Below, piece after piece: positions 1 through 64,000 of a stretch of DNA of 64,000 nucleotides (within the stretch, counting starts at the first letter, position 1; every line of letters starts with the position of its first letter). The stretch is from Tribonema minus (lineage: Eukaryota > Sar > Xanthophyceae > Tribonematales > Tribonemataceae): assembly GCA_017506865.1 (NCBI GenBank), contig JAFCMP010000026.1, positions 124,001-188,000 of the forward strand, read 5' to 3'. The notes under the pieces were generated by a model. That model did no database searches and was not told the DNA's origin. It worked only from the letters and a program-made list of their open reading frames with translations. A program made the translations under genes and the position numbers.

Positions 1-83
1 GCCGGTGGTATGTAGAAGTAGCATGATGGGGGTGAGGGTATGGTAGGGGTATGTATGGTCTAGGGGCAGTGTTCGACTCGTGG

Positions 84-176
84 CCAGTTGCTGCAGCAGC
101 GGCGACCACGGTTATTGGTGGAAGGCATTTGCGGCTAGCCACACCTTGTAACCTATAGCTCTAAGATTCATTTCCA
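84..176 (-). repeat. Dispersed repeat X, copy 1
   Basis: Read on the minus strand, this stretch matches two other places in the window (25425-25513 and 45553-45616, both plus strand). The shared core contains GCTAGCCGCAAATGCCTTCC here and TTAGCCGCAAGTGCCTTCC in the others. This copy and the 25.4-kb copy also share the GTGGTCGCCGCTGCTGCAGC end. It is an old interspersed element of unknown class; I see no ORF or terminal repeat in it. Confidence 0.7.
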
Positions 177-304
177 TACCTATCGCCTGAAGTATTTTGT
201 TCAGAAAAGCAAAAAAATCATTATGACCCAATGAAGATGTCAAAAAAGCACATTGATAATTCAAACACACGGAAATATCATCATAGCCCTGCTCATTGTT
301 TCCC

Positions 305-355
305 CTTCTGCCTCATTGCTCAGCGGCGTGATGGGTGGCGCGGCGTTCGTGCGTT
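305..355 (+). repeat. Ghost of MAP3K exon 1, acceptor side
   Basis: This stretch repeats the acceptor and first about 35 bases of the exon at 476 (CTCAGCGGCGTGATGGGTGG is shared), then diverges. There is no donor and no continuing frame, so it is a partial copy lying upstream of the real exon. Confidence 0.75.
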
Positions 356-475
356 TGTGGTAAGAAATACTTGAACGTATTCGTTCACAAGAGCGAAAAA
401 CGGTAATTATATATTACAATCACAACTAAAGGTGTCTGCCTGTTCTTTTCTTTCTTCATTTGCATCACTGCTCAG

Positions 476-3400
476 CGGCGTGATGGGTGGCGCGGCGTTT
501 GTGGTCAACGACCCCGTCGCCGCCAAGCGCAACGACATCATCCTGCGCAGCATGATCACGGGCGGCCGCAGCGGCGGCGGCGGCGGCAGCTTCAACGCAC
601 CGTCAAGCGCCGCCACCGTATCGCGCGTCGTGCCGGAGTTCAACTTGTGGAAGGTGAAGTTTGTTTCTGGAAGCATGCGGACCATGCAGCAGTGCTCGTA
701 CATCATATACTTCAAGTATGAACTATGAGAGCGACGAACCCATACCATGAAGGGCTCGGGAGTGCCAGCGGGTGCATGGACAATGCTTGAGGTTGTCTGG
801 TTTTGAACTTTAAAAAGCATTACTTCATTTTTTCAGTTCTTGTTGCGGCGGCGGCGGGGGGAGCTTCAATGCGCCATCGTGGTGGCGGCGGCGCCAGCTT
901 CAACGCGCCGTGTGGCGCCGTCACCGTTTCACGCATCGTTCCGAAGTTCAACTTGTGGAAGGTGAAGTTTGCTTCGAAAGCATGCGGACCACGCAGCAGT
1001 GCTCAGACATCTGACTGCAATGATGAAAAACGACAGCGCAGAAACTGACACCATGAAGGGCTCGGAAGTGCCAGTGGGTGGAAGGGTCAGAGCACATAAG
1101 GTTGTCGGGTTGTACACTTCAAGTTTTACTTCATTGTTGAAGTTCTTGTGCAGCGGCGGCAGCTTCAACGCACCATCAAGCGCCGCCACTGTATCGCGCG
1201 TCGTGCCGGAGCTCAACTTGTGAATGGTGCGCTTGGTGTGTGAAGTGCTCTGCCGGTGTATGCAAAACTTTTGAAGGAAATGCACAAAGTCACACCAATG
1301 ATTGTTTGAAAGTGCCAGTGTGCGCAAGGGTTAGAGCGCGCGCGTGAGGCTGTTGGGTTTTGCACTTCAAGTTTTACTTCAGCTGAGGTTCTTGTGGCGC
1401 CTGCAGCGGCAGCTTCATTGCGTTGTACACTTCAAGTGTGCTAAAGGTATTGTAGCGGCGGCGGCGGCAGCTGCCATGCTCTGTCGAGCGCTGCCACCGT
1501 GTCGCGCGTCGTGCCGGAGCTCAACTTGTGGAAGGTGAAGTTTGTTTCTGGAAGCACGCGGATCATGCAGGAGTGCCCCAGACATGATAAACTTCAAGTA
1601 CAAAAAAATGAAACACACCGGTGATTATTTGGAAGTGCCAGTGTGCGCAAGATTCAGAGTGCGCGAGGTCATCAGGTTGTACGCTTCAAGTCTTACTTCA
1701 TTGTTGAAGTTTTTGTGGGCGGCAGCGGCGGCTGCTTCAACGCACCGTCTAGCGCTGCGACGGTTCTGGCATCGTGCCGGAGTTCAACTTGTGGAAGGTG
1801 CGCTTCGTCACCAGCCTTCGTGTCTGAAAGCATGCTGACCATGCAGCAGTGCTCGGCCTCTGCATGTACATGCGATGACGGAGAGTGTATTGTATGTATG
1901 CCACTAAGTGGTCGGCAGTGCGCGCACAAAGTTGTCAGGTTTGTGTACTTCAACTCTCACTTCTTCATGTTTTGGCGGTTATCGCAGCAGCTTTAAGGCG
2001 CCACTGAGTGCTGCCGCCGTGTCGCTCATCACATTGGAGGTCAGCTCGAGGAAGGTGCGCATCATCTGTGAGAAAACGCATATTCTGACGCAAAACAAAT
2101 GTTATGCCAGCAGCGCGCGAGCGGGACTGCATACGGCGAGTTTCCGTGAGACCGAAACTACAACAAGTGGCCGGTATCACATTGAGGGGTCGGTATTGGT
2201 ATTGAAACTTTACTCAGACGTCGCCGCCTACGCCTCCACACAGCGTTGCGAGAGCCACATCGTGCATCCATTGACATCCTGCTGCGCGCGCAGAACAAGA
2301 AGCCCGGCGGCCGCGCCGCGCCGCCGCCGCCGTACGACAGTATTATACTTCTACTCATGCAGGCGCGAGTCGTCGCCGCCTGCATCCCCACGCGCGTCGC
2401 AAAAAAAAACACACACACACGGAACGCTCATCAGCGTTGTTCGTGCGAGCCTCACTTAAACCCTACCCCTTTCCCTAACCCCCTAACCCTAGAACAAGAA
2501 GCCAGGCGGCAGCGCTGCGCCGCCGCCGCTGGCGCACGCCGCGGACGCAGGCGCTGCGCCGCTGGTGATAATAATGACAACAAACGCATAAACAATGAAG
2601 GGTTTTACTCATATATCGCCGCCTACGACTCTAAAACCTAACCCTAACACAGCGCCATTGATGAATGCTACCACCTCAGAAGTAGTAATTCGGTAACAAT
2701 ATCTTTTCACAGTTCAAGTCTACAAGCGCCAAATCGCGCGCGCACGCATCGATGTTTGCCGAGCGCAGAACAAGAAGCCCGGCGGCAGCGCCGCGCCGCC
2801 GCCGCTGGCGCATGCCGCGGACGCACATGGCTCCGGCGCTGCGCTGCTGCCGCAGGAGCCCGCGGCGGCGACGTTGCTGCCGCCGCCGCCGCTGCACTGC
2901 GGCACGCCCACGAGCCGCGCCGCGCGGCAACAGCAGGTGAGGCGCTAGCTACGCGTGCACGCAGTTTGAAGTGCTGTATGAGAAATGTACGCATAAGATG
3001 AATGCACGCATGTGCTACGCGTGTACGCACTTTGAAGTGCCGCATGATAAACGTACGCATAAGATGAACGCACGCGCGTGCTGTCGATGGGGATCGGTGC
3101 TGCAGCCGGCAGTTGCGTGCTCCTTAGGGTTAGGGTCAGGGTTAGGGCAGCAGCGGGCGATGCGCTGTGTCCATGTGCACTCCAAAGTACTGAGCTTTCA
3201 GGAGTATGAGTAATGGACCTACGCACTGTAGTAATTGCGCGCACCCGATGTCCGGTGGCCAGTGCTGCTGCACTGCGGCACGATGGCGAGGCGCGCTGCG
3301 CGGCGGCAGCAGCAAGCGGTGCGCTGTGTCTATGTGCACGTCAAATTACTGAGCTTCAGGAGTCCGAGAAACGTACTTCAAAGCACGTTTTGCTACACAT

Positions 3401-6400
3401 GCATGCACCTGCTGCCGGGTGATGAGCGCTGCAGCCGGCAACAGTGCCGCTGCACTGCGGCGCGACAACGAGCCGCGCTGCGCGGCAGCAGCAGGCGCTG
3501 CGCTGCACATACGCGCACTTTCAAGTATGAGGTCACAGGCCCAAGACTTTGCAAAGAGTCTGGGGGGCAGGGACGCGGCACGTGCGTCATTGCTTGCCTT
3601 GCACCGACCCCCGCAATCATGTCAGCGCTCAGCAGCGTGCCCTCCATATTTTCTCCGCTTGCAGTGCTGTACTGGAACAATTTAAATTCTACATGTTTAT
3701 GACAGTAACATGAATGCAACCGCATACATGCTCCTTGTTCAAGAATAACTTGTTCTGCATGATAAATCATTGTAGCATGAATGTGACAGATACTTCAAGT
3801 AACAAAGTTTGCGTCACTTTTCCTGCAGGCGCTGCAGCAGCAGCAGCAGCAGCACGAGCGGCTTCCCGATGCTCTGGGCCACAGCTATAGCGCCGCGCGC
3901 AGCGGCAGCAGCAGCGCCGCCGCCAGCGCCGCCGCTCCCACCATCGCCGGCTCGCGTCCCAGTAGCAATCCCTTTGCGAGCGGCGGCGGCGGCGGCGCCA
4001 GCGCAGGAGCACTGAACGGCTCGCGCCAAACCAGCAACCCTTTTGCCAGCGGCGGCGGCGGCGGCGGCGATGGCACCTCCAGCAGCCGCGCCAGCGCCGC
4101 CAACCCGTTTGCCAGCAGCGGCGGTGGCGGCGGCGCGGATGTGAATCCCTTCGCGAGCAGCTCTGCCGCCTCCGCCGCCGCCGTGCCGAATCCCTTCGCG
4201 TCGCCGCCAGCAGCAGCGGCGGCAGCGGCGGCGCACCGCAGCAGCCTCCCGGCGACGCCCACCGCGTCAGCAGCGGCGGCAGCGGCGGCGGCAGCGATGA
4301 TGGTGCCCGCTCGGCCAGAGGCGTGCCCATCGCTCAGTAATAGCGGGCGCAAGGGGGGGGGAGGGGGCGGGTGGGGGGTTGGCGGGGGGCGGCGCGAGGA
4401 CCCCCGCTCCAGCAGTTCGGAGGACGACCGGTCGGGGCCGGGAGTACTGACGGCGAGCGCGCACAAGGCCAAGGGCGTGAGTAACTTCAGAAGTAGGGTT
4501 TAGGGTTAGTGCTAGCTGCAACGGAAAGGCACTGGCTCGATGGCGCTGTGAAGAAACGCGTCTTCGCGGCCTGCATGTGTACCCTACCTACTCGGGAAGC
4601 AGAGAGGGTGTTCACACAAGGCCAAAGGAGTGAGTGACTCGAAGGTAGTGTTAGGGTTAGAGCTGGCAGGTATGGACTGCGCTGGCTTGAAGCAGGGCTA
4701 GGGTTAGGGCCATCTGCAAGGGACTTGCACTGGCTTGAGTCGATGCGAAGAAACGCGACTTCACGGCCTGCATGCGTACAGATGTACTCGGGGAAGCAGG
4801 CAAGGGGTGTGCGGATGCTGAGCTCGAAGTCACGGCGTGCACGCAACCGCCGCCGCTGCCTCCGACGCCGCTGCATTGCGATGCGCTGCGGCGCACGCGT
4901 GGGCCGTACTGCTAAGACAACGTAACCGCTGAGGTGCAGCACTGCTCAGCTGAGAGCAAAGCTGAGACATGCGCACGCTTGCTGCGCCTACGATCCGCCT
5001 TGGCCGCGCCCTCACTCGTCACCGTTTTGGATTCTGAATCACCGCCGCTGCAAAGATCGCGGCACGTCAGCGCGAGCGCAGCGGTGGGGACAAGCGTGCG
5101 CTGCCCTACGCAGCAGCAGCGCTCAGCGAATCATCTGACGCAGCGTGCATACCTGCCTACCTGCAGTTACCGCGCTTTCACCTCAGCTCACGGGACCCGC
5201 GCTCACCCATTCGCTTCCTTCCGCTGTGAAACCATCGCGTGCATCGCGCGCCAGCACGCCCACGCCGCCGACGTTCAGCTCGTAGGATACGCTCGGTAGG
5301 CTGTGATACCATCGCTTGCATTTTGCACCTGCGCACCCAAGCCGCGCTGACGCTCATGAGCCTATGCAGCAGCAACGCTCAGCCAATCCTTTTGACCGCA
5401 CAACTGGAAGCTACATAGGGCCTCCTTGAAAACGCAGAGAATGGAAGCTGGAGCCTGCATCTGCTCACAGCAACATTTTCTAAAGCAATATAAGAATGTA
5501 AAAAAAACTGGAGTTTGCGAAGATTAACAGGCCTGCGCCAAAAAGTCGCAACGGATGTAGACCATTGAAACACTGCGCAGAAAATAGAAAACGACATGTA
5601 CACTTCCAGAACTTTTTAGGATCACCTTTATTATACCAAAAAATGGAAGCTGGAGCCTCCGTTTGCTCATGACCATACCACCATACCACCACTGTCGTGC
5701 ATGCTGTCACGCAGTCGCATGCTCACGACCGCACGCACCGCCATCGTTGTGCGTCCTTCCCCGCAGTCACGGCGGCCCAGCCTCTCCACCGTCTCCGAGT
5801 TCTTCGCCGCCGATACAGCCGCCGCGACCGCCGCTGCCGCCGCCGCCGGCGCTGACGCCGACAGGGGGGACAAGCTAGGGGGGACGCTAGGGGGGAGCTT
5901 TAATGGCCCTGCGCCGCCCCCCAAGCTGCCCCCTAGCAGCCCGCACCAGGCGATGTGGCGCCTGCCGCAGCACCGGCAGCACCGGCAGAGCGAGCCTGCG
6001 GAGGCGGCGGCAGCTGCGGCGGCGGAACGCGGCGCGGCGGCGGCGAGCGGGTGCGCGAGCAGGTGGTGCCAGAAACTTCAACTTGTGGACAAAAATCGCA
6101 ATCATGTGGTCCGCCTCTAATGGGCAATTCTTGTTACTCTACATCGTGTTCCATTTAATGTTTACAACATTATGTAGTGAAGGGTGTTGGATGTTTTCTT
6201 TTAAGTTGTATTTGAACCACACGACGTCTTGCACGCATTCCTACGCATGGGCGTTTGCACTTCAATCAAAGTTGGATCTCCAAACACGTCACCTGTCCCC
6301 CATCATCGCTCAGGAGCCACCACGCGCTTGCTATGCTAGCGTACCAGCTAGTCTGCTGCAGCTACGTGCCTACACTTGCTGGACGCTACCAGTCAAGAAG

Positions 6401-9400
6401 TGATGCATGCGCGGCTTCCTTCCCCTGGACTCTTGGCAAACAGAACACAACCCGAGGCCTGTTCCCCTTGTATCCTCTGGGAATGCTGCATTTGAGGCAT
6501 GCATGGGGGGAACAGGCTGTGTGCGGGTGCGGGAGATGCTGCTTCTTTGTCTCTGAGCCGCTTTGCGCGTCGGTGAACATGAGCTGCCACAATAGAGCAC
6601 TGATGCATCAATTTCACATTCCCGAGGCCTGCTCCCCGCGTGCATCATCGCTCAGGAGCCACCACGCGCGCCGCCACTCCAGCGCGGCGACCGCGCAGGC
6701 GGAGCGTCAGCACGACGAGTCCAACCTCAACTTGAAGTCCGCAGGCGACAAGCCGGCGCGCCCCGCGCGGCGCAACAAGCCGCCCCCCCTGATGGTCCCG
6801 GAGATAGGGCCGGGAGAGATGGGGGAGGGGGCAGGGCACCTCGAGGGGGGGCGCGGGGGGGTTGTACTGCAGATGGACTCCCCCACGGCTCAGCGCCTTC
6901 TGGAGAAGCCCGGGCGCCAGCGCAGGTATGTATGTATCTACGGACTGAAAGTGCGGCTTTTCATGTGCGCCATTTGCATTTTTGAAAGAAATGCACACTC
7001 ATGAGTATAATTCTTCGGAGTGAAAGTGTGGTTGGTCGTTGGCGTGATGATGTGATGTTACATAACCCCCCCCCCCCCTCTACATACCCCCACTGGCGCG
7101 CCGCCGTCGCCGCCGCAGGCACAAGCACCACCGGCGGCACACGCGGTCGGGGGGCGAGTCGGAGTTCTCACGCAGCGGCGGCGACGGCGGCGGCGGCGCC
7201 GCCACGCCGTGTCAGCACTGCGGCAGCGGCGGCGGCAGCGGCGGCGGCGGCGGCAGCGGCGGCGGCGGAAAGGGCGGCAAGTACGGCCGCGGCAGCCGCA
7301 ACAGCGCGAGCGTGGCGTTGGAAGGTTCGCCCGCGATGGGGCGGGGGCGCGACGGACCCCTGAGGTATGTATACTCATTGTCCTATACCTACCTATGTAA
7401 ATGTGTACATGCGTACAAGTACTTACTAAATGTGTTCGTCCGAGAGGGGTCGCCCGAGATGGGGCGGGGGCGCGACGGACCCCTGAGGTATGTATGCTTG
7501 AAGTACAACTTCAAGTATACTAACTCATAAAACAGACTGGAGTACCGAGATTACATGTTTCGCTAGCCTGCCTGCCCTGCTCCGCCGTGATCAGCAGCAG
7601 CGCTCGCTTTTTGAAATGAGTGCGCAGATTGTTGCATCGTTCTGGCGTTGGAGGGGTGGCTCGCGATGGGGCGGGGGCGCGATGGACCTCTGAGGTATGT
7701 ATGCTCGTGGTCCTATACCTACCGATGTACATCTGTATATATATATGTATAGAAATATATATATATCTACAAAGTACGTACTTTCTCCCATATGTTTTTC
7801 TCAGTGTATATGCTATGTGGTCCTGTACCTACCGATGTACGTGTGGAAGACGTACTTGCTTCCAAGGAACGGCTGCGTACGGACCTCTGAGTTACGTACT
7901 AAAGTATGCTAGTGGTCCTATGCCTGCCCATATACGTGTGCAAGACGTGCCTGCTTCCAGGGAAAGGCTGTACATGTGCCGAAACAGCGCGCCACAGCGC
8001 GGCCGTAACTCTAATCCTGACGCTACCCCTAACCCTAAGCTCGTTGAGTCATGTCGCGTCAACCGGCAGTCACAACAGCGGTTTGAAGCCTCACCCCGCA
8101 CAGCATTTTGCAAGTGAGGTCGCACCGTGCCTCCTAACACCGGCATCACACTCACATATACATACATGTACATTCTGTTAGAAGTATGTAATTCATGTGC
8201 AGATTCGAAGAGGTGCGCGGCGCGCCCAAGGACCCCGGCGCGTCGGCCGGCGGTTACAACCGTGCGTCAAAGCCTTGCAGTGTAGCACTCTACAGTTAAA
8301 GTAGCATCGTGCCTCCCAACAGCGACATGGCACTCACATATGGATGATCTATTTATGTATGTCATTCGTGTCATGCATGTGCAGGTTTGAAGAGGTACGC
8401 GGCGAGCCTAAGGACCCCGGCGCGTCGGCCGGCGGTTACAACAGCGAGCTGCTCTCGGAGGACAACGACAGCTTCGACGAGGAGACGCAGTGGGCGGTGG
8501 AAAGGGGGGGGGGTGCGCGGGGGGGGGATGCGCAGGGGGGTGGTGGCGGCGGGGGCTTTGGCATCCGATGGAAGCGGGGCGAGCAGGCGAGTCCCATAAT
8601 CTTTTTTTTGCTCCCGTGCGCATTGTACTTCTTGTTGGCGTTATCAAGCTCTAATTGAAATAGGCAGATTAGGGGTAGGGTTAGGAATTGAGTTCAAAAC
8701 GTGCCCTTGCGCATGATCATCACGTGACTGCTTGGTGAGCTGCTGGAAACAGCGTGTCTGGCGGCAGGGGCATGCGATAGAACCGCGGGGAGCAGGCGAG
8801 TCCCGGCGCTGTTTTTGCGCGTTGTTGCCTGTACCTACATCAACTCCCTGCTTCAAAGCAAGCCTGTCTTGGCGCCAGGGGCGTTAGGCTGCGTTCGATG
8901 GACGCGCGGGAGCAGGCGAGTCCGTTGCTTTTTCCGTTCCTGTGAAGTATTTCTTTCTGGAGTCATCGAGTTCAGCACGTGTGCTCCTGCGCACGTAACA
9001 TCATCGAGTGCCTGCTTGGCGAGCGGGGAGCAGCGCGTTTGGCCGCGGGGGCTTTGGCATCTGCTGGAAGCGCGGCCAGCAGGCAAGGCCGCATCGCTTT
9101 TCGCGCTTTCGCGCTTGTGCTAGCATCGACCTTCTTGCTTTGGTGCCCGATGGACGTGTGGCGAGCTTGCGAGGGTTAGGGTTAGGGTTAGGGCCATGTC
9201 GACTGGTTTGGCGTGCTCTCAAGCTGGCAGTTCCTTAGGGTCAGCGTTAAGGTTAGGGTTAGGTAATGCTTATCCCGAACTCTTGGAAGCAGCATGAAAA
9301 CGCCAACCCTGACGCTGTCGATACCCCCCTCCCCCCTTCCCGTCCCCCTCGCAAATTGGCGAGGGTTCGTTTGGCAATTTTTTTTCTGGGCCTCCTAATG

Positions 9401-12400
9401 CTGATGATACCCCCCCCCCCCCTCTCCGCACGCTCACCTTGCAGATCGGCGAGGGCTCATTTGGCAAGGTCTTCTTGGGCCTCCTAATGCTGGCGATACC
9501 CCCCACCCCCACCCCCCAACCCCCCCCCTAAATTAGGGAGAGCTCGTTTGGCAAAGTTTTCATGGACCTCCTAATGCTGATGCCTCCCCCCCCCACCCCA
9601 CCCCCAATCCCCTCTCGCAGATTGGCGAGGGCTCATTTGGCAAGGTCTTCATGGGCCTGAACGAGAGGACTGGCGAGCTGTTTGCCATCAAGCAGATTAG
9701 CCTAATGGATGGGACGCAGTCTGAGGTAACCCTAGCCCTAACCCTAGCCCTAACCACTAAGCACATCGCTTTATGAACGGGACGCAGTGTGAGGTAGCCA
9801 CGTGGACTAGGGTTAGGGTTAGGGTCATGGCCATGACCTGGTTTACGGTTAGGATTAGGGTTAGGGCCTAGCCAACAAATAAATCATAAAGTAGATCAGC
9901 CTCACGGACGAGACACAATCCGAGGTGACCCTGCACGTCAGAGTCGAGGCTATCTTTGATGTTTTGGGCAAGGTCGAGTTCAAGGGTGTTAGGGTTAGGA
10001 GTGGGCCTCACATCAAGCAGATTAGCCTTCTAGATGGGACGCAGTCTGAGGTAACCATGCACGTCAGAGTTGGAGTTTCGCTCAAAAGGTTTTGGGCAAG
10101 GTCAAGTTGAAGCGTGTTAGCGCTAGCGTTAGGGGTAGGCCTCGCATCAAGCAGATCAGCCTTTTGAGCGGGACGCAGTGTGAAATAATCCCGTGGACTA
10201 CGTAGGCTTAGGGCTAGGATAATCACGCAAGCTATGGTAGCACTCGGGCAAGGGTCAGATTGAGGCTCAGGGTTACCGTCTTATCAATATTTAAGGCCAC
10301 AGGACGTTGTTTTTGTACCCAGCGTAAAAACAGGGGGTGGACGTGGATTATATGGTGCGAGTGAAACAGGGGGATGCATTTAACATCCAGCATGAAGATT
10401 GAGGGCTTTGCACTTCGCTCTTGTCGTTGCTGCTAGGCTCTCGGCAAAGTTCTACCGTCACCAACGTTTTCAGGGTCACACTTGACGTTGGCCGTGTTTT
10501 CGGGAAAGCGAGCGCTTTTTTAGGCTGCCAATCGTTGAATTTGTGAATCGGTGCATGCTTCCGTTTGAACGCGTGCTGCGCTCACGTGCGCAGGCGGATC
10601 AATCGTGAATTCATCCGTTGATCATGCGCCGTGTTCATGCGCGCAAGCGGAGAAGCTGGAGGCGGAGATCAACGTCATGAACTCGCGCCACCAACCGCAA
10701 TTTTGAAGTACACCTTGTAGTTGACAACTGACATTACAGCCGCTGTGTATGTATATGCTCTGAAGTAGTCGTTCTACTGCAAAGCGCTTCTCTCCAGCTA
10801 CCGAATGACGGCACACTGACCTCACATGAATCGGTGAATTTAGTGAACTCATGAGTTGGTGAATTTATCCGTGGATCACACAGGCGGAGAAGCTGGAGGC
10901 GGAGATCCACGTCATGAAGTCGCTCTGCCACCGCCACATTGTGCGCTACATCGGCACGAGCCGCGGCGACCGCAACCTCTACATCTTCCTGGAATACGTC
11001 CCTGGCGGCAGCATAGCGACCATGCTGTCGCGCTTTGGCGTCTTCCAAGAGGGCCTTATACGGCGCTTCATGTACCAGGTAAAGGTTAGGTTATAGGGGT
11101 AACTAGGGCCAAGTGTGTAGGGTTAGGGTTAGGCTTGTGCATCAGTGCTCAGCATTGCGATAATACCATGCCGTTCAGACATTGCCGATTTTTTTTGGAG
11201 ACCGAGTCTTGGGCCCGAGTTTTACCGAGTTTTACCTCGCTACTAGGGGCCTCAGCCACCCCGATTTTAATCGGTGAAAACTCACTCGGTGTGGTGCCCA
11301 GCACCGATTAATTTCAGACTGTATGAGGGCTGTTTTCGAAGTCCCCCGCGGTCAGTCCTTTTATTCAGCCAGAAGTCCCGGTCGCGGTATTTTCGGTCTT
11401 GTAGTTCGCCCGCACTTGGGGTTTCGCATGGCGGAGGCTGCTGAAGCAGCAGAAGCTGCAGCAGCAGATGTGCTGACTGTAGAAGAGCTGGAGGCCCCAC
11501 TGCCTGCAGCCACGTGTATGCTTCCCCTCGTGTAGGTTGACACGTGGAGTCTACTACCCGGTCATCGAACGCAGCGGCAATGATACCTGGTGACCAGAGG
11601 ATGAGGATCTCATGGAGGAGAAGAAGCTCCTGGGCTTCTGTAACTTAAGGCTGCAGCAGCTCAAAAGCTCGGCAAGAAGCGCGACGTTACTGATAGGTTT
11701 GTCACGTCAAGTTGAACTTCCACAAAAGCAATGTGCCATCAGATGCGCACGTATCCTGCATCGAGCGCACTCAAGAAGGAGGACGACAGAGTACATTTTC
11801 GGCAATCGTACAAGTCGGTATAAAATTGGGTGTTGCCTGCAATACTCGCCATTACTCGCCTAGCGAGGTGCTGGTCAATTACTCGGGGGTCCGTGTAAAA
11901 CTCGACTCGCTTCTGGCTGGACCACATTACTCATGACTCGGTCTGTTTGCCAGAGGGGTTTACTCGGTGACAAATCCACTCGGATTTGACAAGTCATTCC
12001 GCAACCCTACTCGGGGGTCAGACCTCACAAATCAGCAAAGTCTGATGCTGTCGCGCTTCGGCGTCTCCCAGGAGGGCCTGATACGGCGCTTCATGTACCA
12101 GGCAAGATTTATATTAAGTAGGGTTAGGGTTGGGCTGATGAATCTGTGCTCAGCGTTGTGCAGTCCCGCTTTCGGCGTCTTTCAGGAGGGCCTGATGCGG
12201 CGCTTCATGTACCAGGCAGGGATAGGGTTAGGGTTAGGAGTAGGGTCAGGCTTGCTCAGCATCGCACGCTACCGTGCTGTCGCGCTTCGGCGTCTTCCAG
12301 GAGGGCCTCGCACGGCGCTTCGCGCGCCAGAGTCTTTCCGCCTCATGGCGAAACAGCTTTTGTGTGTCAGCGCGTAATGCAGCACTTGCTAAGTGGCAGC

Positions 12401-15400
12401 ACTCAGCAGCAGCAGCGCTCCGCAGCAGTGCTGCACGCAGCGGCACTCCGCAGCAATGCTCAGCAGCAGCGCTCGAATAGTGGCGCTATGCAGCATTGCT
12501 CAACAGCAGCAGCGCCCCGCAGCAGCGCTCTGCAGCAGCGCCCAACAGCAGCGCACTGCGCCAGCACCCAGCAGCAGCGGTCGCCGTGTGCGCCTCTCCA
12601 TGGCTGGCGTTATAGGTAGGATTAGGGTGAGGTTTAGGTGCTCAGTAAATGATAACGGCCTCAGGGGTGCGCGCACGGTCATCGTCGCGATGCTGCTCTA
12701 CGAATGAGGACTGTAGAGCAGCGAGCCGCACTCGTACCTTGACACAAAGTAAGGTACAGTGCAGATAATATCGCGGCGCTCTGTTGGTGTTGAAGGCCTG
12801 CCAGAGACCACCGTGCCGTTCCTGCCCCCCTCAAACTTCAACCCTGGCTATGCAACTTCAACTCTGCCTGCGCCTGGAACGCCTGCCCTCTCGTGCACGT
12901 GCAGATACTGCTGGGCGTGAGCTACCTGCACAACAACGGCATCATGCACTGCGACATCAAGGGCGCGAACGTCCTGGTCACGGAGCAGGTGATGCTCAGT
13001 GCCGCTGCGATGCACTTTCTCACATGTTGAAGTATGTACAAAAATCAGGGTCTCGGCATACGCATTTTGAGCCCGAAGGCAAGTACAAACTATTCAATTC
13101 AGACGTATGTATACTAGACTTGTGACGTACTCTGGAGAACGCACTTTGGAATACATTGCGCACGTCCAGTGTAGCAAGTAAAATTTCATCATGTGCTTCA
13201 GAGCACATGTCCTGGCCCAAAGTACTGCTGCATGCACTGCAACATCAGGAGCGCCGCTAAGCTCGTCACGGAGCAGGTGATGCTCCGCATGCTGTGCACA
13301 GTGCTCAGCACAATACAGCTGTAACTCACCCGCCCTGATTGTGCGTCGGCCGCCGCAGGAAACGCTGTGCTGCGCCGATCATTTGGGTCGGAAGTGGGTG
13401 AGGGTTGAGGCGGCGGGGAGTTCCGCCGCATGAGCCCTGCCTCTTGGCTTCCAAAAACCTAGCTGCTGCGGGGCTTGCGCACGCAGAACTTTGTGAGGAG
13501 AGTGCGCACTTTGTACCACGACCCTGACCCTGCTTGAATTCTGATTTTGGCGACTGCTGCCTGGCAATTGCTACGTCCGTGCGCAGGGCATTGCGAAGCT
13601 GGCCGACTTCGGGTGCTCCAAGCAGCTGCAGGGCATGCGCACGCAGAGCTTTGAGGAGAGCGCGCACGGCATACGCGGCAGCGTCATGTGGATGGCACCG
13701 GAGGTCATCAAGCAGACGCGCCACGGCCGCAGCGCGGTGCGTACATGCGCAGCAATGTAGGGTGTACCTCGAAGCACGTGAATGGTCATCACAGCTACTT
13801 GGAGATGTCTACGGACGCTTGATGCTCGAAGCGCCTACTGCTTGAGGCACAGTGTACATACATTCACAATACTTCTGTGCATTATACATCAAACAGACAC
13901 GCCACGGCCGCAGTGTGTACATGCGCTGCTAAACCTAACCCTAATAAACGCATGCGTGGATGAACACGGTTAACTTTGATCCTAGCCCTAATATACGTAT
14001 GCGTAGGGTGAACGCAGTTGGCTTTGAAGTATATGAACATACGGCAACCCTGACCTTGGTGCGCTATGGTCATATACATATTATATACATGTATATATAT
14101 GAACATATATATATATATATGACCATACATATATATGACCATATATATATATATTTGGTCATATATACATATATATGGTCATATATATATGTGCACGTCA
14201 TGTTCAGGCACGCTGAATACGGCGCGATCATGATAGGGATGGGGACGACGCTTCATATACATGTATGCTGTCTGCATACTTGTATGCGATCCTTATACAT
14301 ACATGCTATATTGACCTTTGATTTTTCACTGGACGTGTGGAGCACCGGCGCGACCATGTAGAGATGGGGACTGCGCACTGCTCGTGGCCGGCATTCACTC
14401 GTACATGTATGCAAGTTCAATATTGAAGTTTGTGTATTCATCCAAATCTCTGGCGTACCAACTGAGCTACATCTCTGGCGCATCGACTGCGCTGATAGCC
14501 CTCTCATCACTTGTTCAGTAATGTCGTCCTTTCTGACAGTTTTTTGGCCGTTATTGTGCAGGACGTGTGGAGCGCCGGCGCGACCATGATAGAGATGGGC
14601 ACAGCCCCACCGCCCGTGGCCGGCGTTCACCAACCTTCTCACTGTTAAAGTAAATCAGTACTTGGTAATAAGCTGGTACTTGTTGATCTTTCATACATGC
14701 GCAGGACGTGTGGAGCGCCGGCGCGACCATGATAGAGATGGGCACGGCCCACCGCCCGTGGCCTGCGTTCACCAACAACCTCGCCGCCATGTTCCACGTC
14801 GCGACGACGCGCGAGCCGCCGCCGCCGCCGGACGGCCTGAGCGCTGCTGCAAATGACTTCCTGGCCCGCTGCATGTGCATAGACCCGGTGAGAGCCGTCA
14901 CCAGGCGCTAAGCAGCACTGCCGGATGCCTTGATACCGTTACTATTGTCCATCAGCGGTAGTGTCAGGGTACCGTTTCATGTCGCCGGATCGCCGACTCT
15001 CCTCGGAAGTTTTCCTCGCGGAGTGAGCGGTTTGGCTGGTGCAAAAGTAGAGGAGTGATCATTTGTCAGATCCACAAAACACATTGCGGATTTACGTTTC
15101 ATTGCGTGGGGGCATAAGTTTCCCCAGGACTTGACAGAACCTCCCAGACCTTGCAAAGAAGCATCCAAGAGCAACCTGGTTTGTTGAACCCGTGCTTCCA
15201 AGAGCAACCTGCGACAGATCCCGAGCTCATCCTAGACCACCAGGAATGCCCTATATTCTTACAGGTGGGAAGCGGCTCATCTGCTGTGCCTGCCTTCCTC
15301 ATCACTACCCTCCTGATCACCACAGCCAGCGCCTCACCTGCTGATCTGACGGCTGTGGAAAGTGATGAAGCTGCTCAACCTCAACATGAGCTGAATTGTG

Positions 15401-17959
15401 CGCTGTCAAAACCCGCAACATGAGCTGAATTGTGTGCTGTCAATACCTATTTTTTGGCTTCTGTGGTGAATCCTGCAACAGACATGAGACAATGGCTACA
15501 GGATTGAAGTGCAGTACATACTTCTTCAGAAGAAAGAAGTGGGCAGCAAGTGGTGAACAATGCAGATTGTCACCCACCTTTCTGATCATCAAACAGCCAG
15601 CGCCTTTCCTGCTGATCTGACTCTGGTGACTCTTCTCTCAGGATGAGCGGTGGAAAGCGGCGCAGCTGCTGGAGCACCCCTTCCTGGAAGGTGCAGCACT
15701 AGAGCTCGAGGGCACCGGCTCCTGCGGGTTGGGCGAGGGGCAAGCCGGGGGACCCCCTGGCGTCGGTCACGTCGCAGGCAGTCGCACGAGGGCCTACAAG
15801 GTACGTAGGTGATTGAGGATTTGAAGTTGTTTGTTGTGATGCACTTGGCTGGTTGGGGGGTTTTGGGGGGTCGAATGTGTCCCAATTCAGGGCACCGGCT
15901 CCTTCTACGGCTCAGGCGAGGGGCAAGCGGGGGGCCCTCCTGGCGTCGGCCACGTCGCGGGCAGTCGCACGAGGGCCTACAAGGTACGTAGGTATTGCGC
16001 AATTGAAGACGTCTGCTGTGATGAAATTGGCAGCTGGGGGGTTGAACGTCCCGCGGTGAGTTTTACTGCGTGTAATGCAGGGGGCACGGTCATACAATCC
16101 CTGGAAGTTGGCAAAGACGAAGTGCTGGGGGAATAGCTGGTGAGAGGGGCAAGCGCGGGGGGGCGATAGCAGAATGTGGGTTGTAGGTATATGCACACTT
16201 GGAGTTTGGTTGTTGTGAATCCACTTGGGAGGTTGACTGTGCTGCTGTGAAAGATGGGGAGCAAGAGCGCCACCTATGCACACAATGCAGAAAGGACAGC
16301 AGGCACAGTAACACCGTTTACTGCTGTCATAACCTGTCATCGCACAGCGCGCTGACCTGCTGCTCCTGCTGGGCGCCGCAACAGGTGTAGCCGTACCAAA
16401 AAGAGCTCACGCAGCCCAACGCACCCCACGCCATAACCTTGCACTCGTCAGTAGCAACATAACCAGGGGAAGGCACGGTTCACGTCCAGGACGGATCAAG
16501 AACGGTTCACGGTTCAAAATCAGAACCGAACTGAAGTGATCCGTTGTTTGCGTGATCCGATCTGAACCGAACCGTCGTCAAACACGGTGTGAGTTGATCT
16601 GATCCGTGTTCGTCTCTCTGCTCCTTTCAAGCTGAGCCAAGTTGAGTTGATCCGTGATGGGCGGGGGGAACCGCTACTTTTCAGGGTTGTATGTGTGTAT
16701 CTGATTGCGCACAAAGCCAGTGAATCACTACACTGCCCGGAGATGGCTGACACAGAGGCAGGCGCTGTAAATCCCGCGGCGACTCAGCTCCTTAAGTGTC
16801 CAACGGTGAGTCAGCTCCTATGAGCAATAGTGGCGGCTCAGACACGCAAACCGCTGGCACGCTGCAATTACAGGAGGCAGTGCCTGCACGATAAGGCAAG
16901 CCGCAGCAGCGGCCGTGCCAGCCTGCGTTTCTCCTGTTTACCCAACTTCATGTCCCAACTTCAAATTTGATGTTAACCTCCCAACTTCAACTTTGATGTC
17001 ATACCAGATCCAACTTAAATACCGTATACAGTGCGCAAATATGTACTTCCTGAAGACTCGGTACGAACAGCGCATGTACGAACTATTGCAAAAGTGGTCA
17101 ATGAAGAACACTTGAGTTGAACCGAACTTGAACCGAACCGTGAACCATCTTGGTGAGGTGATATGAACCGTGATGCCGTCTGAGTTGAATTAGAACCAAA
17201 CCGTGAATCTGGGGGCTGAGCTGTGAACCGAACCGATCCACAAGGCGGTCTTGGCCCCATGAACCGATTTGATCCACATCCAAAATCATGAACTGTGCTG
17301 TCCCCTGATTATAACCCGTCATCGCATCGCGCGCTGATGCTGCTTCTGCTGAGCACTACAACAGGTGACCAGCACGCTCTTCTAAGCACCATTCTTCCAT
17401 TTATCACTTTGTTGTTTTCTCAAAGATCTCACTCGCGTCCCCTTGGGACCCACACCCCGTCAACGACGGCGTCACCACACAAGTGCGCTGAGCTGCTGCT
17501 CTTGCTGAGCACTGTGACAGGTGACGCGCTCGCCGCGCCGCGTGGAGATGCTTCAAACGGAGCTCACGTAGTCCAGCGCGCTCTCCTGAGCATCACCCTT
17601 GCACTCATCACTTCAGCACCATTCCCAAAATCCAATCCACTTCTCAAGACCTAACACATGACACATCGCACAGAGCCTGAGAGCTGCAGCTGCTGCTGAG
17701 CACTGCCACATGTCATTCTGAGCACCATCCATGCGCTTACCACTTTGTTGTCTTCACAAGAACTTTAGACCAGAGACCTACACACCCCGTCATGACGGCA
17801 CCGCAACACAAGTGTGCTGAGAGCTGCTGCTTCTGCTGAGCACTGCAACAGGTCACGCGCTCGCCGCGCCGCGCGGAGCTGCAGCACGCCCTCGGCGAAA
17901 CCGTTCCCGCATCATCGGCGACATCGGAGCTCGACCTGACGCAGTCGGCTGTCTTCTGA
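476..17959 (+). CDS. MAP3K (ANP/NPK1-like) protein kinase, 5' partial
   Basis: This is a Ser/Thr kinase of the MEKK/ANP/NPK1 class, which in plants phosphorylates MAP2Ks at the top of a MAPK cascade in the cytoplasm. Exons: 476-653, 2769-2936, 3829-4476, 5767-6062, 6656-6925, 7119-7364, 8385-8586, 9621-9725, 10884-11078, 12905-12988, 13587-13736, 14705-14887, 15642-15800, 17852-17959 (TGA). Reading phase agrees at all 13 junctions, giving about 997 residues. The first 7 exons encode a Gly/Ala/Ser-rich N-terminal region of about 670 residues; the kinase domain follows and then a short tail. The first exon starts with one extra base after a pyrimidine-rich acceptor, so the true start is probably upstream of the window. 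An in-frame ATG at 432 lies in that pyrimidine tract and is less likely. The exon at 8385 ends with a GC donor (GCGAGT). Family assignment is firm; exon edges in the low-complexity N-terminus are less certain. Confidence 0.9.
840..2065 (+). repeat. Five donor-side ghosts of MAP3K exon 1
   Basis: Degenerate copies of the last about 90 bases of the 476-653 exon, with donor and intron start, recur near 855-970, 1150-1225, 1450-1560, 1716-1800 and 1972-2060, roughly 270-320 bp apart. Shared marks are GGCAGCTTCAACGCACC, TTCAACTTGTGGAAGGTG and the intronic TTTGTTTCTGGAAGCA. Frames are broken in several. Confidence 0.85.
2290..2570 (+). repeat. Two acceptor-side ghosts of MAP3K exon 2
   Basis: The start of the 2769 exon (CAGAACAAGAAGCCCGGCGG) is repeated at about 2291 and again at about 2491, both followed by proline-codon-rich sequence that decays. 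A CCCTAA run lies between them at 2457-2490. Confidence 0.8.
3255..3520 (+). repeat. Two donor-side ghosts of MAP3K exon 2
   Basis: The end of exon 2769-2936 (CTGCACTGCGGCACG to the CAGCAG end) recurs at about 3268-3325 and 3449-3505, each with altered sequence after the exon end. A TTAGGG run sits just before, at 3124-3147. Confidence 0.8.
3829..4476 (+). other. MAP3K N-terminal exon with five NPFAS motifs
   Basis: This is the largest exon of the MAP3K (216 codons, phase 0 at both ends). After a CAG run coding polyglutamine it holds five NPFAS motifs spaced by poly-Gly, poly-Ser and poly-Ala linkers, then an acidic Ser-rich end. NPF tripeptides are the known ligand of EH domains in endocytic adaptors. 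An EH-mediated role is inference, because the repeats could simply reflect low-complexity expansion. The exon ends at a good GTGAGT donor. Confidence 0.85.
4585..4640 (+). repeat. Donor-side ghost of MAP3K exon 3
   Basis: The stretch around CACAAGGCCAAAGGAGTGAG repeats the end of the 3829-4476 exon (CACAAGGCCAAGGGCGTGAG) plus its donor. It is followed by a TTAGGG-like run, as is the real exon. Confidence 0.8.
4640..5766 (+). other. MAP3K intron 3, no gene seen
   Basis: This intron holds degenerate TTAGGG runs near 4650 and 4697. It also has a repeated phrase ATGGAAGCTGGAGCCT (about 5441 and 5642) that looks like a small local duplication. I see no convincing coding exon in it; the minus-strand open frames are by-products of GC bias. 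Confidence 0.5.
6333..6480 (+). repeat. Dispersed repeat Y, plus copy
   Basis: This stretch matches the reverse complement of about 23385-23540. Shared blocks include GCTATGCTAGC, TACCAGCTAGT, AAGAAGTGATGCA and CCTGTTCCCCTTG, in the same order. A short acceptor-side ghost of the 6656 exon (CATCATCGCTCAGGAGCCAC) lies just before it at about 6301-6325. Confidence 0.7.
7440..7900 (+). repeat. Three donor-side ghosts of MAP3K exon 6
   Basis: The end of the 7119-7364 exon (GATGGGGCGGGGGCGCGA through CTGAG and GTATGTAT) recurs at 7446-7498 and 7650-7705, with a shorter remnant near 7868-7900. The intronic text after the donor (TCCTATACCTACC) is copied too, so the duplicated unit spans the exon/intron border. 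Confidence 0.88.
8202..8265 (+). repeat. Acceptor-side ghost of MAP3K exon 7
   Basis: CGAAGAGGTGCGCGGCG and CCGGCGCGTCGGCCGGCGG repeat the first 60 bases of the 8385 exon, including the preceding TGTGCAG acceptor. The copy then breaks off. Confidence 0.88.
8765..9095 (+). repeat. Three donor-side ghosts of MAP3K exon 7
   Basis: The end of exon 8385-8586 (GGCATCCGATGGAAGCGGGG, GAGCAG, then GCGAGTCC) recurs at about 8769-8805, 8890-8922 and 9056-9092. Two of the copies keep the non-canonical GCGAGT donor, and one reads GCAAGG. Confidence 0.85.
9174..9264 (+). repeat. Interstitial TTAGGG run
   Basis: Three to four consecutive TTAGGG units at 9175-9194 and degenerate units to 9264 lie inside MAP3K intron 7, on the sense strand. 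They match the vertebrate/algal-type telomere repeat but sit far from any chromosome end visible here. Confidence 0.85.
9350..9595 (+). repeat. Three acceptor-side ghosts of the MAP3K P-loop exon
   Basis: The glycine-loop start of the 9621 exon (GGCGAGGGCTCATTTGGCAA) is repeated, decayed, at about 9356, 9443 and 9534. Each copy is preceded by a C-rich tract and followed by CTCCTAATGCTGATG. Only the 9621 copy runs on into the lysine-bearing part of the domain. Confidence 0.92.
9726..10190 (+). repeat. Four donor-side ghosts of the P-loop exon
   Basis: The last about 45 bases of exon 9621-9725 (CATCAAGCAGATTAGCCT, then GGGACGCAGTCTGAGGTA) recur at about 9768-9795, 9890-9930, 10011-10057 and 10144-10185. 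CCCTAA or TTAGGG runs are interleaved between copies. Confidence 0.92.
10645..10700 (+). repeat. Acceptor-side ghost of MAP3K exon 9
   Basis: GCGGAGAAGCTGGAGGCGGA repeats the first bases of the 10884 exon and runs about 40 bp before diverging. A further weak trace (CAGGCGGATCAATCG) lies near 10591. Confidence 0.85.
11138..12330 (+). repeat. Donor-side ghosts of MAP3K exon 9, one split by a transposon
   Basis: Four copies of the end of exon 10884-11078 are visible. The first (11140-11175, AGCATTGCGATAATACCATG) is interrupted by the hAT-like element at 11176. The next resumes at 12045-12103 (ATGCTGTCGCGCTTCGGCGT to TACCAG). Others are at about 12167-12218 and 12272-12331. Each is followed by TTAGGG-like sequence, as the real exon is. 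Confidence 0.92.
11176..12044. mobile_element. Non-autonomous hAT-like DNA transposon 1 (869 bp)
   Basis: The ends are inverted repeats: CAGACATTGCCGATTT on the left and AAATCAGCAAAGTCTG on the right. The flanking 8-bp target duplication is ATGCCGTT (11168-11175) and ATGCTGTC (12045-12052), 6 of 8 matching. The subterminal parts are rich in ACTCGG/CCGAGT words in opposite orientations. No transposase ORF is present. An 8-bp duplication with CAG-starting ends fits the hAT superfamily. Confidence 0.8.
12395..12600 (+). repeat. CAGCAGCGCTC-type degenerate repeat
   Basis: About fifteen imperfect repeats of a GCAGCAGCGCTC-like word fill this part of MAP3K intron 9. Reading frames here are poly-Ala/Gln/Arg by-products, not exons. 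Confidence 0.7.
13222..13292 (+). repeat. Donor-side ghost of the catalytic-loop exon
   Basis: CATGCACTGCAACATCAGGA to GTCACGGAGCAGGTGATGCTC mirrors the end of exon 12905-12988 with its donor and following intron bases. The ghost also has a Cys codon at the HRD position, so the Arg-to-Cys change predates this duplication or was copied with it. Confidence 0.88.
13466..13925 (+). repeat. Ghosts either side of the DFG exon
   Basis: Upstream, 13470-13512 repeats an internal piece (GCGCACGCAGAACTTTG) of the 13587-13736 exon. Downstream, 13887-13922 repeats its end (CAGACACGCCACGGCCGCAG) followed by GTGTACATGCG in place of the real donor text. Confidence 0.8.
14059..14195. repeat. AT-rich CATATATATG palindrome cluster
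   Basis: About 130 bp of alternating ATAT blocks punctuated by GGTCATATA and TGACCATATA words, which are reverse complements of each other. The block can fold into several nested hairpins and stands out from the GC-rich surroundings of MAP3K intron 11. Confidence 0.8.
14225..14640 (+). repeat. Acceptor-side ghosts of MAP3K exon 12
   Basis: GGACGTGTGGAGCACCGGCG at 14331 and GGACGTGTGGAGCGCCGGCG at 14561 repeat the start of the 14705 exon for about 70 bp each. The second keeps a good TGTGCAG acceptor. A weaker trace (ATGATAGGGATGGGGACG) is at 14229. None has a donor. Confidence 0.9.
15891..15983 (+). other. Phase-compatible duplicate of MAP3K exon 13
   Basis: This is a copy of the last 31 codons of the 15642-15800 exon, from GGCACCGGCTCC to GCCTACAAG with the same GTACGTAG donor. 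It has its own CAG acceptor, is 93 nt long and is open, so it could be spliced in after the 15642 exon without shifting frame. Whether it is used is unknown; I left it out of the main model. Confidence 0.7.
16355..17720 (+). repeat. Acceptor-side ghosts of the last MAP3K exon
   Basis: The pattern GAGCTGCTGCTTCTGCTGAG, CACT, CAACAG that precedes the 17852 exon recurs near 16360, 17338, 17491 and 17688. The 17491 copy continues into GTGACGCGCTCGCCGCGCCG, the start of the exon itself. Confidence 0.82.
16464..17307. mobile_element. Non-autonomous hAT-like DNA transposon 2 (844 bp)
   Basis: The left end CAGGGGAAGGCACGGTTCAC pairs with the right end, whose reverse complement is CAGGGGACAGCACAGTTCAT. 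The 8-bp flanks are AACATAAC (16456-16463) and ATTATAAC (17308-17315), 6 of 8 matching. Both subterminal regions are packed with GAACCG/CGGTTC words. CAGGG ends plus 8-bp duplications are typical of hAT elements. I see no transposase frame, and the element lies in the last MAP3K intron. Confidence 0.85.
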
Positions 17960-17960
17960 G

Positions 17961-18440
17961 CAGCAGTGGCGGCGGTGGCGGCGGCAGAGGCGGGCGCTGC
18001 GGAGGCAGCGGCGGCAGCAGCGGCGGCGGCGGCAGCAGCGGCGGCAGCAGCGGAGGCAGCGGCGGCGGCGGCAGCAACGGCAGTAGTGGCTGCAGCAGCA
18101 GCTGCAGCAGCGGCTGCTGCGGCCGCAGCAGCGGCGGCAGCGGCAGCAACAGCGGCGGTGGGTACTGCAGCAGCTGCGGCAGCAGCAGCGGCAGCAGCGG
18201 CGGCGCTTCACGAGGAGCTCCATGTCTGCACGTATCTGCGCCTGCGGCCAGAAGCACAGTGCGCACCGCCTAATGAGCAACTGCGACAGCAGTGCTGAGC
18301 AGTTGGCGAGTGTTCCTGTCGTCGAGCTAAGCCTCGGTTGGCTGTCTGCAAAGCAGCATACAGCAGCAGAGCAGTGCCGAAGCGGTCGATGAATGTGCCA
18401 GCTGTCAAGCTTTGCAGCGGTCGGCTGTCTATAAAGCAGC
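17961..18440 (+). repeat. GCAGCG trinucleotide tract and post-stop ghosts
   Basis: From 17961 to 18210 a (GCN)n tract follows the MAP3K stop codon and reads as poly-Ala in one frame. At about 18337 and 18417 the phrase around the stop (CGGTTGGCTGTCT, CGGTCGGCTGTCT; the gene has CAGTCGGCTGTCT) is copied again. The duplication habit therefore extends into the 3' untranslated region. Confidence 0.7.
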
Positions 18441-20372
18441 AAGCAGTAGCAACAGCACCAGCAACACCAGCAGCAGCAGCACTTTTCAGGAGCATGCTCA
18501 GCTGCCACCTCCCGTACAAAAGCGGCCGTACAGCAGCAGCCAACGCGCACAGCTGAGTCGCAGCGAACGGGACGAACGCACCTCCTCCCGTGTCAATGCC
18601 CGGCACTTAAGTGGAACGGCCAGCAATCTGCAAGTTGAAATCAGCAAATGTTTGCATGGAGTTCGCAACCTCGCCTCTGCAACTTGAAGTCAGCCAGGTG
18701 TGAAGTTAACAGGTGCCGCAGCGAGCCGGTACGCTGCAGGAACAAGTAAGCCTATCGGAGACTCGCCACAGCACGCGGCGCTGAGCTGCGGAGGCATGCA
18801 CACGCCTGAGCACTGACACGGCACACGAACAGGCAGCTGTTGCACCGCAGCAGCCCCCCAAAGAACTCTTCAAGCCACTTCCAGGGTTGGTGGGCTCAAG
18901 TGCGTGAGCCAGTGCTGCGGCTGCAGCAGCAGCAGCAGCGGCAGCGCTGCCCACGAGGCCGCCAAATGTGCACCACAGGCAGAGTGCGCACAACTTTGCC
19001 AGTGCCGCGAGTGCCTGCAGCGTTGCCCATAGACACAGCAGGACGGTGCGCGCCCGCGCACACTGCGTCGTTTGAAGTTCAAGTTGAAGTTTTCTGAGAC
19101 TGAGCGTTGCAGCTGTCGTATTTCTCCACGCACCTCCATTTTCATCATTCCCAATGTTTGAGCAAGGACTGTGTATAGAGACTGTGAACAGGGCCCACAC
19201 TAGGCCGAGTAATACTTCAGCACCTCAACTGTGCTACAGCACGAGTCATCTGGGTTGATGGCTGCAAATTATGTGTGCGCGTAATACATTTGCAGCATGG
19301 TGGCCCAAGGGCACCGATATCGATGTATACGTGCGCATGGAAGCTGGTCGACCGTTGCTTGCTGCTTGTGCCGATGCTTGCAAATGTGACAGTGCTGTTT
19401 GCGTACAAATTTCACAATGTGCAAGCGGATCCGCTTCATACTCTGTGCTTTAAGGCCGTCAATACCACCAACCCTGTGTCAATCCTCCAAGGGCCATCAT
19501 AACATCAATACCCGTCTTAGGTTTTGCATGGAAGACGTGTGCTCATGGCACGTGAGCACAAGTTTTCATCTGGTCTTCCAATAGCAGATACTTGGAAGTG
19601 CAATGGCACACAAGGACTCAATGCCAATGCCATGCCACCATAGATCTAGTCAGCTCACACGCGAATGCAACGGAACAGCACGACACATGTACCCATGCCT
19701 GGCACAACCGCAGTTGCTTCTCACCACTCTGATTTGAATATCATGGGCTGCAATGCGACGACTTCTAGGCACGCAAGGGGGGGGGGGGGGGGGCATTGGT
19801 TGCCCCTCTCGTCATGTGTGTGGTGGGCCATTTGAATGGCTGCCCCCCGGATGAACTCCTTATGTAAGGTCCATGAATAAAGTGAGGCTCGTGTGCCTGA
19901 ACATGAACACTGCGCGCAATCGCTGCGCGCCAGCAAGCGAGGCACTGTGTGCGCTGTCGCTGCCGCTGTGTATCCCCGATGATGTGATGTCCTCTTTTCC
20001 CGCGCCGAATGAACTTCCTTGAACTGTTCAGGCCATGTATGCATACACATTTATACACTAAAGCTGATGGATCTGCTGCTGCTGCTGCCGCCGCCGCTGC
20101 TGCTGCTGCTGCTCTTGCTCTTGCAGCCTCTACTGTAGTTCTCCCTGCCAACACACTTCCGACCTCCAAGCTGCCTCTCAGAGGGCGTCGCTAGCACTCT
20201 GACACTCTGTACGGAGCACACCTAATGCTAGGGCAGAGAAGCAATGGCCCCGCATATAGAAGGCGAGCGCGACCGTATTGCCTCTCGCCCTATGTGAGCA
20301 CCGCTGCGCAGCACAACAGGCCCGGGCCTGCGAAAAGCCGCATTTTGCAAATGCGTTTTCCCGCTCTGTGCA
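18441..20372. other. Convergent intergenic region between MAP3K and PP2C
   Basis: No gene is recognisable here. It contains 3' untranslated sequence of both convergent genes, a run of about 18 G at 19778-19795 and a GCTGCTGCC tract at 20064-20127. Scattered CAGCAG repeats occur at 18440-18485 and 18920-18945. Confidence 0.6.
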
Positions 20373-23300
20373 TCAATACGCGGGACCGCCAGCGCCGCCG
20401 CTGCCAGCGCTGCTGCCACCGCCGCCGCCGCCGCTGCTGCCGCCACTGCTGCCGGCAATTCCATCGCCGAACGTCACCACGATTGCGGTCATGTTGTCGA
20501 CGCTGCCTTTGTACAGGCACGCATCCAGCAAATCCGTGCACGCTTTAGTCACGCGTTCGCAGGGGGAGGCTGGTTGAGCGCTGCCGCCGCCGCCGCCGCC
20601 GCTGCTGCTGCTGCTGCTGCCGGCGCTGTTGCTGCTGGCGCTGCTGCTCGTGCTGCCGCGCTGCACGGCGCCGCTGGCGGAGGCCACCAGGGACTTTGCC
20701 ACGCAGCGGTGGCATTCCTGCGGCGGGCAGCGGGGGCGCGGTCACGTTTTAAGGGTAGGTAGGTATTCGTGGGTGTTATAGAGGACATAACCTGAGGAGC
20801 ATAGGGTCTGGAACTACTGTACCCCGATAACCGCACCGTCTGATCAATAGTTGAGGTCACTGAGCGTTTCTGGGTACTTGGCGTAAAGAGGGGAATTGGA
20901 TATGAATTATTGCGAGAAAAACCGGTGGACACACATTAGGACACACAAGCACCCAGCATACACGTCGACAAGATGGTAGCTTTCAGCTGTGGTGAGCCGA
21001 CACTAGCCTGAAGGAGTATGCATCTGGCCCACTCCATAGCATCACCACAAATATGTTTTGGCAGTGCAGGTGCTCATCCTGCGTCAACGCTCCGCATGTG
21101 AGGCATGAACGAGTAAATCGACTGCGCATTCCCTGAACGTTGTTGCTCAGGCAGCACAGAGCCACACATTGCGCTGCTGCGCCTGCACAGCAGCACAAGA
21201 TGCCCATAACCGGTACACTACGTGAATCCGATTTTGGTGCTGCACGCGTCGACGTGCAGCACCGCTCCGCTCGCGCCTCAGGCCACAGCGCTCCTCGCAA
21301 GTGCAGCATCGCTCAGGTGTGCGTTGCACGCCACAGCGCTCATCCCATGTGCAGCATTGCTCAGGCGTGCGTTGCGTGCCTCACCGCTCGACACGCGTGC
21401 AGCATCGCTCAAGCGCGCAGCATGCGCAGCAGTGCTCATCGCATGTGCAGCATCGCTCAGGCGCGCAACATGCGCCTCGGCGCTCATTGCGAGTAAAAAT
21501 TGTGCGCACCTGATTGGTCATGACGTCCCATACGCCGTCGCAGCACATGATCAGGCACTCGTCGTCTGGGCGCCGCCAGTACACCTGCGTATCGGGTACG
21601 CAGGTGACCTGTACACAACAGTGCAATAGAATACACGGTACAGTACATGGCAGTTCAGCCAAGTACACAGGTTACGTTGTTTGCAGGACAAGATTAGGCA
21701 TTCATCCTGCGGGCGTCGCCAGTACACTTGCGTGTCAGGTACACAGGTGACCTGTACAGGAAGGTGCCGTACAGTACACGGTAGTACATGGCAGTTCAGC
21801 CAAGTCAGTTGTTGCAGAACAAGATAAGGCATTCGTCCTCTGAGCGCTGCCAGTACACCTGTGTAACAGGTACACAGGTGACCTGTACACGACAGCACAA
21901 GTGCGGTACATGGCAGTTCAGCAAAGTGTGTACATGGAGGGCATGAAATTGAGGCAAGGGCTGCACACGCAGTGTTGTAAGCAACAAGTGCATAGGCAAC
22001 GGGAGAGAAACCGTGTTTACAGGTTACGTAGTTGCAGAACAAAATGAGGCACTCATCCTGCGTGCAGCACCAGTACACCTGCGTTTCGTGTTGGGCTCGC
22101 AGGTGACCTGTACAGGACAGTACAGTGCAGTTCAGTACGGTGTACACGGCAGTAAGCTGGACAGCGCGCGGCTCACACCAGCCTGCCTTTGCGATGTACT
22201 GCTGCCTGAAGTTGGCCTGCATAGCCTCTGCCCTGACGTCACCAATAGTTGTGCGTGCTTGAACGCACCTTCTCATCACCGGGCGCGACGCCACCGTTTT
22301 TGTATTTGAAGTGGGGGAGTGTGGACTTAAAGCTAGCGGATTGCACCCGCTCGTCGCCAAGGCCATGACACTCTACCAGTGCATGACACTCTACCAGTGC
22401 CCGCGGCCTGCAGAGGCATTTGTGTGCGCACGGCATGCGCTCCCTACCATACATACCAAGGTATGCACCTTCTCATGACGCCGCCATTCTTGTACTTGAA
22501 GTTGGAGAGCACGCGGCTCAGCCTGCCTTCGTCAGGTACTTCAAGTCAAACCGTGCTATCGTACCATCAGGCTCCAGCACCACGCTGACTTAGGGTTAGG
22601 GTCAGGGCCAGGTTTTCGCTGCCTGCAGACCGCATGCGCCGCTCATGATTGTGCTCAAATCCCACCTTTTCGTCGCCCGGGCGCGACGCCGCCGTTCTTG
22701 TACTTGAAGTTGATAAGTAAGGACTTGAAGTTAGTACATGGGGCACCAACCAGCTTGTCGCCATCGCCATGACACTCTACCGCTTGCACACACTGCACGG
22801 GGGTAGGGGTGCGCTCCCTACCATTACGCACCTTTTCGTCGCCGGGCGCGACGCCGCCGTTCTTGTACTTGAAGTTGGCGAGCGCGCGGCTCATGGCGAG
22901 CCTGCCGTCCACGCGCTCGTGCTCCACCGTGCCGCCGCCCGCGACGATGCGGCCGCTCTCGTGCGGCGAGCTCGGCTTGTGATCCTGCAACGGTGTGATC
23001 GCGAGGTACAGATGGCAGTAAGCAGGCGATGCCTTTACGCGCCGGCTTTGACTCTGACGTAGTGATTAAGCCACCGTGCCGCCGCCCGCGATGATGCGCC
23101 CGCTCTCGTGCGGCGAGCGCGGCTTGTGATCCTGCGGCGGTTAGAGGTGACGTTAAACCAGAGGAAGGCCAGGCATAGTTTTCAGGGCGAGCGAGCCACT
23201 CAAAGAGAGTTTGGCACCGCCCCCTGTGGTACGGGGCACAGGCGGCAATCAGCGAGCCCCGTTCATCCCCTCCACTGTAGTTGTTACTGTAGCCCTGCTC

Positions 23301-26300
23301 CTGACCGTAACCCTAACCCTAACCCTAACCCTGACATGATGTGGCCGCTCTCGTGCGGCGAGCTCGGCTTGTGATCCTGCGGCGTGGCCAAGGGGAACAG
23401 GCGTAAAAGAGTGTGAAGTTTTTGCGAGGAGCCTGGGATAGGCAGCAGCGTGTGCATCACTTCTTGCTCGGCACCGACCAGCAAGACTACTAGTAGGCAC
23501 ACAGCTGTAGCAGAGTACTAGCTGGTAGGCTAGCATAGAATGGAAGGACATGCCACCCCGATCCTGCGGCGTGGCCAAAAGACCAGAAGGCGGTGAGCAC
23601 TGCCGTCTCCGTAGCCCCATGTACCTCTAGTCACGCAAAACCCCAAGTAGTCCTGACGTGCCACAATGCGCCTGCTCTCGTGCAGCCTAACCCTAACCCT
23701 AACCCTCGGCACACCCACGTGACTTCCTGATGGAGCTGGCGCTGCAGACGAAGCGCGGCGCGATGATCGCTCACACAAAAAGTTGAAGTTTGCAATGGCA
23801 CTTGAAGTGCGTACCTTTGTGGCAGCCATCACGCTGCCGCCGCAGCAGACGACGACACCCACACGCGCGAGCGAGCGCGACGCAGCGCGCCACGACGATA
23901 CAGCTATGTGTGAAGTTGAAGTATGCTCAAATTAATTGACGTTTGTACCTTGGTGGCGGCCACCATGTGGCTGCCGCTGCAAACGACGACACCCACACGC
24001 GCGAGTGCGACGAGGCGCGTCATGACGATACAGTTACGTGTGAAGTTAAAGTATGCTAGAATGAATTGAAGTTTGTGCCTTTGTGGCACAATTGTGCCAC
24101 CACGCTGCCGCTGCTGCAGACAATGGCGCGCGAGTCACCCGCGTGCGCGAGAGCGATGAAACGCGGCGCAATGCTCACATATACATTAGTTGAAGTATGC
24201 CAAGTAGTACTTGAAGTCCGTACCTTGGTGGCAGCCACCACGCTGCCGCCGCTGCAGACGATGGCGCGCGAGTCGCCCGCGTGCGCGAGAGCGACAAAGC
24301 GCGGCGTAATGACCGCGCACACCGCCGCGCAGCCGGACACGCCCGACACAACCGCCGTCGCCGGATCCTGCACATTACGGGGGTGGGGTGGGGGGGGGCA
24401 TGCATATAAAATAAAATCAACTCACATGAATGTGGATTGAATGAACGTGAATTACACGTTCACATCGCTGTACAGCCGGACACCCCCGACACCACTGCTG
24501 TGGCTGGATCCTGCGTGTTCAGGGGGGGGGGGGGGCATGCAATGCACATGAATCACATGTATGTGAGTTCACATGAACATGACAACAAGTCAAAGAGTCA
24601 AAAAGTGATTGCAAGGCTGGCCCCTGCGGTCAGAAATGCACCATACCTTGAGAGCGGGAGCATACCTTGAGAGCGGAAGCAGTTTTGAACTTGACCTTGC
24701 CCGCAACCACCGCCGAGGCCGGGTCCTGCGCATTTCAGCAAACCCCAACCCTAATCCTAAGTTATCGAGCGCAGCGCATGGACGCTTTAGTCACTCATGC
24801 GACCATGTTCAGACAACATCAGCTGTGCTGGACCTACGCTCAGACTTCGCACAGCCTGACAACCCAGACGCTGCGGCCAGGCCCAGCGCCTGCTGAATGA
24901 CGCCAGCGCTACGTGAATCCCCCTTGTTGCGCCCTACATTGAATGCGAACGCATTGCCTGCACTCTGTGTTCAGTGCGTCAACCGCTCAACGGCGTTGTC
25001 ATACTTGATGGGCGCCTGCCGCAGCGCCTGCTGAATGATGCTGACACGTACCTGCCTGCTCGTATGAGTAATGCCTGATGCTTTGAAGTAAATACATGAA
25101 TATCATCATTCTACATGGTTGATGTTGATACCTCGCACGCCCCTGTAGTGACGCCTGATACACCTGATACTTTGCTGTCATACTTCAAGAAGAAGTACAT
25201 GTCATTATTTCACATTGTTGATGTTGATATGTCGCTCGCCCTTCTGCCGGCGTTGTCGTAGGGTTAGGATTAGGGTTAGGGTCAGGGTTAGGGTTAGATA
25301 AAACCCTGCCACACCGCCTGCGCAATACGCTGACGCGCACCTTCCTGCTCACATGAGTGTTTACCTGATCCTACCTACCTGATACTTCTATATACATATG
25401 TGCATACTTCTGTATATGAAAACGAATCAAAAGATCGTAGAGCTCTAGGTGACAAGGGATGGTTAGCCGCAAGTGCCTTCCGCCAATGACCGTGGTCGCC
25501 GCTGCTGCAGCAATTAGCAATATGATATTTGACAGAAAAGGCTTCAAAAAAAGGTATCGTCCTTCTACATTTAGTGATGTCGCGCTCACCCGTCTGACGG
25601 CGTTGTCGTACTCAATAAACGCCTGCCGCAGCGCCTGCTCAATGAGGCCGCTGTTGCCGGCGTCGCCTCCGCCGCTGCTGCCGTCGTGCGCCCTGCTTTT
25701 CAGCTCCAGCTTGTAGCGTCGGAACTCTTGTGTGTCCTCCACCAATCTGCGCGCGCAAAGCGGGCATTGCATAAGATCATACCTGCGCCTGACATGGGGG
25801 AGCTCCAAATGGGGGGATGGCAGGTGGGCAAGGCTATCGCACAGGGAAGAGACGGATGTCACGCAGGGTAATCGAGCATACAATTACACAATTGCTCTAT
25901 ACAGCAAGCGGTGCTGTCATTCAGCGCATTGAAGCATGCAAGTGCATGGATGCTCAGTTCAGCAGGCGATACGTGATCGCCAGTGCTTGGGGCAGCGGCA
26001 GGGACGGTGGCACAGAATCAGGTCGCGGCGTGCGACTCAGCATGCACCTTCACAACTTGACGCAGTGAATACCAAAAACTGGGGCCATAGACACAGGGCT
26101 CGCTGTACTGCAGTTGGCACAGCGTGACGCGCCACACGCATCGCGCGACTGTGTAGAATCGAGCTGTGCCCTCCACCGCGTCTGCACGGGGACAGCAAAC
26201 ACTGTCACCCCCCACTGAAAGCGCGGCACAGCAACTCGCTGTATCATGGTCTGCGCGGCGAAGCGCGCGCGCACGCGGGCGCCGACTCTGCACTTTCCGT

Positions 26301-28041
26301 CCTTCCAGTCCGCAGGCTAACACTAACCCTAGGGGTAGTGTTGGGGCTAGCATTTTGCGGCCATGGCATGCGTCAGACGAGATTTACAACAGCTGCGTCT
26401 CGAAACCTGCGGCGCATTCACTCACTGTGGCATGGTCTGCGCGGCGAACCGCGCGCACGCCGCGCCGCCGTGCCCGTCGAACACTGCCACGAAGGAGTGC
26501 CCCGGGAGGTCCGCGAGCCTCGGGCAGATGATGTGTGCATCCTCCATGGCGTCTCGCCAACCCTGTGAATGGCGTATTGAGCAGGTATTGAGGAGGTGAG
26601 TTGGGGTAAGGAGGGTGTACAAATATGTGAAGGCAGGTCCGGTGCGGGTTCCCACGTTGATATTAACCCTAACCCTAACCCTAGCCCTAGGGCAGATGAT
26701 GTGTGCATCCTCCATGACGTCTCGCCACCCCTGCGCATGGCATATTTGGGTAGTTGGCGGAGATGGAAGGTTAGGATAAGCAGGGTGTCGAAATAAGGAT
26801 AGGGCTGGAGCGGGTCGTCACTTGCTGGTCGAGCGACGCGTGAACGTAGTTATCTAGGGCTAGGTACAGCCGGTGTTTCAGCGGGCATGGTGAAAGTAGT
26901 AGAAGTATAAACACTAGTATTTGATGCCTCGAGACAATGACGCAGTGCAGGCGTACTTGCGACTCGCTGCCGTACTTGTGAATGCAGGGCAGCAAGAGAA
27001 GGACTGCTCTCGTGAATGGATCCACGGCCCCAGTGTCCGCACTACGTAACGCGTCAGCTTCAGTCACTGAGCTCGATCGAGTCTTGCCGCAGCAACGTTG
27101 TGCAGTGACGCTGCTGGTGTCAGTGCTCAGGCCTTACCCTTAACCCTAACCCAAACCCTCACCCTGACCCTGCTGCGCGCAAGGCATTGCACTGACGACG
27201 CTGCATGGGTTCGATAAGGTGGTCATCCCCACAAACCAGCGCATTACACATGCTGTGTGAGTTGTGTTCACTAAATACACATTACTTATAGGCATGTCGC
27301 ATGCAGCGCGGTACGCACTGCTGCCGCCAGGCTGCAATCGCACTTGCGACTTCCTTGACGGAGTCAGAGTCAGAGTTGCCTTGTGAGCGACACGACTCCC
27401 AGAGTTGAACGAGGGCAGATGGGTGCGATGCGCGCACTTGATGCATCGTGTCAGTCTTGAAAAAACTCTGAAGTCGAGCATTTTTCTGCACAGCGCTCAA
27501 CACGGCAAGCGCGTGGAGCACTTGTCACTGTGCTCTTGCGCATCCTCAAGATTATTTCCGATGCCAGCCCGTTGCTGTGACCTGTTTCGCCGTGCAAACC
27601 ATGATTCAGAGAGCCACAGCTCTCGCTGTGTGCTTTGAAAGTAAAGTGCTGCGTATCGCATCATATAACGACTATTGACATATTCAGCAGGCTGACTGCA
27701 ATTCTGCGCCTGCACCAGCAGTATCAGCTCTCGCTGCAACCACAGTTTGACATCGTCGCTACGCCAGGCTGACTAGAGTGCAGTCGTTTGCTAACACCTG
27801 GCAGGTGGCCATCGCAGTTGACGTGCCCGTTTTGTTTTGTCTAAGCGCGTCACGCATGCGCATGGTAATTACTCGGCACCTCCCTCCTCACCTGCATGGA
27901 TGCTGCAGCATAGCGCACTCCACCCTCCCCCATGTGGCACTCCGTGTCCTTCGCCACCGCCGCAAATGGCTGCGAGTCCGTGTGGGGCCGATGCGCTGGC
28001 GCCGGCGCATACGGCTGCTCCTGTGCCTGGCAACAGCACAC
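20373..28041 (-). CDS. PP2C-type Ser/Thr protein phosphatase (PPM family)
   Basis: This is a metal-dependent phosphatase that removes phosphate from Ser/Thr residues. Exons in gene order: 28041-27892, 26562-26426, 25746-25590, 24367-24224, 22984-22832, 21608-21510, 20717-20373 (stop TGA). Phases agree at all six junctions; the product is 394 residues. Motifs in order: SMQGWRDAMEDAH (Glu57, Asp58), FDGHGG (Asp79), AGDSRA (about 179-183), SRALANF (228-234), CCDGVWD (Asp271), SVDNMT (Asp354). The Glu and Asp ligands of the two-metal centre are present. SRALANF departs from the usual SRALGDF. A Ser/Gly insert of about 25 residues sits just before the last helix, and a Gly/Ser tail ends the protein. 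The chosen start gives MCCCQ, a possible palmitoylation site; an upstream non-coding exon cannot be excluded. The gene is head to head with the PP2C/CNB/kinase gene. Confidence 0.92.
21254..21492 (-). repeat. 48-bp minisatellite in PP2C intron 6
   Basis: Five tandem units begin at 21254, 21301, 21349, 21397 and 21445, each opening with GTGCAGCA and containing GCTC halfway and at the end. Spacing is 47, 48, 48 and 48 bp. The array ends 18 bp from the exon donor at 21510. Confidence 0.9.
21670..22115 (-). repeat. Three acceptor-side ghosts of PP2C exon 6
   Basis: On the minus strand, copies of the start of the 21608-21510 exon (GTACACAG or GTACAG acceptor, then ACGCAGGTGTACTGG-like text and GATGAGTGCCT) lie at about 21680-21750, 21815-21890 and 22030-22110. 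Each then runs into TGCAACTACGTAACCTG-type intron text, which is itself repeated. Confidence 0.9.
22265..22725 (-). repeat. Three donor-side ghosts of PP2C exon 5
   Basis: The end of the 22984-22832 exon (TTCAAGTACAAGAACGGCGG to the GACGAAAAGGTG donor) recurs on the minus strand at about 22715-22662, 22505-22463 and 22315-22268. Frames are disturbed. Confidence 0.9.
23060..23390 (-). repeat. Acceptor-side ghosts of PP2C exon 5
   Basis: The exon start GATCACAAGCCG, CTCGCCGCACGAGAGCGG recurs on the minus strand at about 23133-23064 and 23375-23337. A weaker trace (CTGCACGAGAGCAGGCGCAT) is near 23684. CCCTAA runs lie beside them at 23306-23336 and about 23688-23706. Confidence 0.9.
23385..23540 (-). 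repeat. Dispersed repeat Y, minus copy
   Basis: This is the reverse-oriented partner of the 6333-6480 repeat, sharing several blocks in the same order. It lies inside PP2C intron 4 among the exon ghosts. Confidence 0.7.
23815..24170 (-). repeat. Three donor-side ghosts of PP2C exon 4
   Basis: The end of the 24367-24224 exon (CTCGCGCACGCGGG, GTCTGCAGCGGCGGCAGCGT, GCCACCAAGGTAC) is repeated at about 24165-24075, 24025-23940 and 23885-23815. Each is followed by the same intron text with TTGAAGT/ACTTCAA words. Confidence 0.92.
24470..25330 (-). repeat. Ghosts between PP2C exons 3 and 4
   Basis: Acceptor-side copies of exon 4 (GGATCCAGCCACAGCAGTGG) lie at about 24515-24470 and 24732-24695. Donor-side copies of exon 3 (CAGGCGCTGCGGCAGGCG, TATGACAACGCCGTTGA) lie at about 25045-24985, with shorter remnants near 24893 and 25250. 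The order, exon 3 ends first and exon 4 starts last, matches the gene direction. Confidence 0.88.
25257..25298 (+). repeat. Interstitial TTAGGG run
   Basis: Six near-perfect TTAGGG units on the plus strand within PP2C intron 3, that is CCCTAA in the gene's sense. Similar short runs in this gene lie at 22590-22607, 23306-23336 and 26663-26691. Confidence 0.85.
25425..25513 (+). repeat. Dispersed repeat X, copy 2
   Basis: The longest clear copy: AATCAAAAGATCGTAGAGCT through TTAGCCGCAAGTGCCTTCC to CGCCGCTGCTGCAGCA. The first 60 bases are nearly identical to 45553-45616, and the second half matches the minus strand of 84-130. Confidence 0.8.
26180..26300 (-). repeat. Donor-side ghost of PP2C exon 2
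   Basis: On the minus strand CGCTTCGCCGCGCAGACCAT repeats the last part of the 26562-26426 exon, followed by ATACAGCGAG instead of CCACAGTGAG. Confidence 0.88.
26690..26745 (-). repeat. Acceptor-side ghost of PP2C exon 2
   Basis: On the minus strand GGGTGGCGAGACGTCATGGA and GGATGCACACATCATCTGCC repeat the metal-binding MEDAH part of exon 2 for about 45 bp, then pass directly into a CCCTAA/TAGGG run (26663-26691). The real exon is the downstream, intact copy. Confidence 0.92.
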
Positions 28042-28916
28042 GTATAAGAGATTATGTGTGCTGCTAGCATGATAGTATTGAACGATTGCCTATATTCAAA
28101 CGCTCTGCCATTCATTCGTGACAAAAACCTTGCGCGGTAGACGACAGGGACACTCAAGTGCCAAGGCGATTGCACGGCGTTGTAGGCGTCGATGGCGATA
28201 CCGTTATGAGCGATGGGCCAATAAAGTACCGTATCCACTCCTATTGTCTGCCAGCAGTCATGGCAGCGCAGCTGTCGGAACTATATATTCTGATCTTCCT
28301 AGGTGCACCGGGCATTTGCTGTCAGCTACTGCCGGCAGTGTCATGTGCGGCTGCCATCGGTTGCAGCCTGCATTCTCTTGGCACGTAATCTGCCAAGGAT
28401 GAGAGAGCTGGGTGCTCGCCACCTGCTACACTACACCGTGCAGGAGGGATCCAGTGATGAGGCTTTGGAATGCTCCTCGCAAGTAAGTGGTGCACGAGAC
28501 GAGAGGCAGGCGAGGAGGTGCAGGAGCAGCAAGCAGTGGTTGGCGCTCTCACCATGTTCATAGCTGCTGCCCCAGTTCCGCGCACCACCACCGAGCGCGA
28601 AAAAGCTGGCGCGTCTCTAAAAAAATCAGGTAACCGCCAATTTAGTTGGGGCACTTATGCAAAGAAGTTGGTTAGTTGGCGATCGGTGGTAGAGCAACAA
28701 GTGGAGTCCACGAGCTGCTGTGTCAGACATACCGATAGCATCGAGACGCTGCAGAGAGCAGCAGACGGCCAGCCTGCAGGAGGCCAACAGGAGGTGGAAC
28801 AGAAACATGCGGTAACAATGCGCCATAGTCATCACTGAATCACGTCCACAAAGGCACATTATAGCCTGAGGTCCTCACTGACAGCTTTCGTAAGGTCTCG
28901 GTGGGAGTGATAGAGA
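28042..28916. promoter_or_regulatory. Shared divergent upstream region of PP2C and PP2C-CNB-kinase genes
   Basis: These 875 bp separate the two start codons, which point away from each other, so both promoters and 5' untranslated regions should lie here. I see no strong TATA box; an ACTATATATTC block at about 28280 is the only AT-rich candidate. No ORF here looks coding. Confidence 0.5.
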
Positions 28917-29652
28917 ATGGGGTGCGCAAGTAGCACTGGCAAAGGGGGGCCAACCGTGGTCCCGACAGAGGAGGTCAAAAAGAGCCCCGGTGCAGCGGCA
29001 CCAGCGGCGGGAGCGCAGCACCAGCAGGCGGGCGTGGCGGCCAAGGACGGAGCGCAGGCGAGCTCGGGAACGGCACCTGCGAGCGAGGATCTGGGCGGCG
29101 TGGTGGCGGAGGCACATGAGGCCAATGTCTATACCAATGCACCGTGGCTTACGGAGGGCGATGTGCATCAAAGGCTGGTACGTGCCATAGTTCTTGTAGC
29201 TCTTGAGACCTTATCGCTCAGCTGCCCCGTTGACGGCACTGTTGCGGGCACTTTTATTGTGCATATCTCTTATCATAAATTTCATTGTGTGACGCTCCTT
29301 GATACTGGGACAGCAATTGTATGAGGCACACATGCAGCCAGTTTTACTGAGGCTGCGGGCCAGGCATGTGCTGCGCAGCACACTTCGGAGCTACGGACAC
29401 AATCAGTGGTTTCAACTCACATTTCATGCCATGACTAACTGTGCGGTATACGGCTCTTAACATCAGCTGTGCCCTGATGACCGTTGGCGAGTTTTGATGT
29501 GTTGTGGAGCGGCGGTGACTCCTTCACCCAGTCGAGAAAGGTTGGTGGAATGCGGCGATTGCTGACGCCATGCGGCACCAGTGCAGTGATGCGCGGTCAG
29601 CTGGCTATATGTCCATGACGTGCATCGCGCAAATGGTATCAGTCGCGCATTC

Positions 29653-29685
<33 letters not shown>

Positions 29686-29747
29686 GCAGCTGCTGCGACA
29701 GCGGCAGCAGTAGCAGCAGCGACAGCAGCAGCAGCAGCAGCAGTAGC

Positions 29748-29780
<33 letters not shown>

Positions 29781-32700
29781 GGCGGCGGCAGCTGCTGCGA
29801 CAGTGGCAGCAGCAGCAGCAGCAGCAGCGACCGCAGCAGCAGCAGCAGCAGCAGCAGTAGCAGCGTCAGCAGCAGCGACAGCAGCAGAAGTAGCAGCAGC
29901 AGCAGCGGCAGCGGCAGCCTGCAGCATCCTGCAATGCGTAGGCAGAGTACTTAACTGTGCACTTGCCCAGACAGGGGACCCAGCTCATTCGTGTTGCCGC
30001 AAATGAGTGTGCCAAGCACGCGACAAGAGGCGGTACTGGGTCCATGCGAGCTGAGCGCTGATGTCTGAGCTTTGGAAGCTCACTGCTCTTCAAGCCTCTG
30101 TCGTTTCTTGATACCAAGCATACCCCTTTGCTATGGTGTTCCAGCAGAGTCGCGAGTCACTGTGCCGCTCGTGCTCCGCGGCTCCGCTTAGGGTTAGGGC
30201 CACATGTAGGGTTAGGGTCAGGTGGAGCGCTGCTGTCGATGCGCATGCATGCCTACCTACCCCAGCTTGACGCGTGCGTCTTCGTCAGCGAGTACGCGCT
30301 GTGCTGCTCTCGCCAGAAGAAAGAACCATGCTCTGAAGTATGACGTCTGATCTGAGTGCTGCAAATGCTGCGACGTGACCAGCGCAGCCAGCAGCAGCCC
30401 CACCAGGGTCACGCCCAGGGGGGTAGGTAGGCTTGGGGTCAGTTGAGCGCTGCTGCTGCGCTGCGGCCATCCCCTCGCGCGATGTGCACATCCGCTTGTG
30501 GGTGTGTTGCCTTGGAGTGAGGCTGAGCGCTGCTGCTGCGCTGCAGACGCCCCCGCGTGTTGTTGTGCATGTCCGCGTGTGGCCCGCCGCCTTTGTCACC
30601 TCACGTTGGGAAGTGTTCGGTGTGCGAAGCGCCGCGCCCTAAGTCAGAGTTGTCTGGACGCACGAGCGGCGGCGGCAGCGCGCACAGCTGGCCAGGTTGG
30701 GACGAGGGTTAGGGGCAGGGTGAGCGGCTGCGCGGTCCTGTTCGAGAGTCTAACCTGACTGGCGTGCAAGAGCATGTGCCTAGCGTAAGGGGTATGGTTG
30801 GGGCTGATGTCAGGGTTATGAACAACGCTGGGCCAGCGCCCAATCTCGGTCGCCGATACTGCGAGACGCATTGCGTTATTCGCAGTTTGGCTGTCCATTG
30901 GTATGAGCGTCAACACTATTCAGACCCCCCGCCATGTCCCAGTGCGCAGCAATGCAGCGATCCGCTGCAGCCTGCAGGACCCCCCCCCCCCCCACCTAAG
31001 CGTCTCTTGCTGAGCGCTGGGGGTGAGCGCGCAGTGATGCATACATACGGTCCACCTAACGGTGCATGGCTCTGGCGTGGTGCTGCTGAATGTTGCTTTG
31101 GCATCAGACTCTGTGCTGCTTTCGAGGCTCTCTGCTCTCTCAGCCCCTATCTCTAAACCTAACCCTAGCCTACACCCTCATCGCCAACAGCCTGTGGCAG
31201 TCTAAGCAGACTCAAAGCGATGACAGATGAATGCCGTATATGCATACTGTCAGGGCTAGAGAGAGGGGCAGGGCTAAGTCAGGCAGCAGGGCAGGGCTAA
31301 TTCAGGCAGCAGAGCTCTCTTGTTTTGCACAGCAAGCGGCCTGGGTCATCTGAGTAGGCGATGTCCTGACGCAATGGTGCGTGAGCGTAGCGCCTGACGA
31401 GAGGCTCATGGTCCAAGTCAGGGTCAGCAGTATGGTAATGATAGGGTCACGTGAGCGCAAGGTCGAGATGACTCATTGAATAAATAGTAAGCGGGAGCTC
31501 ACACACACCGCGATCAAGATTCGCGGTGCGAGTCTCGCGACGTGAAAGGTCCAAGCTGCAGGGCCATGGCGGAGGTTCTCTGCCGCCGCTTTCACTGTAG
31601 CGTATTAGGGTTAGGGTTAAGGTTAGCGTTAGGGTTAGAATTAGGATTAGGGTTAGGGTTACGGTTAGGTTAGGGTTATGCCCTTCAATGTAGAGGTCGC
31701 CGTACATGACAGCAGGTGACACTGCTCAGGCTCAAGCGTCTGTTTTGGCGGACGATCCAGGTACAGCGTGTGGTGGCAGCGCTCCACTTCGCGACACTGC
31801 GCACCTGCCGGCGGCAGTGTTTGGGAGGCGGGGGGGGGGGGGGGAAGGGGGGTACGCTATCAATGCGCGCCGGCGCCAGCGAGTCGTCGTGACGGTGCCG
31901 TCGGAGTGGATTCTCATTCCGGGTATGCGCAGCCCCTGCACGAAGCCGTTGCTGCGCGTAGACTGCACCGTGGCACTGGCAAGGTTCAGGAAGGTTGTGT
32001 GCCTCAATCTGCAGAAGAGGCTTGCCCGCCAATGCCGTGGTGCGCGCGCATGCACTATTGCTGAGGGTTTAAGGTTAGGGCTAGGGCTAGCTACCTAACC
32101 TAACCCGGACCCTAACACACCGCACTATTCCACGTGTGCGCGCGCGCGCCGCTACTGGCGCCCCTGACCCCAACCCTCACCCTACCTCTGCTTCTGATCG
32201 CTGAGGGCGCAACTGCCCGCACGGTCAGGCTTTCCCAATGTGTGCTGTACACGGTTTGGCGGTGTGTGATATGGGTGTAGGGTTACGCTAGGGTCAGGGT
32301 TAGGGTCGGGCGTTATGGGTGCGCAACGGCGGCAGCTGCGAGGCCAAGCTCTTTGCTTTTGCTGGCTTGGGGCGACGGTAAGTACTGGGGTTAGGTTAGC
32401 AAGTACAACGATTGCCACAGGCGGCGGGGCACGACACGTGCCTGCGCGTGCGTCAGTTCTACTGTAGTCCAAGTGTTTCATACGCGGTCACGCCTATCGA
32501 CTGCACTTTTTGGGGCGCAGCGACGCTGCACCGCCAGTCCCGATGCCTTATTTTACCGCATACATGTGTATGTGTTGATGTGTATGTGCTTCAAGTGCTT
32601 GAAGTACTTCAGTACTTGAAGTTGTTGCGCTGTGGTGTAGACAGCAGGGCTGCCACACGCTTCGCACGTCGCGCAGGTGCACAGCGCCGCGGCCGCTTGT

Positions 32701-35700
32701 ATACATACTTCGAAGTACATACATCAGAGTGCTATCTTGAACTCTGAATTGATATAAAGACATGCTTGTTCTTTGATTTTAATGGTAGAATCATGTAATC
32801 ATTTGTAGTTGCTGGAAGTCAGCAGTGCTGACTTCGTCTTGAACCGCGCATGCATCTCCCAGGTGCACAGCGTCGCTGCCGCGAGCATGACAACGATACA
32901 TTGGAGTACTTCGAGTGAATACATACATGCTTATTCTTTGAACACTTCAAGTGAATGCATGCTTATTCTTTGAATAATATACAGTCATGCTGACGTTCTG
33001 TCATGTATTACGCAGGTGCACAGCGCCCGTGAGCATGACTGTTGCCACAAGCGGCGGCGGCGCATACAATACATACACTGGAGCACTTCATGTCAATACA
33101 TGCTCATTCTTTGAATACTTCAAGTGAATGCATGCTTATTCTTTGAATCATACTTCAAGTATAGAATCATGCTGACGCCCTATCATGCATTACGCAGGTG
33201 CACAGCGCCGCGGCCACGAGCATGACCATCACCACAAGCGGCGGCGGCGCATACGACGTGCGCTACGCGTTTGTCAGTCAGCGCGGGTACTACCCCGATG
33301 CGCCGGATAAGGCCAATCAGGACGCCTTTGTGGTCATGCCGAAGGTAAGCGAATGATGCATATTCTGATACATTTACTTCATGTAGTTGAAGTAGACTTG
33401 AAGTTGACACGTTTGTCAGCCAGCGCGGGTACTACCCCGACGCGCCGGATAAGGCCACTCAGGACGCGTTTGCCGTCATGCCAAAGATGAGCTAGTGCTA
33501 CCTACACACCGTGACGTCATTGCTGAATCAACTCTGGTCACACGCTGCATCCACACTTGTCTAGGTCAAAGCAGAAATATAGGTACTTCGAAGTATACCT
33601 AAGCGTACATGCCGTATACACATGGATTGTAAAAAGTGTGCTGTTGGCGTGGGTACTACCCCGATGCACCGGATAATGCCAACCAGGACACGTTTGTGGT
33701 CATGCGAAGGTGAGCGAGTGCCGCATATTTTGTGCTAGAAGTACATTTACCTCAAGTAGTTGAAGTTGACTTGAAGTTGACGCGTTTGTCAGCCACCACT
33801 GGTCTCAGTTTAAGGGATGCGACGGCAACTCTTTCGAGCACTGCCATGCAGTACCTACCCAGGAATGCTGCCAAATACATACATACCCAGGGAGCACTGG
33901 TGCAGGCCCCGTGTTACCAATGCATCAGTTGCTGTCACCCTCAGGCGCTGAAGCGTCCGCTTCATTTGCGCCGCATGACGGCTATTCGTAAGCTGCTACC
34001 GAATACATGCCCCCGGGGGTGTGACGCATCCGCATCTGCGCCATTTTGTACCTACCCATCAGGTGTCGCTGAATACATACCCATGGGTACCCTGACGCAT
34101 CCCGCATCGTCTGCGCTCGTGCTGTCATGCAGTTCGGCGGCGATCCCAACAGCCTCTTTGTGGGGGTCTTCGACGGTCACGGGGGCACGGGCGACGAGTG
34201 CTCCAACTTTGCCGCCGAATACCTACCCAGGACAATCATGCAGGTATACACTTCTCAAAGCACCAACGAGGAATGCACTGACTCAGTAACGATTACCATC
34301 CGGCCAGGTTCATCTGGGCTTTCTCGAGATTGAGCCTACCAATGCCACGTTCTGCAAAGCATGTCTTTTTGTGACAGCAGCGTTCAGCTCGAGTAGCGCT
34401 ATCATTGCAGGGTTACGGAAACCTCAATTCCTGAAGTTGGGAGCGGGAGAGCATCTCTCGCTGCGCTGCCTTGAAAATACGCATCCCTTGCGCCGCTCTG
34501 CCTGCTGCCCTGCGCGTAGTAAAGTGCTTCGTACTTTTTGAATCAACATTGATGAAAGGCAAGAAAAAAATAACTAAAATGCTGTACAATTCTTTTGTTT
34601 TCGCCCCAGGCGGCGGGGACATCCTGGAAGCACCTGAGCGAGGAGGCAGCGCTCAACGCCATGAGCGCCGCGCACGTGCGCGTCAACCGCGACATGCACA
34701 CGGCGCCATTCGACGACACGCTCAGCGGCACCACCGCCATATCCGTCATGCTCAAGGTGTGGGTTCAATGTTAAAGAGTTATCATGAGGCGAAGAGACTG
34801 GGGAGAAGGGTTGCGGATAGCATCTGTCACCATGGGTAGGTAGGTAGCTATGGTTGCAAAAAGTCTGATAATACGCTCAGTGGCACTACTGCCATCTCTG
34901 TCATGCTCAAGGTTAGAGCTAAATATAGGGCTGGCCGTACTAATTAAGGCTATGGACTATGAAGTATACGGACCACACGTTCAGCCACAGCTGCAGCAGT
35001 TTTGAAGTTGTAGCAATTTCACCAAGTGAAGGCAGCGAGGTCCACCTATTTTGAGACCCTAGAGAACCCTCAATGCTCCAGAAGGGGGACTTCCTCGACT
35101 TCATCGATGAGTCTGTGCAATCATGGAAGCCCCTGATCACACGCATACCTACATACCCTACCTCCACAATCAGCGGTTCTTTCAAAGTCTGTGCTGTCTC
35201 AAAGCTCCCGTGCGCAGGTCATTGAAATTAGCACATTTCCTGTCCAATTATGGAAACTTATTACACAACACCATACATACCTTCACCTCCACGGGGCGAG
35301 CTGCCGTTGGTGAACAACGTCAGCGCTTCATCTAAAAGTCGGTGCTGTCTCAAAGGCTCACGCATGCACATCGTCGGCGTCTTTTATGTGTGCACTCATG
35401 AAGTCCCGACCAAATCCGTACCCACTTACCCCCAGGACGAGCTGCTGATGGTGAACAACGTGTGTTCTCTGCGCAGTTACGGAATCCTTACCACACATAC
35501 AGGATCCTCACCACGCATACATACCCATACCTACCTATCCCTAGGGCGAGCTGCTGATGGTGAACAACGTCGGCGACAGCCGTGCGATCCTCTGCCTGGA
35601 GGAGAATGGCGCGCTGGTGGTCAAGCCGCTCAGCATCGACCAGACGCCATTCCGGAGAGACGAGAGGGATCGCGTTAAAGCTGCTGGCGCCAAGGCGAGT

Positions 35701-38700
35701 TGCCTGACATCACTTCTGTACTTCGAAGTATTGATTCGGAAGTATGTAGTAATTGATGCACTTGAAGTATGTGCACCAGCACTGCGCTCAGCACTCCCTG
35801 TTCGTTGTGGTCAAGCCGCTCAGCATCGACCAGACGCCGTTCCGGAGGGACGAGAGGGATCGCGTGAAGGCTGCTGGCGCCAAGGTAAGCCGCTTGAATG
35901 ACTGAGTAATGCAACATGTTTACTCAAAACCAGAGGATAATGAACCAAGTACCATGACTACATCCGCTTGTGGTGGTCAAGCCGCTCAGCATCGGCCAGA
36001 CGTCGTTCCAGAGAGACGAGAGCGATCGCGTTAAAGCTGCTGGCGCCAAGGCGAGTTGCCTGAAAAATGGGAAGTGTGAAGTATATATACATAGTGCTTG
36101 ACGTACTAGGACTATGTACAACCTTACGATGCTCTGCATTTGCGGTGGTCGAGCTGCTCAGCCTTCATCAGACACGGTTCCGTAGGGACAAGAGGGAGCG
36201 CGTAAAGGCCGCTGGTGCCAAATAAGTGACCGGAAGTATAGATACTTAGAAGTGTAGACATGTAATGCTTGACATACTTGAGCGATGTACAACCTTTCAA
36301 ATACTTTGCAATTGTGGTGGTCCAGCGGCTCAGCCTTGGTCAGACACAGTTCTGAAGGGGCGACAGGGGCCGCGGGAAGGCACTGGCGCTGAGGTGAGTC
36401 GTCCAAAGAACTTGAAGAAGTATGCACGGCGGATTTGAGTACTTCGAGTTCAGTACTTGAAGTCTGCGGATGGTGGTGCCGTATGGTGGACTAAGGTGCC
36501 AGGCTATGCCCATCTAGGCATTGAGGCGCTGCACGAGCACTGTTTCAACAGGGTCACAGCGCTCATCAACATGTCGGGTTACATCACCCCCAGCGCTGCA
36601 CACTGAAGCTATGTTTTTCGCGTGAAAATGCGAGGAACATAATCCGGTGCCTGACACTTGTGCCTTCATTCTGCAGGTGATGACCATCGACCAGATTGAC
36701 GGCATCGAGCCGCTGCACGAGAACTGGGACACCGTGCTCGGCGAAGAGGTGGACGAGGTCGGCGACCCGCCGCGCATCTGGTGCGAGACGCTGGACCGGC
36801 CGGGGTGCGCGTTCACACGCTCCATCGGTGACAGGTACGAGCATGATTCGTATGCCTACCTGTCGATGCAGCATCTTTAGAGTAAACATACACCATGTAG
36901 GCGACCCACCGCGCATCTGGTGCAATACGCTCGACCGGCCGGGCTGCGCGTTCACGCGCTCCATCGGCGACAGGTACAGATATACCTACCTGCCTATGCA
37001 GCATCATATAGAGGTAGCATCATACATTCATACGTGCCCACGCAGGCGAGCCGCCGCGCATGTGGTGCCAGGCGCATCGCCTGTCATTGCTCAGTGCCAT
37101 CAGCGCTCCGCAGCGTGGGCGCAATTGCGGAGCGTAATCAGTGAATTCGCACCATTGCACACCGTCGCTTGCCAACATGCTCGCCGAGAATTGCCTCGTT
37201 GCTCAGTAGCATCGTCGCTCAGCAGCATCCCTAATCGTCGCTCATCATCGTCGTCACCTCTCCGCAGCGTGGGCGAGAGTGTGGGCACCATTGCATAGCA
37301 TCAATTTGCATCACTGATCAACACCATCATCGCTCAGCATCATCGCACATTGTCATCCTCGCTCCGCAGCGAGGGCGAGAGCGTGGGCGCAATCGGCATC
37401 AATGCGCATCAGTGCTCAACTGCAATATTGCTCAGCATCATCGCACATGTCATCATCGCTTCGCAGCGTGGGCGAGAGCGTGGGCGTCATCGCGGAGCCC
37501 GAGCAGCTCGTGCGCGAAATCGGACCCGACGACAGGTTCCTCGTGGTAGCGAGCGACGGCGTTTTTGAGTTCCTGACGTCACGCGCGGTGAGTTCCTTGC
37601 AACTTCAAGGTGAAGTATGTCTAGAACTTTGTGATGCTATTCGCGAGGTTGGGCCAGATGACAGGTTTCTCGTGGCGGCGAGCGATGGTGTGTGTGAGTT
37701 CCCTGCAACTGTAAGGTGAAGCTCCTGGTGTCATGTGCAGAACTTAACTGGCGAGACTGGGCTCAACGACAGTTTCCTCATGGTAGCATGCGACGGTGTC
37801 TGTGAGTTCTTGAAATGACGTGCGGTGAGCGTAGTTATGTAGTTGAGTGATCGACGCCTCTGTCAAAACTGCACAGCGAAGAACTTGCCCTTGGTTTCCC
37901 GAACGCGCGCACCTATCTGTTACCATCGCCTATTGCTGCCAGCACCAGCAGCAGCGAACTGCCTCTGCATAGTAGTCGAACAGTAGGGCGCACAGACTGC
38001 AAGTGCTGAAGGTGGCCGTCGCTGCACCGCTAACTGAAACGCCGATGCCACACATTGCGTTCTGCGGTACATCCCTTACTTCACATTTGAAGTATTTGCA
38101 TGAGCTGTACGTGCCGCACCCCAGTCCGCTGACCCCGCCGTTTCAGTCCTCAGTCCAGGTTCCAAGACATTCTTGCAAAGTGCAAAGTTCGTCGGACCGT
38201 TGGAGGCCGCGGTACACCTTACTTCACAATTGAAGCATCTACATGAGCTGTGCGCGCAACCCCCCCCCCCGGTCCGCTGACCTCGACGTTGCCTTCCACC
38301 CCTCAGGTTCAAGACATCAACGCAAAGTTCGACAAGTGTACATTATTTACTTCTCACTTGAAGTATTTACATGAAACATGCAAGCCGCACCCCCCCCCCC
38401 CCAAATCGCTGACCCCAATGTCGCCTTCCGTCCCCCTTCCACCCCCCAGGTTCAAGACATCATCGCAAAGTTCGACGACCCCCTGGAGGCTGCCAAGTAC
38501 GTCGTGCAGGAGAGCTTCCGGCTGTGGCTGCAGTACGAGGTGAGCCACCGTGCTGAGCGCTGTGACCAGCGTTGAGCACTGTGCTGAAAGTAGTATTCCA
38601 CGCATCCGCAGTAGGCGCAGGTATCACTACCCTCAAGTACGTCGTGCAGGAGCGCTTGCGGCTGTGGCTGCAGTACGAGGTGGGCATTGTGCTGAGCACT

Positions 38701-41700
38701 GTGACCAGAGCTAGCACTGTGATTGCCAGAGCAGAGCTCAGCACGTGTTGAGGCTGGGTGCTTGGTGCGCAGTGACGTTGCGCCTCAGACAGGGTTCGCA
38801 TCATGCTCCTACAAAAGTCACTTCCTCTGTTAGCAACACATGCCGTCGTGAGTTGCGTCTGCTGGGCTGCTTGGTGGTCTGCCTCTGGCACGGTGGTGGC
38901 GCTACGCTCTGTCGGCGATGAATATTGCATTTCAAGCATCTGCGATTGACACAGGTATCACTACCCTCATGTTTAGGGACGTGTTGACGCTGTCACGCCA
39001 GCCATCAGCGGGGCTGTGAGCACATGGCAAAGTTCGTGCCGCTGCGTTCCATGTCCATCCTCTCGCGGCTTACAGACTTGCATGCTGCAGCATCATCACC
39101 ACAGTAGCGCGCATAGGAACCAGCTGCTGATTGCTTGCATTGTTGGGCCAGTGTCAAACAGCAGTCACATTCAGTTACTACCTCACGGTCACCCCCCCAG
39201 AAGCAGTAAGTTCAATTATGATTCCACATAGCGCGCGCAGCAGCATGGGCGCGCTTGGCGCACACCAGAATTTGTAGAATTCCGAGTCGGAACCGGCTTA
39301 GAGTCGGAACCGGCTTAGACGGTTTCTGCTCGTCTAGATGGCGAAGATGAAAAGACGAATGTCAACACACCGTCTTTTTTCAAAGCAGCTTTTGTGGCTT
39401 GCATAAATAACACTCCAGCAGGCATGTGGCTCGCGTACGATGCCAAGGCAAGAGTGCTGATGCACCGCGACTATGTGCCGCTTGCTATTTCACTTTTTCC
39501 GTTTATTCATTTTCCATTTATTCACTTCAAGTTTGAAGTGCAAGTGTGTGGTCCGTTGTCGCATACAGGAGTGTAGGTACCCACAAAAGCTGTGTTGCCC
39601 CTACACGAAGTAATCATTTGGTTCACGGTCAAAATGAAGTAGAAGTAGGTGAAGTAGGTGAGTCGGCGTGGCAAGGCCGTCTTAGACGGAAAAGACGGTG
39701 AAAGACGGTACAGCCCGTTTAGACGGCTCAGACGGACGGCGGGCTAAGCCGTCTGCAATTAAGACGGTTTGTGGGACCGGCTCGGAACTCTAAGAGTTTG
39801 CATGCATTCAAAGAGCACTGTCATGACGGATTATGCACGTGCCCTCGGGGAATGTATCATAGCTGGCATGCTTCAACTTACTGTAATAACGGATTGTGCG
39901 CATGCTCCGGGTATATGCAGGTACGAACAGACGACATCACGGCCATCATCATGTTCTTTGACGAGCACTAGGAAGCGCCGTTTGGGGCGAAACCTCTTCA
40001 ATGCTGCAGCGGGCAGCACATATGCACTTTGCGCACATTACAGCTGTCATGCTCTAAAGCAGCGTAATTGAATTGTGCGCATGCTCCGGGTATATGCAGG
40101 TACGAACAGATATCACGGCCATCATCGTGTTCTTCGATGAGTACCGGGAAGCATACCTTACATCATACCTTACATGCTTCAAATCATTGTGGTGACGGAA
40201 GATCATTGCAATAACAGATTGCGCGCGTGCATTCTGCGGTATGCAGGTGCGGACGGATGACATGACGGCCATCATCGTGTTCTTTGATGAGTACCTGGAA
40301 GCGCCGTTTGGAGCAAAATCTCTCAAACGCCGCAGCGGGGAGCACATGCGCGCTTTGCAATTCGACCGTCATGCTCTGAAGCTTTGTAATTAAATTGCGC
40401 GTTTGGTCCCGCGGTATGCAGGTGCGGACCGACGACATCACGGCCATCATCGTGTTCTTTGACGAATACCGGGAAGCGCCGCCGCCCAAGCTGGGCGCCT
40501 CGCAGGACAGCATGAACAGGTATGTATGTATGAAGACAATTTTTAAGCTTTCTTCGAAACGTGCATCCTGGCTGCAGCGGCTTTCTGATGATTGTGCTTG
40601 CACTTGCATATGCGGATTGCTTTTCTAGGACACTGACCCAGCATCTGCTTGTGGCAGCGACAGCGCCGGTTAGCACGGCTGGCCCCCGTTTACGACATCT
40701 ACTGGCAGATCCAGATCCTGTCCTATTGTGAAGCATTGTGTCTTCATGACACCGGCACTGCGGCCGCATGCAGCAGTTTTTTTATCCACAGACAGATCGC
40801 AGAAGTGCATGAACGAAGCAGCGGCTCAGCTTGGCAGCGGCCGCGGGAAACCCCCTGTACGTACACACTGACCAATCCTACAAAAAGATGCACACGCGTG
40901 CCGGTGGGCCATTCCCATCTCACGTTTGTCTCTCTTCTCTCACCCCGCCGCCGCAGCAACACGTCGTCGTATTCTGCGACGCTGGCGCCGTGCAAGCAGC
41001 GCCTCAGCATCAGCGCCAGCGCCAACGATCCGAGGTGTCCCCAACACACCCTTTGGCACATGCTACACTAACACGGATACACGCTCCGGTTGGCCAGTCC
41101 CATATCACCTCCGTGGCTCTCTTCTCTCGCCCCGCCGCCGCAGCAACATGTCGACGTACTCTGCGACGCTGGTGGCGCGCAAGCAGCGGCTCAGCATCAC
41201 TGCCGCTGCCAAGGCACTGAGGCGTGTTTCTCTACATACACCCACTGGCACATGCTATAGGAACATGCACACGCGCTCCGGTGCCGGTTGGCCGTTCCCA
41301 TCTCACCTCCGTGGCTCTCTTCTCTCGCCCCGCCGCCGCAGCAACATGTCGACGTACTCGGCGACGCTGGTGGCGCGCAAGCAGCGGCTCAGCGTCAGCG
41401 GCGGCGCCGAGGCCACGGGGATGCGCCCCGTGCGGCGCTACTTCAGCAAGGAGGCGCGCAATCGGCTGATCCGCGAGGGCGCGCCGCGCGCCGCCGCCGG
41501 CAAGGCGGACGAGGGCTTCGACTTCCACAAGGTCAGTTACATGTTTGGGAAAATTGAAGTTGGATGTAGCATCATGACATGTTGAAGTTGGCAGCCGCGG
41601 GCGGAGATGCGCCCCGTGCGGCGCTACTTCAGCAAGGAGGCGCGCAATCGGCTGATCCGCGAGGGCGCGCCGCGCGCCGCCGCCGGCAAGGCCGACGAGG

Positions 41701-44700
41701 GCTTCGACTTTCACAAGGTCAGTGACAAAGTTGGATGAGGTGAAGTTTTTGCAGTTGAAGTTTTACTTAGTTGAAGTTATGAAAGAGTTGAAGTTGGGAG
41801 TCGGGGTGCGCGGCCGGCTGACAGTCCTGACAGAGTTGACGCTGGGAGTTCGGGGGGTACTTCAGCAAGGAGGCGCGCAACTGGCTCATCCGCGAGAGCG
41901 CGCCGCGCGGCGCCGCCGGCAAGGACGGGCGAGAGATTTGACTTCCACAAGGTCTGTCACATACTTGAAATAGCGGAGGTTGGGTGTAGTTGAAAGTTTG
42001 ACAGAGTTGAAGTTGGGAGTTTGTGGGGTGCTTCAAGGAGGCACACCGGCTCATCCACGAGGGCGTGCCGCACGCCGCCGCGTGCAACGTCGACGAGAGC
42101 TTCGACTTTCACAAGGTCAGGTTTTAATGAAGGTGAGGTTGGATGAATTTTTAAAAGGGTTAAAGTTGGGAGTCAGGTAAGCGTGCACGCCACCGCTGGC
42201 AAGGCGGACAAGAGCTTCAAATCCCACAAGGTCAGACCTGAAGTTGGATGGAGGTACAATCCAAGTGTAAAGGGTACACATATACAGTTGAGCTGGGGTG
42301 AGAGTTGGCTTTCGGCAGGGGTAGCGCCGCGCGCCGGCCAGGTCAGCGTTAGGGTTAGGGTTAGGCAAGGCTGACGAGGGCTCTACTTCTTGTGGTTGGA
42401 GGATGGTTAGGGTTAGGGTTAGGGTTAGGGTTGGGGTTAGGGTTAGGGTTAGGGTTGCTGTTAAGGTATACATGGCATGCATCGCAGCTGCGGCAGTCCA
42501 CGGTCGCCTCTGTCGTTCGCTGTGAGGCGACTGTGGGTAAGGTGCATCAGCGGGTGCTGACACATATTCTTTAAAGTGCAGCCTGCTGCTGGGTGAGGGG
42601 TAGGGATAGGCAGGCATAGGGGGAGGGGCCAGTGTTGATGCTGCAGCCGTTGAGCATTTCAAGACCTACTCCACGAGAGGAGAAGCATGTTGCCAGCTCA
42701 GGCCTGCATCAAGCGTGTGCCGTTCAAATTCAAAGGCTAGATTTACTAGGTTCAGTTGCATTCTTCCCGTTTGTTGATATTTACTGTAAAAAAATGGGGC
42801 GTGTCAAGCGCCCTGAGCCGGTGGCAGAGATCGTTCGCGCGCGCTGTTGAACACTTCAACAATGTGCACGTACATCTGCAGTGTTACGAACGCCATGTGT
42901 CGACGCTCTGCCATTCGGCCTCAAATGGTTACCATGACAGATGGCTGAGCGGAGCAAATGCGCAGGAGTAGAGCGACAACGAGACAGAGCATGTGGCATT
43001 GAATGCATGACCTGGCGAGGATCCTCAAGTAGCCACTTGCACTGCTAGTCTTCTATGTGTTTAAAAATTCACGAATGCGTGATGTGATCTGCTCATTGAT
43101 GTAGCTTCTACTTGTCCACTATTTGCATATACGGCGCAGGCGCGCGTGCCTAAGAGCACCGAGGAGGCAGCGCGCAATGCATAAGCAAGGACGTTTCAGC
43201 TCGCAGCTGTAATTGCGATCCTGAGCCTCGTGATTCTGCACGAGGTCCTCTGCTCATCTCGCTACTTTCTCTCCGCTACCTGTGCACTGTTTGTGCTTTG
43301 AGCAGGCGCGCGTGCAAGATATGATACAAACCTCATATATACTCACCTGCGCTACTTTGTAGCCTTGGGGTTAGGGTTAGGGTTGGGATTAGGGTTAGCC
43401 TTGGGTGCTGTCAATTCGGGCTCTCTGTGGTCATTGGATGTCAACATACATCAGCGAGTCGTGGGCCCTTCTGCTGCACTGACGATCTTTTGCATGGCTC
43501 ATCCAATAATATGCTCTACATATTTGTCTGCTTTCGCCCACTGTGCAGGCGCGCGTGCCCAAGAGTACCGAGGAGGCAGCGCGCATCGCTCGCGTCATCA
43601 GCAAGGTGTTCCTGTTCAGCCAGCTCTCGCCGCCGCAGATGGACAAGGTGGTGCAGGTGAGACTTCAAGTTGAAGTTTTTCCGTCAGCTTCAATGCTGCT
43701 GACTCAATGCTGACAGCTGGATTGACGTGCCGCAAATGTCAGGCGACGTCGTTCCATTTGCGTTGCTTCTGCCTGCATTACCAGCCGCAGCAGCACAAAC
43801 CTGGCAGCACCCAGAGGTTCATTTGCATATGCAGGACATTAGTCTACTTTAATTGGGAATGAGGATTTGCAAAGGAGTGCAGTTAGACTTACTTAGTGTT
43901 ACGCTCAAGGCTCGCGCTGTTATTTGAAGTGCGTTTAGTGAATCCACGCAATGTCCATGGTTTGATTCTTCACTTCATGTCCATGACTTGCCGTCTCAGC
44001 GGTGTCAGGTGATGAAGCCGGAGTTTGACTAAATCGTTTGCATATAGTGGCCATTCACGTCTCTTCCGCCTACGTTGTCAGACAAGAGTTTTGTTGCTTG
44101 TACAAGGCAGAACCTTTGGTCGGGCCTTGTGATAAGAGAAGTGGGTCGCATCAGGTGATGAAGCCGGAGTTTGTCAAAGCAGGCGACTCTGTCATCAAGC
44201 AGGGGGACGAAAACGACTTTGCAAAAACAAGCCGGACGTTGTCGATGAGACCTGATAGAGACCTGTGATTCAAAAGGAGTAGCATTAAAAGTAGTGTTCA
44301 GGTTGGGCTCAGGGCTCACCTATTCTTTTCATTGTATCAGCAATGCTCATGGGTTTGTCTGTCGATGGCGGCAGGTGATGAAGCCGGAGTTTGTGAAAGC
44401 AGGCGACCCCGTCATCAAGCAGGGGGACGAGGGGGACAAGTTCTACGTCGTGGACAGCGGCACGTACAGCGTGAGCGTCACCGACCACAAGGCAAGTTCA
44501 TGTACTTGAAGTTAGCACCATCATGGACTTAAGTGCTTGAGAGATTCGCGGCAACAACAGGGCTTGTGAACTTCATGTGAATGACAAACCCATTCTGTCA
44601 GATGCAATTTACAGCAACGTGTCTAACCGCCTCATGCGTGCTGATTGCAGTCATTTTGCATCCTGTTTGCCTTGCTTGCGCACTGCTCCATTGCATAAGG

Positions 44701-47700
44701 CAGACAAACCCTAGTCGGTATCAGAGGGTTATTGCGGCGCCCAATGCCTTCTGGGGCGTGCTGCAGGGCCGTGCATCTCTGCATGACGAGCGCCGTAGAC
44801 CTTGCACCTGTAACTGCCGCATGCAGCGCGCTGCTCAACCATTCACCACACCTCCAGTCGCCCGCTTGCTCGGAGCTACTTTAAACAATGCCAACGGACA
44901 CAACCCCCTCGTCGCTACCCCCCCCTGCCCCCCTCTTTGCACTTTCGAAACGACAAGCCAATCACTAATACTCCCCCCCCCCCCCCCCCCCTCCACCTCA
45001 ACTGTGCTCAAGCGATGACTCACTAACACTCCTCACCCCTCACCCCCCCCGCCCGACCCACCACTTGCAGGGCCAAGCCAACCAAGTCAGCGTGATCACA
45101 GAGCCGGGCGCGTCGTTCGGCGAGCTGTCGCTCATGTATGGCAAGCCGCGCACGGCAACTGTAACGTGCACGCGCGACGGTCAGCTGTGGTCGCTGGACC
45201 GGCGCGCGTTCCGCGGCGTGCTGGTGGAGCGCATGGTGCACGAGGACATGATTAAGGTATGTATGGTATGAACACATCTCTACCAAAACATCTACAGTAA
45301 GTCTGATATGTATCAGGTCCAACAGGATTTCTACTTCTAGTACATTTGATGTATACACGTACGAGGTATATAAATACGTGGTCGCTCGACCGCCGCGCGT
45401 TCCGCGGCGGCCTGGTGGAGCGCATGGTGCACGATGACATGATCAAGGTATGTAATGTATGTCATGTACACTTATATGCAGAAACATCTAGAAGTTTAGT
45501 GCATGTGATATACATATAGAAGTCCACGTGCAAGGTATACGCATGAAAAATCAATCAAAAGATCGCAGAACTCTAGGTGACAAGGGATGGTTAGCCGCAA
45601 GTGCCTTCCACCAAAAATGTATGTTGTGTAGAAACACACGTACTTCAGTACATGTGGTATGTTAATAGTTTGGAATACTGTACTTCAGAAGTATATATTG
45701 AAAAATATACAGTAACAACGTATTTCTATCTATTTGGTCGCTGGATCGTCGTGCATTCCGCGGCGGCCTGGTGGAGCGCATGGTGCACGAGGACATGATC
45801 AAGGCATGTATGTATATACACAAATCGCATCCTCCGTAGATCCTACCCTATGGCAGCATGCGATTGCAATCCCAAAGTGCATAGCATCAGAAAGAGTAGT
45901 ACCAATTATCAAGGGGCTAATATGTGTTGCCTACTTTAAATTTAACGATGAATATATGTTTTCCGCTGTGTCTGCTCGCGCTGCAGGTGCTGCGCAAGGT
46001 CAAAACGCTGTCCAAGCTCACAACGCTCAGGCTGCAGCAGCTGTGCGAGGCCCTGAAGGAGGAGGTGAGCAGCTGAGCGATGTTGCGATAGTGATGAGCA
46101 TCATCACACCATGACTCTTAAAGATAACACATGCAGCCTTGCGCAAAAGTGCGGTAGTAAGACTATCATCACACCATTTTTTTCAAAAGTGCCAGACAGA
46201 TCCTTGCAAAGATGATTGAAGTACGTTGTAGCGGCTGGGACCCCAAGGAAATGTTGAGCTGAACCACAATGGCTGACGGCGGTGCGGCTTTGCACACACG
46301 GGGGCAATACGCGTGTGCTCGTGGAAAGTTCAGAGCGCACTAGTACACAGCAGTACAGGGCAGTACAGAGGGTGAACCGTGACTTGTGCACCTCGTCAAC
46401 ATGCTTGTCACCAGCGCATCACTTCAGAATCCCCTCATTGAAGTAGTTATAAATGCAGTCACTGCAGGAAGGCATCTGAAATGCATAACATACATCGCCT
46501 GCGTGCACGTTGATTGATTATTGGCCTAGCACGCCCTTGCAGCACAACTCAGTTGAAGTCATTCTGAGGGGGCTGGTGCAGCCATTTGGCGTCCGAAGCG
46601 TACAACAGAATTTGTGTGTGTGCATGTGTTCACACTCGACGCGCGCATGGCAGCAGCATTGCTCAGCGCCTCACTCTCACACCACACAGCGCTCAGCATC
46701 TCATTTGCGGATTGGCACGTCCTCATGTGCGCACAGGAGTTCAAGGCCGGGGAATATATTGCGCGCCAGGGGGAGGCGGGCGACAAGTTCTACGTCGTCG
46801 CCAGTGGCGAAGTTTCGTGCTGCCTGCGAGGAGAGGGGGGCGAAGAAGAGCAGGTATCCATGTTGAAATTGTAAACTCCTACTGCAAACTGCAAATTGCT
46901 TGATGCACAACTACTTGAATGATTAATCAACCATGTAGGCTTTGACTCTGGGTCATGGTGATGTGTACAACGGCATCAGCAATTTATGTGCTGCAAATCA
47001 AATACTACACATGTTCTACGTTGTTGCTAGCGGTGAGGTGGCGTGTTGCCTGCGCGGGGATGGGGGCGAAGAAGAGCAGGTGTGCACGCATTGACTTGTG
47101 AACCACGTAAATGATTGTGGACTGCCTGAATAATCATCAATTTTGTAGTCTTTGACTCTGGGGTACTATGATGTGTAAAAGGGGATCAGCAGTTGGGTGG
47201 CTGGACGTCAAATACTACACAAAGTCTACGTTGCCGCCGGCGGCGAGGTGTCGCGCTGCCTGCGCTGATGAGCAGGCATGCACGTACTTGAACAAGACTT
47301 CAACCATCGCGAGTACCGCAGGCTAAGACTTTGGGGTATGCAGAGGTACCAGACACTATTCATACAAGTCAATGTTGTGCTCACTGCACCTGAAGTACTA
47401 CAGTTTTTCCCCCCGCTGACGCCCCCGCCCCGCTTCTCGTGTGCTTCTACTTGAACTTTTATACAGGTCAGCCGCATCGGCAAAAACGGCTTCTTTGGGG
47501 AGACGGCGTTGCTGCGCAGTGACATTCGTAAGGTACGGCGAACTAGCGACATCTCACCTTGGTGGAAAATGTCAGGTTAGGGTTACGGTTAGGGTCAGGG
47601 TTACTGACACTCAGAGTTATTAACCTAAACCCTAGCCCTGAGGTGCAGAAGCCGCGTGAGCCACTTCATGGCGTGGTAAATCGTGCGCTCCATGCTTGGC

Positions 47701-50700
47701 GTGTTGGCGGCTTTTACGCACTTCGCGCACGCACAAAGCGAGGGTCTGCCTCCTGCCGGCCTTGCCTCAGATCTTTGCAGCATCTTCAGCATCTGCATCT
47801 TGCACTTAAGTAGTTGTACTTTGGCGCCCTTCGATGCACGGGCGTACACTCGGCGCAAGGGCTGGTTGCAGTACTGCAGAGCACTGACGTCTACCATCTA
47901 TTGTTAAAACTGCGCCTGTTGCAAGGGCTGATCACAGTACTGCAGAGCACTGACCTCTATTGTCCTGAATCGCGCCGTACTCGGACGTACGCACAGGTGT
48001 CATTCGTGGCGGCCGGTCAGGTGCGCGTGCTCTCGCTCAGCAGAGCGGACGTGGAGGCGCGACTCGGCAGGCTGATCGACGTGCTGGAGGCCGATATGGC
48101 GCGGGAGGTGAGTCACAGTTGAAGTATCTGTTGAAGTCATGACACTACTTGCCACCTGGCGCGGCTCGGCAGGCTCGTAGACGTGCTGGAGGCCGACATG
48201 GCGCGGGAGGTGAGTCACAGTTGAAGTATCTGTTGAAGTCTTGTCACTATAGCCTTCTTGCGCCAGAACTGCAGCTGCTGCATCCGCACCTGACTCTGAA
48301 GCAGACATGCGCTGCGGGCCAATCTCTTTCAGTGACAGGGTTAGGGTGAGGGTTGGGGGATGTGTTTCTGCTGTTGCATCTGACAGAGATGGTCGCTGTG
48401 AGTTGCTGATAATGCTGCACGCAAAGACGGCGGAGGTGCTCATGCAGGGCGCCAGCGCCACCCGCCTCGGTCGCAGTCAGGTGTGGGCAGCCCAAGCAGC
48501 GCACGCCCAAACCCCGATGTGGTGCTGACAGAGGGTATTATGCTGTTCACTCGACTTTCTGCATTAACGACACTAGCAATATGCCGCGCCGCTCATCCAA
48601 ATGCCTACTTTCACGACACTGAGGGTGCAGGCTCGCACGTAAGCGCTCACGGCCCATCAAGGCGCAGGCTCACGCGTACACGCTCACTGCCCACCAAGCC
48701 GCAGGCGAAGACGGTGGATGGGCTTTTGTTTTGAGCTTACTCGAAAACGCTCACTGCTCGTCAAGGTGTAGGCTCACACGTACACTACACCACGCCTTTT
48801 TTTCTTCATGCGGTGCATGGCGCTGGTCACTCTATGTTTTTTTTTAGACGTTAACTTGCCCTCACCCCAACCCTAGCATGCAAATTGTCACTGCGCAACA
48901 CGCCGCAGGCGAAGACAATGAATGGGGTGCTCGCGCAAGATGCTGTCGCGGCGCACCTATGCCGCATGAAGCAATCAGCTGTATCCCTCAACAACACTGG
49001 CATGAGACTGTTAACCGCCAACATCGCCTCAGACAAACATGATGTGCGCACGCAAGCTGCCGCCGCGGTGCACCTCAGCCGCATCGTGCTCGCTCAATCT
49101 GCTTTTCTGCCAACATGCTAGTAGCTGCTGACTGCCCAGGACACCGCAGACAAAACCTGCACGTGCCTGCGCTTCTGTTGAAGTGCGGGATGGCAGCGCT
49201 CACGCGCATCATACGCCCCGGTATCGTACCAATGTGCTCACCGAGGCTATGCCGCTGCTCACGGAAATATTCACTATAACAGCACTCAACACTGACAGTG
49301 ACAGTATAGGCTCACGCGTAAACGCTCACTGCCCATCATGCTGCAGGCGAAGACAATGGGTGTGCACACGCAGGACGCCGCTGCTGCCCGCCACAGTCGC
49401 AATTTGGCTTTTGGCAACCCACGCAGCGCACGCTCAAAGCTCGCTATATGCTGCTGACAGACGGCCCGCTGCTGGTCACTCGATTCTCTGCGTCCGCAAC
49501 TGACCCTATACCTAACCCTAGCATGCCACCTCTCACTGCTCATCATGCCGCAGGCCAAGACAATGGGCGTGCACGCGCAAGACGCCGCCGCCGCGCACGC
49601 GCTCGCCGGCTCGCAGTATTCCGACCTCACCTTTCTGCGCTGGGCGGTGCAGCTCGGCAACTACGGCTTCGTGGCAACGATGGAGCACCGACGCCTGGGT
49701 CGCGCGTTTTCCGTGAAGGTAAGTGCTTCCCTGTGTTACTTTAATGAAATATTCATTTGTTGTATTATTGCCACGACTCCCAAGCCTTTCAAAGTAGACC
49801 GCAGTACTTTAATTGATTCACTTATGAGACGATGGAGCACCAGCGCCTCGGCTGCACTTCTCTGTCAAGGTGAGCGTTGCAAATACGCGGCCCCCAACGC
49901 GCATCCGCAGCCATAGCTTTGATACGTGCTTTTGCGTGCATTTGAACTTGTGATTTGCACCGGTGCCTCGGCCGCGCGTTTTCCGTCATGGTGAGCGCTC
50001 TTCTGCGTTACGTTGAGGTGATATTCACTTGTTGTATTTTTGTTACAACTCCAAAATAGACAACAGTACTTTGATTTTTGTACTTGTGAAATGATGGAGC
50101 ACCGGTGCCTGAGTCGTGCGTTTTCTGTCAAGGCATCCGCAGCCATAGCTTTGATATGTGCTTTTGCGTGCATTTGAACTTGTGATTTGCACCGGTGCCT
50201 CGGCCGCGCGTTTTCCGTCATGGTGAGCGCTCTTCTGCGTTACGTTGAGGTGATATTCACTTATTGTTTTTTTGTTACAACTCCAAAATAGACAACAGTA
50301 CTTTAATTTTTGTACTTGTGAAATGATGGAGCACCGGTGCCTGAGTCGTGCGTTTTCTGTCAAGGCGAGCGCTCCGCAATGTTACTCTGAAGTATCCAAC
50401 GTTGCTTTTTTGTTTTGACGACCCCTAACTTTATTGTTGCCACGACTCCCCAAGTACTTCAAAGAAGACAGCAGTTCTTGAGTTCTTTTACTTGTTTATA
50501 AGATGATGGAGCACCGGCGCCTCGGCCGCGCATTCTCCGTCAAGGTGAGCGCTCCCCTGTGTTTATTTGAAGTATCAGCCAGGTGGCTTCATCATATGCA
50601 CTAGTGGCTCAGGGAATGAGTTGAACTTCCATGAAGTTGCGTGCTAGTAGTACGCTTCTGCTTCACTGACTTTGTGTGGTTTCATTTTGATGGCGCACCG

Positions 50701-53700
50701 GCGCCTCAACCAAGCGTCTTCCGTCAAGGTGAGCGCTGCAAATGCGCAACCGCCGACTACGGCCAGGAGGCGGCGCTCGCGCACGAGCCTCTGCACGTAC
50801 TTCGTCGTCCCCTCGCGTGCCGTTGCATGCAAACTTCAACATATCTTGAAGTTTCTACCAACTTGTGCTCGCAGGTCATCAGCAAGTGCGCCGCCGCCGA
50901 CGAGGGCCAGGAGGCGGCGCTCGCGCACGAGGCGGCGATACTGCGCGCGCTGTCCAAGTCGTGCGCGTTTGTGCCGGCGATACTGCACACCATGCAGGAC
51001 GCGCGCTGCTTCTGCACCGTGTACAAGGCGCGCGTCGCGTGCGACCTCATTGCGCTTGCAGATAGGCGGCCGCTCACACAGCCGGTACGTATGTATGTAC
51101 TTTGCAGTTAAAGTGTATGTATATTGTGAAGTATATGGAAGTCACCCATACAGGTCATGAGTACATGCATGTGGACATGTATGTACGTCCAGGGTTAGGG
51201 TACGTATGTATGGTGACGGTGTGCACGTGTACATGCACATCTTGTGAGCGTGTCACCCTCGACGGGGGGCTGCACCATATGTACGCAATGCCAAAGTGCT
51301 CAAAGTGCGCGAGCTTATTGCGTTCATGCACTGATGCTCATTCATACACAGGCCATGTACTGATGCGTCAGAGACGCGTTGTTCAAGGCTTGCAACGTCT
51401 GGCAGCCTTGTCCATCAAAGCAGTGGTATCCACATTCTGCCACCTTCAATGAAGCTTGCAACGTCTGGCAGCCTTGTCCATCAAAGCAGTGGTATCCACA
51501 TTCTGCCACCTTCAATATGACGACGAGTGCATCCCGCTCGCGACACATGCTTCTCTACGGCTGACAGTATGTCAGAAGGCTGTTCATCTGCCCGAGTAGT
51601 GGCTGGTTTCTTCTAGCGTGGTGCTTGCAGGCATGTCATTGGCTCTGCACACGTGCACTGACCCATTAGTGGCAGGCTGTTCATTGTTGTCCCCATTGCC
51701 TCACAGGCATGTCAGTGGCTGTGCGTGCCTACAATATATACATTGATGTCGTCAGATGTTCTCTCTGCACTGATACTACGCTCAATTCGACCCCGCATGT
51801 TGCAGGCATGTCAGTGGCTGTGCGCGTGCATCGCCAGCGGCGTCGCACACCTTCATGAGGAAGGCATTATACACAGGCAAGCACGCAATGGCAATACTTG
51901 GTATATGCATACATGTGCCACATGACTTTTTCCAAAAATAAATGTGCAAAATATTAAGACCGAATGACTTTCCAAAACTGACATGAGCACGTGTACGCCA
52001 GCGGCGGCGCGCACCTTCACAAGCAGGGCTTACACAGCACGCAACACAATGTTAACACTTTGTAATGTAAGCACTTTTATCTACTGCCAACAAGACCTAT
52101 AATGACTTTCCGGAAATTTCATTAGTACGCCAGCGGCGACGCGCACCTCCATGAGGAGGGCATACATACACAGGCAAGCACGCAACACTGCAACACTCTG
52201 TGAATGTGCACACACTTTTTACTACTGCCAATCAGATTATGGCTTTTGCACAAGCCACCGCATCTGTGTGAAATGCTTGAGCGATGTGATTTTCAGTCCT
52301 GTTTAATGCCATTGCATGCCTAACACCCCCCTCCCGCCCCCTCTGCCCCCTCCTTCCTCACCCGCCCGCAGACGCGTCACGCCTCACTGCGTGTACATCA
52401 CCGAGCAGGGGTACGCGCAAATAGCCGACATGAGCTGCGCCACCAAGATGACCGGTAGCCGCGCATATACCATGATCGGCGACCCTCAATATCTGGCGCC
52501 AGAGGTCATCAGCGGGCAGGTGTGTAATTGAAGTATGAAGTTGAACGTTAGCCGTATGTACAACATTGTTAGCGGCTTCCAGTATCTGGCACCAGAGGCC
52601 ATCAGCGGGCAGGTAACAAGTTGCCGCTGTGTCCATTACAAGTAGGCACAGGCGAGAAAACTAGCGGCTAAACAGACACACCACCTGGTAGGATGTGATG
52701 CCCAATCCATTCAGGTACTTCAAGTGCATGATTCAACATGTACGCTGAGCTCTGCTGCATATCAAGCGCTTCGCCTTTGTTTTTCGTACTCTGATGAGCA
52801 CTGCTGCCGCTTGCCGTGCACGCGCAGGGTTACGGATTCAGCGTGGATCACTGGGCACTGGGCATACTTACCTACGAGATGCTAGAGGCCGCAACCCCGT
52901 TTGGCAAGGGCAGGTATGTATTGCAGTTGACAGTGTATTGCAGTTGACAGCGCAGCGCCTGATACCTGTGTGAAAACATCCTCTTCACAAGCGCTTTATG
53001 TGGTTTGCACATCAGACTTACTTCATGGAGCAGCTCGCCGCATGCGCGAGCCTCGAGCAACATTGCCATGTGCTTGCTTCCTTTGCTCAAGTTGGTACGT
53101 ATGCACTGAGCACCTGATATGCCGCGCCTTTCCGACACTGGTATTGCTGGGGTCAGCGCAAGCGCTTGACCTGCATGAAGGCCGTCATTGCACGATCTTG
53201 TGTACTCATTTTATCCTATCATTATACTTGGAAAGTAGCGGTTTTTGAAAGTGATCGTGCGCTGAGTGTTATCAAGCGCTAGCCCTTACCCTTGCCCTGT
53301 TTCACAACTTCTTTGCTCATTGGCCAGTTCCTGATTCTGTGTGCGCACTACGCATGCTATCTAACCTCAACCCTAACCCTACTTCAATGCGCAGCATAAG
53401 CGCCGGCAACGCCAGCACTGCGGAGCTGTCCAACGAGACAGAGATCTACATCAACATCAGCTGCTTCGACCCCGCTAAACTCGGCCTCAGCAGGTATTTG
53501 TGGCTAAATTAATACTTTGAGGTACTTCTATTTGCATTCCTTTGAAGTACTTTCAAGCGTTGTGAAATCGGACTGCGAAAATCATAATGCATCACAAAGG
53601 GGATTGAATGTACGCGAGAGCAGCTCAAGCAAGTACGTTAAGGGTGGCAAGTTGCTTCGAGGATGGATGACTACTGTAGCTCAAGTCTTGTCCTCAGTAG

Positions 53701-55390
53701 CTGAGAGTGCGACATGGCAGGCTTCAGTAAGCTTAGTTCATGAGTACCTGCAGACAATCACACACGTGGATGAGGCGAGTAGAGTTCAGCATGGCCAAGC
53801 TGATGGCAGCAAGTCTCTGTGCATGCAGCTCTGCTGCCTTCCAACGAACTTGCAGCCCATGCACGACCGCATGAATGCCGCAACAGCACCCCTAGGAAGC
53901 GCCATGCGATCTCCTCTTCGTCGTGTTCAAGCATGATGTCCTTCTTGTGACATGTTGCACTGGCCAAATGCTATGACCATCCTCAAAAAGTGTTTGCCAC
54001 ACCAGCTGCGCTGGAGCAACGAACGCGCTGACCGCTGCCAACCCCCATTGGGTTGCGGGTGAGGGTTAGGGTGGAGGACAAGGTTCGATGCGCGCGCTGC
54101 AGACAGGCGTGTGCATACATACACAAAGGCACTACTGTATTGTCAAGTGTTGAAACTGCAGCTCTGCAATGCCTTTCCTTCGCTGCAGCCACGCAACGCC
54201 GGCTGCGGCAGCTTTCATGCGGTCGCTGCTGGCGCCGGCACCTGAAAACCGTCTCGGGTACAGGTGAGCGGTTGTGTTTGTCATGCGCATGTGGTGAATG
54301 CGTCTGCGTGACATTGGGGTGAATTACGACTCTTGTCTGCACATGGTCTGCTTCAGAGTAAATGTTTAACCATTCCGCTGTTGGTAAATCATGACTGTTG
54401 TCGTGTGATCGTCAACGCGCATCGACTTTGTCACTTGGCACATGTAGGCCGCTAGCAAGCTTATTGCCTACCTTCTAAGCCAAATCATCTGGGCTTTTTT
54501 AGTACTTCAATATGACAAACAATCACAGCAAGAATCAGGAAATGGGTTGACATCGCTGGCACACTGCAACTGCGCATTCGGGACTGGCCTTACATGAATT
54601 CATTCCTGAATTCTCACGGCTCTGGCTACCCATGTTTTCATGCCTGTTGGCTTGCTGCTTGCGGCTCACAACAGCATTGCTCATCCCCCTGTTGTGCGTG
54701 CGCAGCGGCGCGGACGCTGTCCGCGCACACGATTTCTTCCAGGGCATCGCCTGGGACGCCATGGACAGGTGCGCGCTCACAGCAACGCTCAGCATGGCAA
54801 GACAACAACCATTCGCTTTCAATGGTTGTGTATGAGTCAGTTCTGAGTTGCAATCCCTTGATGCACTCAATGAAGTGGATGCTCTGTGCCAGAGTTCATG
54901 TTGACCAGGATGCAGTGTACCTGTGCAAGGGCGGGGCGGACCTATCAGAATCCCCTTCATGTCATTGGCTCTGGTGGAGCTGCTGCGATTGTTGTTGCAC
55001 TTCCCCGCCACTCGCGCCTGCCCCTAGCCCCTGCTACCCGATGAGAGGCTTTCCGCAGTACATGCCAACACGACTACAATAAGTGCAGGTGTGATGGGCC
55101 ACGATGCCAACGCTTGTTCGGCAGCGCGTTTCCGCAGCACAATGGTGGCGCCTGACACTCTTTTACGTGCATGCACTTTAACCCTACATCTAATGCTACC
55201 TATACCCTTGATGGTAATCTAATTCTAACACAAACTTTGACCTTATGCGCTCCGCAGCGGCGAGGCGCGGCCGCCCGCGGAGATCACGCGGCTGCTGGCA
55301 GCGCTCGACGACCGGTCCGACCCCGAGTACGAGCGCGAGTTCCTCAGCCAGGCGGCGTCCTTTGACAGCGGCAGCATGTACTCCTCGCTG
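28917..55390 (+). CDS. PP2C / two CNB domains / kinase-like fusion protein (plant PKG-type)
   Basis: This single polypeptide joins a PP2C phosphatase, two cyclic-nucleotide-binding domains and an AGC/PKG-like kinase domain, the arrangement of plant cGMP-dependent kinase homologues. 25 exons: 28917-29177, 33198-33344, 34133-34243, 34610-34756, 35545-35694, 36677-36834, 37467-37587, 38450-38539, 40422-40519, 41342-41531, 43549-43656, 44375-44491, 45071-45256, 45987-46064, 46737-46853, 47467-47532, 47997-48107, 49554-49718, 50875-51084, 51806-51876, 52372-52519, 52828-52913, 53395-53493, 54706-54768, 55258-55390 (TAG). All 24 junction phases agree; the product is 1076 residues, close to the roughly 1090 I recall for plant members. 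The start MGCASSTG carries an N-myristoylation Gly2 with palmitoylatable Cys3, as in plant members, suggesting membrane attachment. GC donors occur at 35695, 44492 and 51877. Small exons (66-261 nt) with long introns full of ghosts mean the coding part is about 12% of the gene. Confidence 0.95.
29657..29925 (+). repeat. CAG/GCA trinucleotide tract, about 270 bp
   Basis: Nearly uninterrupted CAG repeats with occasional CGG and TAG variants. The tract reads as poly-Ala, poly-Gln or poly-Ser on one strand and poly-Ala/Leu/Cys on the other. It has no flanking splice sites consistent with the host gene's phase. Confidence 0.9.
31605..31679 (+). repeat. Degenerate TTAGGG array
   Basis: About eleven imperfect TTAGGG units with variants TTAAGG, TTAGCG, TTAGAA and TTACGG, deep in intron 1 of the fusion gene. 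The degeneracy shows it is old. Confidence 0.85.
32676..33068 (+). repeat. Three acceptor-side ghosts of fusion-gene exon 2
   Basis: GCAGGTGCACAGCGCCGCGG and variants recur at 32672, 32859 and 33013, the last continuing to ACAAGCGGCGGCGGCGCATA as in the real exon at 33198. Intron text TGCTTATTCTTTGAA between them is repeated as well, so the unit spans intron plus exon start. Confidence 0.92.
33406..34090 (+). repeat. Ghosts in fusion-gene intron 2
   Basis: Donor-side copies of exon 2 (GCGCGGGTACTACCCCGACG to CATGCCAAAG) are at 33412-33488 and 33648-33715, with a stub at 33783. Acceptor-side traces of exon 3 text (GCCGAATACCTACCCAGG-like) are near 33860, 34000 and 34060. Confidence 0.9.
34862..35475 (+). 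repeat. Ghosts in fusion-gene intron 4
   Basis: 34866-34912 repeats the end of exon 4 (ACGCTCAGTGGCACTACTGC to CTCAAG). About 35295-35332 and 35431-35462 repeat the start of exon 5 (GGCGAGCTGCTGATGGTGAA in the real exon). Confidence 0.9.
35806..36395 (+). repeat. Four donor-side ghosts of fusion-gene exon 5
   Basis: GTGGTCAAGCCGCTCAGCAT through GGCGCCAAG recurs at 35806-35884 (near-identical, canonical GTAAGC donor), 35970-36050, 36142-36222 and 36317-36395, decaying with distance. The real exon itself uses a GC donor. Confidence 0.93.
36895..37395 (+). repeat. Ghosts in fusion-gene intron 6
   Basis: 36897-36975 repeats the end of exon 6 (GGCGACCCACCGCGCATCTG to GACAGGTAC). Copies of the exon 7 acceptor and start (CCGCAGCGTGGGCGAGAG) lie near 37109, 37263 and 37363, amid AGCATCATCGCTCAG-type repeats. 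Confidence 0.9.
37640..38340 (+). repeat. Ghosts in fusion-gene intron 7
   Basis: Donor-side copies of exon 7 (GATGACAGGTTTCTCGTGGC, GCGAGCGATGGTGT) are at 37642-37702 and 37752-37815. Acceptor-side copies of exon 8 (CAGGTTCAAGACATCAACGC) are at about 38155-38200 and 38305-38337, each preceded by a C-rich tract. Confidence 0.9.
38630..38685 (+). repeat. Donor-side ghost of fusion-gene exon 8
   Basis: AAGTACGTCGTGCAGGAG to CTGCAGTACGAGGTG repeats the last 45 bases of exon 8 with its donor, almost unchanged. Confidence 0.92.
39275..39792. mobile_element. Non-autonomous hAT-like DNA transposon 3 (518 bp)
   Basis: The terminal inverted repeat is TAGAATTCCGAGTCGG at the left; the right end reads CCGGCTCGGAACTCTA. 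The 8-bp flanks are AGAATTTG (39267-39274) and AGAGTTTG (39793-39800), 7 of 8 matching. Subterminal regions carry many AGACGG/CCGTCT words. No ORF of useful length. It is inserted in intron 8 of the fusion gene. Confidence 0.85.
39915..40345 (+). repeat. Three acceptor-side ghosts of fusion-gene exon 9
   Basis: TATGCAGGTACGAACAGACG (39914), a shorter form at 40095 and ATGCAGGTGCGGACGGATGA (40243) repeat the start of the 40422 exon for 55-70 bp. Each continues through TTCTTTGATGAGTACC and then diverges. Confidence 0.93.
40950..41240 (+). repeat. Two acceptor-side ghosts of fusion-gene exon 10
   Basis: CGCCGCCGCAGCAACA followed by GTCGTCGTATTCTGCGACGC (40951) or GTCGACGTACTCTGCGACGC (41137) copy the acceptor and about 80 bp of exon 10. 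The preceding intron text (CACACGCGTGCCGG, CTCTCTTCTCTC) is copied too. Confidence 0.93.
41595..41717 (+). other. Phase-compatible duplicate of fusion-gene exon 10
   Basis: This is a near-identical copy of the last 39 codons of exon 10 (ATGCGCCCCGTGCGGCGC to CACAAG) with a GCAG acceptor upstream and GTCAGTG donor. It is 123 nt, open in the right frame, and could be added after exon 10 without shifting phase. It looks like the youngest ghost in the window; use as a cassette exon is unproven. Confidence 0.75.
41850..42240 (+). repeat. Older donor-side ghosts of fusion-gene exon 10
   Basis: Further copies at 41856-41953, 42028-42118 and 42180-42235 (GGCAAGGCGGACAAGAGCTT) show progressive substitutions and small losses. 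Each is followed by TTGAAGTTGGG-type intron text. Confidence 0.92.
42349..42456 (+). repeat. Longest interstitial TTAGGG array
   Basis: Two blocks, 42349-42366 and 42405-42456. The second has about eight consecutive TTAGGG units with one TTGGGG variant. It lies in intron 10 just beyond the last exon-10 ghost. Confidence 0.9.
43138..43320 (+). repeat. Acceptor-side ghosts of fusion-gene exon 11
   Basis: CAGGCGCGCGTGCCTAAGAG to GAGGCAGCGCGCA (43138-43185) repeats the start of exon 11. A shorter GCAGGCGCGCGTGCAAG is at 43303. Confidence 0.92.
44005..44240 (+). repeat. Two acceptor-side ghosts of fusion-gene exon 12
   Basis: CAGGTGATGAAGCCGGAGTT appears at 44008 and 44151 as well as at the real exon (44371). 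The second copy runs 80 bp, to GGGGGACGAAAACGACTTTG, before losing similarity. Confidence 0.93.
44970..44993 (+). repeat. Long poly-C run before exon 13
   Basis: About 18-20 consecutive C in the sense strand, some 80 bp upstream of the exon 13 acceptor. Similar C runs precede other acceptors (9410-9422, 38263-38272, 38392-38402). Confidence 0.85.
45376..45815 (+). repeat. Two donor-side ghosts of fusion-gene exon 13, with repeat X between
   Basis: GTGGTCGCTCGACCGCCGCG (45380) and GGTCGCTGGATCGTCGTGCA (45738) start copies of the last about 70 bases of exon 13, ending CATGATCAAG plus GTATGTA or GCATGTA. Dispersed repeat X (45553-45616) is inserted between them. Confidence 0.93.
45553..45616 (+). 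repeat. Dispersed repeat X, copy 3 (truncated)
   Basis: Matches the first 64 bases of copy 2 at 25425 with few differences and then stops at CCACCAAAAATG. It sits in intron 13 of the fusion gene. Confidence 0.85.
47010..47275 (+). repeat. Two donor-side ghosts of fusion-gene exon 15
   Basis: TTCTACGTTGTTGCTAGCGG to GAAGAAGAGCAG (47013-47081) and a more decayed copy (47220-47277, GCCGGCGGCGAGGTGTCGCG) repeat the end of exon 15. Intron text TTTGACTCTGGGGTA is duplicated with them. Confidence 0.9.
48160..48240 (+). repeat. Recent donor-side ghost of fusion-gene exon 17
   Basis: CGGCTCGGCAGGCTCGTAGA to GCGCGGGAGGTGAGTCACAG repeats the end of exon 17 and then the following intron (CAGTTGAAGTATCTGTTGAA) almost perfectly, at a spacing of about 104 bp. 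The exonic piece is 37 nt from its internal AG, so it is not phase-compatible. Confidence 0.93.
48480..49420 (+). repeat. Acceptor-side ghosts of fusion-gene exon 18
   Basis: The exon 18 start (GCCGCAGGCCAAGACAATGG) is echoed by CCGCAGGCGAAGACGG (48701), CGCCGCAGGCGAAGACAATG (48901) and CTGCAGGCGAAGACAATGGG (49341). Further traces are near 48660 and 48765, and the copies share intron words such as CTCACACGTACAC and CACTGCCCATCA. Confidence 0.88.
49825..50735 (+). repeat. Seven donor-side ghosts of fusion-gene exon 18
   Basis: The exon end (ATGGAGCACCGACGCCTGGG to TTTTCCGTGAAG) is repeated with decay at about 49831, 49966, 50092, 50196, 50325, 50500 and 50688, each followed by GTGAGCGCT-type donor text. 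This is the densest ghost cluster in the window. Confidence 0.93.
49901..50364 (+). repeat. 232-bp near-perfect tandem duplication
   Basis: GCATCCGCAGCCATAGCTTT begins at 49901 and again at 50133. The two 232-bp units differ by only a few bases. Each unit already contains two exon-18 ghosts, so a segment with ghosts was duplicated again recently. Confidence 0.92.
51378..51515 (+). repeat. Near-identical 68-bp tandem duplication
   Basis: GCTTGCAACGTCTGGCAGCC to ATTCTGCCACCTTCAAT occurs twice in a row (about 51387 and 51454) inside intron 19. It carries no exon sequence, so purely intronic segments also duplicate. Confidence 0.9.
51640..52190 (+). repeat. Ghosts either side of fusion-gene exon 20
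   Basis: Acceptor-side copies (GCAGGCATGTCATTGGCTCT at 51629, CAGGCATGTCAGTGGCTGTG at 51705) precede the real exon at 51806. Donor-side copies (TACGCCAGCGGCGGCGCGCA at 51995; TACGCCAGCGGCGACGCGCA at 52124 to ACACAGGCAAGC) follow it. The last keeps the GC donor. Confidence 0.92.
52575..52618 (+). repeat. Donor-side ghost of fusion-gene exon 21
   Basis: CAGTATCTGGCACCAGAGGC to AGCGGGCAGGTAAC repeats the APE-motif end of exon 21 and its donor. Confidence 0.92.
53494..54705 (+). other. Fusion-gene intron 23, no ghost recognised
   Basis: This 1.2-kb intron is one of the few without a clear exon copy. It holds one short TTAGGG-like stretch (54060-54070) and otherwise unremarkable sequence. I see no coding exon. 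Confidence 0.5.
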
Positions 55391-57317
55391 TAGCGGCGCG
55401 TGCTGCCGCCGCTGCCGTTCCCCCCACGGCGTTGCTGTGGGCGGCGCCTCAAGTCGCGCACAGGCAACGCCGCTATCTGAGCGCTGCTGCTTGCGGTGAT
55501 GCGAGCGCTGCAACAATGCTGCTAGCGGGACAGCTGCGGGCGCTGTTGTGTGCTGCAGCTGGCGGTGACAAGTGCCGCTGCGGCCCAAAACGGTCTGCGG
55601 AGTACTGCTGCTGCTGAGCGCTGCCTCTTGAGGCCAGACCGACGGGCGCAGCTGCGCCTGCTGCTGCTGGGCCAGCATCATCGGCGCGCGCCGTATGAAG
55701 TCATGAGTGCCGTGTGCGTCTGCTGGAACCATCACCGCCGCCACGTGTGTCACCGCCGGCCCTCTTCGACCTGCTTGGTCCATCCATGCGCCAACGAGCA
55801 GCTGCCGCTTCAGCTGCAGGCTCGTCTCACCACGGCAAAGGATTCCGCGGCGCACCTGCCCATGCAGATCGCTGACTGAGTAATGCCGCGGTCGCAGCAG
55901 CTCAACGGGATGCGGTGCTCGCAGCAGAGTGCAACCATGATGATCTGGCGCCGCAGCAACAGCAGCAGCAGCAGCAGCAGTTGCGCCACATCCACGCACC
56001 ACGCGCAGTCATCTCTATTAAGGTCTTGTCTGCGTCATCTGTAGCGCGCAATTCTCCAAACGGGCTACATCACCTTGGTGCACCTGAGAAAGCGGGCACG
56101 GAGGTGCACTCGGAGCGGTCAAAGACTCATGTGCCCAAAGCCGCGTCATACGACGAGGTCCAGTGCTCAGCAAGATGGAAGCACGGCTCAGCTGCTGACT
56201 GCACCATAGCCTTGCTGCAATGCTTGCAGCGCGCCTGATGCCGCGTGAGCGTTGCCTTGCGTGAATCGTGACAAGAAGCAGCACCCGAGGTGGCACAGCC
56301 ACTCACTCGTTGCGTCAGCATTACAGAAACATTGTGAGATGACTCGGAGGTTACTGCATGATCATCATGGTGAAGGCGCTGCACGCCTGGCGAGATGCTG
56401 CATATGAGGCCTTTGGCGGGCCTCAACGCATCGCCGAAGCACTGCTGCAATCGCAGCAGGACACATCATCAATCACACGTATGCATTACGTCCAACAACT
56501 CTAATGAAACGTGACACATGCTTCAGCCTCGCCCCTTGCAAGATGCCCCTGCTACACGTGCAACACATGCAGCAACTGCATTACACATTGCACTGCACGG
56601 TTACGTGTGCTTATGTTTCGACCTTACTGTCACAGTGCAGGCTGCTACTCGTGCATGTAACGTGCCGCCAGCTGCCATGCAGCACATGCAGCAGCTGTAT
56701 AAAACATGACTGCTTGTTGGTGTGCCGCTGCTCAGCTGCGCCACTTGGTCATGTGGCTCCAGAGGACGAAATGTTCTAGCTGGCAATACTTTGCAAAGCA
56801 AACATGAACGTCACCGCCTTGGGGGTGCACATGTTTCAGGGGCGTGACAACTGCAAATCAATGTGCGCGCTATCATGTGCCAATTGTTGACTTACCATTG
56901 ATGTTTAGCGTGCAAAGTATCTGCAGGCATTGAACCGATGGCGACAGTGACCGAAATCTGCAATGACGCACCTCAAACGCATGACATTGTATACAGCATG
57001 ACCACATTTGCGGTAATCACTGCCACTGCACCCATGATGTTGCTGCATGAGCAGACAGACAATCCCGTGAACTGCTCACTTTGTGACGACTCAGTCTGAT
57101 GGTCATGAAGGGCAGAATAACTGTGGATGTGGGCTGGTCACCGACCGCTTCTCGTCAGGTTTGGTAGTCTTGGATTGACGCTTGACAATCAAGATGCTGG
57201 CAGAACGAGTACAGTCTGGCAGCGTCGACGCTCCCCACTGCGGTGCAAGCGATCTACGCCGCAACTGCCGTCACGGAGACGGTGACCACTTAGCCAGCCC
57301 CACACACCCACGGGATT
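55391..57317 (+). other. 3' region after the fusion gene, no gene seen
   Basis: Contains the 3' untranslated part of the fusion gene, GCTGCTGCTG-type repeats (55540-55620) and a CAG tract (55962-55981). A minus-strand frame over 55196-56002 is long only because of GC bias and repeats; it shows no domain. Confidence 0.5.
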
Positions 57318-58542
57318 GTGCCTGGCGCCGAGGCGGCCGCTGCGGCGGCGACCGTACCTGGCCCTCAAGCCGCTGCCGCGGCTGCCTCTTCCACGCCCGC
57401 TAAAATACAAACTAGCGCGGAAGAAAGCAGCTGCAGCGGCGGGCAGGAGGACGACGACGACGACTGGGAGGCCTATGCTGACGAGATCTGCAGGAAGGTA
57501 GTGCCCCGCCGCCGGCGCGGTCACTTCACGCACGGACTACAAGCCGGCCTTTCAAATGTTCTTCGACGTCAATACGAGGATTGCCTGGTGGAGGACCTAG
57601 AGGCTGCCTCGGCTGGTGCTGTGGGCAAGCTGACGCGGGCTGCACTTATTGGTAACTCGCGCGACACGAGCCGCCGCCGCCAACAGGCTAGCGCGCGGGT
57701 CCTGGCGCAGCTGCGCAGCCAGCGTGCGTCCGGGGCAATGGCGTGGATGAGCGTGCCACCCGCTGCCAATGACCGCCCGGGTGCGGCGCCCATGTCCAGT
57801 ATGGCAGCAGCCACAATGATTTTGGTTGCGATCTTCATAGACGTGTGGGGCATACAGGGCGAGGTGTGCCCATGGCGGTGCAGTGACGTGAGCCCCACCT
57901 CCACGCATGCAATCAGCTGCCCCAGCCAGCACATACGGGGGCACAACGCGACACACACTGCCCAAAAGCGGTGCCTGCAGCGCATCTTGAGACAGCACCA
58001 TGTCTCTATTGTCCGCAATGAGGACGCTAGCGTCTTCAAGGTACCGGGGTATCGGGCGGACACAGTCATTGACCCAAGGTGTCTGCACTTTAGCAGTGCA
58101 TACCGTAACAAGGGAATAGTGCTAGACACAAGTGTGCGCGCGCCCACAGCGAGCTCGTACCTGACAGGCAAAACAAATGCCTCGAACACGGACGGCTATG
58201 CTGCTGGGGTGGGGGAGGACGCGAAGGTCAAGCACCACACCGGCACCTTGACGTCATCTTGGGCTTTTGTGCCATTCGTGCAGGAGTCGTACGGACGGCT
58301 GGGCAAGCAGACAAGCCTTTTTGTTAAGGAGTTGGCAATGCACTCAGCACTGTGCTCAGGGGGGGGGAAGGCAGATGTATTACGCAAGGGCCGGGTTAGC
58401 TAAGCGTCAGATCCTCATTGAGCTGAGCATATCGCTGGCGCGGGAGTTGGCGGAGCGCGTCATGGCGTACACACGTGGAGCGCGAATGCTGGGCTGTGTT
58501 GCGGCGCCGGTATCCAAGCTCCTAGGGCACAGCGCAGACTAG
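57318..58542 (+). mobile_element. Retroelement C-terminal fragment (zinc knuckle plus endonuclease-like), decayed
   Basis: The open stretch looks like the tail of a non-LTR retroelement protein. A Cys/His cluster (CPWRC, then STHAISCPSQHIRGHN) is followed by PGYRADTVIDP and GIVLDTSVRAP, which fits the PD-(D/E)XK core of the restriction-like endonuclease found after the zinc knuckle in R2-like LINEs. No reverse transcriptase part is present in the window, and the fragment appears broken in about one or two places. Assignment to the RLE-LINE class is moderate; no terminal repeats are seen. Confidence 0.6.
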
Positions 58543-59647
58543 GCTGCTGCGTTGACGCAAGCTTTTCGATTGCATGGGCAACCCGGCCTCCCTTGCGCCT
58601 TTATAAATACAAGTCCATACGTACAGTCTGGCGGTTATGGTCAGAAAATGCAGGGAGCATTGGTGCTGAGCCCTACCCAGCTGGCCATCTTGGCCGTCGC
58701 TGGATCAGGCCCAAGAGTGCATTGCATTACATTTGCACTTGCCCTGTTGCACTGCGGCACAAACTGCAACCTCTCAGACATGCAAGATGCAGAAACCATG
58801 TTTGAATCATCATTGCTGAAACTGGTGGCATAGATGACAGCAGCAGCCATGTTGCATGTGCGGCGATTGCATTCCTTCACCGCCACCATTCTGTCGCTTC
58901 TGCTACAGTTCACATCCTAGTGTTGCACAGCACTGTCATTGCAGTTGCTAACAACAGTGGTAATTGATGACGGTGATCACCCACTGCATCTCATCAACAC
59001 TCATTGAGCAGAGAACAAGCACACCACGTACGGGTCAGGGTCTGACGTCAATCAAGGTGTTGCAGCCACAGGCAAGCAATGTGACACAGGTCAATGACTA
59101 AAGCAGTGCTCAGGTCATGTGACTGCTCATGTGAGCAGATGCTGAGCGCAAGCAAAATGAAGAGCACTGCTTGTAGGCAACACTGGCAAAGGCAGTACAA
59201 TCCACAACACCTTTTGAAAGGTGCCGCACTTGCTGCAAAAAATCACGTTCATTTACGCCTTGCAAGCGCCATGCTGCTGGCGGGCGACGACGAGTGCTAC
59301 GGGGCGGTGACGTGCTGTGCACCCTTTTGTCATAAACTTGTGTGCGTGCTCAGGTGCGCGAGTTCGGCAACCAGCGCCTCTATGCTACCTTCATGTACTT
59401 GTGAGTACATGCCACAAAAGTGCAAGGGACAGTGCAAACTACTGCGGTGCGCACCAGTGCTTGTAAAGCATGCGGCCTGCACGAGCGCCTTTGGCACTAG
59501 TCTAAGCTGAACGACACATTGTCAACCAAAAAATGCCAGCGCGCGGAGTACGAGGGCAGGGGCTTAGCTCAAAGAGGCAGGCGATTATGCTGCCCCCCTT
59601 GAATGTAAAAATGCTGCTTTCGTCACAACGAGTGCCAACGGCGCTGG
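58543..59647. other. Intergenic, nothing recognised
   Basis: No ORF with a domain, no ghost exons and no TTAGGG arrays. It separates the retroelement fragment from the 3' end of the membrane-protein gene. Confidence 0.5.
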
Positions 59648-62600
59648 TTACGAAACCGGACTGCCCTTCACCGGAGTGGGTTCTTTCCTGGACCAGATTG
59701 GCTCGTCCAACACCTGAGGCGTCCTGATGCTCGCGGCTTTGCCCTGCATGCGCGCCCTGTAGTGCGGATTGTACCGGCTGAAATCGGTTGCAGCGCCGCT
59801 GCTGGCGGAGTGTACGGGCCGTGCGGCGCTGATGATCGTGGAGCTGCTGGCGCCGCCGCCGCCGCCGCCGTGCGGTTCGTAAAATGTGCTGCCGCCATTG
59901 GCGGCGTTGGCGCGCATGAGCTCAATGTCCCTCATCCCCACCAGATAGACAACGCGGCACGTGGCGACGCAGCCCAGCGCGGCCAGCACCAGGTTGCAGC
60001 ACAGGAGGCCAAAGGCGGCGTCGTTGCGCGCGGACGTCATGAAGAGCGACACGGCGGCGACCACCTTGTACTCACCTTGCCCCTGCGCCTCCGCCTCCAC
60101 CCACACCACAGTGCTCACGCTGCCGTCGCTGTTCTGGTCGCGCACGCTGAACTCGTCGACGACGGCGAGCAGCGCGGGCGTGATGATCGCGAAGACGAAG
60201 GTCACCATGGTCAGCAGCTTGGAGAGCAGCAGGCCCATCCTGTTGCGGTGGTCCTCGCGCGCCTTGCTGTCCGGGTATTGTGTGCGCCACGGCAGGCGCA
60301 GCCAGCGCCACACGCGGTGCGCGCGCACGCCAACGTGGTAGAAGCAGTAGATGATGTCCTTGCGCCCCGCGTACGCGGCCACCAGGCCGGTGACGGACAG
60401 CGCCATTGCGAACAGCGCGCCGGGGATCGTGGTCGTGAAGTCCGAGTTGGCGAGCGCTGCGTCCGTGGCTCTGCCCAGCACGGTTTCTGCGTCCAGCAGC
60501 ACTGTCTCGACGCCTGCCACGAGCGTGCCTGGAATGGGGTACTGCATGCAGCAACAGCAACCGCAGAGCACTCAGAGGTGACTGCAAAGACGCAGCGTGG
60601 TGCATCAGGCACCTTTCAAAGTTTGGCGAACATGCGAATGCTGTAGGATCGTGCCCAGCACAGCCGCAACGTCGATGGACCTGCTTTTTTGTCAGCGATC
60701 AGCATAAAGATGCCACCCAACTCATTGCAACTACTGCCCCACTTTTCAACATATGTGACTGATCTATCAACACTGTCAGACCACATGCGTTCAACTTTCA
60801 TATTTTATAAGTGTCAGTCAGGGTTGGTTATCCTATGTGCTGCTTTCATATCACCACTGCAGGAGCAATGCAATTTAACGATGTCCAGGGCATGCAGCAC
60901 AAGACAAGTGGTGAGTTTGAACGGCCCGCAAGCCCTGACACAGTGAATAAGGGAGATGGCGAGGCCAGGATCTCTGATGCAAAGCAGCAGAGATGCTAGA
61001 TAAAACGCTGCAGCAGCAGCAGCAGGTAAATCGAGAAGAAATGTCGTGCTACCGCTGGCGGCAAGGGCATTGCCACAAATCGATGCAGGCATGTTGACTG
61101 CGGCTTTGAAATTCAAGCAACACGAGAATGCTACTGGCCCCGTGGCAACCTATTTGTACACTATTCGTACACTGTCAGCATGTCATAATAATGAATAATA
61201 ATTCAGTCTGAGTGATTCATTGAGCGACATGCACGCTTATAGTGTCTGCACTGAGTCACTTGACCAAGCATTGTTGCGTGGCGTGCAGGCAGTACCAGAC
61301 TTCACTGTTTGAGTACATCCGACATCATGATGGCCGACAGTGAGTGTCTTTGGCTGTAGTGACTCCCGTATACTGATACTTAATCTAACGCATGGTAGTG
61401 CCATAGATCTTCAGGCTTCCCATTTATGAGTCACTCTGTGGCAAAGGCTGAGCTTTACATCTGACAACACCATTCAAACCCATCATATGGCGGCGAGTGT
61501 GCTGCATTGTGTACGATGGCTCATACTTGAGCCAGCTGCTTACATGCAAGTGTCCATGACTGTCACCATGGACCACAGCATGCAAATAGAAGTACACATA
61601 ATGCTGAAGAACAGAAATCAAAAGAACACTGCATCTAATATGTGACATGTTGGCAATGGGCCTGCCTTCAAATAACATGCGCTTGGCCACTATGGCAAAC
61701 TAATATTACACGCAACTCAAGTTGAACAAAACCTTTGATGTAAAGTGCACACACTTGCAAGAAGTAGAAGCTGTCGTGTGGCAGCTGTCAACAGTAGAAT
61801 AGGCACTAAGTCTTGTCAATGAGCAAGCATGGCATTGCATGCTTGTCACAGTAGCAAATTTAAGGTTTGTAACAACTTGAAAGCTCCAGACTCAGTGAGT
61901 TCCCAAGATGAGAAATTGTGGACTAAAGCAGGCATGTAGTGAATTCATGTAGCTGCAGGTCTCAGACTGCTGAAGTCACTTTTACTTCAACTTCAATAGC
62001 CAACAGGTCCACCAAGTATTTAAAACCACCTCTACAACCTGGAGTACCAGTCGTGCACAAAAGCGGTGCCCTGTGCATTATGGAGCATTGGCGCTCAAAA
62101 CCAGTTTGCTATCTGTAAACACCACTCACCCTTCCCAGCTACAAACTTGAAGGTGTCTCCTGCTGCTTTTTGGGTTAAAACACGTTGAAGTACAATCACA
62201 ACAACCTGGATATAATATGCATGTATGTCTGTATTTGATACTATGTGTGTTTTACTGCATGCACGTTTGTGATATACAGCGACATGTATGCTTTCATGCA
62301 TGTACGGCCACAACGCCGTTGAATATATGCATTCAAGATGGGGCTGCTGTACAAGAGATATGTACTTTGAAGAAACATACGTACAAGCTTATCTTCATGA
62401 AAGACAATGTACGCAAATTTCTAAAGCATCTGCCAGTGCCCAAAGGAACCTTGCACGCGCATACCCAAAGCCTGCATTTGTACGCCAAAGCCTGCATTCG
62501 TACCTCATAGCTAGTGAAGCCGATGCCATCATTGGTGGACTTCCAGACTTGCTCGGGCCCCCGATAAGTCCTCGTGTGCACATAGCTCACATTCGCCCAG

Positions 62601-63177
62601 CTTACATGCAGCGCCTCTGACAGCGGCTGCGCGGCCCGCACATCATCGACAGGCGTGTCCACCGTCCCCCAGTTCAGGGCGCCCCAGTTGTCGCACGTGC
62701 GCCAGTCGACAAACTTGCCGTCAACTTGGACGAACCCAAACTTGTGCTGCTCATCGAACTTCTCTTTTGCCGTACTGCACCAGGGCAGGTCGTCGCGGTC
62801 GGCGCGATGCGACAGCTCGCTGAGCTTGAGCAGCGGATTGATCCTGCGGAGCCCGCGCTGGACGGGGTTGCTGCCGGTGTCCTTGGCGGCATCGGGCCCC
62901 AGATAGGCGTACCCGTTCCACCAGTCGCCGTGTGACAACCTGCACATTCGGACGTTGCAGGTTGAGCTCAGCTGGCGGGAGGCAATGCTCACCCAACGCC
63001 ACCATGCGCAGCAGTTCTGCCTTGAAGTGCAAGTTGCCAAATGCCACCACAAGCACAATGATATTCACAACCGCTTGTGAGAGCCTTGACTTGGCAATGC
63101 CCACAGGTTCGGCAGGCATGCGCAGGGTAGATGCCAGCCCCGGAGGCTTGCGGCCTGAGGGCATGTTGGTGAGTCAC
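59648..63177 (-). CDS. Unrecognised multi-pass membrane protein, partial
   Basis: Two exons are well supported on the minus strand: 62939-62504 and 60541-59648 (stop TAA), joining in phase after Tyr-Glu at a GTACGA donor. The first encodes a Trp/Asp-rich soluble segment (LSHGDWWNGYAYLG, CDNWGALNWGTVDTP, SWANVSYVHTRTY). The second encodes about four hydrophobic segments (ALFAMALSVTGLVAAY, LLTMVTFVFAIITPALLAVV, VAAVSLFM, LLCCNLVLAALGCVATC) and a Gly/Ser-rich tail with RYNPHYRARM. A third, upstream exon (about 63177-62993) is tentative. With the GTGAGC donor at 62992 the phase-compatible frame is Cys-rich (ACRTCGHC, GCEYHCACGG), while another open frame of the same DNA encodes a hydrophobic helix (VVNIIVLVVAF). 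I do not recognise the family. No ghost exons flank these exons, unlike genes A to C. Confidence 0.7.
60542..62503 (-). other. Long intron of the membrane-protein gene
   Basis: About 2 kb between the two supported exons. AT content is higher than elsewhere. I saw no ghost exon, TTAGGG array or poly-C run here, so this intron is of a different character from those in genes A to C. Confidence 0.55.
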
Positions 63178-63825
63178 GACAACCTAACTGAGTAAAGCCT
63201 CTGAGACTGCCAATAACAGTTACTATTTGTGAACGGCGTTCCGAACTTTGCTTCATCATTTTTTCACCAATTTCAATGTGTCATGGTCGCCGTGCCTTGT
63301 GCTTGTTTCATGCTGCCTGGTTACTGACAAAGATGGTGCTTACCTTGCAGATCAGGTAGTTCAAAGGGTGCACACGAGGGTACAACCATGTTGTACTCCA
63401 GCTGGTACTTTTTCCTTGCTTAGGTTGATCCGCATGTATGCCCCCCCCGCCCTGGGGAAGTTTCTCCGCCGCCACGGTTTGTGCATCGTGCAAATGATCA
63501 CTTCTCTAATTCGCGCAAGCCGCCTTCAGCGCCTCTGCTTCCTCTGCTGCTATGCATTAGTAACAGTGTGCCCTGCCAGCGTAGCTTTCCAATAGTTGCA
63601 ATAAATTCCATTGAAATTACAATTACGTCCTGGATTGCAAAAAAAAATGATTTTCACTACCTCAGTCGCAAATTTGGTGTAGGCTGGTGCCCACAGTCAA
63701 TCTTTCGAATGGCTTGCGGCAATATCATTGTACTCCAGCATATGCAACCACGGTGCAGCTGCTGATGCACATGCATATTGCTCTAAAGGCCCTGCGGTGC
63801 CACACGGTCCAGAAGGGGTTTGTAG

Positions 63826-63893
63826 GATCTGTGCGCCCAGGTGGTCAATGCAACGCATTTCGACCTGTACGACACCACCTGGGCGCACAGATC
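63826..63893. repeat. Perfect 20-bp inverted repeat (hairpin), 28-base loop
   Basis: The left arm GATCTGTGCGCCCAGGTGGT (63826-63845) is exactly complementary to the right arm ACCACCTGGGCGCACAGATC (63874-63893). The arm is GC-rich, so the stem would be very stable in either DNA or RNA. No run of T follows, and the flanking sequence gives no function. Confidence 0.92.
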
Positions 63894-64000
63894 GACTCAT
63901 TTTCTCTGTTAGGAGATCATGTCTAGTCACCTGAGGTGAAGTGCTGTGGGGTCCTCTTCAAGTGCCGGCTCGGAAACTTCCCACGCGGCAATGCTGGCCC

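Follow-up and report, generated by a model that had tools for sequence, protein, structure and literature searches.

Decayed copies of exon–intron junctions in the introns of three Tribonema minus genes

To our knowledge, little is documented on how introns lengthen by means other than transposon insertion. The closest described systems are the following. In the tandem genomic duplication model of Rogers, an exonic segment with AGGT is duplicated to yield a new intron (PMC3443670). In a potato RdRp gene, a single tandem duplication created a new intron and, via a cryptic donor, an insertion of exon sequence (PMC4974935). Daphnia neointrons contain recurrent internal direct repeats, which are put down to staggered double-strand breaks and proposed to add to the passive growth of young introns (PMC4202315). 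Among the matches listed from the open-licence literature, outside which most subscription papers lie, no title or opening part of an abstract describes introns growing by repeated duplication of their junctions.

The window, meaning the whole stretch of 64,000 nucleotides analysed here, contains a MAP3K gene, a PP2C gene, and a PP2C-CNB-kinase gene. Across them, 32 exons were delimited with both splice sites assigned for each, and 4 of these have GC donors, a share uninformative about lineage. Left out, for want of two assigned splice sites, were the 5′ exons of each gene, the final exon of PP2C, exon C9, and a possible exon near 51.4 kb. Coding appears to be preserved, as originally predicted and as judged by homology, since joined exons give intact Pfam domains (MAP3K, Pkinase 1.6e-69; PP2C gene, PP2C 6e-51; PP2C-CNB-kinase, cNMP 6.9e-40, PP2C 1.1e-33, and Pkinase 3.7e-29) with no domain interruption across the assigned exons. 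No tRNA genes were found in the window, and TTAGGG repeats and green-plant-like gene types were noted in it. For the Haematococcus genome, tandemly arranged short repeats and an AACCCT telomere motif are described, with no mention of exon ghosts in the passages concerned (PMC7617258). One 191-base stretch had no match to plasmids, one 30-base stretch had none to viral contigs, and a degenerate pattern had none in the window.

Each of the 32 exons with 60 nt of flank was compared with its adjacent introns (up to 2.5 kb), and matches with <15 nt of exon were removed before counting. There were 100 exon-to-adjacent-intron matches, 99 direct and 1 inverted. These partial copies, here called ghosts, occur as at least one match at 28 of the 32 exons and on both sides at 16, while C3, C14, C16, and C23 have none in their adjacent introns. 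Counts relating to codons, age, spacing, and tandem arrangement exclude ghosts above E 1e-3. The exons are listed below (M, MAP3K; P, PP2C; C, PP2C-CNB-kinase; + or -, strand), with ghosts placed upstream or downstream of the exon in its gene.

M1, 8385..8586, +: GC donor; ghosts upstream 8144-8266, 8053-8080; downstream 8760-8804, 9018-9139, 9137-9173
M2 (P-loop), 9621..9725, +: ghosts upstream 9324-9393, 9387-9482, 9474-9569; downstream 9754-9799, ~9895-9930 (by eye), 9964-10058, 10092-10191
M3, 10884..11078, +: ghosts upstream 10603-10714; downstream 12045-12126, 12159-12254, 12268-12330
M4, 12905..12988, +: ghost downstream 13220-13287
M5, 13587..13736, +: ghosts upstream 13458-13509; downstream 13887-13931
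M6, 14705..14887, +: ghosts upstream 14144-14251, 14309-14398, 14504-14644
M7, 15642..15800, +: ghost downstream 15889-16041; weak ghost upstream 15264-15299
P1, 26426..26562, -: ghosts upstream 26686-26792; downstream 26217-26284
P2, 25590..25746, -: ghosts downstream 25298-25326, 25183-25260, 24979-25043, 24876-24904
P3, 24224..24367, -: ghosts upstream 24450-24552, 24699-24738; downstream 24044-24184, 23914-24028, 23756-23891, 23747-23776
P4, 22832..22984, -: ghosts upstream 23071-23145, 23330-23428; downstream 22661-22712 (96 percent), 22432-22530, 22263-22354
P5, 21510..21608, -: ghosts upstream 21673-21805, 21811-21927, 22025-22153
C2, 33198..33344, +: ghosts upstream 32672-32702, 32849-32893, 32976-33069; downstream 33407-33504, 33641-33777; weak inverted match 32665-32700
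C3, 34133..34243, +: no ghost found
C4, 34610..34756, +: ghost downstream 34867-34926
C5, 35545..35694, +: GC donor, GT in two of its ghosts; ghosts upstream 35252-35325, 35411-35461; downstream 35805-35929, 35971-36065, 36144-36258, 36315-36403
C6, 36677..36834, +: ghosts upstream 36517-36555; downstream 36892-37020, 37045-37075; head-to-tail, unit 139
C7, 37467..37587, +: ghosts upstream 37084-37139, 37112-37167, 37234-37299, 37309-37395; downstream 37640-37702, 37751-37829
C8, 38450..38539, +: ghosts upstream 38114-38210, 38260-38335; downstream 38634-38723
C9 array, 39856..40481, +: four tandem near-complete exon copies, all candidates for the true exon
C10, 41342..41531, +: ghosts upstream 40899-41042, 41086-41215; downstream 41602-41778, 41853-42016, 42034-42169, 42185-42235; weak internal match 41636-41718
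C11, 43549..43656, +: ghost upstream 43109-43180
C12, 44375..44491, +: GC donor; ghosts upstream 43977-44027, 44141-44210
C13, 45071..45256, +: ghosts downstream 45378-45492, 45733-45826
C14, 45987..46064, +: no ghost found
C15, 46737..46853, +: ghosts downstream 47009-47103, 47219-47276; unit 226, copies without gap
C16, 47467..47532, +: no ghost found
C17, 47997..48107, +: ghost downstream 48158-48263; head-to-tail, unit 102
C18, 49554..49718, +: ghosts upstream 48632-48713, 48681-48723, 48853-48956, 48993-49110, 49321-49391; downstream 49829-49880, 49957-50050, 50088-50146, 50189-50282, 50320-50422, 50503-50585
C19, 50875..51084, +: ghost upstream 50736-50789
C21, 51806..51876, +: GC donor; ghosts upstream 51625-51758 (weak, both edges), 51704-51727; downstream 51984-52073, 52128-52214
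C22, 52372..52519, +: ghost downstream 52538-52614
C23, 52828..52913, +: no ghost found

The C9 array holds copies of a PP2C-end exon with a DDITAI motif. The predicted decayed exon copies in adjacent introns are real in all three genes and in genes of both strands, as minus-strand exons 24224 and 22832 attest, and exons 35545, 41342, and 49554 carry ghosts as claimed. The predicted range of one to seven ghosts per exon is exceeded by exon 49554 with 11 matches (5 upstream, two of them overlapping, and 6 downstream). At exon 9621 the three upstream ghosts were recovered, and the four downstream ones consist of three found by search and a fourth seen by eye at ~9895. Copying of flanking intron text, also predicted, amounts to a short flank in some of the best-preserved ghosts.

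Ghosts were sorted by edge and side. Upstream direct matches comprise 37 with the acceptor and 5′ part, 6 internal (5′ half), and 1 spanning both edges, and downstream ones comprise 47 with the donor and 3′ part, 6 internal from the 3′ half, and 2 internal from the 5′ half. Among the 99 direct matches, acceptor copies are confined to the upstream side and donor copies to the downstream side. The predicted side rule is thus kept by 84/84 one-edge ghosts. A scan blind to the annotation gave 26 donor and 0 acceptor events where the exon lay in the upstream copy, and 20 acceptor and 0 donor events where it lay in the downstream copy; these 46/46, together with 3 both-edge and 5 internal events, make up 54 exon events. 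The exon content of junction copies is ~15-120 nt.

The exon–ghost copies are local, with 92 matches in adjacent intron (55,680 bp searched) versus 8 in non-adjacent intron (835,200 bp), a density ratio of 172-fold. This locality holds for exon–ghost copies; introners are similar sequences scattered over the introns of many genes. Self-matches ≤5 kb apart were 147 direct versus 3 inverted, and pairs in 3-kb windows were 135 direct versus 11 inverted.

We propose that segments mostly of 70-290 bp (median spacing 152) across an exon–intron junction undergo repeated head-to-tail duplication on the spot. Where such a segment holds an intron end and the first exon part, only the second copy would stay continuous with the remainder of the exon, and the first would become a 5′ ghost upstream. 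Where it holds an exon end and an intron start, it is the second copy that would become a ghost, of the 3′ kind and downstream. The mRNA would be unchanged if the intact exon is still spliced, making the change nearly neutral. The ghost would then decay and be pushed outwards by later duplications, so that introns would grow by accretion at both ends.

The side rule would follow from any tandem duplication that has one breakpoint in the exon and the other in the intron, provided the protein is retained. It is a consequence of tandem geometry and no special habit; the asymmetry, which the original prediction found remarkable in itself, is forced. A class-share simulation is this geometric argument applied and gives no independent test of the rule. 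Both-edge copies are 1/99 of direct matches (a weak one) and 3/54 of blind-scan events versus 0.16 of exon-touching events by simulated geometry, and selection is a candidate cause of whole-exon copies being rarer than geometry gives.

The same basic event, within-gene tandem duplication, would also underlie introns born from duplicated exonic AGGT segments. As we read that model, the intron would begin with a copy of the next exon's start and finish with a copy of the previous exon's end. Here, however, 84 of the 99 direct ghosts comprise one exon edge together with the intron side of a junction already in place, which makes such an origin highly improbable. The AGGT route of intron gain, drawn on in the original prediction, is unsupported or unneeded, as the acceptors and donors in the copies were there beforehand.

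The nearest ghost is less diverged than the farthest on 23 sides and more diverged on 3, with 2 ties (two-sided sign test, ~9e-5, by hand). The copy closest to the exon thus tends to be the one with least divergence, so that growth is by accretion at the intron ends. This agrees with the predicted repeated local duplication across existing junctions with lengthening of introns, the copies being older outwards from the exon. Exon-copy divergence is ~4-39 percent; such divergence, codon-structured, ageing outwards, and found in all three genes and on either strand, makes an assembly or sequencing artefact extremely unlikely.

Exon–ghost mismatch at codon positions 1/2/3 is 0.134/0.118/0.253 (flank 0.258), the pattern that free drift of the ghost would give if free change in the exon were limited to silent sites. 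Indels that shift the frame occur in 34/92 ghosts and in-frame stops in 7/92. Ghost decay is nearly neutral. Ghost–ghost mismatch is 0.184/0.170/0.312 (flank 0.319, 77 pairs), a codon effect explained in part by exon change between ghost births. Positions 1-2 change at ~0.6-0.9 of the rate inferred from flank and position 3 (our own arithmetic), possibly from some past constraint or ascertainment; a young/old split by divergence is biased by the sorting itself and serves as a range only.

Ghosts could instead be functional alternative or mutually exclusive exon ends, to which the ghost–ghost codon effect and the frequent retention of splice dinucleotides (AG 29/36; the exon's own donor dinucleotide 32/46; GT or GC 41/46) would fit. 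However, this retention is near the neutral expectation of ~three quarters (by hand, at a per-site ghost change of 0.13), frameshifts are common as given above, and a single direct match spans both exon edges. We consider function of this kind very unlikely.

Copy spacings are ≤450 bp in 92/93 cases, and the median of these is 152 (quartiles 130-191). Copies adjoin within 15 nt on 14/41 exon sides (units 98, 102, 138, 139, 177, and 226, for example). This was measured by split-point alignment, in which several sides used a farther ghost instead of the nearest and M3 downstream (distance 1,023) was left out. It replaced a self-BLAST measure of tandem extent, which merged arrays and gave pairs for 25/42 sides only (1 abutting within 15 nt, 12 overlapping, 12 apart).

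On 16/41 sides, C12 among them, >60 nt of unmatched DNA lies between copies, which is not predicted by plain tandem duplication. The C12 ghost matches at 89 percent over 70 nt and then ends abruptly, and the match of the P4 donor-side ghost, at 96 percent, extends over 52 nt and no further, though the ghost is 165 nt away. The best-preserved ghosts were dropped as proof of whole-unit tandem duplication, as several come without the rest of the unit; the ends of old copies are fuzzy. These gaps and abrupt ends suit junction fragments copied and pasted a short way into the intron with filler, by break repair or template switching. Yet pasting offers no obvious reason for the side rule, and the adjoining copies speak against it, so that we find it rather doubtful as the sole process. 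The two could act together, as tandem duplication with filler. Recurrent head-to-tail duplication of junction-crossing segments probably explains the ghosts and the intron growth; where the unit is no longer complete, we infer tandem duplication as the event, as we do the use of the intact splice sites.

Small tandem duplications might be equally frequent everywhere, the exon-touching ones being noticed since exons are recognisable. The side rule requires nothing further, exon–ghost pairs are somewhat easier to detect (446/500 versus 402/500 simulated pairs), and a BLAST list adds two exon-free, ghost-free pairs (15305-15621 and 38579-38972). Of 90 in-gene duplication events, however, 54 include exon, 31 ghost, 3 the C9 array, and 2 neither, against ~60-75 events predicted in ghost-free intron by uniform duplication with detection (~63 from the 46 one-edge events, ~74 from the 54 exon events). 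Random intervals of the observed lengths fall on junctions in 18.7 percent and in ghost-free intron in 28.4 percent of cases, and random placement gives 37.1 exon events in the blind scan versus the 54 seen (sd 4.5, maximum 52 of 2000). Event density per kb is 0.36 at 53-64 kb and 0.44 at 28-32.5 kb versus 2.80 in gene spans. Uniform duplication is thus unlikely.

Intron sequence that lacks both exon and ghost has almost no duplications, and their location is the non-trivial part. From these 64 kb, the junction preference appears to be real, although ghost-free intron may consist of DNA inserted more recently. For the preference, a cause coupled to transcription or splicing may be proposed. 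We suggest, tentatively, that junctions may be hot spots for ~150-bp tandem duplications in this lineage, tied to transcription or splicing, with introns growing ring-like at both ends and ghosts recording past exon states.

At the exons with ghosts, past junction duplications are recorded in layers that can be roughly dated. Were this so throughout the genome, it would offer a natural experiment on how the spliceosome passes over decoy splice sites that are numerous and nearly identical, a neutral clock within the introns, and a means of testing whether splice junctions are themselves fragile sites.

Like the potato RdRp gene, the introns here hold a directly repeated copy of an intron end and exon start (37 upstream acceptor ghosts; 14/41 sides abutting within 15 nt, acceptor and donor edges pooled); unlike it, no exon is added, by homology, and copies lie at 28/32 exons (PMC4974935). 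Duplications inside genes likewise sometimes include introns, but there the gene gains segments, whereas here the copies drop from the coding sequence (as cited in PMC4974935). Recurrent direct repeats are shared with Daphnia neointrons, where they are 4-12 bp, exon-shared, and at new introns, whereas here ~15-120 nt of exon is repeated at established junctions (PMC4202315). Mutually exclusive exon duplication gives complete copies with both splice sites, of which there is one weak case among 99 here, with the C9 array as a possible exception. In common with the Rogers model, duplication is local, tandem, and within the gene, with coding preserved by splicing; in place of an exonic AGGT segment, 84/99 direct ghosts include a pre-existing junction; here it is established junctions that are duplicated, and introns already present become longer (PMC3443670).

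Three genes were reconstructed from reading frames and splice sites, giving a set of 32 exons; the presence of spliced genes marks the window as eukaryotic.

MAP3K gene, plus strand, 7 exons in the set
PP2C gene, minus strand, 5 exons in the set
PP2C-CNB-kinase fusion gene, plus strand, 20 exons in the set

When joined, the MAP3K exons match Pfam Pkinase at 1.6e-69 (model 2-263 of 263), the PP2C exons match Pfam PP2C at 6e-51 (model 10-255 of 255), and the fusion gene exons yield PP2C, two cyclic-nucleotide-binding stretches and a kinase truncated at its end. With the Pfam domains intact and alignments to solved MAP3K, PKG and PP2C chains continuing across the exon joints in sequence comparison, the choice of exons is judged sound at the homology level. 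AG precedes all 32 exons (the start of fusion exon C18 being set at 49554), and the donors are GT in 28 and GC in 4, the latter at 8587, 35695, 44492 and 51877. Fusion exon C5 (35545-35694, plus strand) has a GC donor today versus GT in two of its decayed partial copies in the adjoining introns (hereafter ghosts), which suggests that this exon may still have had a GT donor at the birth of those two copies.

According to the original prediction, almost every exon is accompanied by such ghosts, and this was borne out. When each exon with 60 nt of flank was searched against adjacent introns up to 2.5 kb, 100 matches were obtained for the 32 exons, 99 direct and 1 inverted, with at least one at 28 exons and on both sides in 16. 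In a control across the three genes, 92 matches fell in 55,680 bp of adjacent intron versus 8 in 835,200 bp of non-adjacent intron. Self-matches up to 5 kb apart in the whole window were 147 direct and 3 inverted, and more sensitive scoring in 3-kb windows gave 135 direct and 11 inverted pairs. Of 27,840 bp of intron, ghosts occupy 7,650 when up to 60 nt of flank is included, and local direct repeats as a whole occupy 15,759.

The predicted asymmetry also held when ghosts were classified by edge and side. Among direct ghosts, 37 with the acceptor and exon 5′ part lie upstream and 47 with the exon 3′ part and donor lie downstream, with no one-edge ghost on the wrong side; 1 ghost has both edges and 14 are internal. 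A blind scan for tandem repeats, ignoring exon annotation, was performed by split-point local alignment with the maximum of 1500 random pairings as threshold, and found 127 events, 90 of them within gene spans. The 54 exon events comprise 26 donor, 20 acceptor, 3 both-edge and 5 internal ones; the donor events all have the exon as the upstream copy (acceptor, 0) and the acceptor events as the downstream copy (donor, 0). The side rule follows from the geometry of tandem duplication across one exon edge. If the duplicated segment starts in an intron and ends in an exon, the whole exon would continue from the second copy only; in the mirror case, with a segment running from exon into intron, the ghost would be left downstream. 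Therefore, the asymmetry is good evidence for tandem duplication and none for anything stranger. With observed lengths, this geometry predicts shares of 0.39 for acceptor, 0.40 for donor, 0.16 for whole-exon and 0.05 for coding-changing events, and whole-exon copies are rarer than their share. At 39856-40481 (plus strand, C9) lie four tandem copies of an exon coding for the end of a PP2C domain, any of which may be the one that is spliced.

Successive copies are 69-412 bp apart, the sole exception being 1,023, and the 92 spacings up to 450 have a median of 152 and quartiles of 130 and 191. Across 41 exon sides (an exon side is the intron flank on one side of an exon), the gap between copies is at most 15 nt (abutting) in 14, 16-60 nt in 11 and above 60 nt in 16. 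Because the rest of the unit is missing even in some least-diverged ghosts (the donor side of PP2C exon P4, 22832-22984, minus strand, and fusion exon C12, 44375-44491, plus strand), either filler was added, or parts were lost, or some copies are short pasted fragments.

Of the 28 exon sides with at least two ghosts, 23 have a nearest copy that has diverged less than the farthest, 3 have one that has diverged more and 2 show a tie; mean exon-part mismatches are 0.124 for nearest and 0.202 for farthest ghosts. Thus, new copies arise at the exon and push older ones away. Exons and their ghosts differ at 0.134, 0.118 and 0.253 of sites for codon positions 1, 2 and 3, respectively, and at 0.258 for the intron flank, as expected for a freely changing ghost (0.13) paired with an exon free only at silent sites. 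A frameshifting indel occurs in 34 of 92 ghosts and an in-frame stop in 7. Retention of splice dinucleotides is close to the neutral expectation: AG persists in 29 of 36, the donor pair of the exon itself in 32 of 46 and either GT or GC in 41 of 46. The 77 ghost-ghost pairs have mismatches of 0.184, 0.170 and 0.312 at the three positions and 0.319 in the flank, and the position-3 excess persists at G/C sites alone. This effect counts against full neutrality; part of it is predicted from changes that the exon underwent between the births of two ghosts. By our arithmetic on three-way counts, ghost positions 1-2 change about 0.6-0.9 times as fast as under neutrality. The ghosts are regarded as mostly relaxed, rather than as conserved exons.

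Random intervals of observed lengths would fall on a junction in 18.7%, ghost-free intron in 28.4%, ghost-containing intron in 44.0% and a whole exon in 3.9%. Simulated pairs of observed age were detected in 446/500 junction and 402/500 intron-only cases, by a detector that differs from the blind scan. By our arithmetic, about 63 ghost-free-intron events are predicted from the 46 one-edge events, or 74 from the 54 exon events. The blind scan observed 2, plus 3 inside the C9 array.

47,855, ghost-free event of 39 bp, blind scan
51,386, ghost-free event of 63 bp, blind scan and self-match (perfect direct repeat 51388-51516)

The latter, the best-matching tandem pair of 63 bp among the matches listed, may lie in a further kinase exon, judging from its reading frame. 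Other ghost-free pairs among the BLAST matches listed are 15305-15621 and 38579-38972. Exon-touching events number 54 of 90 against a mean of 37.1 and a maximum of 52 in 2000 random placements, and event density varies along the window.

Event density in the blind scan
Gene spans, 2.80 per kb
Left end (outside assigned exons), 2.53 per kb
16.1-20.4 kb, 0.70 per kb
28-32.5 kb, 0.44 per kb
53-64 kb, 0.36 per kb

From the excess of exon events, the shortfall in ghost-free intron and the gene-span density, duplication or its retention is therefore focused on exon edges in this one 64 kb locus, with the caveat that ghost-free intron could consist of DNA inserted more recently.

Tandem duplication is dense at 1-8300, beyond the assigned exons (21 blind-scan events), where open frames point to further MAP3K exons upstream or to a different gene; in the plus-strand frames of 1-4502, no Pfam family exceeded its cut-off. 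Local duplication is sparse at 53000-64000 (4 weak blind-scan events), where a six-frame Pfam search was negative up to E 1 although long open frames lie at 57294-58403 and 59648-60571. Over the whole window, the 7-mer TTGAAGT/ACTTCAA is present 94 times, counting both strands, versus 7.8 expected from even base use, frequently inside a near-palindrome like TACTTGAAGTA; in introns of the three genes it has 58 occurrences, 14 of them no more than 60 nt downstream of a donor. TTAGGG/CCCTAA occurs 83 times in the window versus about 31 expected on the same basis, commonly in short degenerate telomere-like runs within introns.

Repeated tandem duplication across exon-intron junctions is the best supported mechanism. 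Such duplications would be retained because splicing of the intact exon masks them. Our guess is that the junction focus comes from a transcription- or splicing-coupled process; nucleosome-sized replication intermediates would also fit the regular length of ~150 bp.

In a limited search of open-licence literature, none of the papers listed was seen to describe junctions duplicated recurrently at the majority of a gene's exons. In Daphnia, neointrons have internal direct repeats and passive length growth is proposed (PMC4202315). The potato RdRp gene underwent the same kind of duplication, but once, and the outcome was a new intron (PMC4974935). In the AGGT model of intron gain, the duplicated piece is the exon, whereas in the present three genes it is the junction (PMC3443670).
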